Below are positions 1 to 64,000 of a stretch of DNA of 64,000 nt, in pieces. Made by a program: the position numbers and the translations under genes. The stretch's first letter is position 1. Each line of letters opens with the position of its first letter. The DNA comes from an uncultured Algibacter sp. Its GTDB lineage: Bacteria > Bacteroidota > Bacteroidia > Flavobacteriales > Flavobacteriaceae. The stretch spans positions 174,852-238,851 of the forward strand of contig NZ_CANKXK010000006.1 in NCBI RefSeq assembly GCF_947487605.1. The letters are read 5' to 3'. The notes beneath the pieces were generated by a model. It did no database searches, had not been told where the DNA came from, and was given only the letters and a program-made list of their open reading frames with translations.

Positions 1-1
1 T

Positions 2-1747
2 GTAGATAATAATTTATCTGAAGAAGCCGAAGCTATTAAAACAGCTTTTGAAATTCCGCTAGAAAAAGAAGAACCAACAAAAAACACCATTGAAAAAGAT
101 AGCAAACCTCCAACTCCGTTAGAAGTTGAAGTTAAAAATGAAGATGCAACCGAGGAAGAAGAACTTGAAATGGAGGTTGAAACGGTAAAAGAAGAACTCT
201 CTGAAACCGACAATCTATCTAATAAACTTGTTGAAGATTTTGGGTTATTTGATCCAACATTAGAATTAGGGAATTACAAGTTCCCTCCTATTGATTTACT
301 AAAAAAGTATGATACCGAAGGCATTACTATTAATCAAGAGGAATTAGAAGAAAACAAAAATAAAATTGTTGAAACGCTCAATAATTATAAAATAGGAATT
401 GCAAGTATAAAAGCTACGATTGGTCCAACAGTTACCTTATATGAAATCGTACCAGAAGCGGGAGTTAGAATTTCAAAGATTAAGAATTTAGAGGACGATA
501 TTGCGTTGTCTCTTTCGGCACTAGGTATTCGTATTATCGCTCCTATACCTGGAAAAGGAACCATTGGTATTGAAGTACCAAACAAAAATTCTACTATTGT
601 TTCGATGCGATCTGTTATTGCGTCTAAAAAGTTCCAAAGCTCAGAAATGCAATTACCAATAGCTCTTGGTAAAACCATTAGTAATGAAACCTTTGTTGTA
701 GATCTTGCCAAAATGCCTCACTTACTTATGGCTGGAGCTACTGGACAAGGTAAATCGGTAGGTTTAAATGCCGTTTTAACATCGTTACTTTATAAGAAAC
801 ACCCAGCAGAAGTTAAATTCATTTTAGTAGACCCTAAAAAAGTTGAGCTTACTTTATTCAATAAAATAGAGCGTCATTATTTAGCAAAATTACCAGACAG
901 CGAAGAAGCAATTATTACAGACAATACAAAGGTTATTAATACATTAAATTCTTTATGTATTGAAATGGATAACCGTTATGAACTTCTAAAAAATGCAATG
1001 TGTAGAAACATAGCAGAATACAATACAAAATTTAAAGCACGTAAACTTAATCCTAATGATGGGCATCAATTTTTACCATACATTGTTTTAGTAGTCGATG
1101 AGTTTGCAGATCTTATAATGACTGCTGGGAAAGAAGTTGAAACTCCTATAGCCCGTTTAGCACAACTTGCGCGTGCTATTGGTATTCATTTAATAATTGC
1201 AACACAACGACCTTCTGTTAATGTCATTACAGGTATAATTAAAGCTAATTTCCCAGCACGAATTGCATTTAGAGTGACTTCAAAAATAGACTCTCGAACT
1301 ATATTAGATAGTTCTGGCGCAGACCAATTAATTGGTCGAGGCGATATGCTTTTTACTCAAGGAAACGATGTTATTCGTGTACAATGTGCATTTGTAGATA
1401 CACCAGAAGTTGAAAAGTTAACAGACTATATTGGTTCTCAAAAAGCGTATCCAGACGCTTACCTTTTACCTGAGTATGTTGGTGAAGAAAGTGGCACAAG
1501 TCTTGATATAGATATCTCAGAAAGAGATAAATTGTTTAAAGACGCTGCAATTGTTATTGTAACCGCACAGCAAGGTTCTGCTTCCTTATTACAACGTAAA
1601 TTAAAATTAGGTTACAATAGAGCGGGCAGACTAATAGATCAATTAGAAGCTGCAGGAATTGTTGGGCCTTTCGAAGGAAGTAAAGCGAGACAAGTTTTAG
1701 TAACAGATTTAGCTGCTTTAGACAATCTTTTAGAAAACGAAATTTAA
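2..1747 (+). CDS. ftsK: DNA translocase FtsK, 3' part (5' end outside window)
   Basis: Hexameric, ATP-driven DNA pump that moves the chromosome terminus through the division septum and activates XerCD. The frame is open from base 2, so the first internal ATG at 170 is not the start and the membrane domain lies upstream of the window. Seen: a Glu/Lys-rich linker (bases 2-230), then the motor with Walker A GATGQGKS (bases 734-757), Walker B LVVDEF (about 1087-1104) and ATQRPSVNVI. The C-terminal winged-helix gamma domain (about 1540-1740) contains the SLLQRKLKLGYNRA pattern that reads KOPS-like DNA signals. lolA starts 7 nt downstream, an arrangement I know from flavobacteria. Confidence 0.95.
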   Translation, partial: VDNNLSEEAEAIKTAFEIPLEKEEPTKNTIEKDSKPPTPLEVEVKNEDATEEEELEMEVETVKEELSETDNLSNKLVEDFGLFDPTLELGNYKFPPIDLLKKYDTEGITINQEELEENKNKIVETLNNYKIGIASIKATIGPTVTLYEIVPEAGVRISKIKNLEDDIALSLSALGIRIIAPIPGKGTIGIEVPNKNSTIVSMRSVIASKKFQSSEMQLPIALGKTISNETFVVDLAKMPHLLMAGATGQGKSVGLNAVLTSLLYKKHPAEVKFILVDPKKVELTLFNKIERHYLAKLPDSEEAIITDNTKVINTLNSLCIEMDNRYELLKNAMCRNIAEYNTKFKARKLNPNDGHQFLPYIVLVVDEFADLIMTAGKEVETPIARLAQLARAIGIHLIIATQRPSVNVITGIIKANFPARIAFRVTSKIDSRTILDSSGADQLIGRGDMLFTQGNDVIRVQCAFVDTPEVEKLTDYIGSQKAYPDAYLLPEYVGEESGTSLDIDISERDKLFKDAAIVIVTAQQGSASLLQRKLKLGYNRAGRLIDQLEAAGIVGPFEGSKARQVLVTDLAALDNLLENEI

Positions 1748-1754
1748 TTTAAAG

Positions 1755-2393
1755 ATGAAAAAAACTATTACCATATTATTTATTGCGCTAACGTTTATGG
1801 GTTTTGCTCAAGATTCGAATAAAGGAAAAGCATTACTTAAAGAAGTTTCAGAAAAAGTTAAAAGCTATAATAATATAGCTATTGATTTTAAATACGTATT
1901 AGAAAATACTGCCGAAAACATAAAACAAGAAACTCGTGGTGATGTGATAATGCAAGGAGACAAATACATTTTAAACATTTTAGGTGTAACTAGAATTTTT
2001 GATGGAAAAACAATGTATAATATTAGTCCAGAAGATGAAGAAGTAACTATATCTTCAGATAATGATGAGGACGATAACATCACACCTAGTAAAATGCTGT
2101 CTTTTTACGAAGATGGATATACCTATAAATTAGATATAGAACAAAGTGTAAAAGGTAGAAAAATTCAATATGTAAAATTAGTTCCTATTGATACAAACTC
2201 AGAAATAAAACATATTTTACTTGGTATTGATTCTAATACTAAACATATTTATAATTTAATTCAGATAGGAAAAAATGGTACTAAAACGACACTTACCGTT
2301 AATTCTTTCAAAACAAACCAAACGTTGTCAAAAACCTTATTTACCTTTGATGCAAATAAATACAGTGATTATTACATCAATAAACTAGATTGA
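1755..2393 (+). CDS. lolA: outer-membrane lipoprotein carrier LolA-like protein
   Basis: Periplasmic chaperone expected to carry lipoproteins from the LolCDE exporter to the outer membrane. 212 aa with a short signal peptide (residues 1-18, cleaved after GFA). The body is a LolA/LolB half-barrel with repeated amphipathic strands and the motif FDGKTMYNISP. Length fits the family. It starts 7 nt after ftsK and its stop overlaps the TTG start of the next gene by 4 nt, so ftsK-lolA-permease are probably translated from one message. Sequence identity in this family is low, so assignment rests on length, signal and neighbours. Confidence 0.85.
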   Translation: MKKTITILFIALTFMGFAQDSNKGKALLKEVSEKVKSYNNIAIDFKYVLENTAENIKQETRGDVIMQGDKYILNILGVTRIFDGKTMYNISPEDEEVTISSDNDEDDNITPSKMLSFYEDGYTYKLDIEQSVKGRKIQYVKLVPIDTNSEIKHILLGIDSNTKHIYNLIQIGKNGTKTTLTVNSFKTNQTLSKTLFTFDANKYSDYYINKLD

Positions 2394-4411
2394 AAATACT
2401 AGACCGTTACATACTAACCTCCTATCTTAAGACTTTTATCAGCGTGTTTTTAATTCTCATGCTGATTTTTGTATTACAGACTATTTGGCTTTATATAAAG
2501 GAGTTAGCAGGTAAAGACTTGGATTTAGAAGTTATCCTTAAGTTTTTATTCTACATGACACCCAAGCTTATCCCTTTGGTTCTTCCTTTAACAATCCTTC
2601 TTGCATCTATAATGGTATTCGGTAATTTTGCAGAAAACTATGAGTTCGCCGCTATGAAATCGACAGGGATTTCTTTGCAACGTGCTATGTCTGGGCTTAG
2701 TGTTTTTATAGTAATACTTGGTTTTACCACCTTCTTATTTTCCAATAACGTAATTCCTTGGGCAGAATACAATTCTTATAACTTACGAAAGAACATTGCA
2801 AAGCTTAAACCTGCAATGTTTTTAGCTAAAGGACAGTTTAACCCAGTTGGTAATTATAATATTAAGTTTGTAGAGAAAAGTGGTGAGCGTGGTCAATATC
2901 TTCATGATGTTATTATTCATATTAAAGCTGCGGATGGTAGAACCAATGCCACAACTATAAAAGCAAATAATGGCGAACTCGTAGGTAAAGAAAGCTCCAA
3001 TGTGTTAAAGCTTATTTTATTTGATGGTAATTATTATAATGACATTATACCTAAAAAACCTGCAGCAAGAAAGAAGAAACCTTTTGCAAAAAGTAAATTT
3101 GAAAAATACATTATTAATATTGATTTAACCAAATTAAATAATGTAGACATAGACGAAAAATCGTATTCAGATAAATACAATATGCTTAACTTAAGTGGTT
3201 TAGATAAGGCTATTGATTCTTTATCGGATAAATACCAATCTGATTACGCATCCTTTGCTACAACACTTTATCAGCGTACGAATATCAATAATCTTACAAA
3301 AAAAATTGGTACTAATAGCAAAGAGAAAGCAAAGTCAACATCAAAAAACAAAAAAATTAAGGAAAAGAATAAAAAAATTGTACATGACTCTATATACACT
3401 ACAAACCTTTTAGATTTATACAAAACAAAAAACAAATCTCAAATTGTAAATATTGCCTTAAATTCTTTTAATAGCACCAAGCAAATTATAGTTTCTAAAG
3501 AGAATACCATTAAAATTTCTAAAACTAATTTTAAAAAACACATTATCTCATTTCATGAAAAACTAGCACTTGGGTTTGCCTGTGTTATTTTGTTTTTTGT
3601 TGGTGCTCCACTTGGTGCATTGATACGCAAAGGTGGTATTGGATTACCTATGGTTATTGCCATTCTACTATTTTTAACATATCATTTTATAGGTATTTTC
3701 GCTACTAATAGTGCTAAAACTGGTAATTTCAATCCTATTTTAGCAAGCTGGTTTTCTACACTTGTAATGTTACCCCTAGGTGTCTATTTAACAAGACGTG
3801 CCACTGCAGATAGAGGCTTATTTGAAGTAGAAAACATAATAGAACCAATAAAGAAAATTCTTAAAATAAAAGAGAAGGATAAAGTAGATTATAAATTCTT
3901 ATCCTCTTATAAGAATGAAGAATTAATTGATGTCATTAAAAATTATGAAAACTTAGGACATGATGAAGATACATGTTATGAGGCTATAAAAGTATTAGAA
4001 CATAGAGGTCTTTCAATTTCAGAATTAAGGGAAAAAGGTTTATCTGTTAATCATTCATTTGACACAACAGAAATAATAGCAAAAAACTACAAAGAACATA
4101 CGCAATTTGCAATTACGCTATTTTCAATAGGAGCTGTTTTATTAGTCTTATTCTTTGTTTTTAGAAATAATAAGTTGCCTTCTTTAGCCTCAGCATCTAT
4201 TCAGCTTAGTTTGGCATCTCTATTTTTATATATAATTTACTATATTAAATCTGTATTCAATTTATTTAACTTCTACAAACATATCAAAAGAAAAACTCCT
4301 AATTTAATACTTTTGCTACTAGGTCTACCAATATACATGCTTACTTATTTTTTCTTAAAAGTTAAAATGAGAGAAGACTTAAGATTGAATTGTTTAGATA
4401 GTTTAAAATAA
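2390..4411 (+). CDS. LptF/LptG (YjgP/YjgQ) family permease
   Basis: Inner-membrane subunit of the LptB2FG machine that extracts lipopolysaccharide for transport to the cell surface. 673 aa: N-terminal membrane helices (about 10-35, 50-75, 100-122), a long periplasmic jelly-roll segment (about 140-390), then a second helix bundle (about 395-475). Start codon is TTG at 2390, overlapping the lolA stop; no closer ATG fits the conserved N-terminus MKILDRYI. Unusual: a 170-residue C-terminal extension with about three further hydrophobic segments beyond normal LptF/G length, as is common in Bacteroidota homologues. Confidence 0.9.
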   Translation: MKILDRYILTSYLKTFISVFLILMLIFVLQTIWLYIKELAGKDLDLEVILKFLFYMTPKLIPLVLPLTILLASIMVFGNFAENYEFAAMKSTGISLQRAMSGLSVFIVILGFTTFLFSNNVIPWAEYNSYNLRKNIAKLKPAMFLAKGQFNPVGNYNIKFVEKSGERGQYLHDVIIHIKAADGRTNATTIKANNGELVGKESSNVLKLILFDGNYYNDIIPKKPAARKKKPFAKSKFEKYIINIDLTKLNNVDIDEKSYSDKYNMLNLSGLDKAIDSLSDKYQSDYASFATTLYQRTNINNLTKKIGTNSKEKAKSTSKNKKIKEKNKKIVHDSIYTTNLLDLYKTKNKSQIVNIALNSFNSTKQIIVSKENTIKISKTNFKKHIISFHEKLALGFACVILFFVGAPLGALIRKGGIGLPMVIAILLFLTYHFIGIFATNSAKTGNFNPILASWFSTLVMLPLGVYLTRRATADRGLFEVENIIEPIKKILKIKEKDKVDYKFLSSYKNEELIDVIKNYENLGHDEDTCYEAIKVLEHRGLSISELREKGLSVNHSFDTTEIIAKNYKEHTQFAITLFSIGAVLLVLFFVFRNNKLPSLASASIQLSLASLFLYIIYYIKSVFNLFNFYKHIKRKTPNLILLLLGLPIYMLTYFFLKVKMREDLRLNCLDSLK

Positions 4412-4413
4412 GC

Positions 4414-4423
4414 AATATCTTTG
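4414..4423 (+). promoter_or_regulatory. ribB promoter -7 box (TATCTTTG)
   Basis: TATCTTTG at 4416-4423 matches the Bacteroidota -7 consensus TAnnTTTG exactly. Transcription would start near 4429, at or past the upstream ATG at 4428. That favours the ATG at 4446 as the true start of ribB. Confidence 0.65.
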
Positions 4424-4445
4424 CGCTATGATTTTTGAAAAAACC

Positions 4446-5588
4446 ATGACAACTAAAACCGCAACTTTTAAACTAGATTCTATTCATGATGCCATTGATG
4501 ATATTAGAAATGGTAAGGTCATTATTGTTGTAGATGATGAAAATCGTGAAAATGAAGGTGATTTTGTTGCTGCTGCCGATAAGGTTACACCAGAGATGAT
4601 TAATTTTATGGCAAAGCATGGTCGTGGTCTAATTTGTGCACCTCTTACAGAAACTAGGTGTAAAGAATTAGAATTAAACATGATGGTTCGTAATAATACC
4701 GATCCTATGGAAACTGCTTTTACCGTTTCGGTAGATTTACGAGGTAACGGTGTTACTACGGGTATTTCGGCTAGTGATAGATCGAAAACCATTAAAGCTT
4801 TAATTGATTCTAATATTAAACCATTCGAATTAGCACGTCCAGGTCATATTTTTCCGTTAGTAGCCAAAGAGGGTGGTGTTTTAAGACGTACAGGCCATAC
4901 AGAGGCTGCCATAGATTTTGCTCGATTAGCAGGTTTAGAACCAGCAGGCGTTATTGTTGAAATTATGAATGAAGATGGCTCTATGGCGCGTTTACCAGAG
5001 CTATTTGAGGTTGCCAAAAAATTGAATTTAAAAATAGTTTCTATTGAAGATTTAGTGGCATACAGAATGCAACATGACTCTTTAATTGAGAAAAAAGAAG
5101 ATTTTGAAATAGAAACTCGCTTTGGAAGTTTTAGGTTACGTGCCTACAAACAAACAACTAATAATCAAGTACATATTGCGCTTACAAAAGGACAATGGAA
5201 AGACAATGAGAAGGTACTTACCCGAATAAATTCTACTTTAATAAATAATGATATTCTAGGTACACTAACCAATAATGTTGATAAGCAGTTAGAAGACATG
5301 TTTCAAGTAATAAATACGGAAGGCAAAGGTGCTATTATATTTATTAATCAGGAATCGCAGTCTATGAATATTTTAAAACGTCTAACTTATTTGAAAGAAC
5401 ACCAATCTACAAATAAAGTTATTAAAGCACCTCGTGTAAATATGGATTCTCGCGATTTTGGTATTGGCGCACAAATACTTCATGATCTCAATATTCATAA
5501 ACTTCGATTACTTTCTAATGCAGAACAGACTAAACGTGTTGGTTTAATTGGTTATGGGTTAGAGATTGTTGACTACGTAAACTACTAA
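4446..5588 (+). CDS. ribB: 3,4-dihydroxy-2-butanone-4-phosphate synthase with degenerate RibA-like domain
   Basis: RibB domain (residues 1 to about 205) converts ribulose 5-phosphate to the four-carbon precursor of riboflavin. Seen: the acidic loop DDENRENEGDF, RTGHTEAA and HIFPL. The C-terminal 170 residues have the length and position of GTP cyclohydrolase II (RibA), but the three zinc cysteines of the HSECLTGD...RCDC motif are replaced; the matching stretch reads NSTLINND...TNNVDKQL. This half probably does not have classical RibA activity, so a separate RibA would be needed. The upstream ATG at 4428 is less likely because of the promoter at 4416. Confidence 0.9.
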   Translation: MTTKTATFKLDSIHDAIDDIRNGKVIIVVDDENRENEGDFVAAADKVTPEMINFMAKHGRGLICAPLTETRCKELELNMMVRNNTDPMETAFTVSVDLRGNGVTTGISASDRSKTIKALIDSNIKPFELARPGHIFPLVAKEGGVLRRTGHTEAAIDFARLAGLEPAGVIVEIMNEDGSMARLPELFEVAKKLNLKIVSIEDLVAYRMQHDSLIEKKEDFEIETRFGSFRLRAYKQTTNNQVHIALTKGQWKDNEKVLTRINSTLINNDILGTLTNNVDKQLEDMFQVINTEGKGAIIFINQESQSMNILKRLTYLKEHQSTNKVIKAPRVNMDSRDFGIGAQILHDLNIHKLRLLSNAEQTKRVGLIGYGLEIVDYVNY

Positions 5589-5591
5589 TAA

Positions 5592-6785
5592 TTACAATAC
5601 ATTCTTTATAAGACGTGCCATTTTAGAAGCTCGATCCTTAACCTCTTGTTCTGTCCAAGAAAGTTTTATTAAGCATGATATATTCCTCGATATGTAGTAA
5701 TCTGATTTTGAAAAATCTTTAGTTTTAAGATATTCTAATCCTTTTTTTACTTCGGTAGAAATTGGATATAACGATTTTAAGTCTTTTAGATGGTGCCACT
5801 CTCTTATATAATGCCAATTGTTATTATAATAATTCCAAAACGCATCTACTCCATTTTCTTTAAAAGTTTTTGATACTTTATTTACAGTTTCTAAATCGGG
5901 TAAAAAGAAATTTAAAAATGCACAACTTTCTACACCACCCTCTGGAACGGTTCTAAAAGTTACTTCTGGAATTTCTGCTAAGGCTTCTTTAATGATATTA
6001 AAGTTTCTTTTTTGAATTTCAAGAAAATCTTGCAAGCGTTTTACTTGTGCTAAGCCTACAGCTGCATGTAGCTCTGAAATACGAAAATTATACCCTAAAA
6101 ATGGATGTGCTTCTGCGCCTCTATCGCTACCAATATGGTCGTGTCCGTGGTCGCTGTAATGGTCGGCATTTATATAATATGTTTTATTGTTTGTTATTAC
6201 TGCACCGCCTTCTCCACAGGTTATTGTTTTTACAAAATCGAATGAGAAGCAACCTAGGTCGCCTATACTTCCTAAAGGCTTTCCTTTATACGTGCCACCA
6301 ATGGCTTGACATGCGTCTTCAATAAGCAATATATTGTGTTTGTCTGCAATGGTTTTTAAAGCATCCATATTTGCCATACTGCCACACATTTGCACTACCA
6401 TGATGGCTTTTGTTTTTGATGTGATGGCATTTTCTACGGCTTCTGGATTTAAGCCTAGAGTATCATCTATATCTGCTAATACTGGTATTGCACCAAGCAT
6501 CATAATGGCTTCAAAACTGGCAACAAATGTAAATGTTGGCATGATTACCTCATCTCCTGCTCCTACGCCTGCAGCTGCTAATGCTACAGATACTGCTGCT
6601 GTTCCGCTTGATACGAGTTGTACGTGTTTTGATTGAAAGGTGTTTTGTAATTCTGATTCTAGTGCTTTGGCTTTCCAATGGCCGTTTCGCATACCATCGA
6701 AACCGTAGCGCATTAAAACACCATTGTCTAGTACATCGTTTACTTCTTTTCTTTCTAAGTCTCCAAATAATTCAAATCCTGGCAT
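5592..6785 (-). CDS. DegT/DnrJ/EryC1/StrS-family PLP aminotransferase
   Basis: Fold type I PLP enzyme of the sugar aminotransferase family. 397 aa. Seen: SSGTAAVSVALAA (phosphate-binding region), DEVIMPTFTFVA, IEDACQA, and the probable Schiff-base lysine in SFDFVKTITCGEGG. The FDFVK context is less common than the usual SFFPSK, and the long C-terminal part suggests a specialised branch. The substrate cannot be told from the sequence: there are no sugar-nucleotide genes beside it. It is convergent with ribB (3 nt between stops). Confidence 0.85.
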   Translation of the reverse strand: MPGFELFGDLERKEVNDVLDNGVLMRYGFDGMRNGHWKAKALESELQNTFQSKHVQLVSSGTAAVSVALAAAGVGAGDEVIMPTFTFVASFEAIMMLGAIPVLADIDDTLGLNPEAVENAITSKTKAIMVVQMCGSMANMDALKTIADKHNILLIEDACQAIGGTYKGKPLGSIGDLGCFSFDFVKTITCGEGGAVITNNKTYYINADHYSDHGHDHIGSDRGAEAHPFLGYNFRISELHAAVGLAQVKRLQDFLEIQKRNFNIIKEALAEIPEVTFRTVPEGGVESCAFLNFFLPDLETVNKVSKTFKENGVDAFWNYYNNNWHYIREWHHLKDLKSLYPISTEVKKGLEYLKTKDFSKSDYYISRNISCLIKLSWTEQEVKDRASKMARLIKNVL

Positions 6786-6810
6786 ATTGTATGATCTTTA
6801 ATATTAAAAC

Positions 6811-6925
6811 GGACGCTGGCCCTGCGTTAGGGATTGAGGTATTGTTGAAGCTCTTTTTGTGTTGTTGCACCTATGCAACACAAAAAAGCGACTACCGAAA
6901 GCCCGACCCTTGGGTAACGCCCTAA
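6811..6925. repeat. dispersed palindromic intergenic repeat with terminator hairpin
   Basis: Fills the gap between two minus-strand genes. The outer parts GGCCCTGCGTTAGGG and GGGTAACGCCC are roughly inverted. Inside is a perfect 11-bp hairpin (6854-6864 with 6876-6886, 11-nt loop) of T-rich and A-rich arms, which can act as a terminator in either direction for the nitroreductase gene. From memory, variants of the CTGCGTTAGGGATTG ... GAAAGCCCGACCC block are scattered through flavobacterial genomes; there is no second copy in this window. Confidence 0.6.
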
Positions 6926-6930
6926 ATACT

Positions 6931-7560
6931 TTATAATTCTATTATTACTTCGTTTATGGATTTTCTAACTTTTTTAAAGCCTGCAAACATATCGTCTTTT
7001 GCTCTATACCCCACTGGCAGTAACAAAACAGATTTTAAACCTCTATCTTTAAGTTTTAAAATCTCATCGTACTTTTCGGGTATAAATCCTTCCATAGGAC
7101 ATGAGTCTATATTTTCTAAAGCGCAAACTGTCATTAAATTTCCTAAAGCTATATATGCTTGATTAAGAGACCATTTCTGCTGTTTTTCTATAGACTTGTT
7201 ATCCATAATGTTAAGGAGGTTATTTTTGTAGGGTTCTAATATATCCTCTGGGGTCTCTCTTATAGCTTTTATATTATCGAAATAAGCATTGACATCTTGT
7301 TTACTAATAGCATCTTGTATACATATTATTAATAAATGTGAAGCTTCTAACACTTGCTTCTGATTAAACGAATGTGAAACTAACTGCTCTCTTAACAACT
7401 CGTTTTCTATAACTAGTAATTTTATAGTTTGCAAACCAAAGGAGGTAGCTGTTAGATTAAATGCTTTTTTTAAAGTTAGTAACTTTTCTTTGGATAGCTT
7501 TTTATCAACATCAAACTTCTTGGTTGCGTAGCGCCATTCTAGCTTTTCGATAATATTCAT
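6931..7560 (-). CDS. NAD(P)H-dependent nitroreductase-family oxidoreductase
   Basis: FMN-dependent oxidoreductase of the nitroreductase superfamily, 209 aa, cytoplasmic. Seen: RYATKKFD near the N-terminus (the usual R-x-S/A-x-R/K-x-F/Y opening), SFGLQTIKLLVI, QAYIALGNLMTVCALENIDSCPMEGF (given here in parts as QAYIALGNLM and DSCPMEGF) and the C-terminal LLPVGY. These match the NfsB-like branch. Substrate unknown. Promoter box TATTTTTG on the minus strand at 7587-7580 lies 20 nt before the start. Confidence 0.9.
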   Translation of the reverse strand: MNIIEKLEWRYATKKFDVDKKLSKEKLLTLKKAFNLTATSFGLQTIKLLVIENELLREQLVSHSFNQKQVLEASHLLIICIQDAISKQDVNAYFDNIKAIRETPEDILEPYKNNLLNIMDNKSIEKQQKWSLNQAYIALGNLMTVCALENIDSCPMEGFIPEKYDEILKLKDRGLKSVLLLPVGYRAKDDMFAGFKKVRKSINEVIIEL

Positions 7561-7677
7561 AAATGTTTTAAAATTTATACAAAAATAAGATATGTATTAT
7601 CTTTTTTGGCATATTGCGTGCGTAATTAATTTATTTGCAGCTTTTAAAAAAAATATAACTAAAAATTGATGCTTTTA

Positions 7678-7709
7678 TTTGAAAGAAATAAAAAAGGGTT
7701 CTATATTTG
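7678..7709 (+). promoter_or_regulatory. tRNA-Ser promoter
   Basis: TTTG at 7678-7681 and TATATTTG at 7702-7709, 20 nt apart, match the Bacteroidota -33/-7 promoter. A leader of about 70 nt with a GC-rich inverted repeat (around 7741-7757) separates it from the tRNA. Confidence 0.7.
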
Positions 7710-7781
7710 CACCCGCCTACGCAATGCCACAGGCATCACTTGGGCGGGCAAGCCCGTAAAAAGGCAAAAGCATAAGACACT

Positions 7782-7866
7782 GGAGAAATGGCAGAGTGGT
7801 CGAATGCGGCAGTCTTGAAAACTGTTGAGGGTCACACCTCCGGGGGTTCGAATCCCTCTTTCTCCG
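7782..7866 (+). tRNA. tRNA-Ser (anticodon UGA)
   Basis: The acceptor stem GGAGAAA (7782-7788) pairs with TTTCTCC (7859-7865); discriminator G at 7866; no encoded CCA. The anticodon loop CTTGAAA sits between CAGT and ACTG and gives TGA. A long variable arm follows (GAGGG...CCTCC region) and the T loop is GTTCGAATC. The 3' end is the integration target of the element to the right; the reconstituted 3' end is supplied by the attL core. Confidence 0.95.
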
Positions 7867-7867
7867 C
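7855..7867 (+). other. attL core (13 bp, 3' end of tRNA-Ser)
   Basis: CCTCTTTCTCCGC, identical to 27536-27548. It covers the 3' T-stem and acceptor strand of tRNA-Ser, the usual crossover region for tRNA-targeting tyrosine recombinases. Confidence 0.88.
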
Positions 7868-7900
7868 AAGAAAAGTTGTCAAAAGACACTTTAAAAGTCA

Positions 7901-7940
7901 AAACCCTTTAAACACTACGTTTAGAGGGTTTTTTGTTTTT
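7901..7940 (+). terminator. element-encoded terminator after tRNA-Ser
   Basis: AACCCTTTAAAC and GTTTAGAGGGTT form a stem with one bulge, loop ACTAC, followed by TTTTGTTTTT. It lies inside the element and substitutes for the chromosomal tRNA terminator that was pushed to 27556. Confidence 0.8.
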
Positions 7941-7978
7941 GGTATATATTCAAAATACACATTATATATCAAAGTTAG

Positions 7979-8024
7979 GTTACCCTATAGGTTACCCTAC
8001 TAAATGAAAAATATATAGGGTAAC
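7979..8024. repeat. left arm-type repeats (GTTACCCTA x2 direct, x1 inverted)
   Basis: GTTACCCTA at 7979-7987 and 7991-7999 (12 bp apart), and its reverse complement at 8016-8024. The same 12-bp-spaced pair recurs at the right end (27458-27478). Position, symmetry and pairing fit integrase or excisionase arm sites. Confidence 0.75.
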
Positions 8025-8025
8025 T

Positions 8026-8061
8026 AAATTCTAGGGAATGCTAGGGAGTCCCTAGCTATAC
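8026..8061. repeat. 36-bp repeat, copy 1 (with GCTAGGGA/TCCCTAGC palindrome)
   Basis: 35 of 36 bases are identical to 10340-10375. Contains CTAGGGAATG followed by the perfect palindrome GCTAGGGA-G-TCCCTAGC. Lies 46 bp upstream of the integrase start. The other copy lies 51 bp upstream of a small HTH gene. A shared operator or a recombination-directionality site is likely. Confidence 0.75.
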
Positions 8062-8106
8062 TTGAGTTTTACTAAGACTTTTGTCAAACATTAAATTAGT
8101 AAAACT

Positions 8107-9327
8107 ATGATTAAAACTTATTTCTTCATTAAAACAGACAAGCGAAACAGTAAAGGAGAATCTCCTATTTATGCAAAAATTGAATTACAGGGAAAAACCT
8201 CAACATTAAGTACTGGTAAATATATTACTAAAGACCGTTGGGATGTAACAAATAAGTTAAAAAATACATTACGTGTTACAAGTGAAAAAAATTGCAAAAC
8301 AACTTTAAATATTATTGAATCTAAAATTGAAAGTATCTATCTAGAACTAGTAAAAGTCAATTCTAACGTTACCCTGAACGACATAAAAAACCAACTTAGT
8401 GGTAAAAAACCAAAATCTACCAAAATTGATATTATTAAATTATTTGAAAATCATAATAACTATTTTAAAAGAAAATTTGAAGCTGGAGAACGCTCTAAAG
8501 CATCTCTTCAAAAATATAATAGAGCAAAAGGTTTATTATACAATTTCATTAGCCTAAAACACAGAAAAACGAGTTTTAATGTAGTGGATATTGACAATAC
8601 CTTTGTATATGAATTAGAATCTTTCTTAAAATATGAATCTACTTTTAAAAGTAAAATTGGTATAAATCATAATTCTGTTGTAAAATATTTTCAATGTTTT
8701 AAAACAGTCTGCAACTATGGTATAAAAAGAAATATAATTTCTAAAAATCCGTTTTTAAGTTACGATGAAAAACTAATAATAAAAGAAGCTATTTTTCTTA
8801 CACAGGATGAACTTCATAGAATCGAAAAGAAAACTTTTAGCACTGAACGATTAAACAGAGTAAAAGATATTTTTCTATTCTCTTGCTTTACTAGCTACGC
8901 CCCTATTGACATTAAAAATTTAACTAAAAGTAATTTGATAAAAGATAATGATGGTGATTATTGGATTAAAACCAACAGAGCAAAAACAACCATTAAATCT
9001 AATGTACCTTTATTACCACCAGTTTTAAAAATAATTGATAAATATTCAGATTTGGAAGGTGACAAACTATTACCTAATATCAGCAATCAGAAAATAAACG
9101 AATATCTAAAAGAAATTGCAGACCTATGTAATATTGAAAAAAAGCTAACACATTATGTAGCTAGACATACGTTTGCCACTACTGTAACGCTTGGAAATGG
9201 AGTTGCTATTGAAAACGTATCTTCTATGATGGGACATACTCGAATAACCATGACCCAACACTACGCTAAAGTTCTTGATTCAAATATTAAAAATGATATG
9301 AAAAAACCTAAATCAAAATACGCATAG
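8107..9327 (+). CDS. tyrosine recombinase / integrase of the element
   Basis: Catalyses site-specific integration and excision at tRNA-Ser. 406 aa: N-terminal arm-binding domain (about 1-100), SAM-like core-binding domain (about 105-205), catalytic domain (about 215-395). Catalytic residues: HYVARH (His, Arg), GHTRITMTQHY with the nucleophilic Tyr near residue 385. The first catalytic Arg is missing (CFTSYAPIDIKNL where most enzymes have TGLR). I know this from the Bacteroides CTnDOT-type recombinases, where Arg I is also replaced. No overlap with neighbours. Confidence 0.92.
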   Translation: MIKTYFFIKTDKRNSKGESPIYAKIELQGKTSTLSTGKYITKDRWDVTNKLKNTLRVTSEKNCKTTLNIIESKIESIYLELVKVNSNVTLNDIKNQLSGKKPKSTKIDIIKLFENHNNYFKRKFEAGERSKASLQKYNRAKGLLYNFISLKHRKTSFNVVDIDNTFVYELESFLKYESTFKSKIGINHNSVVKYFQCFKTVCNYGIKRNIISKNPFLSYDEKLIIKEAIFLTQDELHRIEKKTFSTERLNRVKDIFLFSCFTSYAPIDIKNLTKSNLIKDNDGDYWIKTNRAKTTIKSNVPLLPPVLKIIDKYSDLEGDKLLPNISNQKINEYLKEIADLCNIEKKLTHYVARHTFATTVTLGNGVAIENVSSMMGHTRITMTQHYAKVLDSNIKNDMKKPKSKYA

Positions 9328-9365
9328 TTTTTTATCTTTATTGGCTAATTTAATTTTTAGATTCT

Positions 9366-10340
9366 ATGAGAGAAATTGCAGAGGTTGCAAAAATAATACG
9401 TGATACAATTGAGCTAAGAATTGAATATAATGGTGTAGTTCAAAATTTTACGTATCAAGGTAATTGGGTTAATGAAATACAAAAAACTTATTTCGATAAA
9501 ACAGTTTCTTTAGTTGTAAAGCAGATTGATGAAATTCTAGATTATGACAATCCTAAACACATTGACTATGTTAAAGGGATATCTAATAAATTAAAAAGAA
9601 AACTAATCGACATTAATACTTTAAAGACTGATAATTTAGAGAATTTAGATTATCAAATTTACGATTGGGATATGTCTTTAGTATATCCTGTAAATCCACC
9701 TAAAGAAAAGACAAAGGAGTTATGGATAAATTCTATATCTGGAAAAGACGATAGATACGAATATGTTTTGCAGATAATTGCTGGTTTTTTTGACATTGAT
9801 TATGATAATCCAGTCACGCATAACCAAGAAGAACTTAATTTATATTTATTTGAAAAACACTCTGTAAAAAAGGATGACTTACAACTTATTTACGCTAAAG
9901 CCCATCTGGCTTATATAATAGAATTACATAGGATTCTGATATTTTCATTACATCAAAAATTTCAAACAATAATTGAGTTTATTGAGGAATTGGAACAATT
10001 TAAAGGAGATTATCTACCACAAGAAAACACTAGCAAAAAAGGTAAACTTTACTACAAAGGAGCAAAATATGAACTCGCTTTTTTGTTTAATTTCTTGTAT
10101 GACTATGATTATGTTATAGGCAGTACTAGAGAGAGTGATTCTATAAGGTACATTAAACACTTTATAAATGAAAGTGAAATGTATTTTTTCAAAGGCAAAG
10201 AACCCATAAAAGTAGCGGGAATAGTTAATGATTTCGGACGTATAGGAAATGGTGAAGGTCACGTGGAGAAAGAAATAAAGTTTACCGAAAAACTAATAGA
10301 AAATCTTGAAAAACGCCTTGATGAACTAAATGATATGTAA
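9366..10340 (+). CDS. element protein of unknown function (324 aa)
   Basis: Not recognised with confidence. Soluble, charged, no signal peptide or membrane helix. The C-terminal third, with YYKGAKYELAFLFNFLYDY, vaguely recalls the C-terminal domain of RteC, a regulator of Bacteroides conjugative elements, but the RteC ending is absent. It follows the integrase by 38 nt and ends where copy 2 of the 36-bp repeat begins. An element regulator or a defence protein are both possible. Confidence 0.6.
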   Translation: MREIAEVAKIIRDTIELRIEYNGVVQNFTYQGNWVNEIQKTYFDKTVSLVVKQIDEILDYDNPKHIDYVKGISNKLKRKLIDINTLKTDNLENLDYQIYDWDMSLVYPVNPPKEKTKELWINSISGKDDRYEYVLQIIAGFFDIDYDNPVTHNQEELNLYLFEKHSVKKDDLQLIYAKAHLAYIIELHRILIFSLHQKFQTIIEFIEELEQFKGDYLPQENTSKKGKLYYKGAKYELAFLFNFLYDYDYVIGSTRESDSIRYIKHFINESEMYFFKGKEPIKVAGIVNDFGRIGNGEGHVEKEIKFTEKLIENLEKRLDELNDM

Positions 10341-10375
10341 AATTCTAGGGAATGCTAGGGAGACCCTAGCTATAC
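10340..10375. repeat. 36-bp repeat, copy 2
   Basis: Differs from copy 1 (8026-8061) at one base, which shortens the inner palindrome to GCTAGGG-AGA-CCCTAGC. Starts on the last base of the preceding gene's stop codon and lies upstream of the HTH gene at 10426. Confidence 0.75.
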
Positions 10376-10425
10376 CTAGATAAAACCCAAAAATTTGCAT
10401 CATAATAATTTAAAAAACTATAATT

Positions 10426-10725
10426 ATGATGACACAAGAATCACAGATTTCAATTATTCCATTTGGAGAGCTTAAAAAGCTTTTACTTCCATTACATAAC
10501 AAGTTAGCTCAACTTGAATCAAAACTTGATAAAACAAGCTCTAAACCATTAAAAAAGTACTACCGTAACAAAGAACTAAAGTTGCATTTTGGTTTATCAC
10601 AAAATACTATAATTAAATATAGAAATAATGGTCAAATTCCATTTACTACAATTGGAGATGTTTATTTATACCCTGTTAAGGAAATAGATGAAATTTTATC
10701 TAAAAACCTTCAGTCCTACGGTTGA
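10426..10725 (+). CDS. small helix-turn-helix protein (excisionase-like)
   Basis: 99 aa. An N-terminal coiled segment (about 12-38, LLLPLHNKLAQLESKL) is followed by a MerR/Xis-type winged HTH: YYRNKELKLHFGLSQNTIIKY, then IPFTTIGDVYLYPVKEIDEIL. This layout is typical of Bacteroidota excisionase-like or plasmid-maintenance regulators. Adjacent to repeat copy 2, so it may bind it. A second protein with the same architecture is encoded at 26296. Confidence 0.75.
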   Translation: MMTQESQISIIPFGELKKLLLPLHNKLAQLESKLDKTSSKPLKKYYRNKELKLHFGLSQNTIIKYRNNGQIPFTTIGDVYLYPVKEIDEILSKNLQSYG

Positions 10726-10912
10726 GATTAGAATTTTTAAAATTAAAATTGAAACACCTCGAAGAGGAAACCTATTAATAGTTCTTTTAGTCTAATAATA
10801 AGTTTTATCTAATAATTTATATAGTATAATACAGGTCTATTCAGAAGTACTTCAACTTGTAATCTACAAATTTGAACTATACTGTTTTAGATATAACAAT
10901 TAATAAAATACA

Positions 10913-11386
10913 ATGCCAGAAAATAAAAAGAATTACGACCACCAGTTTACCAAGATTTACAAAAAAGTAAAATCGGCAAAAAACTTAAGTGAATTAGAAA
11001 AGCTTATTTTATCAGAAATTATAAGCTACCAAATGCACGGACGCTATTTCTATATGACTAATGACAGTTTAAGTTTAGAGTTTGGATGTAGCCCTAAAAG
11101 AATACAAACAGCAATTTCAAACCTAAATCCCATACTTCATAAGGAACATTATTATCCAGTACCACCAGAGGGTGGAAGACCAAAAAAACGAAGAAAACTA
11201 TTGGTTAAAAATTTAGTTGGAATAATACCTCAAAAAGTACTACTAGAAATGAATATTGATATTGAAGAATTTAAAACTATAGAAGATTTTATAAAATGGG
11301 CAAAACTCACATTGGTAACAAGTGAATTAATAACAGCTTTCTTGGAACTAAACCCTATTATTGAAAAAAAACTGGGGAAAATTTAA
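10913..11386 (+). CDS. winged-helix protein, possibly replication-related
   Basis: 157 aa. Residues 20-80 look like the winged helix that opens many plasmid replication initiators and phage regulators: LSELEKLILSEIISYQ, then NDSLSLEFGCSPKRIQTAISNL. A basic segment GGRPKKRRK follows. The rest is unrecognised. Preceded by 187 nt of AT-rich DNA with no clear element. Confidence 0.55.
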   Translation: MPENKKNYDHQFTKIYKKVKSAKNLSELEKLILSEIISYQMHGRYFYMTNDSLSLEFGCSPKRIQTAISNLNPILHKEHYYPVPPEGGRPKKRRKLLVKNLVGIIPQKVLLEMNIDIEEFKTIEDFIKWAKLTLVTSELITAFLELNPIIEKKLGKI

Positions 11387-11473
11387 AATATTCTATAAAT
11401 GACACTAACCCAATTTATGAATATCACTGATTTTAGTACCATAAAAGCTAATAAATCATTATTGCAGGTTCTC

Positions 11474-11574
11474 TTTACCCGTACATAGAATTTTATAAAA
11501 ATAAAATTAAGCAATCAAATGTCATGCAATAAGGCTTTATAAACCAGTATGTTGAGAGAAAGGTAACGGGTAAA
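11474..11574. repeat. widely spaced inverted repeat TTTACCCGT / ACGGGTAAA
   Basis: TTTACCCGT at 11474-11482 and ACGGGTAAA at 11566-11574, 83 bp apart, between convergent genes. A/T-rich direct motifs lie between them. Could be an origin or transfer site of the element; nothing proves it. Confidence 0.35.
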
Positions 11575-11793
11575 TCAATCCCCAAATTGTAATTCCAAGC
11601 GTTCTGGAGAAGTTAAATACTCAACTTCGTTTAAATAGGCTAATATATTATTCCTCTTCAAATAATTATATTCTTGTACTAATGAATAGTTGGAATAATC
11701 AGAAGCTTCTTCATAGTTTAAACTAATATAATTTATTAATTGTTGTTTTAATAATGGCATATACTCTATTGTTGTTTCGTTTACTTCTATCAT
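11575..11793 (-). CDS. small hypothetical protein (72 aa)
   Basis: Not recognised. Start taken at the ATG at 11793 (MIEVNETTIEYMP) because the upstream extension is poly-Lys/Ile coded by AT-rich leader. Acidic, with many Tyr/Asn/Glu. Lies 10 nt downstream of the HTH gene at 12007, probably co-transcribed. Confidence 0.5.
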   Translation of the reverse strand: MIEVNETTIEYMPLLKQQLINYISLNYEEASDYSNYSLVQEYNYLKRNNILAYLNEVEYLTSPERLELQFGD

Positions 11794-11803
11794 AATTTTA
11801 ATT

Positions 11804-12007
11804 TTATTCTTGATTATTTCTTTTTGGCGCAAAATATTTCAACAAGCTATTGTGTATTCTCCACTTTTTATTTTGCTTGGATAATAGTAATGGTTGCCCT
11901 TTATATTTCTTCTTCAGTTCTACCAAACGGTAGCGAAGTGTACGCTCTGAGATGTCACATATTTGCATAACCTCAGCACTTGAATAATAGGTTTTAATCT
12001 TTTTCAT
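11804..12007 (-). CDS. small helix-turn-helix protein (67 aa)
   Basis: MKKIKTYYSSAEVMQICDIS followed by ERTLRYRL: a MerR/Xis-type HTH whose second helix is well formed. Basic C-terminus. The start at 12007 is chosen over 12034 because homologues of this type begin close to the HTH. Transcribed away from the secreted-protein gene at 12174. Confidence 0.6.
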   Translation of the reverse strand: MKKIKTYYSSAEVMQICDISERTLRYRLVELKKKYKGQPLLLSKQNKKWRIHNSLLKYFAPKRNNQE

Positions 12008-12173
12008 AATATTGCTTTTACATATAAATAGCACGTGAAATAAAAAAGTTCAGAAATATTTCATGAAGAAGTAAATTTTCCTGAATAGTCCTAAATTTTA
12101 ACTATTATTGTAATAGAATTTTTCTCTCAAGAATATTAATAGCACTTTTAAAAACTTATTAAAACATATTCTT

Positions 12174-13253
12174 ATGATTAAAAATTTCATTCTATTATTG
12201 TTAGTCATTCTACTAACAAATTATTCATTTGGTCAAGTCTTTAAAAATAGCTCTGGTAAAGGCATATTTTTTACAGAAAAAGCAAAACAGTTTACTGTTG
12301 AAACTACAGCTTCAGAAAAAACAACAAAATTCGATTTTAAGTTTAACACTTTACTAAATAAAAAAGGTAAAGATTGGTCAACTTCATATTATAAGTTAGC
12401 TGACCTAAATAATGACGGCAAAAAAGAAGATACAGAACGATTAAAAACAGTTCAAACTTCGGTTGGGTTAACATTTAAATTGGGAATCGAAAATGAAACT
12501 TCTTTAGTCAATAATTTAAATCATCCAGCAATAAGTTTTCAATTTGGTATAATAAAAAGTGTTGATTCACTTAACCAGAATAATTTTGCTAGTGGTGCGC
12601 CTATACCATTTTCTTTTGGTTTAACCGTTAGTGGTAAATATGATAACAAAAAGACATTATACGATACCAATAGTGAAACCTTTAGTACAGAACATCCATA
12701 TAGTTTTTCTGTAGATGGTCATACAGAATTATTCTTCAGAAATATTAACTGGTTCACATTAGGTTTTACTGGTGGTTTTGTAAACACCACCAATTATGGA
12801 GACTTAACATCTTTTCAGTTGATTGATTCTGAGGTTATTATTGATAATAATATTACATCATTATCTTCAAAACCTGATGGTAAAATTGGTGACTTAGATA
12901 GAGTTAACAACTTTTATTTTAGTGCTTCTCTACCATTATTCCCATTCTCTAAAAAGGAAACCAGAAACATTGCTAATTCGGTGATTGAAAAAATAGGTTT
13001 CACACCTTTTTATTACGGAACTTTTGGAGATTCAAAAACGGATAATGCTGGGTGTTTAATTTCTTTTGTAAATAAGTCATTTAGAAACAATGAGTATTCA
13101 TCATTATTTGATGGAAGTTTCAATTTTGGTGTTGATTGGGCTAAAAAAAGTGGTAATTGGGGGAAGCCAGTTTACTTCATTGGTGGCACACTATCTATTG
13201 ATGGCATAATTAAAGGCTCAAGACCAGTTGATGAAGATAAAAGCAATAGATAA
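12174..13253 (+). CDS. secreted or outer-membrane protein of unknown function (359 aa)
   Basis: Signal peptide (residues 1-20, ending SFG). The mature part alternates polar and aromatic residues like a beta-barrel (FRNINWFTLGFTGGFV, FSASLPLFPF). Near residue 80 is a calcium-loop-like DLNNDGKKED. No family recognised. It sits between the element core and the defence operon; a surface protein carried as cargo is the simplest view. Confidence 0.6.
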   Translation: MIKNFILLLLVILLTNYSFGQVFKNSSGKGIFFTEKAKQFTVETTASEKTTKFDFKFNTLLNKKGKDWSTSYYKLADLNNDGKKEDTERLKTVQTSVGLTFKLGIENETSLVNNLNHPAISFQFGIIKSVDSLNQNNFASGAPIPFSFGLTVSGKYDNKKTLYDTNSETFSTEHPYSFSVDGHTELFFRNINWFTLGFTGGFVNTTNYGDLTSFQLIDSEVIIDNNITSLSSKPDGKIGDLDRVNNFYFSASLPLFPFSKKETRNIANSVIEKIGFTPFYYGTFGDSKTDNAGCLISFVNKSFRNNEYSSLFDGSFNFGVDWAKKSGNWGKPVYFIGGTLSIDGIIKGSRPVDEDKSNR

Positions 13254-13314
13254 GTTTCTCTTTTCTGGTTTAATAACTATTTAAATAAATTATTTTATTA
13301 GTATTAATTTATAC

Positions 13315-13345
13315 ATCATTTAATGATATATAAATACTATATTTA
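13315..13345 (+). promoter_or_regulatory. operator palindrome and -7 box of the defence operon
   Basis: The perfect 13-bp palindrome ATCATT-T-AATGAT (13315-13327) lies just upstream of a -7-like TATATTTA (13338-13345) and 39 bp before the XRE start. Its position over the -33 region suggests autorepression by the XRE protein. Confidence 0.55.
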
Positions 13346-13366
13346 TTGATTCAAAAATCTCTCTAC

Positions 13367-13576
13367 ATGAATCGAATTAGAATAATCCTTGATGAGAAAG
13401 GAATAAAACAAACTTGGTTGGCTGAAAAGCTTAATAAAAGTTACAATATGGTCAACAGCTATGTAACAAATAAGAGACAACCTAGCGTGGATGTTTTATA
13501 TCAAATAGCAGAACTATTAAATATTAGTGTGAAGGATTTATTAACTGATAACCAAGAGCTGAATGCAGATAATTAA
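13367..13576 (+). CDS. XRE-family HTH regulator heading the defence operon
   Basis: 69 aa, almost entirely a lambda-repressor-like HTH (GIKQTWLAEKLNKSYNMVNSYV, given in part as KQTWLAEKL and YNMVNSYV, then QIAELLNISVKDLL). Start at the ATG at 13367 (MNRIRIILDEKG), the conserved family opening; the earlier in-frame start adds seven residues. Its 3' end overlaps the helicase start by 14 nt, so the two are translationally coupled. Likely controls expression of the toxic restriction genes, like C proteins. Confidence 0.8.
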   Translation: MNRIRIILDEKGIKQTWLAEKLNKSYNMVNSYVTNKRQPSVDVLYQIAELLNISVKDLLTDNQELNADN

Positions 13577-16500
13577 CAATAAAGACAGCCGATTACTAGA
13601 TGTTCTAAAAACAATAGTAAATGAAAAATCCAATATATATTTAAGTTGCAATAACTTCACATCGTTTGCCGTTTTTGAGCTTATCGATATCTTAAAAAAC
13701 TCAAATAAAGTTGAAGTTTTACTCGATTTTCATACTCAAAACGAAGACGACTTCAAATTCATTCAAAATAATAATGAGAAGCAACTCAATTTAAAATTAG
13801 ACAGAAAACATAGAATAAATCAGGTTATTAGTTTAATTGAAGATAAAATTCAATTTCGCAAAGGTAGCGTAGGCAATCAGAATATTTTAATTATAGAAAA
13901 TGAAGGTACTTCTACCTGTTTCACATTAACTCCAATGAATCTGGATTCTGTTAGTTTAGGAGTGTTGCCTTCAGACATACCAATTTTTATCAATTCATTT
14001 GAAGACACCAATAATCAATATTTAAGCTTGTTTCAGAACTCGTGGAATAATAGTAATCAGTCATTAAATGATTTAGTCGTAGAAAAATTAGAAAAAGGAA
14101 CAAGAAGTTATACAGGTGAAGAAATTTATAAATACTGTATTCGTGAGATATTCCATTATTCAACTGTGAATGAAAGAGCGGATGAAAAATTAAAAAAAAT
14201 TGGGTTTAAAGATTCTAAAATTTGGAGTTTACTTTATAATTTTCAGAAAGATGCTGTCATTGGAGCAATTGAAAAAATAGAGACCTATGGTGGTTGTATC
14301 ATTGCTGATTCAGTTGGATTAGGAAAAACTTTTGAAGCTCTAGGTGTAATTCACTATTATTCTCTTCAAAACAAGAACATTTTAGTGTTATCTCCTAAGA
14401 AATTAAGAGAAAACTGGACACTATATTCAAGGAATACAGATAAAAGAAATATTCTAGCTAAAGACCGTCTTAATTATGACGTATTAAATCATACAGATTT
14501 ATCCAGAACACGTGGAAAATCAGGCGATATAGATTTAGACACTATTAATTGGGGGATTTATGACCTTGTGGTGATTGATGAATCACATAATTTCCGTAAT
14601 AATCCTAATAAAAGGGGTATTACACGCTATAGGCGTCTAATGACTGATATTATAAAAGCCAATGTTAGAACACGTGTATTAATGTTATCTGCCACCCCAG
14701 TTAACAATAAAATGAATGACCTTAAGAACCAAATTGCATTCATTACTGAAGGTGATGATGCAGCCTTTATTTCTCAAGGAATAGACAGTATTACTCAAGT
14801 CATGCGTGATTCTCAACGTAGATTTACTCAATGGTATCGTGATGGTGACCCAGATGACCTTGATGTAAACGAACTAATGGAAAGTTTAGATGGTTCATAT
14901 TTCAGAATTTTAGACATGCTGACTATTGCTAGGTCAAGAAAGCATATTGAAAAATACTATGACACTTCAAATATTGGTAAGTTTCCAACTCGTTTAAAGC
15001 CAGATACTGTACATCCCGAAATTGATACCAAAGGAAAATTTAGAGATATTGGTCAAGTTTATGATGAGATAAGTACACTTACACTAGCCTCTTATACGCC
15101 TTTAGGATATGTAAGAGCAGATAAACGAGATTTCTATGAGGAAAAATACGATATGCAAACGCATACAGGTAGCGTATTTAGACAAGTAGACCGTGAACAG
15201 AGTTTGATATATTTAATGCGTGTTAATCTCTTAAAACGTCTAGAAAGCTCTATTCATTCCTTTAAGTTAACTACAGAAAAGTTAATTGAATTGGTAAATG
15301 CTAATTTAAAGCAACTTAAAGACCATCAAAATGGAGAAACTGATTACGACCTCAACATCACAGATGTAGATATTGATGATACAGAACTGGAAGATTTATT
15401 AGTTGGTGGAAAAACCAAAGTATTAATTCAAGATATTGATACTATTCGTTGGAGACAGGATTTAGAACATGATAAGCGCATTTTAACAAAGTTATTAGGG
15501 AACATCAAATTAATTGATGTAGAACGGGATGCAAAACTTAAAGAGTTAAAAGACCGCATTTCTGAAAAGGTAGACAAACAACCATACAATAAAGGAAATA
15601 AAAAGGCTATTATTTTCACAGCTTTTGCTGATACTGCAAACTATTTGTACAAGGAATTAAGTGGTTGGTTAAAAGAAGAAAAAGGGCTCAATAGTGCTTT
15701 AGTGACAGGTTCTGGAAACAACAAAACCAATATGAAGGATTGTCGAAGCGACCTCAGCTCGATTTTGACTCATTTCTCACCTCGTTCAAAAAACAGAAAA
15801 GATATTTTTCCAGATGCTACCAGTGAGATAGATATTTTATTTTGTACCGATTGTATTTCTGAAGGTCAAAACCTTCAAGACTGTGATTATCTAGTTAACT
15901 ATGACATTCACTGGAATCCAGTACGTATTATTCAACGTTTTGGACGTATTGACCGTATCGGCTCTATTAACGAAAGTATTCAGTTAGTAAACTTTTTTCC
16001 TTCAATGGAGTTAGACCAGTTTATAGATTTAGTAGCTCGTGTACAAGGACGTATGGTAATGCTTGATGTTTCCGCTACAGGTGAAGATAATGTAATTAGT
16101 AGGTCTAACCGTGAAATGCAAGACCTAGATTACCGTAAAAGACAATTAAAACAATTACAAAATCAAGTATTGGATTTAGAAGATATTGATGGAAATATTT
16201 CTATTACCGACATGACCTTTAATGATTTTAAAATTGATTTAGAAAAAAGCTCAGACCAACAATTAGCAGATTTAAGTGACATTCCACCAGCATCTTATGC
16301 TGTGGTAAAATCTAATCTTTCTGAAGTTAAAGAAGGGGTGATTTACTGCTTAAAAGATACAAGTGCAGATTATAAGGACAAGCTTAAAAATAACATATTG
16401 TATCCATTCTTTTTAGTTTACATTAGTCTAGATGGCACACACATGGTTAAACCATCTCAATCGAAAAAAGCTCTAGATTATTTCCGTAAACTATGTATGG

Positions 16501-16733
16501 GGCAAGATGGTGTATTAACAGATTTAGTGGCTCAATTTGAAAAAGAAACCAAGAACACCAAAAATATGACGGCTTACACCAAAGCTTTAAAAAACACCAT
16601 TCAAGAAGTTATTGGGGTTCAAGAAGAAATAGGATTAGATTCCCTAGCTAGTCAAGGTGGTACAACATTGTTTAGCAAAGCTATGAGTGATGAAGATTCG
16701 TTGGAATTAGTAAGTTATTTAATAATCAAATAA
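13563..16733 (+). CDS. SNF2/DEAD-type helicase with N-terminal PLD-like domain
   Basis: 1056 aa ATP-dependent DNA translocase. N-terminal 170 residues resemble the phospholipase-D-like domain fused to helicases in defence islands (NIYLSCNNFTSFAVFELIDI, here quoted in 20 residues). Walker A ADSVGLGKT (248-256), DESH box (339-342), SATPVN motif III, and the helicase C half with FCTDCISEGQNLQDCDYLVN and QRFGRIDRIGS. The HKD signature of active PLD is not obvious. Encoded directly upstream of a DUF4391 gene (start right after its stop) and a type III-like mod-res pair. Expected to act on DNA together with them. Confidence 0.88.
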   Translation: MQIINNKDSRLLDVLKTIVNEKSNIYLSCNNFTSFAVFELIDILKNSNKVEVLLDFHTQNEDDFKFIQNNNEKQLNLKLDRKHRINQVISLIEDKIQFRKGSVGNQNILIIENEGTSTCFTLTPMNLDSVSLGVLPSDIPIFINSFEDTNNQYLSLFQNSWNNSNQSLNDLVVEKLEKGTRSYTGEEIYKYCIREIFHYSTVNERADEKLKKIGFKDSKIWSLLYNFQKDAVIGAIEKIETYGGCIIADSVGLGKTFEALGVIHYYSLQNKNILVLSPKKLRENWTLYSRNTDKRNILAKDRLNYDVLNHTDLSRTRGKSGDIDLDTINWGIYDLVVIDESHNFRNNPNKRGITRYRRLMTDIIKANVRTRVLMLSATPVNNKMNDLKNQIAFITEGDDAAFISQGIDSITQVMRDSQRRFTQWYRDGDPDDLDVNELMESLDGSYFRILDMLTIARSRKHIEKYYDTSNIGKFPTRLKPDTVHPEIDTKGKFRDIGQVYDEISTLTLASYTPLGYVRADKRDFYEEKYDMQTHTGSVFRQVDREQSLIYLMRVNLLKRLESSIHSFKLTTEKLIELVNANLKQLKDHQNGETDYDLNITDVDIDDTELEDLLVGGKTKVLIQDIDTIRWRQDLEHDKRILTKLLGNIKLIDVERDAKLKELKDRISEKVDKQPYNKGNKKAIIFTAFADTANYLYKELSGWLKEEKGLNSALVTGSGNNKTNMKDCRSDLSSILTHFSPRSKNRKDIFPDATSEIDILFCTDCISEGQNLQDCDYLVNYDIHWNPVRIIQRFGRIDRIGSINESIQLVNFFPSMELDQFIDLVARVQGRMVMLDVSATGEDNVISRSNREMQDLDYRKRQLKQLQNQVLDLEDIDGNISITDMTFNDFKIDLEKSSDQQLADLSDIPPASYAVVKSNLSEVKEGVIYCLKDTSADYKDKLKNNILYPFFLVYISLDGTHMVKPSQSKKALDYFRKLCMGQDGVLTDLVAQFEKETKNTKNMTAYTKALKNTIQEVIGVQEEIGLDSLASQGGTTLFSKAMSDEDSLELVSYLIIK

Positions 16734-17546
16734 ATGGCGTTTCAATATAACAACATATTAAATATTCCTGAACGAAGCATTTTAGATAAACGCTTAACTA
16801 AAGCCTTTTTTCTAAAAAATTTCTCGTTATCTGCTGCTGAAAAAAAGCTATTAAATAATAATATTCAAAGCATGACTTGGTTAGCAAGTATTAAACCAGC
16901 CACGGTTAATATTCCTGCTGTTATTAATGCAGATTATAATTATGAAGAAATTCAAATTATGGTGTGTACAATTGCGGATAATAAGTTAAACGAACTTGCA
17001 GAAAAATGTATGACACTATTTCAAAAGTACATTCCTTACCAGATGCTTGTTATTGTTGAAGATGCTAATGAATTTAAAATCAATGTATGTGATAAGCGTA
17101 TTAATAAAGCAGAAACAAACAAACGTACTATAGACCGTTCCTTTATAACAAATAATCTATCCAAACTTTATAAAAACAACCTCAGCGAATTATTTTTTAA
17201 GGCACTAGATTTTAAAAATTTAGATAAAACCAATCTAGAATTACTTTACAAAAGCTATATACAAGCTGTAGTGCAATTTCAAGCTGCGAGTATTACAGGT
17301 AGCTATCAAAAAAGAACAAACAAGCGTACTGTTGAAGATATGCAGAACCTTGAAGCTATAGAATTATTGGAGCGAGACATAATTTCACTAACAAACCAAA
17401 TAAAAAAAGAAAACCAACTGAACGAAAAAGTACAGTTGAATATTAAAATACAAGAAAAACGTAAAGAGATACAATCTCTTAAAGATACACTAACCAAAGA
17501 TGAGCATAGAAAAAATAAACAAAGGAGACAACCTCAGTCAAAGTGA
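16734..17546 (+). CDS. DUF4391-like protein
   Basis: 270 aa, cytoplasmic. Matches my memory of DUF4391: FLKNFSLSAAEKKLLNNNI near the N-terminus, IQIMVCTI, and a long C-terminal coiled coil (about 205-265, Glu/Lys/Gln-rich). DUF4391 genes are repeatedly found between a SNF2 helicase and a type III-like methylase; biochemical role unknown. Starts on the base after the helicase stop and overlaps the methylase start by 47 nt in another frame, a strong sign of coupling. Confidence 0.75.
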   Translation: MAFQYNNILNIPERSILDKRLTKAFFLKNFSLSAAEKKLLNNNIQSMTWLASIKPATVNIPAVINADYNYEEIQIMVCTIADNKLNELAEKCMTLFQKYIPYQMLVIVEDANEFKINVCDKRINKAETNKRTIDRSFITNNLSKLYKNNLSELFFKALDFKNLDKTNLELLYKSYIQAVVQFQAASITGSYQKRTNKRTVEDMQNLEAIELLERDIISLTNQIKKENQLNEKVQLNIKIQEKRKEIQSLKDTLTKDEHRKNKQRRQPQSK

Positions 17547-19482
17547 AAACATTGTAGAAACCAATATTGACAAACTAAAAGTTTTGTTTCCTGAAATCAT
17601 TACCGATGGGAAAATAGATTTTAAGATTTTACAAGAAATTTTAGGTAATGAGGTAGAAGAAGATGAAGAATATTTTCAATTTAATTGGTCAGGTAAATCA
17701 AAAGCTCGGAGAGAATCTCAAAAACCAAGTACAGGAACTTTAAGACCTTACCCTGAAGATTCTAAAGATTGGGATAGAACTCAGAACCTATACCTAGAAG
17801 GAGACAATTTAGAAGTACTTAAGCTTTTGCAAAAAGGCTATTCAGGCAAGGTTAAAATGATTTATATAGACCCACCATATAATAGAGGTTCAGATTTAGT
17901 ATATAAAGACAACTATAAAGACAACCTAAAAAATTATCAAGAAGTAACAGGTCAAATAGATAGGGATGGAAACCTAATGTCAACTAATACAGAGAATGAT
18001 GGGCGATTTCATTCTAAGTGGTTAAGTATGATGTATCCTCGTTTGAGATTAGCTAGAAATTTGCTTTCTGATGATGGTGTGCTATTTGTCTCAATTGGAG
18101 TAGAAGAATTATCAAACTTAAAATCACTAATCAATGAAATTTTTGGTGAAGATAATTTTGTTGAAATTTTCTCATGGGTTAAAACATCAACCCCACCAGC
18201 ATTATCAACAAAATCTAGAAAAACGAATGAGTATATTTTATGCTATGAAAGAAAAAATAATTCTATAAAGTATAATGGCGAAGAGTTAGATGGCGGTGAC
18301 CAACCGCTTCTAAATAGTGGGAATTCTGTTAGAGAACTTATTTTTCCTAAAGAAGTTGTTTATTTTAAAGAAGATAAATTCCCAGATGGTTTATTAAAAA
18401 GTGGAAAAAATGATAGAGTTGAATTGGTGCATGATATTGAAATAAGCAAAGGATACTCTAAAAAAGATTTTGTTTTAAAAGGTGAATTTAAATGGACTCA
18501 AGAATTTTTAAATGAAGAAATTGAAAAGGGAACAAAATTCGTAATTAAATCAGAGAAACTTTCTATAAGATTTATTAGAAACGAAGAAGGCTATAAACGA
18601 CCAACAAATTTTATTAAATCAAAATATTCATCACCAATAATAAATAAACCAAATAATGGTGTTGGAACAAACGAAAATGCTTCGAGTGCACTTATTGAAT
18701 TGATGCAAGGAGATTATTTTGATTATCCAAAACCAGTAACTTTAATTAAATATCTTACTAATTTTGTGTGTAAAGAGAATGATATTGTAATTGATTTCTT
18801 TGCTGGTTCTTCAACTACAGGAGAATCAGTTTTAAGATATAATTTAGATAATAACACAAAGCTTCGTTATATTCTTATTCAATTACCTGAAGAACTTAAT
18901 GTTGAAAATGGAAACACTTTAAAGGAGAAGGAGAAGATAAAAAAAACAATTAAATTTTTAGAGAGCATTAACAAGCCTAACAATATTGCTGAAATAGGAA
19001 AAGAGCGTATCCGTAGAGCAGCAACTAAAATATCAGAAGAACATCCAGAAAAAGCCAAAGAGCTAGACCTAGGTTTTAAAGTCTTTAAACTGGATACTTC
19101 AAATATAAAAGGATGGGATGGCAATCCAGATAATTTAGATGAAAGCCTTTTTGATGCCCAAGATAATATTAAAACAAACCGTACAGAACATGATGTATTG
19201 TATGAGATATTACTAAAATATGGATTAGACCTCACTTTACCTATTGAAGAAAAAACAATTGAAGGTAAGACAGTCTTTAGTGTCGGTTATGGAGCTTTAT
19301 TTATTTGTTTAGCAAATAACATTACCAGCAGAGTAGCTGAAGGCATTGGTATATGGAAAGAAGAACTACAACCAGAAGTTTGCAGAGTGGTATTTAAAGA
19401 TTCAGGCTTTACTGATGTAGAGAAAACCAATAGTGTACAAACTTTAAAACGCTTTGGCATTACAGAAATAAAAAGCATCTAA
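17500..19482 (+). CDS. type III-like DNA methyltransferase (Mod)
   Basis: 660 aa beta-class adenine or cytosine-N4 methylase. Catalytic DPPY at residues 124-127, SAM-binding motif DFFAGSSTTGES in the last third (motif order IV before I, as in beta-class enzymes). The middle region (about 230-400) is the target-recognition domain. The C-terminal 120 residues (KVFKLDTSNIKGWDG onward) are the conserved type III Mod tail. Ends 5 nt before res. Together they should form a Mod2Res-type restriction complex; the recognition sequence cannot be predicted. Confidence 0.92.
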   Translation: MSIEKINKGDNLSQSENIVETNIDKLKVLFPEIITDGKIDFKILQEILGNEVEEDEEYFQFNWSGKSKARRESQKPSTGTLRPYPEDSKDWDRTQNLYLEGDNLEVLKLLQKGYSGKVKMIYIDPPYNRGSDLVYKDNYKDNLKNYQEVTGQIDRDGNLMSTNTENDGRFHSKWLSMMYPRLRLARNLLSDDGVLFVSIGVEELSNLKSLINEIFGEDNFVEIFSWVKTSTPPALSTKSRKTNEYILCYERKNNSIKYNGEELDGGDQPLLNSGNSVRELIFPKEVVYFKEDKFPDGLLKSGKNDRVELVHDIEISKGYSKKDFVLKGEFKWTQEFLNEEIEKGTKFVIKSEKLSIRFIRNEEGYKRPTNFIKSKYSSPIINKPNNGVGTNENASSALIELMQGDYFDYPKPVTLIKYLTNFVCKENDIVIDFFAGSSTTGESVLRYNLDNNTKLRYILIQLPEELNVENGNTLKEKEKIKKTIKFLESINKPNNIAEIGKERIRRAATKISEEHPEKAKELDLGFKVFKLDTSNIKGWDGNPDNLDESLFDAQDNIKTNRTEHDVLYEILLKYGLDLTLPIEEKTIEGKTVFSVGYGALFICLANNITSRVAEGIGIWKEELQPEVCRVVFKDSGFTDVEKTNSVQTLKRFGITEIKSI

Positions 19483-19487
19483 AACCT

Positions 19488-22400
19488 ATGAAGATTCAAT
19501 TTGACAGTAGTTTAGACTACCAAAAAGATGCTATTAAAGCTATTACAGACGTATTTCAAGGTCAAGAAGTATGTGAGGCTAACTTTACTGTATACTCACC
19601 AGAATTTTTAGCTAAACAACAAAATATAGCCTTTAACGATATTGGTTACGGTAATCGTTTAACACTAACAGAGGGTAATATAGTTGAGAATGTACAAAAC
19701 ATTCAACTTTCTAATGGTCTAAAACCTTCAGATAGAAGTGAGATTGATAGAAATCATCTAGATTTTACTATTGAAATGGAAACAGGTACAGGAAAAACTT
19801 ATGTGTATCTGCGTACTATTATGGAGCTATACAGAAAATATGGTTTTTCAAAACATATCATTGTAGTGCCTTCTATTCCAATAAAAGAAGGTGTTTATAA
19901 ATCACTTCAAATCACCAAAGAGCATTTTAAGCAATTGTATGACAATATCAACTACAATTATTTTATATATGATAGTAGTAAACTAAATGAAGTTAGAGAC
20001 TTTTCTACTAACGATGGTTTAGATATTATGGTTATTAATATTGATGCTTTTCGTAAAAGTTTCGAGAATCCTGATGATGCTAAAAAGAAAGCAAACATTA
20101 TACACCGATATAATGATAAACTAGGTTATAAACCTTTAGACCTCATCAACAACACCAATCCTGTCGTTTTTATTGATGAACCGCAAAGTACTATGAGTAC
20201 ACCTCTTGCAAAAAAAGCAGTACAAGGTTTAAATCCATTAACCATATTACGTTATTCTGCTACACATAAGGAAAAAGTGAACTTAATGTATAAGTTGGAT
20301 GCTGTTGATGCTTATGATAAAAAGTTGGTGAAGCAAATTGAAGTGGGGTCTATCCAAACTGAAGGCATGAATAATCAAGCTTATATAGGGTTATTAGATG
20401 TACGTTCCAGAGGCGGTAATATTGATGCTCGTGTTGAGGTTGATGCTTTACAAAGTGGAAAGATTAAACGAGTAAAAAAATGGGTAAAACAAAATCAAGA
20501 TTTAGAAGAACTTACTGGGCGTATTGAATATGAAGGGTATATTATTAAAGATATCTATGTTCAAGATGAATATATAGATTTTACCAGTCGTGATGAAGAG
20601 TTAAAAGTTGGTGAAGCTATTGGTAATGTTGATGATAAACAAATTAAAACAGCTTTAATTAGTAAAACTATTGAGGCTCATCTAGATAAAGAACTTGTTC
20701 TTAATCATCAAGGTATTAAAGTATTGAGCTTATTTTTTATTGATTCAGTTGGTAAATATCGTGTATACGATGAAGATGGAAATTCATCTTTAGGAGAATA
20801 TGCCGAAATATTTGAAAATGAATACCAGAGACTCATCAAGAAGACTAAATATGCTAGTCTTTTTGGAGAAATGAAAGATGTTGAGATAAATGCTTCAGAA
20901 GTTCATAATGGGTATTTCTCAATAGATAAGAAAAGTAAAGCCAGTAACAAAAAAGAAAAGTTTGAATATTTTAGAGATACTACTGGTAAAATAAATGCTG
21001 ATGAAGACACCTATAACCTCATCATGCGAGATAAGGAAAAATTATTGAGTTTTGATTCTAAGTTGAGGTTTATATTCTCACATTCAGCATTAAAAGAAGG
21101 TTGGGATAATCCAAACGTTTTTCAGATATGTACATTAAAAGATGCTGGTAATTCAGATATAAGAAGACGACAGGAAATTGGTCGTGGCTTACGTTTATGT
21201 GTAAATCAAGAAGGTGAACGAGTATATGGCTTCGAGACCAATACATTAACAGTAATGGCTACTGAATCTTATGTTGATTTTGTAGATAATCTTCAAAAAG
21301 AAATAGAAACTGATACAGGAATTCGATTTGGTATTTTAGAATCTCACAGTTTCAATAATGTTGTAATAAGTATTGATGGTGATGAAGTTAATTATTTAGG
21401 TCAGGAAAAATCAGAACAGTTATACGATTATCTTATTTTAAAAGGCTATATCGATACCAGAGGAAAGGTTCAAGATTTATTACGTGTTGCCATAAAAGAA
21501 GATAATGTTGAGCTTCCTGAAGAGTTTACAGAAAGTGAACACATTGAAAAACAGATTTTAAGTAACTTAAAGGATGCTGCTGGAAAACTTCAAATTAAAA
21601 ATCAAGACGATAAAAAGAGAGTTAAAGTTAATAGACGTATTCTCAATAGCCCTGAATTCAAAGAACTTTGGGAGCGTGTTAAATACAAAACAACATTTGC
21701 TGTAAACTTTGATTCAAGCAACCTTGTAAAAGAGTGTATAAGAGCTTTAGACGATAGATTAAAGATTACAAGAGGTAAGCTTCATTATACTAAAGTTAAG
21801 CTAGAAATGAACATTGGTGGACTTCAAGTTAATGAAGACCCAAAAACGTATTCTGAGAATGTTAAAGAAGAGGTTGATGTGTTACCAGACATTGTTGGAT
21901 ATCTTCAAAATGAAACACAATTAACACGAAGGTCTATTGTTAGGATTTTAACTGGTACTAATAAGCTTCCTTATTTTAAAATAAATCCTCAAAAATTCAT
22001 TGAAGGTTGTATTGACATCATTAATGAACAAATGCGTTTACACATCATTGATGGTATTCAATATAAAAAAATTGGAGATTCTGAGTATTATAGTCAGGAA
22101 CTATTCGAAAATGAAGAACTATTTGGGTATTTACAAAGTAATTTAAAGGAAAGCGAAAAATCACCTTATGACTATGTAGTTTATGATTCAGCTATAGAAT
22201 CAAAATTAGCAAACGACTTTGAGAATAGTGATAACATTTCTGTATACGCTAAACTTCCAAACTGGTTCAAAATAGATACACCATTAGGAACTTATAATCC
22301 TGATTGGGCTATTCTCTGGAAAGATGGTAATGATGAAAAACTATACTTTGTTGTAGAGTCAAAAGGAACTACTTTATTTGGAGATTTAAGACCAAAAGAA

Positions 22401-22505
22401 CAAGGGAAAATTGATTGCGGTAAAAAACACTTTAAAGCTTTAGATACTGAAATGATAGTTGCTGCTAATATGGAAGATGTAACGAATCAAGCTTTGATGA
22501 GGTAA
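19488..22505 (+). CDS. type III-like restriction subunit (Res): SF2 helicase with PD-ExK nuclease
   Basis: 1005 aa. Q-tip region FDSSLDYQKDAI, Walker A METGTGKT (97-104), motif II DEPQ rather than DEAD/DEAH, helicase motif VI RRRQEIGRGLRLCV. C-terminal nuclease: NPDWAILWK then VVESKGT, the D-(ExK) core near residues 935-965. Length and order match type III Res. Translated with the Mod gene upstream and followed after 9 nt by a 192-aa gene. Confidence 0.92.
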   Translation: MKIQFDSSLDYQKDAIKAITDVFQGQEVCEANFTVYSPEFLAKQQNIAFNDIGYGNRLTLTEGNIVENVQNIQLSNGLKPSDRSEIDRNHLDFTIEMETGTGKTYVYLRTIMELYRKYGFSKHIIVVPSIPIKEGVYKSLQITKEHFKQLYDNINYNYFIYDSSKLNEVRDFSTNDGLDIMVINIDAFRKSFENPDDAKKKANIIHRYNDKLGYKPLDLINNTNPVVFIDEPQSTMSTPLAKKAVQGLNPLTILRYSATHKEKVNLMYKLDAVDAYDKKLVKQIEVGSIQTEGMNNQAYIGLLDVRSRGGNIDARVEVDALQSGKIKRVKKWVKQNQDLEELTGRIEYEGYIIKDIYVQDEYIDFTSRDEELKVGEAIGNVDDKQIKTALISKTIEAHLDKELVLNHQGIKVLSLFFIDSVGKYRVYDEDGNSSLGEYAEIFENEYQRLIKKTKYASLFGEMKDVEINASEVHNGYFSIDKKSKASNKKEKFEYFRDTTGKINADEDTYNLIMRDKEKLLSFDSKLRFIFSHSALKEGWDNPNVFQICTLKDAGNSDIRRRQEIGRGLRLCVNQEGERVYGFETNTLTVMATESYVDFVDNLQKEIETDTGIRFGILESHSFNNVVISIDGDEVNYLGQEKSEQLYDYLILKGYIDTRGKVQDLLRVAIKEDNVELPEEFTESEHIEKQILSNLKDAAGKLQIKNQDDKKRVKVNRRILNSPEFKELWERVKYKTTFAVNFDSSNLVKECIRALDDRLKITRGKLHYTKVKLEMNIGGLQVNEDPKTYSENVKEEVDVLPDIVGYLQNETQLTRRSIVRILTGTNKLPYFKINPQKFIEGCIDIINEQMRLHIIDGIQYKKIGDSEYYSQELFENEELFGYLQSNLKESEKSPYDYVVYDSAIESKLANDFENSDNISVYAKLPNWFKIDTPLGTYNPDWAILWKDGNDEKLYFVVESKGTTLFGDLRPKEQGKIDCGKKHFKALDTEMIVAANMEDVTNQALMR

Positions 22506-22514
22506 GAAATAACT

Positions 22515-23093
22515 ATGGAAAAACCAATTAAAGAAATTAGGGAAAATTATTCCAAGTATGAGGAGTTATTGGGTAAAACTAAAAACAGTTCTACTCCAAC
22601 TATTACCTTAGATGAGGTTAAAGGTAATCACCAAAATACTAGAGTAAAAAAAGTAGAAGTAGCACATACTTCAATTCCTGAAAAACTAGAATTAATTGTT
22701 GAGTCTAAAATTGAAAATAAAAAAGATTTCAAATTTAAATTAAGAGCTCCTGAATACACTGGAATTCCATTTTTTAGATTTGACTCAGATGGTGTTGCAC
22801 ATTATAACAGAATACCAGATTTAGAACTACCAAAGCAGAAAATAGATACACCACATTTCCATAAATTTGATTCTGAAGGAAGAAATATAGCGTATAAAAC
22901 CGAGGCATTAGAAAAAGCTACTGAATGTGATGCTTTACTTAATGATATAAGCTTATGTATGGCTCATTACTGTGATGAATCCAAGACATATTATAACAAT
23001 GAAAATTATTTAGAGATAATTCAAACACCACCAACTGAATTAGATTTTGATAGTAATAAAGATAATCCAACTGAAGGCGTAGAATATGACTAA
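22515..23093 (+). CDS. unknown operon protein (192 aa)
   Basis: Not recognised. Hydrophilic. Residues 85-135 have a repeated pattern of aromatic and acidic residues: FFRFDSDGVAHYNRIP and HFHKFDSEGRNIAYK. Two related FDS(D/E)G turns stand about 35 residues apart, suggesting a duplicated beta-hairpin. The C-terminus has C-x(13)-C/H-type spacing (SLCMAHYCDESK) that could bind metal. It overlaps the next gene by 8 nt, so it is part of the defence operon. Confidence 0.65.
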   Translation: MEKPIKEIRENYSKYEELLGKTKNSSTPTITLDEVKGNHQNTRVKKVEVAHTSIPEKLELIVESKIENKKDFKFKLRAPEYTGIPFFRFDSDGVAHYNRIPDLELPKQKIDTPHFHKFDSEGRNIAYKTEALEKATECDALLNDISLCMAHYCDESKTYYNNENYLEIIQTPPTELDFDSNKDNPTEGVEYD

Positions 23094-23913
23094 ACTTGAA
23101 AAAATTGCAATCAATGTTCGAGAATGCTTTGACCAGTTATGGTCTTTTAAGCTAAGAGGAACAGATACAATAGAAATTAGTACACCTTACTCAACAACCA
23201 CAAGTAAATTCGTTTCGATTTATGTAACAGAACGGGATGGAAAATATATTGTTTCGGACGGTGGACTTTTAAATTCTGAAGCTTATGAATCTGAGATTGA
23301 TTATGAAAATCAATGCTTATTAAAAATTCTTTATCATTTTGAATCTTTTTATGAAGTTAAACGTACTCAAGATAAACAGGGAATTAAACATTATTACAAA
23401 ACAACTATAAAGGAAAATTTAATTCCTAATATGGTTTACGAGATGGCTCAATTTGTTTCTATGTGTGCCTCGGCAGCTACAGTACAATTTGAAGACCCTA
23501 AAGAAATAGAAGAACGAAATACATTTAGAACTAAAGCAACGTCATACATAAGTACAAATTTCCAAAAGTATAAGCCTAAATTTAGAGCTCCCTTAGATAA
23601 ACAGGATTTTCGTTCTGTACGTTTTAGTGCCATAATAGAAAGGAAAAACAAGTTAAGCCTTGTAAGTTATATAACTGGTTCAAATCCTGCGAACTTTAGA
23701 AACAGTATTGCAAGAGCTAATATGAATTTTGAAATAGCAACTTCTTCAAAATATAATGATTACATAGATAATAAACTTGTATTGGTAAATAACACAGCTG
23801 ACGGCTTTGTTTTGAATCAAATAGCCAAACAGTTAAACATTTTGGAAGAACATACTGGCCAAGATGCAATACAATGGTCGGAACGTGAAAAATTACTTGC
23901 TATATTGAATTAA
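23086..23913 (+). CDS. DUF1828-like protein
   Basis: 275 aa. Residues 28-55 read IEISTPYSTTTSKFVSIYV then YIVSDGG, the hallmark of DUF1828, often found beside restriction systems and sometimes fused to or followed by DUF1829. The rest is mixed alpha/beta with no catalytic signature I recognise. Overlaps the previous gene by 8 nt. Role in the system unknown; could modulate specificity or be an effector. Confidence 0.65.
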   Translation: MTKLEKIAINVRECFDQLWSFKLRGTDTIEISTPYSTTTSKFVSIYVTERDGKYIVSDGGLLNSEAYESEIDYENQCLLKILYHFESFYEVKRTQDKQGIKHYYKTTIKENLIPNMVYEMAQFVSMCASAATVQFEDPKEIEERNTFRTKATSYISTNFQKYKPKFRAPLDKQDFRSVRFSAIIERKNKLSLVSYITGSNPANFRNSIARANMNFEIATSSKYNDYIDNKLVLVNNTADGFVLNQIAKQLNILEEHTGQDAIQWSEREKLLAILN

Positions 23914-23927
23914 CCTACGTCTGCACT

Positions 23928-25667
23928 ATGACCTTAAAATCAATTGAAATAAGAAATGTAAAGGGGATTGAACACAAGAAATTTGACCTAGATATTACAC
24001 CAAATAAACCAAGTCTTCTTGTTGCTCCTAATGGTTTCGGTAAAAGCTCATTTACATGTGCTTTTGGTTCAATGAATAATGCTCGTATTGTTTTATCTGA
24101 TGAAAACAGGTATCGTGGTAATGCTGCTAATGAACCTATTATTAATATTTCCTATGAAAAAAATGCAGGTGATGTTTTACAATTAACTGCTACTCACAAT
24201 TCAAATACAATCAAAAATGAATTTGACTATTTTGTTATAAAAAGTACCTTAAAAGCAAAAGGAGCAGCTTCTTTTTATGGTGGTGGAGCTACAGCAAAAA
24301 TGATTATTGAAGATATTGTTCTTATAGATAACATTCCTGCCAACAGAAATTTTAATAATTATACTGTAGCTGAAATGGGAGAAAGATTTGGGCTTAATAG
24401 TAAAGTATTACCGAACCCAAATGTGGTCTTAAATAACAGGTTATTGGTTGAAAGTCTTTCTGAAAACTATATTTCACTTACTAGAGCTAGCGGTCAACAA
24501 GTAACAAACAGTATACAAGCAGTAATTGATGATGTAAATGGGCAAGTTGGTACAGCCATCCAATTAATACAATGGTTAGAAGACAATTGTCTAGAAAGAC
24601 TTAGTGGTATTAGGCATTTATCTGATATAGCAGAAATAATTAGAAGTTTTGATATAAACATAGATACTGAAGCTGCTAATTATCTATTGGCAATTCAAAT
24701 CATTTGGATATTTAACAAAGATATTGACAATTTCAAGTTAGCATGTAATTACAGTAATTATAGAATGGCAAGAAATGAATTTGATATTAACTTAAGCCAT
24801 TTTGACTCTACTTGGAAAAATATAAGAACCGCTCAGGAGCAAAATAAACTAGTCATAAAATTTCCAAAAGCAAGTGAAATATCTAATGGTCAACGTGATA
24901 TATTATCATTTATCTCTATGTTATTTAGAGCTAAGATGAAGTTAAAAAAGAATGCTAGCATTCTTGTAATAGATGAAGTATTTGATTATTTAGATGATGC
25001 AAATCTAGTAGCAGCTCAATATTATGTTACCAATTTCATTAAAGAATACAAGGAGAAAGGAAGAAAAATTTATCCTTTAATTCTTACTCATTTGAATCCT
25101 TTGTATTTTAAAAATTACACTTTCAGTAATCAAAAAACATATTATTTAGATAAGTCACCAATGCAAGTAATAGCCAGTATGAGGCGTTTGATTGAAAATC
25201 GAAAAGATGCTAGTATAGAAAATACAGTATCTTCAAAATTACTTCATTATCACCCCGATACACCAAACAGACGAAACGAATTTAGAGCTTTAAATATAAG
25301 AGAACTCTGGGGTATTGACACTAATTTTAGAGATTTCACATTTGAACAAGTCAATAATTATATTGAGAATAATGATTATGACCCTTTTGCAGTTTGCTGT
25401 GGTGTAAGGATAAAAGTAGAAATGCTAACTTATAATAAGATAGTTGAAGATGATAATAAAGTACAATTCCTCACAACAAAAATGACACGCCCTAAACTAG
25501 ATTTTGCTAAATCATTAGGTATTATATCACCTGAACCGTATTATTTGTTAGCTGTAATATATAATGAAGGTATGCATTGGAAAAATAATATTGATAATAT
25601 TTCCCCCATTGCTTCTAAACTAGAAAATTTGACTATTAAGAAGATTATAAAAGACTTATTTTCTTAG
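23928..25667 (+). CDS. ABC/SMC-type ATPase (AAA_15/OLD-like) of the defence operon
   Basis: 579 aa. Opens with SIEIRNVKGI, Walker A APNGFGKSS (33-41), ABC signature region EISNGQRDILSF, Walker B ILVIDEVFDYLDD, and the switch His in LILTHLNP. No coiled-coil arm of SMC length. This architecture is shared by OLD, Gabija GajA, Septu PtuA and RloC-type sensors. No TOPRIM domain follows. The next gene encodes a GIY-YIG-like nuclease 5 nt downstream, so the two probably act as an ATPase-nuclease pair. Confidence 0.82.
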   Translation: MTLKSIEIRNVKGIEHKKFDLDITPNKPSLLVAPNGFGKSSFTCAFGSMNNARIVLSDENRYRGNAANEPIINISYEKNAGDVLQLTATHNSNTIKNEFDYFVIKSTLKAKGAASFYGGGATAKMIIEDIVLIDNIPANRNFNNYTVAEMGERFGLNSKVLPNPNVVLNNRLLVESLSENYISLTRASGQQVTNSIQAVIDDVNGQVGTAIQLIQWLEDNCLERLSGIRHLSDIAEIIRSFDINIDTEAANYLLAIQIIWIFNKDIDNFKLACNYSNYRMARNEFDINLSHFDSTWKNIRTAQEQNKLVIKFPKASEISNGQRDILSFISMLFRAKMKLKKNASILVIDEVFDYLDDANLVAAQYYVTNFIKEYKEKGRKIYPLILTHLNPLYFKNYTFSNQKTYYLDKSPMQVIASMRRLIENRKDASIENTVSSKLLHYHPDTPNRRNEFRALNIRELWGIDTNFRDFTFEQVNNYIENNDYDPFAVCCGVRIKVEMLTYNKIVEDDNKVQFLTTKMTRPKLDFAKSLGIISPEPYYLLAVIYNEGMHWKNNIDNISPIASKLENLTIKKIIKDLFS

Positions 25668-25672
25668 GGTTG

Positions 25673-26299
25673 ATGGCTATTTCAATAGATAATATATTCA
25701 GTGAATTTGGACTAGATTATAGTAAGGCATATAATTGGAATCAAAAGTTGGATGCAAATTTTAATGGAGTCTATTTAATAGCTCTCACTAATGACCCTAA
25801 AACCCAAAAGCCTCATTCATTTGAATTTGATATTTGTGAAAAAACCTTTGATAATTGGATTAAAGAGGCAACAGATTTAGAAATAGATGGAAATAGAGTT
25901 ACCGATAAAGGTCAAATTAAAGAATATCTTAAACAGTTTTGGAATCCTAATGAAAATATTTTATATATAGGAGAATCTTCATCTAAGACCAACCCTATTC
26001 AAGATAGGGTAAAACAGTTTTATACTCACAAAGTTGGTAAAAAAGGCCCTCATACTGGTGGCTATTGGCTGAAACTTCTTAGTTGTTTAAGTAATGTTTC
26101 AATATACTATGCCGAATCCAATAACCCCCGTGAGATTGAATTTAAAATGCTCATGAAATTCATAGAGCTATCTTCTGGTAAATCCTTTTTTGAAATTAAA
26201 GACTTTGCTAACTTTCTTCCTTTTGCTAATGTGAAAATAGATGTTTCTAAAAGACATACTTTGAAAAAACATTACAACAATAACAAACGAAAAAAGTGA
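25673..26299 (+). CDS. GIY-YIG-like nuclease
   Basis: 208 aa from the ATG at 25673 (a TTG at 25670 would add one residue). Residues 32-37 GVYLIA and 96-103 ILYIGESS form the GIY...YIG hairpin; RVKQF supplies the catalytic Arg (about 112) and NPREIEFKML the catalytic Glu (about 154). GGYWLKLL between them is as in GIY-YIG homologues. Basic C-terminus. Overlaps the next gene by 4 nt (GTGA). Likely the DNA- or RNA-cutting partner of the upstream ATPase. Confidence 0.72.
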   Translation: MAISIDNIFSEFGLDYSKAYNWNQKLDANFNGVYLIALTNDPKTQKPHSFEFDICEKTFDNWIKEATDLEIDGNRVTDKGQIKEYLKQFWNPNENILYIGESSSKTNPIQDRVKQFYTHKVGKKGPHTGGYWLKLLSCLSNVSIYYAESNNPREIEFKMLMKFIELSSGKSFFEIKDFANFLPFANVKIDVSKRHTLKKHYNNNKRKK

Positions 26300-26586
26300 A
26301 ATTGAAAGAGAACTTAAAATTTGAAGACTTACCAAAAGCAACTGAATTGCTTCTTGAAAAAGTTGAGCAACTAGAAATAGAGCTGAAAACTATTAAAGAA
26401 AATTTTCAGCCAAAAGTCCCTGAAGAATTAATGACAAGAAATGAAGTTGCTGATTATTTTAAGATTAATATCTCTACTTTATGGCATTGGACTAAATCAG
26501 GTAAACTTACAGCCTACGGAATTGGTAATCGTGTTTATTATAAACGTTCAGAAATAATCGAGGCTGTGATTCTTTTGAAGAAATAA
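26296..26586 (+). CDS. small HTH protein ending the operon (Xis-like)
   Basis: 96 aa, GTG start overlapping the previous stop. Coiled coil (about 12-36) then MTRNEVADYFKINISTLWHW and VYYKRSEIIEAV, a MerR/Xis-type winged HTH. Same two-part architecture as the protein at 10426. Could be the excisionase or a DNA adaptor of the nuclease pair. Confidence 0.72.
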   Translation: MKLKENLKFEDLPKATELLLEKVEQLEIELKTIKENFQPKVPEELMTRNEVADYFKINISTLWHWTKSGKLTAYGIGNRVYYKRSEIIEAVILLKK

Positions 26587-26595
26587 AGTCTATAT

Positions 26596-26820
26596 CTAAA
26601 ATCTAAAAAGCTCGGTTACTTTTATATCTAGTGCTTTAGCTAAGACATACACTGTTGAAATAGTTGTATTAACCTCTCCCCTTTCGATTCTCCCAACTTG
26701 AGATAACGGTATATCAGCATCATTGGCTAAATCTTCTTGAGTCAACTCAGCCTTTTTCCTTAATGCACTTAGGTTCTTACCAAATGATTTTATGAACTTT
26801 TTATTTTTTGTTTTAATCAC
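26596..26820 (-). CDS. XRE-family HTH regulator
   Basis: 74 aa with GTG start. HTH: LSALRKKAELTQEDLAN and DIPLSQVGRIERGEVNTT. Convergent with the defence operon (9 nt apart) and divergent from the lipoprotein gene at 26916. A short palindrome AGACT-AAA-AGTCT (26821-26833) sits against its start, and a 16-bp palindrome lies 35 bp upstream. Confidence 0.82.
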   Translation of the reverse strand: MIKTKNKKFIKSFGKNLSALRKKAELTQEDLANDADIPLSQVGRIERGEVNTTISTVYVLAKALDIKVTELFRF

Positions 26821-26854
26821 AGACTAAAAGTCTATAAAACAACACTATTTCGTA

Positions 26855-26885
26855 AACGCATATATGCGTTATTTATATATATTTG
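26855..26885 (+). promoter_or_regulatory. operator palindrome AACGCA-TATA-TGCGTT and promoter
   Basis: A 16-bp perfect palindrome (26855-26870) followed after 7 nt by TATATTTG (26878-26885), a perfect -7 box driving the lipoprotein gene. Likely bound by the divergently encoded XRE protein to control both genes. Confidence 0.65.
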
Positions 26886-26915
26886 TATTTCGAATTCAAT
26901 TAAACCAATTTACTT

Positions 26916-27419
26916 ATGAAAAAAATTATAGTATTAACATTTCTATTAGTATTTAGCTATTCATGTTCTAATACAAAAGACCTATCTAGTTGTAGTCATG
27001 ATGAAATTGTTAAAGTATTATCAAAACAAGAGATAATAGAAAAAGATGACATTAGTGGTGGCTATGGTATTGGTCATAATATTATAAAACTTAAAATATA
27101 TCCAGATTTAACATTTGAATATTCATTTAAAGAAGAATATGTAGTTGGAAAAAGCAATATTATTAAAGCCAAGGGAAAAGTTGAATTCATTGGAAATCCA
27201 ATTCGCAAAGGAAATCAAGCTGAACAAAAAATAAACTTTGTTGGAAAGACTGAAAACCGTACTAATTTTAATCTAAATGCTACAGTAGTTCAATTTGGCA
27301 GTATTGATAATCTTAGAGATGAGTGGTTTTTTTCATATGATAATTATGCAATTTCTCCAAATATGAAACCAAGCTATAAAAATTACCGTTTACCCAGTAA
27401 ACACATTTACTTTTATTAA
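26916..27419 (+). CDS. lipoprotein of unknown function (167 aa)
   Basis: Lipoprotein signal peptide with lipobox FSYSC (Cys17). The mature part has no recognised domain. Under the palindrome-controlled promoter shared with the XRE gene. Last gene of the element; its stop is 116 bp from attR. Confidence 0.65.
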   Translation: MKKIIVLTFLLVFSYSCSNTKDLSSCSHDEIVKVLSKQEIIEKDDISGGYGIGHNIIKLKIYPDLTFEYSFKEEYVVGKSNIIKAKGKVEFIGNPIRKGNQAEQKINFVGKTENRTNFNLNATVVQFGSIDNLRDEWFFSYDNYAISPNMKPSYKNYRLPSKHIYFY

Positions 27420-27457
27420 AATTTGTATCTTGCAGTAAGTTCAGTAAAACAGTGAGA

Positions 27458-27478
27458 GTTACCCTATTAGTTACCCTA
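27458..27478. repeat. right arm-type repeats (GTTACCCTA x2)
   Basis: GTTACCCTA at 27458-27466 and 27470-27478, the same word and 12-bp spacing as at the left end (7979-7999). Confidence 0.75.
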
Positions 27479-27535
27479 AAAAGCTAACCTCTTGAAAGTA
27501 TTGTAAACACTAGTGTTAAAAGATAGGTGGAAGAA

Positions 27536-27548
27536 CCTCTTTCTCCGC
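27536..27548 (+). other. attR core (13 bp)
   Basis: CCTCTTTCTCCGC, identical to the tRNA-Ser 3' end at 7855-7867. The upstream bases are not tRNA-like, so this is the displaced target duplicate. Confidence 0.88.
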
Positions 27549-27555
27549 TGATAAA

Positions 27556-27597
27556 ATCCGTAAATATATTGACAATCAATATGTTACGGGTTTTTTG
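27556..27597 (+). terminator. original chromosomal tRNA-Ser terminator
   Basis: CCGTAA...TTACGG with the inner ATATTGA-CAA-TCAATAT hairpin, followed by GGTTTTTTGTTTT. It starts 8 nt after attR, as expected for the native tRNA terminator now separated from the tRNA by 19.7 kb. Confidence 0.8.
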
Positions 27598-27620
27598 TTT
27601 TAATTCTAGTCAACATTTAG

Positions 27621-27826
27621 TCATAAAAATATCATTCATTCTGAAATTTTTATGATAGAAGCTTGAAAACTTGACAAATATTGACATAATTATATAGAAA
27701 AATTAAATAACACCTACTACCATAGGTATGTTTCACCAAAATTATTGATTAAACGTTGACATAGCAATATATCAAAATTTGATAACGTCAACTAGCCTAG
27801 GAGTGTTTCGCCAAACTTTTGAGTAA
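27621..27826. repeat. cluster of inverted and degenerate direct repeats
   Basis: TCATAAAAAT (27621-27630) is inverted at 27646-27655. GTTGAC...TATCAAA-A-TTTGATA...GTCAAC forms nested palindromes around 27755-27793. A roughly 33-nt unit (GGTATGTTTCACCAAA / GGAGTGTTTCGCCAAA) is present twice. No gene spans this stretch; it looks like control or end sequence of a decayed element. Confidence 0.45.
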
Positions 27827-27910
27827 AATATAGCTCATTTTAAGGCTATTTCCCTCAAAAAGGAGCTGTGGAGTAGTTAAGAGAGAGGGAGATTAAAAAT
27901 AATTTCTCAC

Positions 27911-28267
27911 TTAGCTTACAGATGAAAGCTTCCATTTACACTCTGATTGCTTTTTAGTAACAAGTATTTGAATGAATCGGATATATTGTGATGGTTTTAA
28001 AAATCGATTTTTATAACCCACTACCACTGGTTTATGAAAAGCATTCAATCTTTCTATCTTTTCAGAAAGCATTTCAAACACTAATTCCAATCTAAAATTT
28101 AATGGAATATCTGAATGCTCACCTGGAGTGAATTCAACAAGTCTAAACGGGTTTTCATAATATTTAACACTATTCAGGCTGCTCTTGTATTCACAGCCAA
28201 TAAAGGCTTTATTTCGTCCTAACCCTCTATAAACTGGTATTATGTAAAATATCCGCTTATCCCAAGC
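27911..28267 (-). pseudogene. gene relic without start codon (about 118 codons)
   Basis: An open frame on the minus strand bounded by an in-frame TGA (28268-28270) and ending TAA at 27911. It has no plausible ATG for its first 75 codons yet reads like a real protein: RIFYIIPVYRGLGRNKAFIG, then FRLELVFEMLSEKIERL and QYIRFIQILVTKKQ. Probably the 3' part of a decayed gene. Family not recognised. The rest of 28268-28519 shows nothing coding. Confidence 0.55.
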
Positions 28268-28519
28268 TCACATTGGAACATACAACCACATTTAGAACTA
28301 TATTGAAACAATAGTAAGATGAGGTTAGATAAAATATTAGTTATCTCATTCATCTGCACAAAACCATCGTTAAGTCCAAGTATTCCTTACCTCAAGTCTT
28401 TGTTTGTTTAATGTGCAAGTGTTTATTGTTTTTAAAAGGTCACATTGAACATCAATAGCATCATTTCGTTATGCGATTGAGATTTTTTAGTTGATGTTTC
28501 ATTTCGTTAAACAAGTAAA

Positions 28520-29605
28520 TTAGGATGCTTCTAACACAGCCATTAATCTGTGATTGAGATATAGTTTTTCTTTACCAACCTTTTCAGAAATTAAAAACCC
28601 AGCTTCTTCTAATTCCATTAAATAATTCCCTACGGTTTTTGGTGTGCCTAATTTAGCATCAATTAAAAACTGTCTTTTGGTATATGGTAATCTAAATAGT
28701 ATTTCAACCAATTCTTTAGTATATACTTTGGGTAAGGTATTTCTAATTTCTTTGGTCATTTGTTCCATTAAATCGGTGACATCTTTTAAACGTTGTAGCC
28801 CTTTGTTAGCAGTATATTCTACCATTTCAAGCATATAGAGTATCCAGCCTTCCCAATCGTTATTTTCGGTTACTTCACGTAATTTAGAATAGTAATCAGC
28901 CTTATTTTTAATGATATATTCACTTAAATAAATAGCTGGAGTGTCTAATAATTTTTCAAGTTTTAAATAGAGTAATAACAAAATACGTCCTGTTCTACCA
29001 TTACCATCACTAAAAGGATGTATCGCTTCAAATTGATAGTGCATTAATGCCATTTTAATTAATGGGTCTACAGCATCTTCACCATTTATAAAGGTTTCAA
29101 GGTTAGCCATCTTTTCTCTTATCACAGCTTCACCTGTTAGTGGTGTGTAAATAGTTTCGCCATTAGCATTTTTTAAAGCAGTTCCTGGTGTTGTTCTGAT
29201 ACCTGCGGTATTTTTTTTAATGCTTTGTACAATTTCAACACATAGGTTTGTACTTATAAAAGGACGTGTTTCTATTTCTTGTAAACCATTCCAAAGTGCT
29301 TCCTTATAACTTATAACTTCTTTTGTTGCTGGATTATCAAACTTCTTGTCTGCCACCAAAGATTTATACAAATCGTCATTAGTAGTTATTATGTTTTCTA
29401 TTTCAGAGCTTGCTTTAGCCTCTTGTAAATGAATAGTATCTAAAAACAATTTTGGGTTTGGTAAATTGGTAAGCATACCATTAAGTTGTGCTAATGCTCT
29501 ACTGGCATCAATAGTCTTGCGTAACACTTTAGTGGTTTCTAAAGTTGTTTTAGGAGGTAATAGCGGTAGGCTGTTATAAGGTGTATTTCTATTAAATTTC
29601 GCCAT
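28520..29605 (-). CDS. Fic-domain protein, class II (autoinhibited) with C-terminal HTH
   Basis: 361 aa enzyme that transfers AMP, or another nucleotide, to target hydroxyls. N-terminal Fic_N with the inhibitory motif SSEIEN (66-71, S-x-x-x-E-N), then Fic core motif HPFSDGNGRTGR (196-207) with catalytic His. The C-terminal 80 residues form a winged helix (TKRQFLIDAKLGTPKTVGNY, given in 20). Start at MAKFNRN (29605) because homologues begin there; the upstream ATG at 29614 adds three residues. The operator repeats directly in front suggest self-repression through the HTH. Confidence 0.9.
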   Translation of the reverse strand: MAKFNRNTPYNSLPLLPPKTTLETTKVLRKTIDASRALAQLNGMLTNLPNPKLFLDTIHLQEAKASSEIENIITTNDDLYKSLVADKKFDNPATKEVISYKEALWNGLQEIETRPFISTNLCVEIVQSIKKNTAGIRTTPGTALKNANGETIYTPLTGEAVIREKMANLETFINGEDAVDPLIKMALMHYQFEAIHPFSDGNGRTGRILLLLYLKLEKLLDTPAIYLSEYIIKNKADYYSKLREVTENNDWEGWILYMLEMVEYTANKGLQRLKDVTDLMEQMTKEIRNTLPKVYTKELVEILFRLPYTKRQFLIDAKLGTPKTVGNYLMELEEAGFLISEKVGKEKLYLNHRLMAVLEAS

Positions 29606-29607
29606 TT

Positions 29608-29706
29608 TAAACAAGGGTAAATATTACTTGCGCTGTCTTAACGAGGGTAAATATACTAAAAATTTACCTTTGTTTAAATAATAAGGGTAATTATTACTCT
29701 CGTTAA
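29608..29706 (-). promoter_or_regulatory. helically phased operator repeats upstream of fic
   Basis: On the minus strand, TTACCCTTGTTTAA, TTTACCCTCGTTAA and TTACCCTTATTATTTAA recur. The plus-strand GGGTAAATAT / GGGTAATTAT cores begin at 29615, 29645 and 29685, spaced 30 and 40 bp, so they lie on the same face of the helix. An inverted copy AATTTACCTTTGTTTAA lies at 29661-29677. The first copy touches the fic start codon. Confidence 0.65.
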
Positions 29707-29945
29707 ATAGATAAGAATAAAATAAAAAAGAAAGCAAATATAGGTAGCTTCCTTCAGCCAACGCTCAATACTGTAAAGGTCAAGCCCTACGGGTTTTGAA
29801 TAAAACTTTTTTATGAAGCAATCGTAATAGGTTTCAAGATTTTAAAGTAAAAAACTTTTACTCAAAAACCTTGACAGCATCATCCACGCTACCTCTAACA
29901 TTGGCTGTCTTTTTTCTTTTCTTCAAAAAAATTATGGCAAAAGAA
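29707..29945. other. non-coding stretch with two terminator-like hairpins
   Basis: No gene seen. GACAGC (about 29871) and GCTGTC followed by TTTTTTC (about 29914) form a long-loop stem. CAAGCCCTACGGGTTTTG with a nearby T tract is near 29782. AT-rich otherwise. Confidence 0.4.
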
Positions 29946-29948
29946 AAA

Positions 29949-29977
29949 GCCCTACAATAAAAATTATAGGACTCTTT
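29949..29977 (-). terminator. terminator after the multicopy flavobacterial protein gene
   Basis: On the minus strand, GTCCTATAAT-TTTT-ATTGTAGGGC (one mismatch) is followed by TTTTTCTTTT, 24 nt after the original stop of the gene to its right. Confidence 0.65.
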
Positions 29978-30000
29978 CAGCTTCAAAGGTCAGAATGAAA

Positions 30001-30749
30001 CTATGCTACTTCAACGATATTTAAAACGTTATATGCGCCATTTTTAAGCGGATACTGAACACCATTAATCTCTTGAAGAACTCAACCAATAAAACGAATA
30101 TATCGTTTCCTGTGCCTGTTGGAACGCCTGCAGGAGTTAGTGTTTGCGTTGCAGACGTTGAATCAATCGGAATATTTACAGTTGGACTGTATTCGATTGA
30201 ATTATCTGTTGTATCAAAGTCAATTTTTAAGAATGCCGAAGTAAAACTGACGTGTGTTGCACGACTTGGATAGGCAATATCATTGGAAGGTGTCAAATCT
30301 GGAATGGTAATTTCACCAGTTGTACCATCTACAGTAAATGGAGCAAATAAAACAGCACTTAAAATGGCTCTATTATTGAAATCCAAGCCTTTTAATATGG
30401 CTTTACCTTCTGGTGTTGCTAATCCTGTCGCGACATTTCTTTGTCCTCTTACAGAGGTTGTATCAAAGTTTTTAATTTGTGTCATTTTTTGAGTAACACG
30501 ACTTGAAACTCGATTGTCTTTTGCTCTAATCATTAAGTTTCTAACTGATGTTCTCAATAACTTACCAGATGATGCAGAACTTCCAAATTCTGAACCATTT
30601 TCACGAGTACGTTCAAACGCAGGGTCATTTTGAATACGCTCTTTAGAAACACCGCCTTTAGTTTTTACTAAATAACCCTCTTTCGCTTTGTAAAAAGTTA
30701 GGTTGTCTAACGTTCCCTCTAACTTAATAATACCTTTTAATTTTGCCAT
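30001..30749 (-). pseudogene. flavobacterial multicopy protein, C-terminus frameshifted
   Basis: Starts MAKLKGIIKLEGTLDN (ATG at 30749), a family I know as common and multicopy in Flavobacteriaceae with unknown function. The frame as written stops at 30021 after an odd tail. Near 30075 the sequence GAGTTCTTCAAGAG appears to lack one T: in the next frame the family ending follows directly (EINGVQYPLKNGAYNVLN and on to a TAG at 30001-30003). So this is a one-base deletion in a T run, real or a sequencing error. About 230 of 249 residues remain. The promoter TATATTTG (minus, 30785-30778) rules out the longer start at 30803. Confidence 0.75.
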
Positions 30750-30777
30750 AACTAATACATTTTTTGATGATGAATAC

Positions 30778-30804
30778 CAAATATACGAGCTATTGACTGT
30801 CAAT
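30778..30804 (-). promoter_or_regulatory. promoter and ATTGAC-T-GTCAAT palindrome
   Basis: -7 box TATATTTG on the minus strand at 30785-30778, with a perfect 13-bp palindrome (30792-30804) just upstream, placed like an operator for the 30749 gene. Confidence 0.55.
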
Positions 30805-30875
30805 GTATTAGAGGGCTTCCGTAGTGTTTATAAGTTGCCAAAACTTCCGATTTAGTTAGTTTTTTCAATGGGATA

Positions 30876-31124
30876 TTAGTCGTATATTGTATATAAGTGC
30901 TTTATAGCTTTAGCTAACCCATTTTCGGAATCTAATTTTGCTGTTTCATACATTTCGCTTCTAGGTTCCATGTTTATTAATGAGTCCATTATATTTCTGG
31001 TAGCCGAAAACACGTTGAGAATGTAAAAATCGCAATGGTCTTTTTTAAATAATTCCAAGGCAAAAGTTATGGCATGCCATGCATTTTTAGAAAAATCTGT
31101 GGGCAATAATATTTTGCGTTTCAT
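30876..31124 (-). pseudogene. truncated universal stress protein
   Basis: 82 residues matching only the N-terminus of the neighbouring 280-residue Usp proteins (KRKILLPTDFSKNAWHAITF), then an abrupt stop. The ATP-binding GxxG motif and the whole second domain are missing. Downstream DNA does not continue the family in any frame I read. Probably cut by the rearrangement that placed the 30-kb genes here. It retains a promoter of the local regulon. Confidence 0.75.
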
Positions 31125-31150
31125 GAGGCTTGTAGTTATAGTTTATCACA

Positions 31151-31193
31151 TAAATTTACCTTTATAAGGTATGGTTGACAATGGTATATATCT
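31151..31193 (-). promoter_or_regulatory. regulon promoter A (degenerate operator) for truncated usp
   Basis: Minus strand AGAT-ATAT-ACCA (31193-31182), two mismatches to TGAT-N4-ATCA, then exactly 23 nt, then TAAATTTA (31158-31151). The conserved spacing argues it is a decaying copy of the regulon promoter. Confidence 0.6.
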
Positions 31194-31195
31194 AT

Positions 31196-32026
31196 TCATT
31201 CTGGTATAACCAAAAATGGTATAATGGGCTGAAATCCTATTTTTTTTATGATGGGTTCGTTAATTATTTTTTCAATAAAACTGTGTTTATAGTTTACCAT
31301 AGCGAGAATATCTATCTCTAATTCTTCAATAAAATCATTAATTTCAACTGCTATTTTAGCATACTTGGGCATCCAATGAAGGCTGTGTTCATAATTACTC
31401 AAATAGGTTTGTAACATTATTATATTATACTCTTGTATATCATTTAGTTTTTCTTCTTTATTTATATGTACAATTCTAATTTTAGAATTATATAAATCTG
31501 CTAACTGTTTTATAGGGTACAGTTCTTTATTCTCATAAAACCGATTGAAATCTGTTGGAAACGCTATTTGTTTTGGGCTTACAAAGCTGTATTCTTCTGG
31601 GACAATTAATATGGGACAACCTCTAATACCTTTTATAACGTGTATTGTGTTACTGCCAAAGAAAATTTCTTTTGCGCCAGTAGCACCTTTTGTACCCATA
31701 ATTATTAAATCTATATTCCATTCTTTTATTGTGGCTTTAATAGCTTTTTTTAAATCTTTGTTACTTAAAACTATTTGAAAATCATGGTTTGCATTGGCAT
31801 TATCACTTTCTGCCAATGCTTTTAAATCCAATAATTCTTTCATAGCAGCTTCCTGCATGGTTTTTAATAGTTTATTTGAAAGATTAGAAAGAGTTGATAT
31901 TTTTATTATTGTAGAGTTTAAAAAATAAAATTTGCATTCTACATCAGCAAAAAGCTTTAAGGCATAAACAGCAGCACTCCACGAGTTATCTGAAAAATCT
32001 GTTGGTAATAAAATGTGTCGTTTCAT
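31196..32026 (-). CDS. universal stress protein, two Usp domains
   Basis: 276 aa with tandem UspA folds (about 1-145 and 150-276). The first domain has ILLPTDFSDNSW and the ATP-binding signature MGTKGATG followed nine residues on by GSNT, so it should bind ATP. The second domain lacks that signature (degenerate). Cytoplasmic stress effector; target unknown. Third gene of a tight cluster (10 and 23 nt gaps), probably transcribed from promoter B at 33801. Confidence 0.9.
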   Translation of the reverse strand: MKRHILLPTDFSDNSWSAAVYALKLFADVECKFYFLNSTIIKISTLSNLSNKLLKTMQEAAMKELLDLKALAESDNANANHDFQIVLSNKDLKKAIKATIKEWNIDLIIMGTKGATGAKEIFFGSNTIHVIKGIRGCPILIVPEEYSFVSPKQIAFPTDFNRFYENKELYPIKQLADLYNSKIRIVHINKEEKLNDIQEYNIIMLQTYLSNYEHSLHWMPKYAKIAVEINDFIEELEIDILAMVNYKHSFIEKIINEPIIKKIGFQPIIPFLVIPE

Positions 32027-32036
32027 GATTAAATTT

Positions 32037-32879
32037 TTATAATTTTGCTGGAATTACCATGAAAGGAATGTTTAAATGAAACCCTATTTGGTTTATGGTA
32101 TTTTTGAAAAATAAATTTTCGAAAAACGAATGTTTGTTGTTAATCATAACCAGCAAGTTTACTCTGGTCTTTAATTGAAAATTTGTAATTGCATCAAAAA
32201 CATTTTGGTTGCTTATACTATGAAATAAGTGTGCTTCTTTTTTAAAATACGTTTCTAATACTTTTTTATTGACCTTTTGGATTTCAGATAAGTCATATCC
32301 GTAAGTTGCATTTAAAATATTAACTCTTGCATTAAAAAGTGAAATGATATTAATGATAGGGTTTATATGACGACCTTTATAATTAATCTCATAATCTGTT
32401 GGAAATAATACCTCATGTGGGGCTTCAAAAACAAAACCATCTGGTATTGCAATTACAGGACATTTTGCATTTTTAAAAACATGAACCGTGTTCGAACCAA
32501 ATAAAACCTCAATAGCACCTGTAGCACCTTTTGTGCCCATAACCACATAATCTATAGCCTTTTTTTCAACAACTTCCTTTATTTCTGGAATCAACATATT
32601 AAATGCTACCATAGTTTCTATAGTATGTTTTGGATTTTTAAACTTTGTGGCTATTCTTGTTTTAAAATTATCTAACTGCTCTAAGGCATTTTCTCTAACA
32701 GTATCGCCTAAACCAAATTGTGCTGGATTTCCCAAAACATATTCTGCATCATAAATTACTGGTGTGTATGTATGTAATAGATAAAATTTACAGATTTCGT
32801 TTTTAAATAATTGCAATGCAAATTTTATGGCATTCCAAGAATTCTCTGAAAAATCGGTAGGAAGAAGAATATTTTTCAT
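32037..32879 (-). CDS. universal stress protein, two Usp domains
   Basis: 280 aa. First domain NILLPTDFSENSWNAIKFAL and ATP motif MGTKGATG...GSNT; second domain without the motif, ending FMVIPAKL. Clear paralogue of both neighbours. 10 nt upstream of the next usp gene, so operonic. Confidence 0.9.
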   Translation of the reverse strand: MKNILLPTDFSENSWNAIKFALQLFKNEICKFYLLHTYTPVIYDAEYVLGNPAQFGLGDTVRENALEQLDNFKTRIATKFKNPKHTIETMVAFNMLIPEIKEVVEKKAIDYVVMGTKGATGAIEVLFGSNTVHVFKNAKCPVIAIPDGFVFEAPHEVLFPTDYEINYKGRHINPIINIISLFNARVNILNATYGYDLSEIQKVNKKVLETYFKKEAHLFHSISNQNVFDAITNFQLKTRVNLLVMINNKHSFFENLFFKNTINQIGFHLNIPFMVIPAKL

Positions 32880-32902
32880 GATACTAAATTTTAAATTTTT
32901 AC

Positions 32903-33751
32903 TTAATTGCGTTTCATATTCTGCAATGCTAAAAATGGAATATCTAGATTTAAACTCAATTCATCTATTGAAGACTTAAATAGTATATTTCCTAAAAAAG
33001 AATGAGTTGTATTTACCATTACAAGCATATCAATAGGGTGCTCTTTAATGTACTTGTAAATTGTATTAATAATATGTTTACTACTTTCTATTTTAAAGTT
33101 GATTGTACTTTTACATAGCTCCTCTCTAATAAAATCTTTATTGTCTTGTTGTCTACGTGATAGTTTACTGCTTTTAGATATATAGAGTATATCTACTATA
33201 GTCCTGTATGGTGATATCATTTCGCAAAGTAATTTTAGTTCCCGTCTTTTGTAGGGTATCATGTAATTAGTTGGAAAAAGAATATGCTTAGGTTGCGTGT
33301 ATTTGTAATTTTCAGGTATAGATAATACTGGACATTGTACGTATTTTATAACTTGTAAGGTGTTGCTTCCAAAGGTTAACTTTTTGTCATTGGTTTTCCC
33401 TTTGGTTCCCATAACTATAATATCAATATTTTCTTGATCTACAATTCTATCGGTTTCATTGAGAAGTAAATTATTTGCAGAAATTGTATAAAAAGTGTGT
33501 CTGGGGTTAGGAGATATATTAATAATAGAGCTTTTAATATTTTGTAGCTGCTCATCAGATTTTTTACTAATTATTGAGCTTACCTTATTTAACATTTCTC
33601 CTGCTATCAATTCCTTGTCAGAATAAATATCATTTTGGTGAGCATGCATGATATGGAATTCGCTAACCTCATACTTAAAAAGATCTGTAGCATATCTTAA
33701 AGCATTCATTGCGTTTTCAGAAAAATCGGTAGGAATTAGTATTTTTCTCAT
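32903..33751 (-). CDS. universal stress protein, two Usp domains
   Basis: 282 aa from the ATG at 33751 (MRKILIPTDFSENAM); the ATG at 33763 would add four residues without family support. ATP motif is MGTKGKTN...GSNT, where the second Gly of GxxG is changed (KGKTN), so ATP binding may be weaker. First gene of the usp triplet under promoter B. Confidence 0.9.
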   Translation of the reverse strand: MRKILIPTDFSENAMNALRYATDLFKYEVSEFHIMHAHQNDIYSDKELIAGEMLNKVSSIISKKSDEQLQNIKSSIINISPNPRHTFYTISANNLLLNETDRIVDQENIDIIVMGTKGKTNDKKLTFGSNTLQVIKYVQCPVLSIPENYKYTQPKHILFPTNYMIPYKRRELKLLCEMISPYRTIVDILYISKSSKLSRRQQDNKDFIREELCKSTINFKIESSKHIINTIYKYIKEHPIDMLVMVNTTHSFLGNILFKSSIDELSLNLDIPFLALQNMKRN

Positions 33752-33769
33752 GGCTAAAAGCATTATCTC

Positions 33770-33812
33770 TAAAATTAAATACTAAACCGCTTGGATACAA
33801 TGATATATATCA
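33770..33812 (-). promoter_or_regulatory. regulon promoter B for the usp triplet
   Basis: Operator TGATATATATCA (33812-33801), 23 nt, -7 box TAATTTTA (33777-33770). The start codon follows 19 nt later. No separate -33 box is needed if the operator-bound activator replaces it. Confidence 0.88.
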
Positions 33813-33962
33813 GAATTAGAAATTAAGGATTGATAGTAAGTACACTTTTAGGAGTTATAGAATAAAGAATCTCTTGAAACCAAATATTCCCGTAGCAGAG
33901 CTATAGTGGTATTTTGCTGCTTGTATTTTAACCTATTGATAAAAACTATTAATAGCAACTCT

Positions 33963-34138
33963 ATAAAACAAGAAACAGGAAGCATACACTTCCTGTTTCA
34001 AGTAGGAATTCAATTTTATTATTTAATTTTTAACCTTAAACAACCCATTGCAAAACAACAAATAAAATTAATTAACCAAATAATACTATTAAACTCCAAG
34101 ATTTTTAAACTGCTATAATGCAAAGAACGTAATTAATT
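33963..34138 (-). ncRNA. candidate stress-induced small RNA (about 175 nt)
   Basis: Promoter C (operator 34186-34175, -7 box 34151-34144) predicts a start near 34138. A perfect 11-bp hairpin (33999-33989 with 33982-33972, 6-nt loop) followed on the minus strand by TTGTTTTATA ends it near 33963. The only ATG inside opens a 9-codon frame with no ribosome site. No credible gene is on the other strand. It lies between two usp units of the same regulon. The hairpin could also end transcripts from the upstream usp gene. Confidence 0.65.
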
Positions 34139-34143
34139 TAATG

Positions 34144-34186
34144 CTAATTTACAGAGCTATATTCTATAAGAAAATGATATCCATCA
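34144..34186 (-). promoter_or_regulatory. regulon promoter C for the small RNA
   Basis: Operator TGATGGATATCA (34186-34175), 23 nt, TAAATTAG (34151-34144). The operator overlaps the stop codon of the upstream 132-aa gene. There is no start codon at a usual distance downstream. Confidence 0.85.
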
Positions 34187-34582
34187 GTTTTCAAAACCTA
34201 TTGGTAAAATTCCATAAGCCATATTAAGCAAAAACAATCCTGTAAAAAATAACATGATATAAATGAGCTGTACTAATTTTACATTAACAAACTTTGGCAT
34301 AACTACTGTACGCTTTGGAAATATAAACAAGGATAAGCCTATGAAAAGAGAAATCCATCCAATAAGTGTTATTAGGAACTTCCAATTTGCTTCCCATATA
34401 TTATGAAATAAAATATTTAGCAAACCCACAATTATGGCAATAAATGATGAAATAATTAGAAATTTTTCATCATTCAAATCATTAAAAATCTGTTTGATTC
34501 GCCTAGGGTTAAAACTTAATATAACGAAAAAGATGATTAGGTACCAGCCCCAAAATTTTGCTAAAAAAATTGAATTATCCAT
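34184..34582 (-). CDS. small integral membrane protein (132 aa)
   Basis: Four predicted membrane helices (about 8-22, 40-60, 68-87, 102-122) with a conserved-looking PRR loop after the first. No family recognised. Starts 6 nt after the usp gene at 34589, so it is in the same operon under promoter D. A membrane partner of the stress response is plausible. Confidence 0.75.
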   Translation of the reverse strand: MDNSIFLAKFWGWYLIIFFVILSFNPRRIKQIFNDLNDEKFLIISSFIAIIVGLLNILFHNIWEANWKFLITLIGWISLFIGLSLFIFPKRTVVMPKFVNVKLVQLIYIMLFFTGLFLLNMAYGILPIGFEN

Positions 34583-34588
34583 AGTGTA

Positions 34589-35437
34589 TTATGTTTTTTC
34601 ATGTAAAACTAAAAAAGGTATTTCTGTATGATAGCTTATTTCTTCAACTTTAGAATGAAATAAAATTTGTTGAAAATAATTTAAGTTTTTTGCTACCATG
34701 CATATCATATTTATATTCCTGCTCTCTACAAAACACTGTATAGCGTCCTCCACTTTTTTATTAGTTAAATAATAAAAACTATGGTTTAAGTGATTAAAAT
34801 AGTCATCCAATAATTCTCGATTTTTATCTTGGTCGATATTTAAAAGCGTTTTCTTCTTTTTAATATGAAGAATTCTTAATGCCGATTGGTACGTTTCTAT
34901 AATTTCGGAAAGTGGTTGTAATATTTGTATATCGTAGGTTAATGAAAAATCTGTAGGAAATGCTATTTCTTTCAATTTAACAAATTTGGCACTTTCTGGT
35001 ACTGCTAAAGTGGTGCATTTTACTTTCGTTATAACATCTCCCGTATTACTACCAATAATCATTTTTTTTAAACCAGACGCACCTTTAGTACCCATAACAA
35101 TAAAGTCTATCTTTCTTTCTTCAACATGTTTTCTAATAGATTCTATAAAAAAGTTGAAATCTGAAAGTTTATAAAATCGATGATTTTTATTGGGTAAAAA
35201 ATCTTTTATAATACGTTTTAAAATTTTTCGTAATTTTTGTTTTGCTGGTTTAGCATAGACATCTTCTACAACTTGTTCTGTAGCTATATATGGAGAACCG
35301 TTAATTATATTGTCACTTACTCTATTTACATGTAATAAGTAAAAGTTACAAGGTTCTTTTTCAAAAAAATTGATGGCATATTTTATAGCATTCCATGAAT
35401 TTTCTGAGAAATCGGTGGGTAATAATATATTTTTCAT
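34589..35437 (-). CDS. universal stress protein, two Usp domains
   Basis: 282 aa. NILLPTDFSENSWNAIKYAI at the start; ATP motif MGTKGASG...GSNT. The region 60-80 has a basic insertion (KPAKQKLRKILKRIIKDF) not seen in its neighbours. First gene of a two-gene operon behind promoter D. Confidence 0.9.
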   Translation of the reverse strand: MKNILLPTDFSENSWNAIKYAINFFEKEPCNFYLLHVNRVSDNIINGSPYIATEQVVEDVYAKPAKQKLRKILKRIIKDFLPNKNHRFYKLSDFNFFIESIRKHVEERKIDFIVMGTKGASGLKKMIIGSNTGDVITKVKCTTLAVPESAKFVKLKEIAFPTDFSLTYDIQILQPLSEIIETYQSALRILHIKKKKTLLNIDQDKNRELLDDYFNHLNHSFYYLTNKKVEDAIQCFVESRNINMICMVAKNLNYFQQILFHSKVEEISYHTEIPFLVLHEKT

Positions 35438-35458
35438 CTAAGAGCATCTTTACATTTA

Positions 35459-35501
35459 CTAATTTACAGCTAAGTCGTTTTAGATAAAATGATATTAATC
35501 A
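35459..35501 (-). promoter_or_regulatory. regulon promoter D for usp and membrane protein
   Basis: Operator TGATTAATATCA (35501-35490), 23 nt, TAAATTAG (35466-35459), start codon 21 nt further on. Confidence 0.88.
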
Positions 35502-35524
35502 TCTTAAAATTATTGGAAGTATTG

Positions 35525-36580
35525 CTAAGAAATTCGTTCTAATTGGTGAATATCTATCACCTTAATATTTCGCCCTTCAGCTTTAATAATTCCTTGTTTT
35601 TTAAACTCTGTTAAGGCTCTAATTAAGGTTTCTGGTGCAATTCCTGCAACACTAGCCAAATCGTTTCTTGATATTCTAATTGGATCATCGGGTTTGCGAT
35701 TAATTTTTTGAGCAAATTTTAAAATTGTAGCTGCTGTTTTTTTATTAACTGTACCATAAGCCATTTGTAATAGTTGTTCTTTAACATTAGACAAATCATG
35801 AGTTAATAATTCGATAAGTTCTAATACTACTTTAGGATTATTATCAAGAATATTATTAAATTCAATAATTGAAATACCAACTAATTTTGTGTTTACAATG
35901 GCTGTTGCCGTTTCCTTATGAGCTATGCTTTGTGTAAACGATGTGTACCCAAACAAATCATCTTCTTTATACAATGCGGTTACTAGTTCTTTACCTTGCT
36001 CATCTATTCTATAACATTTTATTGTACCACGATTTATTAAATAGATATAATTGGAATGATCGCCTTCATGATAGATAACATCATCTTTTTTAATGATAAA
36101 TTCTTCACCATAATCATCAAAAAAAATTTTTAAGTCGTTAAGTGTTTTTATTTCGTTAGCATGCTCCTCAATAAAATCACTTTTTTGGCTGTTTTTTAAT
36201 TCTCGTAATAAAGATATTTTTGCTAAACGGCTTTCAATAGCACAAATAAGATCCTCTTCTGTAAATGGCTTGGTAATATAATCATCTGCACCTAAATTCA
36301 TTCCCTTTCTAACATCGCTACGCTCAGTTTTGGCGGATAAAAATATAAAAGGAATATACTTTGTTAATTTACTTTTTGAAAGGATTTTAAGCGCACTATA
36401 CCCATCTAACTCAGGCATCATTATATCGCAAACAATAATATCTGGGTTTTCTTTTTTAGCTATTGCCACACCTGTTTTTCCGTTTGATGCTTTTAAAACT
36501 TTATAGCTAGATAACTCTAAAAGTTCTGCTGTGTTTTCTCTTAAAATAGCATCATCTTCAATAAGTAAAACGGTTTTCAT
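35525..36580 (-). CDS. response regulator fused to CRP/FNR transcription factor (REC-cNMP-HTH)
   Basis: 351 aa. REC domain 1-120 with acidic pocket E8-D9-D10, phosphoacceptor D52 (CDIMMPELDGY) and K104 (ITKPF). Cyclic-nucleotide-binding fold about 150-265. HTH about 303-330 with recognition helix APETLIRALTEF: E317 and R321 match the base-contacting Glu and Arg of CRP/FNR, but the CRP Arg (TGTGA-specific) is Pro316. There are no FNR-type clustered cysteines, so control should come by phosphorylation. Overlaps the kinase gene by 4 nt. Best candidate to bind the local TGAT-N4-ATCA operators. Confidence 0.92.
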   Translation of the reverse strand: MKTVLLIEDDAILRENTAELLELSSYKVLKASNGKTGVAIAKKENPDIIVCDIMMPELDGYSALKILSKSKLTKYIPFIFLSAKTERSDVRKGMNLGADDYITKPFTEEDLICAIESRLAKISLLRELKNSQKSDFIEEHANEIKTLNDLKIFFDDYGEEFIIKKDDVIYHEGDHSNYIYLINRGTIKCYRIDEQGKELVTALYKEDDLFGYTSFTQSIAHKETATAIVNTKLVGISIIEFNNILDNNPKVVLELIELLTHDLSNVKEQLLQMAYGTVNKKTAATILKFAQKINRKPDDPIRISRNDLASVAGIAPETLIRALTEFKKQGIIKAEGRNIKVIDIHQLERIS

Positions 36581-38457
36581 AGTTTTGCTATGTTTGGAAA
36601 TGTTATTGTAAAAATAGTGCCTACATTCTCTTTACTTTCAAAATAAATTGAGCCACCCAAGTTTTCCAAATGGTTTTTAGCAATATTTAAACCTATACCT
36701 GTACCTTGGATGTTAACAACATTTTCTGCTCTATAATAACGTTCAAAAATGCTTTTTTTATCTTTTTCTGGAATGCCAATTCCTTCATCTTTTACCGTAA
36801 GTGTGGTTAAAGTTTTATCTTGTTTAATTTGTAAATCTATAACAGATCCCTCTGCTGAATATTTTATTGCATTATGTAGTAAATTAAAAAATATTAACTG
36901 GAAAATTTTTTCATCTTGGTACAGCGATAAATCGTCAATATTTTCTGGGTATTTTATTTGTTGACCTTCTTTTAAAAGCATATTGGCATTGTAAACAACT
37001 TCATTAACAATTTTACTTAATTTAAAATGTCCAAACTTATAATTCACTTTACCAGTTTCTAATTTTTCAATCGATAAAAAGTCGTTTAGTATATTATTTA
37101 AAAAGTATACTTTATCTGTTATTATTTTTAAATGCTTGCCTCGCTTTTCTTGATGCTCGGTTAATTGATATTTGCTAAGTAATTGGCTAGATGTTAAAAT
37201 ACCACTTAATGGCGTTTTAAACTCATGAGACACTAGAGATAAAAATTTGGTTTTCAATTCATTAAGCTCTTTTTCTTTACTAAGTGCTACTTTAAGTTGT
37301 TGCGTTCTTTCTTCTACTTTATTCTCAAGCTTGGTCGTGTAGTTTTTTCGTTCTGTAATATCTAAAATTATAGCTACAAAAACATTTCTTTCTCCTAAAT
37401 TAGATAACTGTAAATGCACTTCTACAGGATACTTAGTGCCGTTTTTGCGTTGGTGTACCGTTTCGAATTCAACTTTTTCTACATTCTTTTTTAATAAAAT
37501 ATCAATAGTTTTTCTAAATTCGGCTCTATTATCATTTGGTTTTATATCTAAAGGGGTCATATTTTTTAATTCCTCAAGAGAGTAACCAATATTCTTTTGT
37601 GCACCATAGTTTACATTGATAAACTTTAATGTTTCGGTATCAAAAACATATATTTCATTTAACGATTCGTTAAAAATAGTTGCAAAGTGGTGGCGTTCTT
37701 CTTCAGAGTTTTTTTTTAATGTCACATCATTTTGAATACCTATAAAATTTGTGACTAGCCCCTTACTATCGGTAATTGGAAAAACGTACAAATCATTCCA
37801 AAACATAGTGCCATCTTTTTTATAATTACGAAGCGTAGCTTGACAACTTTCTCCATTTTTTATGGCTTCCCTTAACCTTTTAAGAGGCTCTTGGTCTCTG
37901 TCATTACCCTGCAAAAACCTACAGTTATGGTTTAGTATTTCAGCATCAGAATATCCAGTAAGGGTTTGAAAGGCCGAATTAAAATAAATAATAGGGTTAT
38001 CATGCTTTTGTGCATCTGTAATTATCACTCCATTCTTCGCAGATTGTAACGCCTGAGTTCTAAGCATCAAGTTTTTTTCAATTGCTTTTTTTTCTGAAAC
38101 ATCCCTAATTAAAGCCATTACATAAACCTTATTATAAATGGTAAATGGATTTAGTTCTGCCTCAATTGGGAAAATGGTACCGTCCTTTTTCAAACCATAG
38201 AGATCTTTTGCTTCTCCCATTTTTCGGCGTTTCCCTTTTTCGATAAATTTTTCAAAATATGCAGAATGGCTTGTATGATAATTAGATGGGAGAAGTAAAT
38301 TCAATTCCTTATTTATAAGCTCACTTTTAGGGTATCCAAAAATAGTTTCTGCCGACGTGTTGACTTCCATTATTTTTTGATGATTATCCACAATAATAAC
38401 GCCTTCAGAAACAATCTCTAAAAGAATATTGAATATTTCTTGGTCTTGCTGAAACAT
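36577..38457 (-). CDS. soluble histidine kinase with FixL-like PAS, LOV and third PAS domains
   Basis: 626 aa, no membrane helix. PAS1 (about 5-125) has YHTSHSAYFEKF, aligning His64 with the haem-ligating His of FixL, and the shared GLKKDGT turn; the FixL distal Arg is Lys. PAS2 (about 130-248) carries the LOV photocysteine motif NCRFLQG (Cys179) plus NYKKDGTMFWN and FIGIQNDVT with the flavin-contacting Asn211, Asn221 and Gln242. PAS3 is about 255-370. A coiled coil leads to HisKA (VSHEFKTPLSG, His411), N box (NLLHNA), G boxes DEGIGIP and GTGIGL. Partner is the overlapping REC-CRP gene. Transcribed from the left arm of operator E. Confidence 0.92.
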   Translation of the reverse strand: MFQQDQEIFNILLEIVSEGVIIVDNHQKIMEVNTSAETIFGYPKSELINKELNLLLPSNYHTSHSAYFEKFIEKGKRRKMGEAKDLYGLKKDGTIFPIEAELNPFTIYNKVYVMALIRDVSEKKAIEKNLMLRTQALQSAKNGVIITDAQKHDNPIIYFNSAFQTLTGYSDAEILNHNCRFLQGNDRDQEPLKRLREAIKNGESCQATLRNYKKDGTMFWNDLYVFPITDSKGLVTNFIGIQNDVTLKKNSEEERHHFATIFNESLNEIYVFDTETLKFINVNYGAQKNIGYSLEELKNMTPLDIKPNDNRAEFRKTIDILLKKNVEKVEFETVHQRKNGTKYPVEVHLQLSNLGERNVFVAIILDITERKNYTTKLENKVEERTQQLKVALSKEKELNELKTKFLSLVSHEFKTPLSGILTSSQLLSKYQLTEHQEKRGKHLKIITDKVYFLNNILNDFLSIEKLETGKVNYKFGHFKLSKIVNEVVYNANMLLKEGQQIKYPENIDDLSLYQDEKIFQLIFFNLLHNAIKYSAEGSVIDLQIKQDKTLTTLTVKDEGIGIPEKDKKSIFERYYRAENVVNIQGTGIGLNIAKNHLENLGGSIYFESKENVGTIFTITFPNIAKL

Positions 38458-38483
38458 AATATTTTATGCCTTTGGATGGTACA

Positions 38484-38557
38484 TAAAAGTATGAATTATT
38501 CTAGGTGTAAATACTGATTTTTATCATATATAGACAGCATATAAATATGTAATTTTA
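38484..38557. promoter_or_regulatory. regulon promoter E, one operator with two divergent promoters
   Basis: The operator TGATTTTTATCA (38515-38526) is followed on the plus strand by 23 nt and TAATTTTA (38550-38557), and on the minus strand by 23 nt and TACTTTTA (38491-38484). The kinase-regulator operon and the TerB/thioredoxin/exporter operon thus share a single palindrome with identical geometry, implying positive autoregulation. Confidence 0.88.
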
Positions 38558-38577
38558 TTAAAATGATTTTTGTAAAA

Positions 38578-38985
38578 ATGACCACAAAAAAGAAAATGAC
38601 ACACACATTTTATCAAAATATTGGTAAGCTTTTTTATGCCCTAGCAGCATCAGATAAACAAGTACGTGATGAAGAATTTAATAAACTTAAAGTAATAGTA
38701 AAAAAACAATGGCTAAATGCAGAAATAGTTAAAGATGATCTTAACTCTAAAGCTGTTTACCAAATAGAGTATGTTTTTGAATGGTTGAACAAAAATGAAA
38801 AATTAAACGCTAAAATGTACTTTGATGATTTTTTGAAGTATAAAGAGAAGCATCCGCTTTTGTTTACTGAAGCTATTAAAAAACTGATACTAAAAACGGC
38901 TCATGCCATAGCTGCATCGTTTTCAGGTTTAAACAAATCTGAACTTATTATGTTGGCTAAACTAGATATAGAATTAAAAAGATAG
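38578..38985 (+). CDS. TerB-like small protein
   Basis: 135 aa, all-helical. FYALAASDKQVRDEEFNKLK and a later NKSELIMLAKL resemble TerB-like tellurite/stress proteins, which bind metal through Asp/Glu in this loop. Start at 38578 (MTTKKKMTH) because promoter E puts the transcript start near 38563, on top of the earlier ATG. 4 nt before the thioredoxin gene. Confidence 0.65.
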   Translation: MTTKKKMTHTFYQNIGKLFYALAASDKQVRDEEFNKLKVIVKKQWLNAEIVKDDLNSKAVYQIEYVFEWLNKNEKLNAKMYFDDFLKYKEKHPLLFTEAIKKLILKTAHAIAASFSGLNKSELIMLAKLDIELKR

Positions 38986-38989
38986 AGTT

Positions 38990-39289
38990 ATGAAAAGTAA
39001 TTTTAATGCCATTATAAATTCTCACACCCCAGTTTTAATTGATTTCTATGCCCATTGGTGTGGCCCTTGTAAAACACTTGCTCCTATTTTAAAAGATGTT
39101 AAGAAAGAACTTGAAGGCACTATTAAAATTATAAAAATTGATGTTGATAAAAATCAAGCTTTGGCTACGAAATATCAAGTTAGAGGGGTGCCAACTATGA
39201 TGCTTTTTAAAAATGGAAAACAACTTTGGCGGCAGTCTGGGGTACTACAAAAAGGCGAAATAATAGCCATTATTAATCAACATTCTTAA
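38990..39289 (+). CDS. trxA: thioredoxin
   Basis: 99 aa disulfide reductase with active site HWCGPCKTLAP and cis-Pro in VRGVPTMMLF. Cytoplasmic (no signal). Slightly short N-terminus compared with E. coli TrxA. Probably a second, stress-induced thioredoxin, since it sits in the operon controlled by operator E. Confidence 0.93.
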   Translation: MKSNFNAIINSHTPVLIDFYAHWCGPCKTLAPILKDVKKELEGTIKIIKIDVDKNQALATKYQVRGVPTMMLFKNGKQLWRQSGVLQKGEIIAIINQHS

Positions 39290-39301
39290 AGAATAATTAA
39301 T

Positions 39302-40381
39302 ATGAGATTATATTTTATTTTCATCACCTTTTTCACCCTATGCTCTTGCTCTAAATCGAGTAACAAAATCCTTCCTACAGTAAGAAATCTAACTGAATCT
39401 GTGTATTCTTCAGTAACCATTCAACCCGATAGCTTGTATCAAGCCTATGCCATTGTAGCTGGTATTGTTGACAAAAACTTTGTAGAAGAAGGCGATGCGA
39501 TTTCTATAAACGACCCAATTATTCAAATTATTAATAGCGCCCCTAAATTAAATGCTCAAAACGCAAAATTCACTTTAGAATTAGCAAAAGAAAATTATAA
39601 TGGTAGTTCTGCAATTTTAAATAGTATCAATGAAGAAATTATAGGTGCAAAACTCAAATATAAAAACGATTCCATTAATTATTACAGACAAAAGAATTTA
39701 TGGGAACAAAAAATTGGCTCTAAAGTAGACTACGATACTAAAAAACTTAATTACGAGTTGGCTTCAAACAGTTTAAAGCTTTTGCAAAGTAAATATGATA
39801 GAACAAAAAATGAATTACAAACCGCAGTAAAACAATCACAAAACAACTATCAAAACGCACTAATAACCACCAAAGATTTTACAGTTAAAAGTAATATTAA
39901 CGGCAAAGTATATGCCTTATATAAAGAACCTGGGGAAATTGTAAGCACTATTGAACCTATTGCATCTATTGGTAGTACAACTAATTTTATTATTGAAATG
40001 TTGGTTGATGAAGTTGATATTGTTCGAATATCTAAAAATCAAGAAATCATTATTCATTTAGATGCTTATAATGGTGATGTTTTTACAGGAAAAGTGACAA
40101 AGATTTATCCTAAAAAGGATGAACGCAACCAAACCTTTAAGGTAGAAGCTATTTTTAAAAATCCACCAAAGGTATTATACCCTGGACTATCTGGAGAAGC
40201 TAATATTATAATAGCAAAAAAGGATAGTATTTTAACCATACCTAAAGCATACTTAGTTGGTGATGACAAAGTAAAAACCGATAACGGATTAACACCAATA
40301 AAAATCGGTTTACAAAACTTAGAATTCGTAGAAGTTCTATCTGGAATAAATAAAGACACACCCATTTACACACCCAACTAA
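39302..40381 (+). CDS. HlyD-family periplasmic adaptor of an ABC exporter (lipoprotein)
   Basis: 359 aa. Lipobox CSCSKSS near residues 13-17. Biotinyl-lipoyl-like halves around 55-75 and 195-225 flank an alpha-helical hairpin (about 85-190). The barrel domain follows. Links an inner-membrane ABC transporter to the outer membrane, MacA-style. Its stop overlaps the permease start by 1 nt. Confidence 0.88.
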   Translation: MRLYFIFITFFTLCSCSKSSNKILPTVRNLTESVYSSVTIQPDSLYQAYAIVAGIVDKNFVEEGDAISINDPIIQIINSAPKLNAQNAKFTLELAKENYNGSSAILNSINEEIIGAKLKYKNDSINYYRQKNLWEQKIGSKVDYDTKKLNYELASNSLKLLQSKYDRTKNELQTAVKQSQNNYQNALITTKDFTVKSNINGKVYALYKEPGEIVSTIEPIASIGSTTNFIIEMLVDEVDIVRISKNQEIIIHLDAYNGDVFTGKVTKIYPKKDERNQTFKVEAIFKNPPKVLYPGLSGEANIIIAKKDSILTIPKAYLVGDDKVKTDNGLTPIKIGLQNLEFVEVLSGINKDTPIYTPN

Positions 40382-41643
40382 TGACAAATTGGAAAGTCAT
40401 TTTAAGCATTGCAAAAACTCATTTGCTAACCAAAATAAAGCAAACAGCTATAGCATCACTTGGTGTTACTTTTGGCATTGGGTCTTACATTACTTTAGTA
40501 TGTTTTATGACGGGATTAAACGCTATGTTAGATAATTTAATACTAAACCAAACACCACATATTCATATTTATAATGAAATTGAACCATCAGAAAAACAAC
40601 CCATTTCCTTATATAACAATGCAGATAAAAGTTTTAACGTAGTACATTCAATAAAACCAAAAATAAGTCAGAAAAAAATTCACAATGCCTTACCCATTAT
40701 TGATTATTTAGAGAAAAATAAGGATGTGCGCGGTGCACTTCCGCAAATAAAAACACAAATATTTTACATCGCTGGGTCTATTGAGTTAGGTGGTAATCTT
40801 ACGGGTATAAATCCCGTTGATGAAGCACGATTATTTAATATGGAAGATTATATTGTAGAAGGTTCTGCCGAAGCTTTACAAAATACCGATAACAGCATTT
40901 TATTAGGAATTGGAATTGCAAAAAAGATGTCATTAAAAGTTGGAGACCGTGTACAGGTTAGCCCCATTAGTGGGGGCATTTTTCCATTAAAAATTGTGGG
41001 GTTCTATCAAAGTGGTATTGCCGATTTAGATGCCATTCAAAGTTTTACAAATATAAAAACCATACAACGTATTTTAGGTAAAGCCAATAATTATATTACA
41101 GATATTAATGTAAAACTTCATAACATAGAACAGGCCATCCCATTATCAAAAAAGATAGAACAGCAATTCAAACTTAAAGCTATTGATATTAAAACGGCCA
41201 ATGCACAATTTGAAACAGGTACAACTATTAGAAACCTAATTACCTATGCAGTTTCAATTACACTACTTATTGTAGCAGGGTTTGGTATTTATAATATATT
41301 AAATATGCTTATCTATGAAAAAATGAACGACATAGCCATACTTAAAGCTACGGGATTTTCTGGCAAAGATGTACAGCTTATTTTTATGAGTCAAGCTATG
41401 ATTATTGGGTTTGTAGGTGGTGTTTTAGGGCTTCTTATTGGTTTAGGTTTAGCAAATTTAATTAGTACTATCCCTTTTCAAACCGAAGCTTTACCAACAG
41501 TTGAAACTTATCCTGTAAACATAAATCCTTTGTTTTTTATAATTGGGTTTTCATTTGCCATGCTATCTACTTTTTTAGCAGGATATTTACCTTCAAAGAA
41601 AGCTAAGAGAATAGATCCTGTTCGAATTATAAGAGGTCAATAA
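40381..41643 (+). CDS. ABC transporter permease, FtsX/MacB/LolC type
   Basis: 420 aa. One N-terminal helix (about 18-42), a periplasmic MacB-like domain (about 45-270), and three C-terminal helices (about 285-310, 335-360, 385-405) with the FtsX signature ILKATGFSGKDVQLIF. Ends PVRIIRGQ as is typical. Works with the ATPase 1 nt downstream and the adaptor upstream. Substrate (lipoprotein, peptide or drug) unknown. Confidence 0.9.
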   Translation: MTNWKVILSIAKTHLLTKIKQTAIASLGVTFGIGSYITLVCFMTGLNAMLDNLILNQTPHIHIYNEIEPSEKQPISLYNNADKSFNVVHSIKPKISQKKIHNALPIIDYLEKNKDVRGALPQIKTQIFYIAGSIELGGNLTGINPVDEARLFNMEDYIVEGSAEALQNTDNSILLGIGIAKKMSLKVGDRVQVSPISGGIFPLKIVGFYQSGIADLDAIQSFTNIKTIQRILGKANNYITDINVKLHNIEQAIPLSKKIEQQFKLKAIDIKTANAQFETGTTIRNLITYAVSITLLIVAGFGIYNILNMLIYEKMNDIAILKATGFSGKDVQLIFMSQAMIIGFVGGVLGLLIGLGLANLISTIPFQTEALPTVETYPVNINPLFFIIGFSFAMLSTFLAGYLPSKKAKRIDPVRIIRGQ

Positions 41644-41644
41644 A

Positions 41645-42319
41645 ATGCGTGTTGTATTAGAAGCAAAACATATTAATAAATATTTTAAAAAGCCTGTGTT
41701 ATTCCATGTTTTAAAGGATATTAATTTTCAAGTTAAAAAGGGAGAATTTGCCTCAATCATGGGGAAATCTGGTTGTGGAAAATCTACTTTACTCTATATA
41801 TTATCAACCATGGATACCGATTATAAGGGAGAACTTCTTTTAAATAATCAATTGGTAACAAATCAAAACAGTAACCATCTTTCATATATAAGAAATAAGC
41901 ACATAGGTTTTGTATTTCAATTTCATTATTTATTATCTGAATTTTCAGTGTTAGAAAATGTGATGCTTCCTGCTAAAAAACTAGCCGAAAAATCACATCA
42001 AGAAATAGAGCACGATGCCATTGAAAAATTAAAAATGTTAAACATAGCGCATTTAGCTAAAAAACGTGCATCAAGAGTTTCTGGTGGTGAAAAACAGCGC
42101 ATTGCTATTGCTAGGGCTTTAATAAATAATCCATCAATTATAATGGGCGACGAACCTACTGGGAATTTAGACAGCCATAATGCTGAAAACGTTTTCAATA
42201 TTTTCAAAAAATTAAGTGATGAACAAGGTTTATCCCTTTTAATTGTAACCCATGACAAGGATTTTGCCAATAAAACAGACCGTATTATTCAAATGGCAGA
42301 TGGCAAGATTATTACTTAG
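41645..42319 (+). CDS. ABC transporter ATPase, LolD/MacB type
   Basis: 224 aa. Walker A GKSGCGKST, Q loop FQFHYLLSEF, signature VSGGEKQRIAIARA, Walker B IIMGDEPTGNLD, H switch VTHD. Short, single domain, as in LolD/FtsE. Last complete gene of the operon beginning at 38578. Confidence 0.93.
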   Translation: MRVVLEAKHINKYFKKPVLFHVLKDINFQVKKGEFASIMGKSGCGKSTLLYILSTMDTDYKGELLLNNQLVTNQNSNHLSYIRNKHIGFVFQFHYLLSEFSVLENVMLPAKKLAEKSHQEIEHDAIEKLKMLNIAHLAKKRASRVSGGEKQRIAIARALINNPSIIMGDEPTGNLDSHNAENVFNIFKKLSDEQGLSLLIVTHDKDFANKTDRIIQMADGKIIT

Positions 42320-42326
42320 TTTTAAT

Positions 42327-42369
42327 TGATTAATATCATTTTATATATTTTTTAATAATAGTAGCTTGA
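42327..42369 (+). promoter_or_regulatory. regulon promoter F in front of the J-domain relic
   Basis: Operator TGATTAATATCA (42327-42338), 23 nt, TAGCTTGA (42362-42369). The operator is intact although the gene behind it is broken. Confidence 0.8.
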
Positions 42370-42387
42370 TTTAAAATAACAGCAACT

Positions 42388-42706
42388 ATGACTTTTATTG
42401 ACTATTACAAGATACTTGGTATTTCAAAAACGGCAACCGAAGCAGATATTAAAAAAGCCTATAGAAAATTAGCACGCAAATACCATCCAGATTTAAACCC
42501 CAATGATAAAGCAGCCGAAAAAAAATTTAAAGAAATAAATGAAGCTACGAGGTTTTAAGCAACACCATAATCATGCATAATATAACCAATATGGAGAGCA
42601 TTGGCTAATGGCTATTCAAAAATGTATTAAAGCGCATTTCGTACTAAAGGCTAACTTACATTTAATTTGGAAAGCATACAAAGATTATGTAACCAGAAAA
42701 AATTAG
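42388..42706 (+). pseudogene. decayed J-domain chaperone (CbpA/DnaJ-like)
   Basis: The first 56 codons form a good J domain with [16 protein letters not shown], the HPD loop (KYHPDLNP) and FKEINEA, then stop at 42556. In the next frame YNQYGEHW follows (from 42581), which matches the segment after the J domain in CbpA-like proteins, and the frame runs to 42706. The glycine-rich and substrate-binding domains are missing. A stress co-chaperone gene lost by frameshift and deletion. Confidence 0.82.
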
Positions 42707-42807
42707 AATAAATGAATTAACTCCATGTAAGTATACTGTTGTTCTATTAATTTCGAGCAACCATTTCGTGTTTTCTACATCTAATAAATATAATTAAAAA
42801 GAAAAAT

Positions 42808-43131
42808 ATGAAAATTGAAAAATTGAGTTTGTTAGTCTTATTGGGATTATTAATGTTTACAAGCTGTATTAATGATGATGAATTAGAAGGTCAATTTGAA
42901 TCATCTGCTACAATTTCAGGTTTCGATATGACTTTATGTGCTTGCTGTGGCGGTTGGATAATAGATATAGATGGACAAGAACCTGACAAACGCTTTTCTG
43001 AGTTACCTGAAAACTCAAATATTGATTTACAAAATTCAACGTTTCCTCTATCTGTTAAATTGAATTGGTCTGAATCTAATGAATATTGTAACAATGGGAT
43101 TACTATTGAATCAATTGAACTGGTTAATTAA
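42808..43131 (+). CDS. small lipoprotein of unknown function (107 aa)
   Basis: Lipobox MFTSC (Cys20). The mature part has a CACCGGW cluster and a later single Cys, and begins like many Bacteroidota lipoproteins with acidic residues. No function recognised. 102 nt upstream there is no copy of the regulon operator. Convergent with the TonB receptor gene. Confidence 0.65.
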   Translation: MKIEKLSLLVLLGLLMFTSCINDDELEGQFESSATISGFDMTLCACCGGWIIDIDGQEPDKRFSELPENSNIDLQNSTFPLSVKLNWSESNEYCNNGITIESIELVN

Positions 43132-43253
43132 AAACAACTACTGCCAACAAAGTATATGTAAAATTGCTAGTTTGTTAGCTAGAGATAAAATGGTGTGTAA
43201 GGCTAATATCAATATTGGTAGTGTATCATGTTGCCTTGTCCAGAATAAAAACA

Positions 43254-43281
43254 ATTCCCCGAAGGCTCTGCATCGGGGAAT
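43254..43281 (-). terminator. terminator of the TonB receptor gene
   Basis: ATTCCCCGA (43254-43262) pairs perfectly with TCGGGGAAT (43273-43281). On the minus strand TTGTTTTTATTC follows. May also stop transcription from the left. Confidence 0.85.
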
Positions 43282-43287
43282 ATTTAT

Positions 43288-45378
43288 TTAAAACTTATAT
43301 TGAAGAAATGCTGTTAAGTTTCTCCCAGGGTCTGTAATTGGTATTCTTCCAAATTCTGCTTGATTTGTAAAAGAGAAGTTTAAATGGTTGTTATAAGCTT
43401 CATCAAAAACATTTAAAGCTGCCACACCAAACGTTACATTAATAAATGGTTTTACACCTAAACGGATATCTAATGTTTGGTAACTATCCGTTTTTGTTTC
43501 ACCAAAACTTCTAGAAATATTATCCTGTTTACTTGTTAAATTATATTGCACATTAGCCCAGTATGTTTCTTTTTCTAAACCAAGAGAAAACTTAGTTGTA
43601 AAAGGAGCTGTAAGCGGTAAAGATTCATTTAAGTCTTTATTTTTTGTATATACATAAGCCAATTCTGTTTTAAAATAAAAATCTTCTAAGAAATCAATTT
43701 GTGTCATGGCTTCAAATCCTGTTTTATAAGCTTCATCTAAATTTTTAAAAACTTTAGGATGCTTAGGTTCTGCCATTGGCATATACTTTCTGCTTAAATT
43801 TTCGTCAACTACAGCTACAATATAGTTTTCAAAAGCAGCATAATAAAACGATGCTGCATATTTAAAGCTATTTAAGTTTGAGCGTCCTTTAAAACCAATT
43901 TCAAACTGGTTATTCACTTCAGCATCTAAATCTGGATTTCCAATATATTCATAAGAATCTTGTCCTACAGTAAAATGATTAATATATCGCTCAATCATAT
44001 TAGCCGAACGTACTCCACGACCATAAGCAGCTTCTAAAGTAAAATTATTTGAAACTAGTTTTTTAACAGAAATAGTACCACTTACATTATTTTCTGTACG
44101 TTTTTTTAAATTGTACATCGCAGCAAAATTAACTTCTGGGTCTTTAATGTTAGACAATACCATATCATAACGCAAACCAGCGGTTAATATAGTTGATTGA
44201 CTTACAGACCATTTTGCTTCTGTAAACACACCAAAATCATCAACGTATGAATCTTGCCAAACTTTATCTATAAACATCATTGGCATAGGTAGCGGGTTAC
44301 CATTCATAATTTTAACTAATCGTGTTCTATTACCGTCTCTAGCGATATGCATAGCATCAAAACCACTAAAAAGATTTAGTTTATTTATTGGCTGCCAATT
44401 TAATTCTAATTTCCCTCCAACAGTTGTAGCTTCAACAGCCGAAGACGCTTCCATCTTCATAAATGATGGTCTTTGATAATTAGTCATTAAATGGCCTACA
44501 TAACTATAATAGGCCTTTGCGGTTAAACTTTTTATTGTTTTTCCCAAATCAGAGATTTTATAATCTAAAGATAAAATGCTACTGTTATCATAGTCTGTAT
44601 CCATTGGTAAACCAGCGTGTAATACATCGCGTCCAAAGGATTGCCTCCAATGTACTTGTAAACGCTCATTTTCTGTAAAGTTATAACCTAATCTTAGACC
44701 ATAATCTGTACTTTTAAAAGATGATGGAATTTCTGTTCCGCTTCCATCTTCATAGTTTCCAAAATCTCTATAACCTGCATTTCCAACTACATCATATTTA
44801 TCTTCTATATATTGCAGTTGAACCATGTTTACAAAAGAGTTTCCGTTACTTTCAAATCCAGATGAAACTTTTCCTTGAAACCCCCTACCCAAGTAATCTG
44901 GTTTATGTGTTACCATATTAATAATACCTCCAAAAGTGGCTCCGTAGCGTACCGTATAAGGGCCTTTTATAATTTCAATTCTTGAAATTTCTTCAGGAAT
45001 AATATGAGTTGTTATAGGGTCCATTCTATTGGGGCAAGCATGCATTGCCTTTGTTCCTCCATCGTATTGAATGTTGAGTTGTTCGTATTGAGACGCTCTA
45101 AACGAGGGGTCTATAGCATAGTTCCCTCTTTTTATTACAGAAAAACCATTTATTTCGTTAAACAAATCGGCTACGTTTTTTGGCTGAACTACTTTTTCAA
45201 CATAATTATTAGAAATTGATGTTAAGACAGGGTCTGTTTTTACATTTCCGGTAATTAAAACCTCATCAAGTCTTACTCGCTTTTGTGTGATAGTATCTTT
45301 TGCTTTATCGTTTTTTTCTTGAGAAAATGATATAGCTGAAATAAGTGCACAGAAAAGCACACTATAAAATATTTTCAT
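43288..45378 (-). CDS. TonB-dependent receptor, copper (OprC/NosA)-type
   Basis: 696 aa outer-membrane gated channel: signal peptide (1-19), TonB/plug start EVLITGNV, plug domain to about 165, then a 22-strand barrel ending in LTAFLQYKF with the C-terminal Phe. In the plug, HACPNRMDP places Cys115 and Met119 as the CxxxM pair that binds copper in OprC; the HxM partner is not clearly visible. PEEISRIEIIKGPYTVRYG is likewise close to the OprC/NosA group (quoted in 19). Probably co-transcribed with the Cys-motif protein upstream. Confidence 0.85.
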   Translation of the reverse strand: MKIFYSVLFCALISAISFSQEKNDKAKDTITQKRVRLDEVLITGNVKTDPVLTSISNNYVEKVVQPKNVADLFNEINGFSVIKRGNYAIDPSFRASQYEQLNIQYDGGTKAMHACPNRMDPITTHIIPEEISRIEIIKGPYTVRYGATFGGIINMVTHKPDYLGRGFQGKVSSGFESNGNSFVNMVQLQYIEDKYDVVGNAGYRDFGNYEDGSGTEIPSSFKSTDYGLRLGYNFTENERLQVHWRQSFGRDVLHAGLPMDTDYDNSSILSLDYKISDLGKTIKSLTAKAYYSYVGHLMTNYQRPSFMKMEASSAVEATTVGGKLELNWQPINKLNLFSGFDAMHIARDGNRTRLVKIMNGNPLPMPMMFIDKVWQDSYVDDFGVFTEAKWSVSQSTILTAGLRYDMVLSNIKDPEVNFAAMYNLKKRTENNVSGTISVKKLVSNNFTLEAAYGRGVRSANMIERYINHFTVGQDSYEYIGNPDLDAEVNNQFEIGFKGRSNLNSFKYAASFYYAAFENYIVAVVDENLSRKYMPMAEPKHPKVFKNLDEAYKTGFEAMTQIDFLEDFYFKTELAYVYTKNKDLNESLPLTAPFTTKFSLGLEKETYWANVQYNLTSKQDNISRSFGETKTDSYQTLDIRLGVKPFINVTFGVAALNVFDEAYNNHLNFSFTNQAEFGRIPITDPGRNLTAFLQYKF

Positions 45379-45456
45379 TATATAAAATTTATAAGTTGTT
45401 TAAAATTAATAGGCTCAATGTTTTGAAACAGTTGAGCATAAAATCTAAAAAGCAGA

Positions 45457-45834
45457 CTATACTTGTGGAGGGTGAAAACAGGCTTTTATTCTTGAAAAAG
45501 CATATAGGTTTAGATATGCTATTTCCAATTGTTTTGTTGAAGTTTTTTGTTGTGAAAATGAGTAATCTATAGCCGTATTTGAGTACAGCAATAGCTCTTT
45601 AAAATCGATAATACTTTCTGGGATTTTTTGTTCTTTATTTTGAGATTGAGATACTTTTTTTAAATGACATTTACCATTACATTGCAATTCTGGTTTGTCT
45701 TTATTTTCACATAAATTTTCGATAAAACCTACCATATCAATAGTATAATATGCATAAGTAGCCGTTATATGCAGAGTATTGAACAATAAGATTATTGCCA
45801 ACAAAAAAGAAATGATAATGTTACCTATTTTCAT
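45457..45834 (-). CDS. small exported protein with CNGKCHLKK motif
   Basis: 125 aa from the ATG at 45834, with one N-terminal helix (about 3-25) then LCENKDKPELQCNGKCHLKK. I know this Cys pattern from small proteins encoded beside copper-type TonB receptors in flavobacteria. Probably a periplasmic metal-handling partner. The alternative start at 45858 adds eight residues but would lie before the possible -7 box TAAGTTTG (minus, 45848-45841). Confidence 0.7.
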   Translation of the reverse strand: MKIGNIIISFLLAIILLFNTLHITATYAYYTIDMVGFIENLCENKDKPELQCNGKCHLKKVSQSQNKEQKIPESIIDFKELLLYSNTAIDYSFSQQKTSTKQLEIAYLNLYAFSRIKACFHPPQV

Positions 45835-45840
45835 GACGTA

Positions 45841-45884
45841 CAAACTTAATTGTTTCATAAATTTTATAATGTGACAAAAGTCAC
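45841..45884 (-). promoter_or_regulatory. second type of CRP/FNR-like operator, GTGAC-N4-GTCAC
   Basis: Perfect palindrome GTGACTTTTGTCAC (45884-45871). Its centre lies 29 nt before TAAGTTTG (45848-45841), the same geometry as the TGAT-N4-ATCA promoters. Would drive the Cys-motif protein and the copper receptor. The predicted start is almost at the ATG, so leader length is a weak point. Confidence 0.55.
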
Positions 45885-45923
45885 TTTATCTCATTATAAG
45901 TTTTGCTAAATGAAAATTAAAAA

Positions 45924-45966
45924 TGAGCAATATCATTGTAGCTAGATTGCTCCCAAACTACCTTTA
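45924..45966 (+). promoter_or_regulatory. regulon promoter G
   Basis: TGAGCAATATCA (45924-45935; one mismatch to TGAT-N4-ATCA), 23 nt, TACCTTTA (45959-45966). The ATG at 45923 lies in this operator, which excludes it as a start. Confidence 0.78.
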
Positions 45967-45994
45967 TTCTTATAAATTAAAATTATTGAAAGTC

Positions 45995-46468
45995 ATGAAA
46001 TTTTTAACATTAAAAGCACTATTAATATCACTAATAATAGTCTTAACTGCAAATACAGATGTTTTTGCACAACAAGGAAACACGGGTTGGGGACGAAACT
46101 CTAACTACAATCGATTATTCAATCCAAAAACAGTCGAAACTTTAAAAGGTAAAGTGCTTACCGTAAAGCGAACTTTAATAGAAAAAAACATGTCCTATGG
46201 TATTCATTTAAAAGTAAAGACAAAGTCTGAAATCATTTCTGTACACTTAGGGCCAGCGTGGTACTTGGATAATCAAGATATACAATTTATAAAAGACAAT
46301 AATGTTACCATTACAGGTTCAAGAATTGCATACAAAAATGCACCTGCAATTATTGCGATGCATGTTATAAAAGAAAATTTAGAACTTAAATTAAGAGATA
46401 ATAACGGCTATCCCGTATGGAGTGGTTGGCGCAAAAGGGGGATGATAAATAGAAGAAGCATAAAGTAA
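45995..46468 (+). CDS. exported OB-fold-like protein (157 aa)
   Basis: Signal peptide 1-25 (ending NTDVFAQQ). The mature region has TLKGKVLTVKRTLIEKNMSY, a beta strand set with HLGPAWYLDNQ and VTITGSRIAYKN: a small OB-fold-like barrel seen in periplasmic nucleic-acid- or metal-binding-like proteins of unknown role. Basic C-terminus (WRKRGMINRRSIK). Start fixed by promoter G. Confidence 0.65.
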   Translation: MKFLTLKALLISLIIVLTANTDVFAQQGNTGWGRNSNYNRLFNPKTVETLKGKVLTVKRTLIEKNMSYGIHLKVKTKSEIISVHLGPAWYLDNQDIQFIKDNNVTITGSRIAYKNAPAIIAMHVIKENLELKLRDNNGYPVWSGWRKRGMINRRSIK

Positions 46469-46510
46469 TCTTTATGTAATTATATATTGTATGATAATTA
46501 TATGCCAAAC

Positions 46511-46553
46511 TGATGCATATCATTGTAATGATACTACTTTAAAATTACATTAG
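46511..46553 (+). promoter_or_regulatory. regulon promoter H
   Basis: TGATGCATATCA (46511-46522), 23 nt, TACATTAG (46546-46553), ATG 26 nt later. Confidence 0.88.
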
Positions 46554-46579
46554 TCTATAATTAATAAATATAAAAGATT

Positions 46580-47233
46580 ATGAAGAAAATAGTTTTAGTG
46601 GTATTGCTTATCGCTTTAGGTATTACCACATTAAAGGCACAAGATCAAGTACAGGATAGAGATAGAGATCGTGTGATGTTTGTTGATGGTGATGTTTTAC
46701 AAATTAGAGATCGCGATCAAATTAGGTTAAGAGATAAGATAACCTTAAATGATGGAACAGTAGTTTATCCAGATGGAAGTTTTGAAACCAAAGATCATGT
46801 TAGGCTACGTTTGAGAGATGGCGAATGTTTAGATAATGATGGTGTTATATACCGTAATGAATACCAATATCGCTATAAAGTACAACAAGAAAACAAGGGC
46901 TTAACACAAGCACAAGTAAAAGAACGCAACCAAAACAGATACCAAATAATGATAATTGATAACGAAGCGTATCAAATTAAAAATCAGTCTCAAAATCAAG
47001 TTCGTCAACAATTAAAGCTTAATAATGGAACCGTTATTAATCCCGATGGAAGCTATCAAACCAAAGCTAAAAAACAATTACGTTTAAAAGATGGCGAATG
47101 TTTAAACATGAATGGCAAAATTTTTAAAAACACTTATCAGCACAGAAAAATGAATGTAAACAAACCTCAAATGAAAAATAAGGTTCAAAAAAAGTTGATA
47201 AAAAAAACAAACAAAAAGCGAGGGGTAAGTTAA
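46580..47233 (+). CDS. exported protein with two DUF6799-like repeats
   Basis: 217 aa, signal peptide 1-20. Two tandem units of about 60 residues: VMFVDGDVLQIRDRDQIRLR ... NDGTVVYPDGSFETK ... LRDGECLDNDG, then IMIIDNEAYQIKNQ ... NNGTVINPDGSYQTK ... LKDGECLNMNG. This matches DUF6799 as I remember it. The last 35 residues are very basic. Role unknown; strongly charged beta structure in the periplasm. Confidence 0.75.
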   Translation: MKKIVLVVLLIALGITTLKAQDQVQDRDRDRVMFVDGDVLQIRDRDQIRLRDKITLNDGTVVYPDGSFETKDHVRLRLRDGECLDNDGVIYRNEYQYRYKVQQENKGLTQAQVKERNQNRYQIMIIDNEAYQIKNQSQNQVRQQLKLNNGTVINPDGSYQTKAKKQLRLKDGECLNMNGKIFKNTYQHRKMNVNKPQMKNKVQKKLIKKTNKKRGVS

Positions 47234-47252
47234 TTAACCTGAGTTCGTTATA

Positions 47253-47279
47253 TTAAAATATTGACAATCAATATTTTAA
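47253..47279 (+). terminator. hairpin after the DUF6799-like gene
   Basis: Perfect 12-bp inverted repeat TTAAAATATTGA-CAA-TCAATATTTTAA, 19 nt after the stop. The inner ATATTGACAATCAATAT is identical to that of the tRNA-Ser terminator at 27565-27582. Confidence 0.6.
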
Positions 47280-47399
47280 ATTATTTCAATATAGCAACGG
47301 TGTCATTCCAAACACTATCGAAAACAAAATATACTTTGTTTGAAGATACCAAGCGTAGTTTGTGAGGAGGAATCTCACTTAAATGAGGTATTCTAAGTT

Positions 47400-47417
47400 T
47401 ATCTTGAGCACAGTCGA
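47400..47417. repeat. dispersed repeat word GAGCACAGTCGA, copy 1
   Basis: GAGCACAGTCGA at 47406-47417; the same 12 bases recur at 54849-54860. The surrounding TATCTTGAGCACAGTCGAAAGG recalls a widespread flavobacterial intergenic repeat. The rest of 47280-47520 shows no gene. Confidence 0.45.
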
Positions 47418-47524
47418 AAGGCTCACAACTTCGCTCTGCCTATGTTACAAAATCATTGCCTGCCAGTAATTTTTTGGTTTTTATTTTTTTGAAACTTATG
47501 TCGAACTCACTTTAATCATTAACA

Positions 47525-47568
47525 ACAAAGGGTTTATGCAAAAAATAAACCCTTTGTCTCTAATTTTA
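47525..47568 (+). promoter_or_regulatory. 13-bp inverted repeat and possible -7 box before the efflux operon
   Basis: ACAAAGGGTTTAT (47525-47537) and ATAAACCCTTTGT (47545-47557) are perfectly inverted around a 7-nt loop; TAATTTTA (47561-47568) follows. Either an operator overlapping the promoter or a terminator of an unseen upstream transcript. It does not match the regulon operator. Confidence 0.5.
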
Positions 47569-47580
47569 AAAATATGAGTC

Positions 47581-48555
47581 ATGAAACCTCTAACACTTAA
47601 ACTTATTAGTTTTATTTCGCTTTTTATATGGAGTACTGCTGTATTTACACAAGATGATCCAGATACAGAACCACAAGACAATCCAGAAACAGAACTTCAA
47701 ACAAAAGATAAAGATTCGTCTTATTTTTCATTAAGCCTAGGTTTTATAAATGATGCTGTTTTTTTAGGAAGAAAAGATTCTGTTAGTGCACCATATTTAT
47801 ACCCATCCATTATGTATTACAATAAATCTGGGCTCTACGCTTCAAGTTCATTTTCGTATCTTACTAAATCTAGCTCAAGTAGAATTGATTTATTTTTAGG
47901 CACAATTGGATACAATTTCACCAAGAAAAAATTTGAAGGGGATGTGTCTTTTACAAAATACTTTTTTAATGACGATAGTTATAATGTTATTTCTGAAGTT
48001 GAAGCAGATATAACAGCAATGTTTAGTTATGATTTTAATATTATAAACTTGACAGTATCTGGAATTACTTTTTTTAATAGTAACAGTGATGCTGACATTA
48101 TTATATCCTCGGAAATAAGTCATGATTTTATTACCAAAAATCAAAGATTTCAAATATCTCCAACTGCTGGTATATACCTTGGCTCTCAAAACTTTTATGA
48201 AGAATATTATATAAACACCTATTTTGAAGGTGGTAATGGCTCTGGTTCGGGTAATGGTTCGGGTTCGGGTAATGGTTCGGGTTCGGGTTCAAGATCTGGT
48301 CAAGGTACTGGTCAAGGTAATGGTACAGTAATACAAACAACTACATTGAAATTAAATGAAAATGAAAAATTTGGACTTATGGCTTTTGAATTCAGTTTAC
48401 CTATTTGGTATGTAAATAAACCCGTAGCTATAACATTTTCACCAGTTTGGGCTATTCCACAAAACCCTGCTACATTAACTACTAATGATACTATATATCA
48501 AGAAGATTTAAAAAGTACATTCTATTGTTTAATTGGTGCTAGTTATATGTTTTAA
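47581..48555 (+). CDS. outer-membrane beta-barrel-like protein with Gly/Ser/Asn repeat loop
   Basis: 324 aa, signal peptide 1-24. After an acidic Pro/Glu linker the protein alternates like a barrel (YFSLSLGFINDAVFL, SGLYASSSFSYL) and ends in SYMF. Residues about 218-250 are a Gly-Ser-Asn-Gln low-complexity loop encoded by imperfect repeats of GGTTCGGGTAATGGTTCG (about 48235-48325). Opens the efflux operon (11 nt to next gene). Function unknown. Confidence 0.65.
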   Translation: MKPLTLKLISFISLFIWSTAVFTQDDPDTEPQDNPETELQTKDKDSSYFSLSLGFINDAVFLGRKDSVSAPYLYPSIMYYNKSGLYASSSFSYLTKSSSSRIDLFLGTIGYNFTKKKFEGDVSFTKYFFNDDSYNVISEVEADITAMFSYDFNIINLTVSGITFFNSNSDADIIISSEISHDFITKNQRFQISPTAGIYLGSQNFYEEYYINTYFEGGNGSGSGNGSGSGNGSGSGSRSGQGTGQGNGTVIQTTTLKLNENEKFGLMAFEFSLPIWYVNKPVAITFSPVWAIPQNPATLTTNDTIYQEDLKSTFYCLIGASYMF

Positions 48556-48566
48556 TAAACTATGAC

Positions 48567-48989
48567 ATGAAAAAACCTGTTTTAAATTTCACTATTAATA
48601 CTGTTATGTCTATATGCATGTCAGCTATTATTGGCACAGGTTTTCTTATAAAATACATACTAATTCCAGGTAAAGAACGCTGGGTAAAATACGGTAATAA
48701 TGTTGAGCTTTATTGGCTTGGAATGGACAGACATGAATGGGGAACACTACACCTTATCTTAGGCTTAGTTTTATTGGCTTTGGTTATTGTTCATATTTTT
48801 TTGCATTGGAAAATTATTGTTGGTGTTTATAAAAAACTTATTGCACAACCTTTAACAAAAAAGATAGTAGCCCTAGCCTTTCTATTCTTATGCTTGCTTT
48901 TAATTTTTGGTTCATTCTTTATTGAACCAAAAGTTAAATCTGTTAAAAAAAATAATGGCCAACAAGTAACAATAGTTACACCCTTATAA
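48567..48989 (+). CDS. DUF4405-like membrane protein
   Basis: 140 aa, three or four helices. His residues in HEWGTLHLILGL and VIVHIFLHW are placed like the haem ligands of DUF4405/cytochrome b561-like proteins. Possible electron-transfer or haem protein. 38 nt before the TolC-like gene. Confidence 0.75.
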   Translation: MKKPVLNFTINTVMSICMSAIIGTGFLIKYILIPGKERWVKYGNNVELYWLGMDRHEWGTLHLILGLVLLALVIVHIFLHWKIIVGVYKKLIAQPLTKKIVALAFLFLCLLLIFGSFFIEPKVKSVKKNNGQQVTIVTPL

Positions 48990-49027
48990 AAAAACACCTC
49001 TAATTTTGTTTAGAAACTTGAATCTCA

Positions 49028-50338
49028 ATGAATAAAAATATAAAAATATTTTTGGTTGGTTTTTTAAGCTCTATACTACTTCAGGCGCAACAACTTAAAC
49101 CTATTTCTCAGTCTGAAGTAGTGGGTAGAGCAATTAAAGACAATCAAAATCTAAAAATTTCAAGACAAGACTTCAATTTAGCAAAAGCCGATTATAGACA
49201 GACTAACGCAGTATTCTTACCAAATATTTCAATGACGTACACAGGCATTTCTACCACCAATCCTTTAATGGCTTTTGGATCTAAATTGAATCAATCAATA
49301 TTAACACAAAATGATTTTAATCCCAATTTATTAAACAACCCCAGTACAACTCAAAACTATGCTACCCGTTTTGAAATTCAACAGCCTCTAATCAATTTAG
49401 ATGGTATTCATAAAAGAAAAGCTGCAAAAAATAAAATGGGTGCTATGGTATTACAAACCAAACGTACCACAGACTATTTGGAGTTTGAAGTTCAAAAGGC
49501 ATATATGGAATTACAATTAGCTTATAAAGCTGTGAATGTGCTAAATAAAACACTAAACGCTACAAAATCTAATAAAAAACTAGCCAATGATAAGTTTAAA
49601 CAAGGGTATTTACAACGTTCAGATGTATTATTGGTTGAAGTACGTACTATTGAGGTCGAAAACCAATTACAAACGGCAAGAAGTCATGTTAAGAACGCTT
49701 CAAATTATATATCCTTTTTAATTAATGATAGCGAAGATGTTATTTATAAACCTACTGATAGCTTAACTATTTTATCAATAAATTCCAAAAACAATATTCA
49801 AGTTTCCAAAAACCGAGCAGACATTAAAGCCATGGAACTGGCTTCTAATGCATTCAAAAACTTGAGTAAAGCCGACAAGTTAACCTTTCTGCCAACATTG
49901 AATGCCTTTGGAAGTTATGAGTTATATGACAATGATATTTTTAAAGGAGACGCTAACGGCTACATTATTGGAGCACAACTAAATTGGACACTTTTTGAAG
50001 GTTATAAACGCTTTGGTAAAACCCAAAAAAGTAAGGCTGAATATGAAAAATCAAAAATTCAATATAAGCAATATGTAACGCAAAGTCAATTGGAATTAAA
50101 AAAAGCAAAGCGAGCTTTATTAGATGCTGAAAATAAATTAAAGTTAACCTCTTTAGCATTACAGCAATCTGAAGAAGCATTACGTATTAGAATCGATAGA
50201 TTTAAAGAAGGTCTTGAGAAAACATCCGATTTATTATTAGCAGAAACCCAATATTCTCAAAAAGAGTTGGAGTATTATCAAACCATTTATGAATACAATT
50301 ATGCTCAAGTATATTTAGATTTTTTAACTAAAGAATAA
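49028..50338 (+). CDS. TolC-family outer-membrane efflux protein
   Basis: 436 aa, signal peptide 1-20. Two repeated long helical hairpins (about 110-220 and 320-430) and the barrel segments GAQLNWTLFEG and FEIQQPLINLDG typical of TolC/OprM. Outer channel of the RND pump encoded by the next two genes. Confidence 0.92.
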   Translation: MNKNIKIFLVGFLSSILLQAQQLKPISQSEVVGRAIKDNQNLKISRQDFNLAKADYRQTNAVFLPNISMTYTGISTTNPLMAFGSKLNQSILTQNDFNPNLLNNPSTTQNYATRFEIQQPLINLDGIHKRKAAKNKMGAMVLQTKRTTDYLEFEVQKAYMELQLAYKAVNVLNKTLNATKSNKKLANDKFKQGYLQRSDVLLVEVRTIEVENQLQTARSHVKNASNYISFLINDSEDVIYKPTDSLTILSINSKNNIQVSKNRADIKAMELASNAFKNLSKADKLTFLPTLNAFGSYELYDNDIFKGDANGYIIGAQLNWTLFEGYKRFGKTQKSKAEYEKSKIQYKQYVTQSQLELKKAKRALLDAENKLKLTSLALQQSEEALRIRIDRFKEGLEKTSDLLLAETQYSQKELEYYQTIYEYNYAQVYLDFLTKE

Positions 50339-50438
50339 CAATAGAATACTGTAAACTGTTGCAGTATTCATTCAGAAAATAAAAATGATTATTCTGCATG
50401 ATTTTAAAAAGCTTGTAGGTATTAAAAATAAATTCAAA

Positions 50439-51518
50439 ATGAAAAAATACACATACATATTGACTATAATTTTAGCATCCATATTTATGGCTAGTTGTGG
50501 TAGCGATGATAAAAAAATATTGGCAGATAATTCGCCAATAATTAACGTTAAAGTCGATAAGGTTTCAGTTAATAAAAGGGGATCGTTTTTGTCTGCTAGT
50601 GGCAAAATTCAATCGGTTTATAACGCCGATTTAAGTACCCGAATCATGGGGTTTGTAACTCAAGTCCATGTAAATGTTGGCGATAAAGTTAGCAAAGGCC
50701 AACGACTTATTTCAATTAATAATGTAGACTTACAGGCTAAACAAGCTCAAGCTAACGCTAGTATTACAGAAGCCACTGCCGCATTTATAAATGCCGAAAA
50801 AGACTTTACCAGATTTAAAAATTTATTCAAAAACAATAGTGCCTCTCAAAAAGAGCTTGATGATATTACTGCTAATTATGAAATGGCTAAAGCACGTTTA
50901 GAAGCTGCTAATCAAATAAAAAATGAAGTTAATGCACAATTTGCGTACGCCAATATCTCAGCACCATTCAATGGAATAATAACTGGAAAATTTGTTAAAA
51001 AAGGAGATATAACACATATGGGAGCACCTTTAATATCTATTGAAACGCCTAATGCTTTTGAAGTGGTTGCCATGATTCCAGAAAATGAAATCTCTAAAAT
51101 AAAAAAAGGCACTAAAGTTGATATTCTAGCAAAATCTATTGATGAAGCTTTAAAAGGAAAAGTAACCGAGATAAGTACATCTGCTAAAAATACTGGTGGT
51201 CAATACTTAACTAAAATAGCATTAGATAAAACGAATGCCAATATTTTATCTGGAATGTTTGTTACCGTGTTATTTCCTTTTGAAAACCCAGAACAAATAG
51301 AAATGGTTTTAATACCTAAAAATGCTATTGTAAATAAGGGACAATTATCTGGGGTTTATACAGTAAGTCAAAATAATACAGCACTATTGCGTTGGTTACG
51401 TTTGGGTAAAACATATGGTGATTCCATAGAAGTACTATCTGGATTATCAACCAATGAATCCTATATAGTATCAGCAGATGGAAAACTATTTAATGGCGCA
51501 AAGATTAGTATTCAGTAA
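50439..51518 (+). CDS. RND efflux periplasmic adaptor (lipoprotein)
   Basis: 359 aa starting MKKYTYIL; lipobox FMASC. Lipoyl-like half VTQVHVNVGDKVSKGQRLIS, hairpin 85-165, second half YANISAPFNGIITGKFVKKG (each quoted within 20), barrel and C-terminal domain. Start at 50439 rather than 50385 because the signal peptide begins there. Joins the RND permease to the TolC-like channel. Confidence 0.9.
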   Translation: MKKYTYILTIILASIFMASCGSDDKKILADNSPIINVKVDKVSVNKRGSFLSASGKIQSVYNADLSTRIMGFVTQVHVNVGDKVSKGQRLISINNVDLQAKQAQANASITEATAAFINAEKDFTRFKNLFKNNSASQKELDDITANYEMAKARLEAANQIKNEVNAQFAYANISAPFNGIITGKFVKKGDITHMGAPLISIETPNAFEVVAMIPENEISKIKKGTKVDILAKSIDEALKGKVTEISTSAKNTGGQYLTKIALDKTNANILSGMFVTVLFPFENPEQIEMVLIPKNAIVNKGQLSGVYTVSQNNTALLRWLRLGKTYGDSIEVLSGLSTNESYIVSADGKLFNGAKISIQ

Positions 51519-51643
51519 GCAGTTACAAGTATATTCTGCAAGGATTTAAAAACCTTGTAAGGATAAGACATAAAAAGACAAGTATTAATTAAAAAAATCC
51601 ATATCAGTTTTCCTTTGTAGGGAAATTAAAAGGGCTTTAAATT

Positions 51644-54600
51644 ATGAAAGAAGGTTTAGCAGGAAAGATTGCCAAAAACTTTATAAACTCAAAGCTTACG
51701 GTACTTCTCATGATAGTATTCATGGTTATTGGCGTGTATAGTTCGTTTTTAATTCCGCGTGAAGAAGAACCACAGATTGATGTGCCTATAGCTGATATTT
51801 TTATTGGTTATCCTGGAGCAAGCCCTACCGAAGTTGAGTCTCGGGTTATAAAACCTTTAGAGAAGTTAATTTCGAATATTAAAGGCGTAGAATATGTGTA
51901 TTCTACTTCGATGCAAGAACAAGGGATGGTAATTGTGCAATTTTATGTGGGTGAAGATATTGAACGTTCATTTGTGAAATTGTATAATGAAATTAACAAG
52001 CATATGGATCAAATGCCTAAGGGCGTAACATTTCCATTAGTAAAAACACGTGCTATTGATGATGTGCCTGTTTTAGGCTTAACACTTTGGAGTGAAACCT
52101 ATGACGATTATCAATTAAAACAAATCGCAGAAGAATTAACAAACGAAATAGAAAAAGTTAGCGATGTCTCTGCAACCCAAAAAATAGGTGGTAGAAATAG
52201 ACAATTACGAGTGGTGTTGGACAAAGATAAATTAGCAGAAAGCGGACTGGATTTTTTATCGGTTTCTAAAATGATTAAAGCTAACAACCAACAGTTAAGT
52301 GCAGGAAATTTTGATAAAAATGATATTGAATTTTTAGTGTCTACAGGTAAATTTTTAGAAACCGTTGTAGATGTTGAAAACCTAGTAGTTGGTGTTCAAC
52401 AAAACCAACCTATTTATTTAAAACAGATTGCCACCATTATTGATGGTCCCGAAATACCAACAAATTATGTCTCCTTAGGCTTTGGTCAAGCTAGCGAAAA
52501 AGTGACTACATATAACTCTGAATATCCAGCAGTAACCATTTCAGTTGCTAAACGAAAAGGCGCAGATGCCATGAAAATTTCGGATATAATTATTGATAAA
52601 GTAGAACACTTGAAAACCAACTTGATCCCAGATGATGTGCATGTTGAAGTTACAAGAAATTATGGCGAAACGGCTTCACATAAAGTGTCCGAATTATTGA
52701 TGCATCTTATTGGCGCAATTATAGCGGTAACACTTGTAGTTATGCTAGCTATGGGTTGGCGTGGTGGCTTGGTTGTATTCTTGTCTGTTCCCATTACGTT
52801 TGCTTTAACCTTATTGAGCTACTATATGCTTGATTATACACTAAACCGAATTACATTATTTGCTTTGGTATTTGTAACTGGTATTGTGGTGGACGATTCT
52901 ATTATCATAGCCGAAAATATGCATAGGCATTTTAAAATGAAACGGCTTCCCTTTAAACAAGCAGCTCTATATGCCATAAACGAAGTAGGAAACCCTACTA
53001 TATTAGCAACTTTTACAGTAATAGCCTCTGTATTACCCATGGCTTTTGTATCTGGGTTAATGGGGCCATATATGAGTCCTATGCCTATTGGTGCCTCCTT
53101 AGCGATGCTATTATCATTATTTGTAGCCTTAACCATTACGCCTTATTTGGGCTATATTTTCTTGCGTGAGAAAGATAAAAAAGGAGGTAAACAAAAAGTT
53201 AAAAAGCCTATAGAAGATGGTTTCATTTACAAGGTATATTCAAAATTTGAAACTCCATTAATTGAAAACAAGAAAACACGATGGTTGTTTTTAGGTATCA
53301 CATTTTTATTACTTATGGGTTCTGTGGGACTATTTTTCACCAAATTAGTGGCGGTAAAAATGTTGCCTTTTGATAATAAAAATGAATTTCAAGTAGTTAT
53401 CGATATGCCTGAAGGTAGCACCTTAGAACGTACGGCTACTGTAACCAAAGAAATAGCGCAATATTTATCTTCCAGAACAGAAGTGGTAAATTATCAAAAC
53501 TATGTGGGAACCTCTGCCCCTATTACGTTTAACGGATTGGTACGTCATTACGACTTACGTGGCGGTAGTAATATGGCAGATATTCAAGTAAATCTTACCG
53601 ATAAAAAAGAACGAAGCCTACAAAGTCATGATATTGCAAAATTAATGCGTCCAGACATTCAAAAAATAGCCCAAAAGTATAAAGCCAATGTAAAATTAGT
53701 AGAGGTGCCACCAGGGCCACCAGTACTTTCAACCATTGTTGCAGAAGTTTACGGGCCTAATTATGATGCGCAAATTGAAGTAGCAAATAAAGTGCAGAAT
53801 ATTCTAAAAAATACTACCGATGTTGTGGATGTCGATTGGATGTTTGAGGCAGACCAAGTAGAATACAAACTTATAATCGACAAAGAAAAAGCTATGCTAT
53901 ATGGTGTTACGCCAGAGCAGATTGTATATACCATGAATATGGCATTGTCTAATAAAGCGGTTACTAATTTATATGATGAAAATGCTACAACTCAAGTAGG
54001 TTTGGTTTTAGCATTAGATGAAAAAGAAAAATCTACCATTCAAGATATTTCTCAATTAAAAGTAAAATCAAATCATGGGTATATGGTTCCTATTGGCAAT
54101 TTGGTAACTGTTCAACAAAATACAAAAGCCAAGAGTATTTACAGAAAAAACCAAAAGCGAGTGGTTTATGTTATGGCAGATATGGCAGGTACGTTAGAAA
54201 GCCCTGTTTATGTGATACTTGACATGGAAAAAAAATTAAAAGATATTAAACTTCCTGAAGGGTATAAAATGAACGAATTATATTTAAATCAACCCGATTT
54301 TGAAGACAATTACACCGTAAAATGGGACGGAGAATGGCAAATAACTTTAGAAGTTTTTAGGGATTTAGGAATAGCCTTTTTAGGGGTTATTATTATCATT
54401 TATATCTTGATAGTCGGGTGGTTTCAAAACTTTAAAGCACCTGTGGTTATGATGGTTGCCATACCCCTATCATTGATAGGTATTGTTTTAGGGCACTGGC
54501 TTATGGGCGCATTTTTTACAGCCACTTCATTTATTGGCATGATTGCACTTGCTGGTATTATGGTAAGAAATTCGGTATTACTTATCGATTTTATAAACTT

Positions 54601-54838
54601 AAGGTTAGCCGATAACATTCCATTAAAACAAGCTGTAATTGAAGCTGGAGCAGTGCGTACCACACCCATACTGTTAACTGCTGGAACGGTTGTTATTGGT
54701 GCATTTGTAATTCTATTTGATCCCATTTTTCAAGGTTTAGCCATTTCACTAATGGGTGGTACCATTGTAAGTACGTTTTTAACTCTATTGGTAGTGCCTT
54801 TGGTTTATTATATGATTGAGCGCAAAAACTATAAATAG
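51644..54838 (+). CDS. RND efflux permease (HAE-type)
   Basis: 1064 aa proton-driven pump of 12 helices with two large periplasmic loops (about 40-345 and 570-895). Proton relay TGIVVDDSIIIAENM in helix 4. The N-terminal signature YPGASPTEVESRVIKPLEK is of hydrophobe/amphiphile efflux type. The HME-specific metal-site methionine pattern is not apparent, so drug or lipid export is more likely than copper export, in spite of the copper receptor nearby. Confidence 0.92.
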   Translation: MKEGLAGKIAKNFINSKLTVLLMIVFMVIGVYSSFLIPREEEPQIDVPIADIFIGYPGASPTEVESRVIKPLEKLISNIKGVEYVYSTSMQEQGMVIVQFYVGEDIERSFVKLYNEINKHMDQMPKGVTFPLVKTRAIDDVPVLGLTLWSETYDDYQLKQIAEELTNEIEKVSDVSATQKIGGRNRQLRVVLDKDKLAESGLDFLSVSKMIKANNQQLSAGNFDKNDIEFLVSTGKFLETVVDVENLVVGVQQNQPIYLKQIATIIDGPEIPTNYVSLGFGQASEKVTTYNSEYPAVTISVAKRKGADAMKISDIIIDKVEHLKTNLIPDDVHVEVTRNYGETASHKVSELLMHLIGAIIAVTLVVMLAMGWRGGLVVFLSVPITFALTLLSYYMLDYTLNRITLFALVFVTGIVVDDSIIIAENMHRHFKMKRLPFKQAALYAINEVGNPTILATFTVIASVLPMAFVSGLMGPYMSPMPIGASLAMLLSLFVALTITPYLGYIFLREKDKKGGKQKVKKPIEDGFIYKVYSKFETPLIENKKTRWLFLGITFLLLMGSVGLFFTKLVAVKMLPFDNKNEFQVVIDMPEGSTLERTATVTKEIAQYLSSRTEVVNYQNYVGTSAPITFNGLVRHYDLRGGSNMADIQVNLTDKKERSLQSHDIAKLMRPDIQKIAQKYKANVKLVEVPPGPPVLSTIVAEVYGPNYDAQIEVANKVQNILKNTTDVVDVDWMFEADQVEYKLIIDKEKAMLYGVTPEQIVYTMNMALSNKAVTNLYDENATTQVGLVLALDEKEKSTIQDISQLKVKSNHGYMVPIGNLVTVQQNTKAKSIYRKNQKRVVYVMADMAGTLESPVYVILDMEKKLKDIKLPEGYKMNELYLNQPDFEDNYTVKWDGEWQITLEVFRDLGIAFLGVIIIIYILIVGWFQNFKAPVVMMVAIPLSLIGIVLGHWLMGAFFTATSFIGMIALAGIMVRNSVLLIDFINLRLADNIPLKQAVIEAGAVRTTPILLTAGTVVIGAFVILFDPIFQGLAISLMGGTIVSTFLTLLVVPLVYYMIERKNYK

Positions 54839-54848
54839 TTGTCCGTTC

Positions 54849-54860
54849 GAGCACAGTCGA
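54849..54860. repeat. dispersed repeat word GAGCACAGTCGA, copy 2
   Basis: Same 12 bases as 47406-47417, here inside TTCGAGCACAGTCGAGAAC, between the RND permease and the next small gene. Confidence 0.45.
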
Positions 54861-54935
54861 GAACTACTTCTCGTTAATAGAATTTAAACAGGTCTCTACT
54901 AAGCTCGACCAAACAATTTAAAAATTATAAATAAA

Positions 54936-55241
54936 ATGAAATTAGTAATTGTTACAGCAGTAGAGGAATTTCAAAAAGATGTTCTAAAGTTATTTAAAAA
55001 GGCTAACATAGAAAGTTTTAGTAGTCATGATATTGATGGTTATAAAAATGCACCATCTGTTTTAAGAACATCTAGTTGGTTTCCTAGTGAAGCGGTGGGC
55101 AACGAGTCGCAATTATTTTTTTCTTTTACTAATGAGAGTCACATCGAAAATCTATTTAACTTAATAGAACTATTTAATAAAAATTTAGAAACCAACAACC
55201 CTATAAAAGCGGTTGTATTACCTATTGAGAAGCATATTTAA
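54936..55241 (+). CDS. small PII-like/ferredoxin-like-fold protein (101 aa)
   Basis: KLVIVTAVEEFQKDVLKLFK, then a central loop and IKAVVLPIEKHI: a beta-alpha-beta pattern like PII-like proteins encoded behind RND pumps. No catalytic residues. 11 nt before a DUF2892 gene. Confidence 0.6.
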   Translation: MKLVIVTAVEEFQKDVLKLFKKANIESFSSHDIDGYKNAPSVLRTSSWFPSEAVGNESQLFFSFTNESHIENLFNLIELFNKNLETNNPIKAVVLPIEKHI

Positions 55242-55252
55242 AACTTATCATT

Positions 55253-55441
55253 ATGAAAAATAGAATTGTTAGAGCCGTGGCAGGAACTTTTATATTAACA
55301 AGTTTATTACTTGCTATTTATGTTAATATAAATTGGTTATGGTTTACAGCATTTGTAGGTGCAAATTTGTTACAATCATCAATTACAAAATGGTGCTTAA
55401 TGGATACTATTTTAGAAAAAATATTTAAAGTGAAAGATTGA
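55253..55441 (+). CDS. DUF2892 (YgaP-like) small membrane protein
   Basis: 62 aa, two helices. RAVAGTFILTSLLLAI and QSSITKWCLMDTIL match the inner-membrane DUF2892 pattern (R-x2-AG, then S-x-T-x2-C). Often next to RND or rhodanese genes. Last gene of the efflux operon. Confidence 0.78.
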   Translation: MKNRIVRAVAGTFILTSLLLAIYVNINWLWFTAFVGANLLQSSITKWCLMDTILEKIFKVKD

Positions 55442-55639
55442 TATTACAATGTTATAATTTTCATTAATGCTAACAGGCTTTTAGACTTATTTTCCTCATT
55501 TTTTATAAAATTTACCCATTGTATATTTATAAAAATCAAAAAGAGGCATGCTCACATTTAAAAACTTCAATATTGGTCTTTAAGAGATAAACGGAGGTTT
55601 AAGAAGCATTAACATACACTTCATAATTATCTCCAAAAC

Positions 55640-55682
55640 TGATGAGCATCATTGCCTACACTACTTTATGGGCTTAACTTTA
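55640..55682 (+). promoter_or_regulatory. regulon promoter I
   Basis: TGATGAGCATCA (55640-55651), 23 nt, TAACTTTA (55675-55682). The ATG at 55668 is inside the promoter, so the gene starts at 55710. Confidence 0.88.
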
Positions 55683-55709
55683 TTTCATATTAACCAAAAA
55701 GTTATTATC

Positions 55710-56207
55710 ATGAAAAAATTAATGCTTGGTTTATTTTTATTAGGATTAACCACCCAAGTTTATGCTCAAGGCTCCGAAACGTTTCCTGCGGTATACATCG
55801 TCCATAACTACAAATATTTAAGTGATGTAAACTCTAAAGAAGCCGCTATGCCAGTAGAAGAACTACATTTAAAAGTGAGTGACTTTAATGTAAAAGAATT
55901 AGATATCTATGCAGATGAATATGATTTATATGAAGTTTACTTTGTAATTCCTGAAGGAAAAATATTAGCTTCCTATGATTCGGAAAGTAATTTACTAAGA
56001 ACAATAGAAAGATACAAAAACATCAATTTACCTGAATCTGTTTTGGAATCTGTGTCTACTAGATTTCCAAATTGGGCCATATCTAAAAATGCATATCTGG
56101 TTAATTACCATAATTCTGGTAAATTAAAAAAGCTTTACAAACTTACTCTTGAAAACGGCAACAAGCGTATTAAGATTAAAGTTGATGACAATGGAGATTT
56201 TTTATAA
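55710..56207 (+). CDS. exported PepSY-like protein (165 aa)
   Basis: Signal peptide 1-19 (cleaved after VYA). Two repeats of the strand-helix pattern seen in PepSY-like (DUF2874) periplasmic proteins: LYEVYFVIPEGKILASYD ... NLPESVLESVSTRFPNW, then NGNKRIKIKVDDNGDFL. Role unknown. Start chosen from promoter I. Confidence 0.65.
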   Translation: MKKLMLGLFLLGLTTQVYAQGSETFPAVYIVHNYKYLSDVNSKEAAMPVEELHLKVSDFNVKELDIYADEYDLYEVYFVIPEGKILASYDSESNLLRTIERYKNINLPESVLESVSTRFPNWAISKNAYLVNYHNSGKLKKLYKLTLENGNKRIKIKVDDNGDFL

Positions 56208-56226
56208 TAACTTGTTTCAAGCTACT

Positions 56227-56263
56227 AGAAAAGTATTTTCAAGCTATTTGAAGATACTTTTCT
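56227..56263 (+). terminator. terminator after the PepSY-like gene
   Basis: AGAAAAGTATTTTCAA (56227-56242) and TTTGAAGATACTTTTCT are inverted with one mismatch around a short loop, 20 nt after the stop. Confidence 0.6.
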
Positions 56264-56461
56264 TAAATGTTATTGATAAAAAATTAAAATGAAAGATTAA
56301 AAGCTTACCGCTTAAAAAATAATGACACAGGTAATTTATCTATTTATAGAAAACAAAGTTTATACAACCTCTCTTACTTATTATTAAGATGATGATGAAG
56401 CGGAGCATTGCCTTTTAATTCATTTACAAATAGTCATAAGCTATTTGAAGAAACTAAAAAC

Positions 56462-57163
56462 ATGAATAAAACGTTTCGAAATATTTTAGCAATCTGTATT
56501 GCAATTTTACCAATCAATATTATAATGATTTGGTATAGACTAACACAAACTGAAAATTTCTCGACAACTGATATGATTGTATATCCATTGATTTTTGGTG
56601 GCGGCTTATGCGTTCTAATTTTAGCGCTTAACAAATACTTAATAAGGGACACATTTAAAGAAACTTTTAATTCTGGTAAAGGAACTTGGTATTGGGATAC
56701 CTTAGTAGCTTTAGGTTTAACGGCAATCTATTTTTTAATGTTTTTTTTAGAAAGAATGACGCTTTACCAATGGATACCAAATAATAATCCACCAAATACA
56801 GAATTGATAGATACAATAATAACTTTGGCAAATAACCCCTTGCTAATCATTATTTGGTTTGGTCCTGTTTTATGGATTGGCATTGCTCTTTTTGAAGAAC
56901 TATCTAGAGTATTCTTATTAAAATGCTTGTGGAACATTAATGACAACAAAAATTGGCATATTGTTGCAATATTTTTAGCCTCTGCCCTAATTGGGATAGC
57001 ACACTTATATCAAGGAACTGCTGGAATAATTTCTATAGGACTTAAAAGTGTTATTATGAGTTTTTACTTTTATAAATACCGAAGATTGTTACCGTTAGTC
57101 ATATCTCACGCACTCTATGACGGCATACAGTTTGCTTTTTTTATTGTGCAATTTCAAAGTTAA
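56462..57163 (+). CDS. CPBP-family intramembrane protease-like protein
   Basis: 233 aa, seven to eight helices. ABI/CPBP motifs: FEELSRVFLL (EE..R), GIAHLYQG (His) and SHALYDGI (His, Asp). Expected to be a membrane glutamic/metallo endopeptidase. Start at 56462 (MNKTFRN), since the upstream part of the frame is polar leader. 3 nt before the TfoX-like gene. No regulon operator upstream. Confidence 0.82.
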   Translation: MNKTFRNILAICIAILPINIIMIWYRLTQTENFSTTDMIVYPLIFGGGLCVLILALNKYLIRDTFKETFNSGKGTWYWDTLVALGLTAIYFLMFFLERMTLYQWIPNNNPPNTELIDTIITLANNPLLIIIWFGPVLWIGIALFEELSRVFLLKCLWNINDNKNWHIVAIFLASALIGIAHLYQGTAGIISIGLKSVIMSFYFYKYRRLLPLVISHALYDGIQFAFFIVQFQS

Positions 57164-57166
57164 AAA

Positions 57167-57442
57167 ATGAAACAATTAACTAATTTACCAAACATTGGAA
57201 AAACGCTTGCTAAAAAATTGAATTCCGTTGGAATCGAAAATGAGAAAATGCTAAAAAAAATTGGCAGTAAAAATGCAATAGCTAAAATTATAACAATTGA
57301 AAATAGTGGTACTTGCATAAATATGCTTTATGCCATAGAAGGCGCTATACAAGGCATAAGATGGCACGGACTAGACAATAAAAAAAAACAAGAATTAAGC
57401 AATTATTATAAAACCTTGGAAAAAATAAAAACAATATCCTGA
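57167..57442 (+). CDS. TfoX C-terminal-domain-like protein
   Basis: 91 aa. LTNLPNIGKTLAKKLNSVGI is a helix-hairpin-helix motif, and ALYAIEGAIQG-like LYAIEGAIQGIRWHGL marks the TfoX_C domain. The N-terminal TfoX domain is missing, as is usual for stand-alone versions. Operonic with the CPBP gene. Its stop codon is the first TGA of operator J. Confidence 0.82.
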   Translation: MKQLTNLPNIGKTLAKKLNSVGIENEKMLKKIGSKNAIAKIITIENSGTCINMLYAIEGAIQGIRWHGLDNKKKQELSNYYKTLEKIKTIS

Positions 57443-57482
57443 TAAATATCATTTAAAAAAAACTGCAAGTATGCTAGATTTG
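57440..57482 (+). promoter_or_regulatory. regulon promoter J
   Basis: TGATAAATATCA (57440-57451), 23 nt, TAGATTTG (57475-57482), a perfect -7 consensus; ATG 22 nt later. Confidence 0.9.
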
Positions 57483-57503
57483 TTAAGTTAAAAACTTGTC
57501 AAC

Positions 57504-58403
57504 ATGAAAACAATAATATATGCCACAGATTGTACCAAAAATGATGCTTCTTCGCTAAAGTATGCTTATCGTTTAAGTTTTATTATGAATGCTAATTTAC
57601 ATATTTTGCATGTATATAATTTTCCTCCCATTGCATTTTCAACCATCCAACCCTTAGACTTGCTTAAAAAGCGAATGCATCAAGAACAAATAGAACTTGT
57701 AGATAGTTACTGTAAAACTCATCTTAAAAACGAATTTCATCAAAAACCTGTTATAACTCATGTTATTGAGAACAATTCGGTTTCTGAAAGTATTCTGCGT
57801 CTTTCTAAAATACTAAGCCCAGATTTAATTATTATAGGCATGAAAGATAAACATAGTGCTAGAGGTTACTTTTCTGGTAATATTGCAAATACACTCTTAG
57901 ATACCATCGAAATGCCATTGTTAATTGTCCCTAACAGCTTAGTTTATGATACAATATCTACGATAGTATATGCTACAGATTTTGAGGCAGCCGACATACT
58001 ATCCATTCAAAAACTAATAGAAATTGCTAAACCATTTTCTGCACTTATAGAAGTTATACATGTTTATAAAACAGATGAATACCCTGTTAAAGAGTATATG
58101 AAGCAATTTAAGAATACACTTTTAAACGAGGTTTCTTATCCAGAAATAGCCTTTAAAACCATTGCTTCTACCAGTATTAAATCAGGCTTACATAGTGTTT
58201 TAAATAATGAAAAAGCCAGTATGTTAGCTATGTTAGAACGCAAACATAATTGGAGTTTTTCTAATATTTTTCATAAAGATTTAGTGAAAGACATGGAAGT
58301 ATCATTAAAAATCCCTCTACTCGCTTTTAATAAGCATAGTGCAAAACTTCAAAACGAAAATGCTCTGTGTAATAATTATAAAAAAACACTAAGCTTTGGT
58401 TAA
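57504..58403 (+). CDS. universal stress protein, two Usp domains (divergent)
   Basis: 299 aa. TIIYATDCTKNDASSLKYA at the start and a second IVYATDFEAADILSI opening (about 155), so both domains are visible. The ATP signature is altered (IGMKDKHSARGYFSGNIA), unlike the clustered usp genes. Monocistronic behind promoter J. Confidence 0.88.
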   Translation: MKTIIYATDCTKNDASSLKYAYRLSFIMNANLHILHVYNFPPIAFSTIQPLDLLKKRMHQEQIELVDSYCKTHLKNEFHQKPVITHVIENNSVSESILRLSKILSPDLIIIGMKDKHSARGYFSGNIANTLLDTIEMPLLIVPNSLVYDTISTIVYATDFEAADILSIQKLIEIAKPFSALIEVIHVYKTDEYPVKEYMKQFKNTLLNEVSYPEIAFKTIASTSIKSGLHSVLNNEKASMLAMLERKHNWSFSNIFHKDLVKDMEVSLKIPLLAFNKHSAKLQNENALCNNYKKTLSFG

Positions 58404-58427
58404 GTAGGCTTCTAAATTAAAGGTTAT

Positions 58428-58552
58428 GGGGCTGTCCAAAAAAGGCGTCATTACTAACTTAAGTGAAGGAATCTTGAAAGTTCGAGTTATTTATTATTAG
58501 ATTACTTCAAAATAAAAAGTTTCTCGTAATAGCTACTTTTAAGGCAGCCTCC
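58428..58552. repeat. possible degenerate dispersed repeat GGGGCTGTCC ... GGCAGCCTCC
   Basis: The ends GGGGCTGTCC (about 58430) and GGCAGCCTCC (about 58542) are nearly inverted and the right one is followed by eight T. I recall GGCTGTCCAAAAA ... CGTCATT repeats in flavobacterial intergenic DNA. The right end may serve as terminator for the usp gene. The remaining 58553-58650 shows nothing. Confidence 0.4.
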
Positions 58553-58659
58553 TTTTTTTTAAACATCTCACTTGAGAAACGCAAAAACAACGATACAAAC
58601 TCTATTAACTATCGCACCAGAATAAATACACAGAATTGGCTAAAAATGTCTCTTTAAAC

Positions 58660-58702
58660 TGATGCATATCATTTCCAATTTTCACCTCCACGTGTATCTT
58701 TA
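58660..58702 (+). promoter_or_regulatory. regulon promoter K
   Basis: TGATGCATATCA (58660-58671), 23 nt, TATCTTTA (58695-58702); ATG 22 nt later. Confidence 0.9.
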
Positions 58703-58723
58703 TTAGCATAGAAAAACATAACA

Positions 58724-58966
58724 ATGAAAACGACATTGTACATACAACACTTAAAATGTGCTGATTGCGAATCAATCATTATAAAAAAACTTTCTGATTT
58801 AGAAAATATTTATAACATCACAATTAAGCTTCAATATGCTACTGTAACCTTTGAGCATGAAACAAAAGAAGATGTTGCCATAGTAAAACAAACACTTTCT
58901 AGAATAGGGTATCCTCCATATGGAGAAAAAAACACTTTCGCTAAAAAATCAAAATTAATAAATTAA
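58724..58966 (+). CDS. heavy-metal-associated (HMA) domain protein
   Basis: 80 aa, a single ferredoxin-like HMA fold: TLYIQHLKCADCESIIIKKL with the CxxC metal site (CADC), VTFEHETKE and IGYPPYG. Stand-alone copper- or zinc-type chaperone. Controlled by promoter K. May serve the copper uptake genes at 43-46 kb; no P-type ATPase is in the window. Confidence 0.85.
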   Translation: MKTTLYIQHLKCADCESIIIKKLSDLENIYNITIKLQYATVTFEHETKEDVAIVKQTLSRIGYPPYGEKNTFAKKSKLIN

Positions 58967-59195
58967 GAATCAAGTAATTAATACAACACACTATTAATTT
59001 AATTACTAAAACAAAATATATTCTAACGGTTGTATAGATATTAAAGTAGCAAGTGTTGGAGTCGTTTAATACCACGCTGGCTATGTATAAAAATTATTAT
59101 CATATATGATTTGAATGTGAATGATTGGCTAAATAAAAGTTAACACCTATTACAATTTATAATTGAAACTTTCATTTATAAAATTTGGTATAAAT

Positions 59196-59238
59196 TGATG
59201 AATATCATTGTTACAATGTTTATCCTTTACTACTTTAA
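59196..59238 (+). promoter_or_regulatory. regulon promoter L
   Basis: TGATGAATATCA (59196-59207), 23 nt, TACTTTAA (59231-59238); ATG 15 nt later. The 229 bp before it hold no gene. Confidence 0.88.
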
Positions 59239-59252
59239 AACAAAATTGAGTC

Positions 59253-59750
59253 ATGATACTTTATGTTTGTTTACTACTAATTTTGGCTTTTATCGTGGCA
59301 CTACTATTAATTCCAATAACCATTTTTATTGATACAACATCTAACCAGTATTATATAAAACTGCAAGGGCTTGCAAAAGCAAATTTAGAACAACATAAAC
59401 AGGAAATATTTAGAATACGGTTAAAAATATTGATTTTTAATTTCTACCTGTACCCTCTAAAAGCACAAGCAAAAAATAAGCTTAACAAAAAGAAACGTTA
59501 TTCGCCAAAACCTAAAAGAAAGTTTCTTATAAAGAAGATTTTAAGAATGACAAAAACATTTAGAGTAACGCACTTTTTAATAAATATTGATACGGATAAT
59601 TACATTTTGAATGCCAAATTATATCCGCTGTTTGGTTTATTGAATTACAATGGATGTAATTGTCATATTAATTTTCAAGGACAGAATCAATTGATTTTAC
59701 TAGTTAAAAACAGACCAATAAATATTATTAAATCATTTATTAACTTTTAA
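59253..59750 (+). CDS. DUF2953-like (YtfI-like) membrane-anchored protein
   Basis: 165 aa. One N-terminal helix (1-25), then a beta-rich region, a basic linker (KAQAKNKLNKKKRYSPKPKR) and a C-terminal part with INIDTDNYILNAKLYPLFGL, the conserved core of DUF2953. In Bacillus the DUF2953 gene ytfI lies beside ytfJ, and the same pairing is seen here: a YtfJ-like gene starts 11 nt downstream. Confidence 0.65.
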   Translation: MILYVCLLLILAFIVALLLIPITIFIDTTSNQYYIKLQGLAKANLEQHKQEIFRIRLKILIFNFYLYPLKAQAKNKLNKKKRYSPKPKRKFLIKKILRMTKTFRVTHFLINIDTDNYILNAKLYPLFGLLNYNGCNCHINFQGQNQLILLVKNRPINIIKSFINF

Positions 59751-59760
59751 ATAATACATT

Positions 59761-60135
59761 ATGGATTTACATTTTGAAGAATTATTAAGTCAGATTACTG
59801 ACTTTATAAAAACAGAAGCCAAAACAGAGACTGTTGTTGGCCAACAATTTGAATTAGGACAATTTAAATGCGTTCCAGTAATTAAAGTAGGCATAGGCTT
59901 TGGTTCTGGTGGAGGTGAAGGAATGGAAACTAAAACAAAAGGTCGTAAAGGTCAAGGAGCTGGAGCTGGAGCTGGCATTGGTATTGAACCTATAGGCTTC
60001 TTGGTAACAAAAGACGAAGAAATTTCTTTTATTGACGCTGGTAAAACTCATGGGCTTGCCGCTGCTTTTGAAAAAGTACCAGACTTAATTGAAAAGGTTA
60101 TTGAGAAAAGAAGTAAAGATGAGGCACCCGTTTAA
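59761..60135 (+). CDS. GerW/YtfJ-family protein
   Basis: 124 aa. IKTEAKTETVVGQQFELG, the Gly-rich VGIGFGSGGGEG, and GAGAGAGIGIEPIGFLV match GerW/YtfJ, known in Bacillus as a spore germination protein. This organism group does not sporulate. The family is also widespread in non-sporeformers. Second gene of the operon under promoter L. Confidence 0.82.
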   Translation: MDLHFEELLSQITDFIKTEAKTETVVGQQFELGQFKCVPVIKVGIGFGSGGGEGMETKTKGRKGQGAGAGAGIGIEPIGFLVTKDEEISFIDAGKTHGLAAAFEKVPDLIEKVIEKRSKDEAPV

Positions 60136-60543
60136 TTATTATTACTATTTAGCAATTTATAATCAGGCTAATTGTTTTTTTAATCATAAAATCAAACAAA
60201 TTCAGCCTGATATTAAATTATAGCCCATTCATCCTTTATTATAATCAAATTCAAAGCTATTTTTTATCATCCTAAAAACCTAAAAAACAAAGTTTACATA
60301 AAGTTACTCTTCTTCTACTTAACCCCTTAACACCTAATAACATTCAAGGTTTTATCTTTTTAAGTATACTTACTAAGTTAAATATTTCTCCAAACAAATT
60401 ATTGGTAAATTTAAAATCAATAATCTTTTAACTCAATAAAATTAAATTATAATTTAAAAAACTAATCTATATAATTAATTAAAAAGTATACTAATTCATC
60501 CTTTCAAAAGTTATATTTTTAGCCTTTCAATTAATTTTACAAA
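60136..60543. other. AT-rich intergenic region with one terminator-like stem
   Basis: ATAATCAGGCTAATT (60159-60173) and AATTCAGCCTGATATT (60199-60214) pair with a one-base bulge, 24 nt after the ytfJ-like stop. The following 330 bp are strongly AT-rich and contain no gene or operator of the local type; TATATTTT near 60513 might be the -7 box of the next gene. Confidence 0.5.
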
Positions 60544-62109
60544 ATGAAACGTAGTTTTTACTTTTTATTCACACTAGTTTTTCTAATTATTTGGAGTTCT
60601 TGTCGTAAAGATTTTGAATTTTATACTAGTACAGGTTCACTCGAATTCTCAAAAGACACAGTATATTTAGATACTATTTTTACAAATATAGGCTCAAGCA
60701 CATATAATTTAAAGGTGTATAATAGAAGTGATGACGACATTCTCATACCATCTATAAAATTAGGACTTGGGCAAAATTCTGAATACCGATTAAACGTCGA
60801 TGGTTTAACTGGCAAAGAATTTAACGACATCCAAATTCTTGCTAAGGATAGTATTTTTATTTTCGTAGAAACTACCATCAATATTAATAACTTCCCAAAT
60901 CCTGATGGTAACTATCTTTATACAGACCAAATAGAGTTTGATGCTGGTGCAAATCTTCAAGAAGTTGAACTTGTCACGCTTGTAAAAGATGCAGTATTTA
61001 TTTATCCAGAAAGAGATAATGCAACGAAAGTTATAGAAACACTCACTTTAGACATTGGTGGGGAACAGATAGAAACCGAGTTACAAGGTAGAGAACTAAT
61101 AGCATCAGAATTGACCATGACTAATGACAAACCTTATGTTATTTATGGTTTTGCAACTGTACCAACTGGTGAAACACTTACCATTGAAGCTGGATCACGC
61201 TTACATTTTCATGATAACTCAGGTCTAATTGTATCTAACGGTGCCTCGCTACAAGTTAATGGAAGCCATAGTACAGATCAAGAGCTACTAGAAAATGAAG
61301 TGATTTTTGAAGGTGATCGCTTAGAACCAAATTTCTCTAATGTACCTGGACAATGGGGAACCATCTGGTTACTTGACGGTAGTATTAATACTATTATTAA
61401 TTACGCCACAATTAAAAACGCATTAGTAGGCGTTTTATGTGATGGAAATCCTGATGAGGTAAACGACAAACTAACTATCAAAAATTCCCAAATATATAAT
61501 TCAAGTAGTTTTGGTATTCTTGGTCGAAATACATCGATATCGGCAGAAAATTTGGTTATTAATAATGCTGGTCAGTCTTCGTTTGCAGGTACTCTAGGGG
61601 GTAAATATAATTTAACACATTGTACCATTGCCAATTATTGGTCAAATGGTTTTAGGCAGCTACCTTCTGTTTTGCTAAACAATTTTGTTTTAGATGAAGA
61701 CAATAACGCTACGATTACAGATCTAGTTGAAGCAAATTTTAATAATTGTATTATCTACGGAAATGACAATCCTGAAATTTTACTAGATGAAATTGAAGAT
61801 GATGCAGTCGTTTTTAATTTTAAATTCACTAATTGTCTAATTCGTTTTGAAGACAACAATGATAATTTTACAGGTCCAAATTACAATTTGACCGATACCA
61901 ATCATTACGAAGGCAATATTTTTAATGAAGGCCCTAATTTTAAAGACACAGAGCAAAACATGCTAATTATAGGCGCTGAATCTGCTGCGATAAATATGGG
62001 ATTAGAAACATTTGCAACACAAGTTCCAGTGGATATTTTAAATGTAAACAGAACAGCTTCTCCAGATATAGGAGCTTATCAGCATATTACTTTTCCAGAA
62101 GATGATTAG
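60544..62109 (+). CDS. surface lipoprotein with parallel beta-helix
   Basis: 521 aa. Lipobox WSSC near residue 20. N-terminal Ig-like part (YLDTIFTNIGSSTYNLKVYN, 20 quoted), then about residues 190-480 right-handed beta-helix coils (TLTIEAGSRLHFHDNSGLIV, GVLCDGN...LTIKNSQIYNSSSFGI in pieces). Ends with PDIGAYQ, the choice-of-anchor-Q-type signature. Outer surface protein; ligand unknown. Confidence 0.8.
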   Translation: MKRSFYFLFTLVFLIIWSSCRKDFEFYTSTGSLEFSKDTVYLDTIFTNIGSSTYNLKVYNRSDDDILIPSIKLGLGQNSEYRLNVDGLTGKEFNDIQILAKDSIFIFVETTININNFPNPDGNYLYTDQIEFDAGANLQEVELVTLVKDAVFIYPERDNATKVIETLTLDIGGEQIETELQGRELIASELTMTNDKPYVIYGFATVPTGETLTIEAGSRLHFHDNSGLIVSNGASLQVNGSHSTDQELLENEVIFEGDRLEPNFSNVPGQWGTIWLLDGSINTIINYATIKNALVGVLCDGNPDEVNDKLTIKNSQIYNSSSFGILGRNTSISAENLVINNAGQSSFAGTLGGKYNLTHCTIANYWSNGFRQLPSVLLNNFVLDEDNNATITDLVEANFNNCIIYGNDNPEILLDEIEDDAVVFNFKFTNCLIRFEDNNDNFTGPNYNLTDTNHYEGNIFNEGPNFKDTEQNMLIIGAESAAINMGLETFATQVPVDILNVNRTASPDIGAYQHITFPEDD

Positions 62110-62149
62110 TGTTTTTATAGTTAATTCTGTCAGAAAGATTAATTATATT

Positions 62150-62237
62150 TACAGGATAACAGTAACAAAAAACTTATGATAACCTGACTTATTTACGGGA
62201 TATCGGTAATAAAAGTTACTATATAACGAGTTGGCAT
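62150..62237. repeat. left boundary of attC-like array (possible degenerate or attI-like site)
   Basis: GATAACAGTAAC (about 62155-62166) and GTTACTATATAAC (about 62215-62227) are roughly inverted and lead into GTTGGCATT (62230-62238), the first cassette edge. Weaker than the two sites to the right. Confidence 0.4.
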
Positions 62238-62253
62238 TCATTAAAACAAACAT

Positions 62254-63009
62254 TTGAAAACATTTAAAATTATTATCGGATTTTTATTGCTTTATGGAGC
62301 TGGAAAAGAATACCTAAATGCTAGCCGACAGTTAGACACTCCTTATGATATCGGAATTTTAATAGCTATATTGCTTTTGCTTCTTTTAAGTACTTGGCTA
62401 ATTGGTAGTGGATTTTCAAAAAGAAAATTAAAATTTAAGTCTTTCGAATTCTTGAAATTTTTTATTATCTCATTTGTGGCTCTTGCATTTTTCGTAATAG
62501 TAAGTTTAGGCTCCAAAGTGATTCCTAGCAACTTTGCTGAAATCAATGGAATTACAGTTCCTTTAGGTAAATGCATGGATGGGAATCAGAGAATTATACC
62601 CGATAAACAAGAACGTTTATCATATTGCAAGTGTTTTGCTGAAAAAGTATTAAACGACTCAACTTTAAAATCAAAATATAGAAGAAAATTGGAAAATGAT
62701 GACTTTTTAAAAGTCATAGCTGAAATACAAAAAAGTCAAATATTTCTTGAACTTGGGTTTGAAAATTGCATGAAATCAGTCAAAATGGAGTGGACAAATA
62801 ATTTAGCGAACTCGATGAAAGAAAAACTAAAAAAACAATTAATCGGAACAGAATTTGAAAATACAAATGATATAGAAAAATACTGTGATTGTATGATTAA
62901 AGAATACCGCAAACTCCCCATAAACAAAATTATGGAAGACGGATTTATGATAAGCGATAAAGCTTTAGAAATTGATAAAAGGTGCACCATAGAATCTGTA
63001 AAAAAATAA
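62254..63009 (+). CDS. cassette gene 1: membrane protein of unknown function (251 aa)
   Basis: TTG start 16 nt after the cassette edge; no ATG is available. Two N-terminal helices (about 1-18 and 30-52) and a third (about 68-88), then a soluble part with repeated Cys in YCKCFAEKVL and YCDCMIKEYRK, two similar C-x-C helices that could form disulfides or bind metal. No family recognised. Flanked by GTTGGCAT and ATGCCAAC. Confidence 0.65.
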   Translation: MKTFKIIIGFLLLYGAGKEYLNASRQLDTPYDIGILIAILLLLLLSTWLIGSGFSKRKLKFKSFEFLKFFIISFVALAFFVIVSLGSKVIPSNFAEINGITVPLGKCMDGNQRIIPDKQERLSYCKCFAEKVLNDSTLKSKYRRKLENDDFLKVIAEIQKSQIFLELGFENCMKSVKMEWTNNLANSMKEKLKKQLIGTEFENTNDIEKYCDCMIKEYRKLPINKIMEDGFMISDKALEIDKRCTIESVKK

Positions 63010-63012
63010 CGA

Positions 63013-63146
63013 AATGCCAACAATGTATAAAAATAATTGCTTGTACTTGCCTACTCGGAAAATCCTGCGGATTTTCCTATGGCTAGTTTTTGTTTACTAA
63101 ATTAGTGACTTAACCACGCAACTATTCTTATACTGGACCGTTACCA
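63013..63146 (+). repeat. attC-like recombination site 1
   Basis: AATGCCAAC (63013-63021) then GTATAAAAATAATT; central perfect hairpin GGAAAATCC-TGC-GGATTTTCC (about 63057-63077); then AACTATTCTTATAC (63119-63132) and GTTACCACAC (63140-63149). The inner left arm pairs with the inner right arm (GTATAAxAATArTT). The outer left arm instead pairs with the start of the cassette it ends (62230-62237), as in integron cassettes. Confidence 0.68.
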
Positions 63147-63169
63147 CACATTTGAACTCACTCAAACCT

Positions 63170-63685
63170 ATGGACGATATTATAAACGGAAAAAATTTAG
63201 ATTCAATCCTAAAATATTGTTTAGAAAAGAACAAAACAGACAATGGATATACATTTATATATGAATTAGAAAATAAACTTTTTACTGACTTTAATGAAGA
63301 CGAAATAATGTCTTTAATAAAATACATTGATAATTCAGGATATGAGGTTCTTGAAATATACTTAACTGGTAATCCTTGTATTAATATTACAGGCTTAACA
63401 GAGCGTTTCTTAAAAAATGGTGGATTTACTAAAATCGAATCTGATTTAAAGTCTGACTCTGACCTTAAAAAAGATAAAGAATCGCTTGATTTAGAAATTA
63501 AACTTTTACAAAAAGATAAGTTACAATACGAGGAAACTATTCGAGAACAAAATGACCGAATAAGAGACTTGACAGAAAAACTTAAACTCATAAGTTTAAT
63601 ACAAAAATATTGGTGGGTTGTTCTTACTTGCATAGGTATTGGATGGTCTTTAGGAGAAGTTCTGGACAGATTAGTATGGACATAA
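63170..63685 (+). CDS. cassette gene 2: unknown protein with C-terminal membrane anchor
   Basis: 171 aa starting MDDIINGKNL (ATG 63170; a TTG at 63152 is possible). Residues about 85-150 are a charged coiled coil (KKDKESLDLEIKLLQKDKLQ), followed by one hydrophobic helix (WWVVLTCIGIGWSLG). No family recognised. Only gene of its cassette, bounded by GTTACCACAC (63140) and GTGTGGTAAC (63796). Confidence 0.68.
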   Translation: MDDIINGKNLDSILKYCLEKNKTDNGYTFIYELENKLFTDFNEDEIMSLIKYIDNSGYEVLEIYLTGNPCINITGLTERFLKNGGFTKIESDLKSDSDLKKDKESLDLEIKLLQKDKLQYEETIREQNDRIRDLTEKLKLISLIQKYWWVVLTCIGIGWSLGEVLDRLVWT

Positions 63686-63795
63686 AAAATATGAATCCAA
63701 TCCAAGCCCAAAACACCCGACAATAATTGTTTAGTTTGATTAAAGTTTTATTGTAATATTTTGACATAATAATTGATTTTAAAATTTAAAAAAAC

Positions 63796-63931
63796 GTGTG
63801 GTAACAAAGTATAAAATTAATGCTTGGATCTGTGCTTAATCCAGCGATTAGTCCTGTTTTGCTACATCTGATTTTCCTACGGAAAATCCTCGCACACAAA
63901 ACCGCACTAATCTTATACATAAACGTTAGGC
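63796..63931 (+). repeat. attC-like recombination site 2
   Basis: GTGTGGTAAC (63796-63805), GTATAAAATTAATGC (63809-63823), central GATTTTCC-TAC-GGAAAATC hairpin (about 63870-63888), GCACTAATCTTATAC (63904-63918) and GTTAGGC (63925-63931). The inner arms pair over about 15 bases. Same layout and size as site 1 with different sequence in the loop. Confidence 0.68.
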
Positions 63932-63939
63932 AACATTAG

Positions 63940-64000
63940 ATGAAACCGTATATTGATAAAATATCTGAATTAATAAACCAAAAAGAAATTCGACACGAAA
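63940..64000 (+). CDS. cassette gene 3, 5' end only
   Basis: ATG 8 nt after the GTTAGGC cassette edge; 20 codons (MKPYIDKISELINQ...) run off the window. Too short to assign. Confidence 0.55.
   Translation, partial: MKPYIDKISELINQKEIRHE

What the first reader, a model, noticed from the sequence alone, without database searches (positions are those of the whole stretch)
31151..59238. A regulon of thirteen promoters built on TGAT-N4-ATCA with invariant 23-nt spacing
Seen: palindromes at 33801, 34175, 35490, 38515, 42327, 46511, 55640, 57440, 58660 and 59196 match TGAT-N4-ATCA perfectly; 45924 has one and 31182 two mismatches. In every case, in the direction of the gene, exactly 23 nt separate the palindrome from a TAnnTTTG-like box. 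Extended consensus is roughly ACTGATGNATATCATT. Identical spacing in twelve sites (thirteen promoters) cannot be chance. Known: FNR/FixK-type proteins bind TTGAT-N4-ATCAA and activate from about -41. Inferred: one CRP/FNR-type activator controls usp genes, a kinase-regulator pair, a redox/export operon, metal and envelope proteins. I do not know this regulon as described in Bacteroidota.
Basis: partly seen in the sequence, partly recalled or inferred. Interest (0 to 1): 0.94.

Follow-up and report, generated by a model that had tools for sequence, protein, structure and literature searches.

The report
Stress regulon of a fused regulator
Flavobacteria carry a conserved DNA signal at a fixed distance in front of stress-survival genes and a predicted new structured RNA; it is likely read by an unusual fused signalling protein, encoded beside these genes, that is predicted to answer to oxygen or blue light.

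Summary
Ten of the 13 perfect TGAT-N4-ATCA palindromes in the window lie between genes, and all ten have a TAnnTT box exactly 23 nt downstream; the three inside genes have none. Around 80 relatives of the local regulator the box falls at offset 23 in 224 cases against 8.4 at other offsets; 223 of 224 are intergenic. A published flavobacterial start-site map puts the box at -12..-5, so the palindrome would centre at -41.5 (class II CRP/FNR geometry).

The likely regulator is in the window (35525-36580): a receiver domain fused to a CRP/FNR protein, beside its sensor kinase. In 199 related genomes the flavour CTGAT-N4-ATCATT averages 2.65 copies with this regulator, 0.29 without. Overlap with an FNR-type protein is not excluded.

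Targets (universal stress proteins, Hsp20, hibernation factor) recall the DosR and lxa regulons. One site drives no gene but an undescribed, tandemly repeated ~180-nt RNA in relatives, covariation-supported there; the window's copy is weak.

Most partner kinases keep a FixL/DosP-like PAS domain with the heme-ligand histidine; the window's adds a canonical LOV domain. Binding, phosphorylation, sensing and transcription are inferred. Autoregulation is at best weakly conserved.

The parts
35525..36580 (-). Likely regulator: receiver domain + cNMP-binding fold + HTH_Crp_2 fusion (P0001)
   Evidence: Pfam, three domains over cut-off; D9, D10, D52, S82, K104 and helix residues E317, R321 identical in 81 of 81
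36577..38457 (-). Sensor histidine kinase: FixL/DosP-like PAS, LOV, PAS, HisKA, HATPase (P0002)
   Evidence: Pfam; LOV-domain chain 7r5n matched at E 2.4e-31 over residues 132-253; PAS1 best hits DosP then FixL, E 1.1e-14 to 1.1e-11
31151..31193 (-). Decayed site (2 mismatches) with box at 31151-31158, before a truncated usp-like ORF (30876-31124, by eye)
   Evidence: sequence
33770..33812 (-). Spaced site before three usp genes (32903-33763, 32037-32879, 31196-32026)
34144..34186 (-). Spaced site CTGATGGATATCATTT...TAAATTAG before the predicted structured RNA
   Evidence: a perfect spaced site stands upstream of the RNA in 16 of 20 related loci
33968..34138 (-). Predicted structured noncoding RNA, one weakly matching unit, ending in a terminator-like hairpin
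   Evidence: model hit 33968-34115, 33.4 bits, E 5.6e-4, no stronger than hairpin-only reverse-strand hits in the same search; so it rests on hairpin, place and site
35459..35501 (-). Spaced site before usp 34589-35437 and a small ORF (34184-34582, no Pfam match)
38484..38557 (.). Bidirectional site: minus arm to kinase/regulator, plus arm to 38563-38985, thioredoxin-like 38990-39289 (by eye) and HlyD/FtsX/ABC genes to 42319
   Evidence: the 38563-type gene has a site in 28 of 80 loci, the minus arm is rarely conserved
42327..42369 (+). Spaced site before a short DnaJ-like ORF (42388-42558, by eye); 295 aa in L030
45924..45966 (+). Site with one mismatch before an ORF ending at 46468 (start probably about 45995)
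46511..46553 (+). Spaced site before the DUF6799 gene 46580-47233
55640..55682 (+). Spaced site before ORF 55668-56207 (start probably about 55710)
57440..57482 (+). Spaced site before usp 57504-58403
58660..58702 (+). Spaced site before an 80-aa HMA-like ORF 58724-58966 (name by eye, not scanned)
59196..59238 (+). Spaced site before ORFs 59253-59750 and 59761-60135 (Spore_YtfJ)

Best explanation
Twelve intergenic TGAT-N4-ATCA-type palindromes, each exactly 23 nt before a TAnnTT-type box, are predicted class II promoters likely activated by the receiver-CRP fusion protein encoded among them (35525-36580), which the neighbouring PAS/LOV histidine kinase (36577-38457) would phosphorylate. Phosphorylation of D52 would favour a dimer whose CRP-type helices (E317, R321) read TGAT/ATCA, centred at -41.5, where it could contact RNA polymerase bound at the -7 box in place of an upstream promoter element (not tested). 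The output would be a hypoxia/dormancy-like programme: universal stress proteins, small heat-shock protein, ribosome hibernation factor, chaperone, export and envelope proteins, and a structured RNA. The ancestral input is probably oxygen, through a FixL-type heme PAS; in the window's clade a LOV domain is added, so blue light or flavin redox is a likely second or replacement input. Shown by the calls: motif, spacing, intergenic placement, conservation, co-occurrence, gene order, domain make-up, RNA covariation in relatives. Inferred: binding, phosphorylation, signals, direction of regulation.
For: Spacing: in 80 loci, 291 palindromes against 19-82 for the 11 permuted controls; box at offset 23 after 224 of 582 oriented palindromes, mean 8.4 at other offsets; 223 of 224 intergenic; 205 of 224 precede an ORF within 300 nt, median 24 nt from box to ATG. 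Geometry: box at -12..-5 in F. psychrophilum (PMC9723704, passages), so centre -41.5. Regulator: 101 of 199 family genomes match P0001 at E 1e-40 or better (one only in part) and average 13.2 hits (control 1.15); the 98 others average 5.6 (control 1.41), p 9e-16. Flavour CTGATN4ATCATT: 2.65 against 0.29 per genome (74 of 101 against 20 of 98 with at least one); ATGATN4ATCATA: 1.62 against 0.94. C at -1: 135 of 224 near the fusion against 6 of 30 distinct sites from six fusion-less genomes, p 5e-5. In single-contig genome G148, 14 of 35 hits lie in the 58 kb holding the fusion gene. Helix residue 319 tracks base -1: 11 of 14 F loci against 2 of 57 L loci with sites have a T(-1) site. Kinase: just upstream of the fusion gene, same strand, in 79 of 80 loci, adjacent in 18 of 20 distant loci; in kinases without LOV the FixL histidine is kept in 65 of 66 and the arginine in 57 of 66; a distant partner's PAS matches a solved FixL at E 4e-32.
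Against: No binding, phosphorylation or transcript data. FNR-like proteins in the same genome (L024, L025) have similar E...R helices. One fusion-less genome, G121, has the RNA behind a perfect CTGAT site. An autoregulatory site is perfect in 1 of 76 relatives (random stretches 1.9 per 76), with one mismatch in 5 (1.2) and two in 15 (3.0). The helix-base and LOV/arginine correlations do not reach significance on tree-independent pairs. The window's kinase has K at the FixL arginine. Nine of 80 loci have no perfect spaced site in the DNA held. In 20 more distant loci only 4 of 60 oriented palindromes have the box at 23 (mean elsewhere 0.57).
Confidence: 0.7

Rival explanations
1. The sites belong to a conventional FNR-type regulator (the homologue with the KCEQC start in L024, or L025), and the fusion gene only lies nearby.
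For: L024 and L025 have cysteine-rich N termini and E...R recognition helices; genomes without the fusion keep 5.6 spaced hits on average, before Rrf2, cytochrome c, hydrogenase and deoC-like genes and, in 7 of 30 loci inspected, before fusion-type targets (names by eye).
Against: Flanks differ; the CTGAT...ATCATT flavour is nine times commoner with the fusion, sites cluster round the fusion gene, and base -1 tracks the fusion's own helix.
Confidence: 0.15
2. Fusion protein and FNR homologue both act on one overlapping set of promoters, as a two-input regulon without clean division.
For: Shared core motif and -41.5 geometry; both flavours occur in the same genomes; the window holds sites with several flanks; fusion-type targets keep sites in some fusion-less genomes.
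Against: The flavours separate statistically by presence of the fusion.
Confidence: 0.35
3. The signal is oxygen alone and the LOV domain is inert or only redox-tuned.
For: FixL-like PAS with the histidine in the window and in 74 of 78 kinases; LOV with its cysteine in only 10 of 79 relatives, plus one copy without it.
Against: The window's LOV keeps NCRFLQ and matches LOV-domain chains at E 2.4e-31 to 5e-24 among the 60 shown, while the FixL arginine is lost in 9 of 12 LOV-bearing kinases.
Confidence: 0.35

Closest known systems
FixLJ-FixK cascade (rhizobia; Burkholderia FixLJ and lxa locus, PMC6127331 passages)
   Same: FixL-like PAS kinase, receiver, CRP/FNR-type DNA binding to TGAT-N4-ATCA (FixK motif recalled), Usp and Hsp20 outputs
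   Different: FixJ and FixK functions lie in one protein; FixJ's LuxR-type output (recalled) is absent; Bacteroidota promoters; LOV in some kinases; a predicted RNA output
DosR/DevR dormancy regulon (Mycobacterium; comparison in PMC6127331 passages)
   Same: response regulator (recalled), many Usp proteins and an alpha-crystallin among targets
   Different: DosR has a LuxR-type HTH (recalled); here the HTH is CRP-type, the operator differs and a structured RNA is included
FNR/Anr class II promoters
   Same: palindrome core and -41.5 placement (recalled)
   Different: activity would be set by phosphorylation, not by an N-terminal Fe-S cluster; flanks differ; -7 box TAnnTTTG-like
LOV histidine kinases (YtvA-FixL and short-LOV-FixL chimeras)
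   Same: LOV upstream of a histidine kinase core
   Different: natural tandem of FixL-like PAS, LOV and PAS paired with a CRP-type output

Membership tests
CRP/FNR superfamily regulator | cNMP-binding fold plus Crp-type HTH | tested here: met
   PF00027 and PF13545 over cut-off
CRP/FNR class II activator | operator centred near -41.5 | tested here: met
   23-nt spacing with the -12..-5 box of PMC9723704; start sites in this organism not mapped, activation not shown
FNR proper | N-terminal cysteines for a 4Fe-4S cluster | tested here: not met
   P0001 begins with a receiver domain and has no N-terminal cysteine cluster (read by eye)
Phospho-acceptor response regulator | acidic pair, phospho-Asp, Ser/Thr, Lys | tested here: met
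   D9, D10, D52, S82, K104 identical in 81 of 81
FixL-type heme PAS | proximal His and distal Arg of FixL | tested here: inconclusive
   window has His, Arg is K; without LOV 65 of 66 His and 57 of 66 Arg
FixL-type heme PAS | binds heme and oxygen | not testable with these tools
   needs purified protein
LOV photoreceptor | adduct-forming Cys in NCRFLQ and overall similarity | tested here: met
   alignment to YtvA and short-LOV proteins
LOV photoreceptor | blue-light photocycle | not testable with these tools
   needs spectroscopy
DosR/DevR family | LuxR/NarL-type HTH output | tested here: not met
   output is HTH_Crp_2
Known Rfam RNA family | score above a family's gathering cut-off | tested here: not met
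   no hit in the window or in 6 loci apart from tRNA; best weak hit HrrF, 26.8 bits against cut-off 77

The most novel reading that the evidence does not exclude
Bacteroidota have a one-step FixL-to-(FixJ+FixK) system: an oxygen-sensing kinase phosphorylates a single fused receiver-CRP protein that switches on a DosR-like survival regulon and a tandemly repeated structured RNA; in the window's clade a LOV domain has rewired this switch to blue light.
Probability: 0.35. Interest if true: 0.92.

Novelty: new variant of a known kind. Interest (0 to 1): 0.8.

Why it matters
It gives a testable operator, regulator and geometry for a stress regulon in a family where my searches found no such regulon described; 101 of 199 genomes sampled match the regulator. 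A receiver fused to a CRP protein would merge two layers of the classical FixLJ-FixK cascade. The new RNA, within 5 kb of a fusion gene in 19 of the 24 fusion-bearing genomes where it was found, opens a question about RNA control during dormancy. The change of sensor domains, FixL-like PAS with or without LOV, makes the evolution of signal input on a fixed output testable.

Tried and rejected
Autoregulation of the kinase-regulator operon: the window's bidirectional site suggests it, but a perfect site is no commoner than in random stretches of relatives, so it is not claimed; near-sites are in excess and leave a weak version open. LOV gain with loss of the FixL arginine: 3 of 12 LOV-bearing against 57 of 66 LOV-less kinases keep it, but tree-independent pairs are too few (LOV needs 5 changes, at least 3 forced); suggestive only. 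Helix residue against flanking base: same verdict. Deeper conservation: 20 loci from other families showed weak motif excess (30 palindromes, controls 0-21), so the geometry is claimed only for Flavobacteriaceae. Fusion absence in motif-rich genomes was re-checked at E 1e-5 in 12 of the 98; none had a full-length match (best E 8e-27). Rows left out: in relatives only perfect TGAT-N4-ATCA with TANNTT was counted; the 80 loci are the best 80 of 568; one locus without a kinase and two short kinases are not in the kinase counts, four loci not; R1's reverse-strand hits (the symmetric hairpin, up to 39 bits) were not counted as units. Targets without the fusion were inspected in 30 loci, 5 from each of 6 genomes, of 95 hits there. 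No structure prediction was run. No paper on this fusion or regulon showed in the listings (open-licence PMC only; titles and abstract starts; four papers opened in passages or by term).
Full report
OBSERVATION. Thirteen perfect TGAT-N4-ATCA palindromes occur in the window (1.5 expected). The ten between genes all have a TAnnTT box exactly 23 nt on, in the direction of a gene or of the RNA below; the three inside ORFs (1057, 19745, 39145) have none. Sites 45924 (one mismatch) and 31182 (two) fit as well, and 38515 fits both ways. The site with two mismatches precedes a truncated usp-like ORF, as if operator and gene decayed together. In the whole genome (3.38 Mb, 87 contigs) there are 23 oriented hits against 7 for the reversed pattern; 12 fall in this 25.5 kb. 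Of the 11 elsewhere, two lie inside large ORFs (L002, L020), one overlaps the start of an opposing ORF (L003), and the other eight, like L003, precede an ORF in the right direction, by eye: pyruvate formate-lyase-like, phosphate acetyltransferase-like, formate-tetrahydrofolate ligase-like, CBS pair, usp, FadL-like, OmpW-like and a lipoprotein (names not scanned).

CONSERVATION. A 13-sequence alignment of the fusion regulator brought in the best 80 of 568 matching stretches, nearly all titled as Flavobacteriaceae. There the palindrome occurs 291 times against 19-82 for 11 permutations of its half-site, and the TAnnTT box peaks at offset 23: 224, against a mean of 8.4; the stricter TAnnTTTG gives 55 against 0.38. 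71 of 80 loci have at least one site. 223 of 224 are intergenic although 80% of the DNA is coding; the box on the wrong side gives 8. The consensus is asymmetric: AAC-TGAT-N4-ATCA-TTT. In F. psychrophilum, TAnnTTTG lies at -12 to -5 (PMC9723704, passages read); 23 nt upstream then puts the palindrome at -47..-36, centre -41.5.

REGULATOR. The window encodes a receiver + cNMP-binding + HTH_Crp_2 protein and, just upstream of it in the same direction, a PAS kinase. Homologues are numerous: 7814 of 8000 scored candidates reach E 1e-30, and the 120 listed all carry the three Pfam domains. Matches occur in 101 of 199 family genomes at E 1e-40 (one partial) and 37 of 247 genomes across the phylum at E 1e-60. 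The genome has five CRP-type HTH proteins over the cut-off; two others, FNR-like by their cysteines, have E...R recognition helices, so assignment needed tests. (a) Genomes with the fusion average 13.2 spaced hits, those without 5.6, reversed controls 1.15 and 1.41. (b) Split by flanks, CTGAT...ATCATT is 2.65 against 0.29, ATGAT...ATCATA 1.62 against 0.94. (c) In six fusion-less genomes 30 loci were inspected: many sites precede Rrf2, cytochrome c, hydrogenase and deoC-like genes, but 7 precede fusion-type targets (usp L121 and L130, HPF L132, MlaE-like L127, WG-repeat L124, HlyD-like L113, secreted L137), and some have no ORF start nearby (by eye). (d) 14 of 35 hits of the single-contig genome G148 lie in the 58 kb holding its fusion gene. 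(e) Base -1 and base +13 vary with helix residues 319 and 318 of the local fusion protein, in a consistent direction but not significant on independent pairs. Together these favour the fusion; joint control with FNR remains open and result (c) is why I put confidence at 0.7, not 0.75.

TARGETS. Clustered ORFs after sites in the 80 loci: Usp (82 sites, 51 loci), the family of 38563-38985 (28 loci, no Pfam match), HPF/S30AE (9), Hsp20 (8), an unassigned 150-aa family (8 sites, 7 loci), a family with a sub-threshold DUF3298 match (7), DnaJ-like (5), MlaE-like permease (5), M50-CBS protease (2), DUF302 (2), deoC-like (2), and single cases of ribonucleotide reductase and cbb3 oxidase; HPF, Hsp20, M50-CBS, DUF302, RNR and cbb3 were confirmed with Pfam on one representative each, the rest by eye or by window relatives. 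Usp and Hsp20/alpha-crystallin are also named for the Burkholderia lxa locus, where FixLJ/FixK-type control is discussed, and for DosR (PMC6127331, passages).

SENSOR. The kinase stands upstream of the regulator gene in 79 of 80 loci. Its first PAS is closest by sequence to solved DosP and FixL domains; a LOV-less relative's PAS is best matched by FixL 1d06 (E 6.6e-15) with ligand His and distal Arg aligned (residue roles recalled), and a distant partner by FixL 1dp6 at E 4e-32. The window's second PAS is a canonical LOV. Of 78 kinases, 66 lack LOV (His 65, Arg 57) and 12 bear it, one without the cysteine (His 9, Arg 3); the window has His and LOV, Arg replaced by K. Heme binding and photochemistry are predictions.

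STRUCTURED RNA. Site 34175 precedes no longer ORF. Downstream lies a noncoding unit ending in GAAACAGGAAG...CTTCCTGTTTC plus T-rich sequence. Looking behind the spaced sites without an ORF (19 of 224) showed 1-6 tandem units of about 180 nt in nine loci and in G148; hairpins in L034, L037 and L040 lack a perfect site (1, 2 and 1 mismatches). Two subgroups folded on their own give the same plan, a P1 hairpin, a long-range stem, inner stems and the terminator-like hairpin; a third gives it without P1, and the joint alignment of 34 units supports only the hairpin. Covariation: 23 double-change cells against 8.1 shuffled (0 of 500) in 9 sequences, 2-6 when slid; pairs with double change 11 against 6.2 (2 of 500); pair types not in excess. 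In 13 others 19 cells against 8.0 (0 of 500), 9 pairs against 5.2 (8 of 500). The long-range stem shows no double change within either subgroup, and tandem copies are not independent. The model finds the unit in 26 of 199 genomes at E 1e-3, 23 of them at E 6e-6 or better; 24 of 26 have the fusion, and in 19 of those 24 it lies within 5 kb of a fusion gene. Of 20 such loci, 16 have a perfect spaced site within 700 nt upstream, 11 of these CTGAT...ATCATT; one has one mismatch, two have two, and one at a contig end has none. The downstream control holds a perfect site in 7 of 20. The window's copy is a single weak unit (33.4 bits, no better than hairpin-only reverse hits) and was not found in the stricter genome search. 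No Rfam family matches. A regulatory RNA is the inference; its target is unknown.

LITERATURE. The listings showed no account of this fusion, regulon or RNA; PMC4558063 has no occurrence of the CRP terms tried; PMC2864571 lists other Bacteroidetes RNAs (passages).

Noticed in passing
window 33968-34138 (-); L031:12457-13035; L063:12581-13728; L075:4144-5109; L160:1549-2115: Undescribed structured noncoding RNA, about 180 nt per unit, up to six units in tandem, linked to the fusion regulator gene.
   Followed up: yes
window 36577-38457; L030-L035, L041, L054, L101, L102; L074: LOV domain in the partner kinase of some clades; L074 carries a LOV without the adduct cysteine (NLRFLQ).
   Followed up: partly
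window 42388-42558: DnaJ-like ORF behind a perfect site is only 56 aa here but 295 aa in L030.
   Followed up: no
window 30876-31124: Truncated usp-like ORF behind the only site with two mismatches.
   Followed up: no
L120, L122, L144, L119, L138: A second TGAT-N4-ATCA class, often ATATGATAAAAATCATAT, at the same spacing before Rrf2/cytochrome c, ferredoxin/oxidoreductase, hydrogenase and glutamate-cysteine ligase-like genes (by eye): probably an FNR-type regulon of the family.
   Followed up: partly
G121 (L239): A genome without a full-length fusion match still has the RNA behind a perfect CTGAT site.
   Followed up: no
window 49028-54838: Efflux genes (OEP, HlyD, AcrB-type) inside the cluster without a perfect spaced site of their own.
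   Followed up: no
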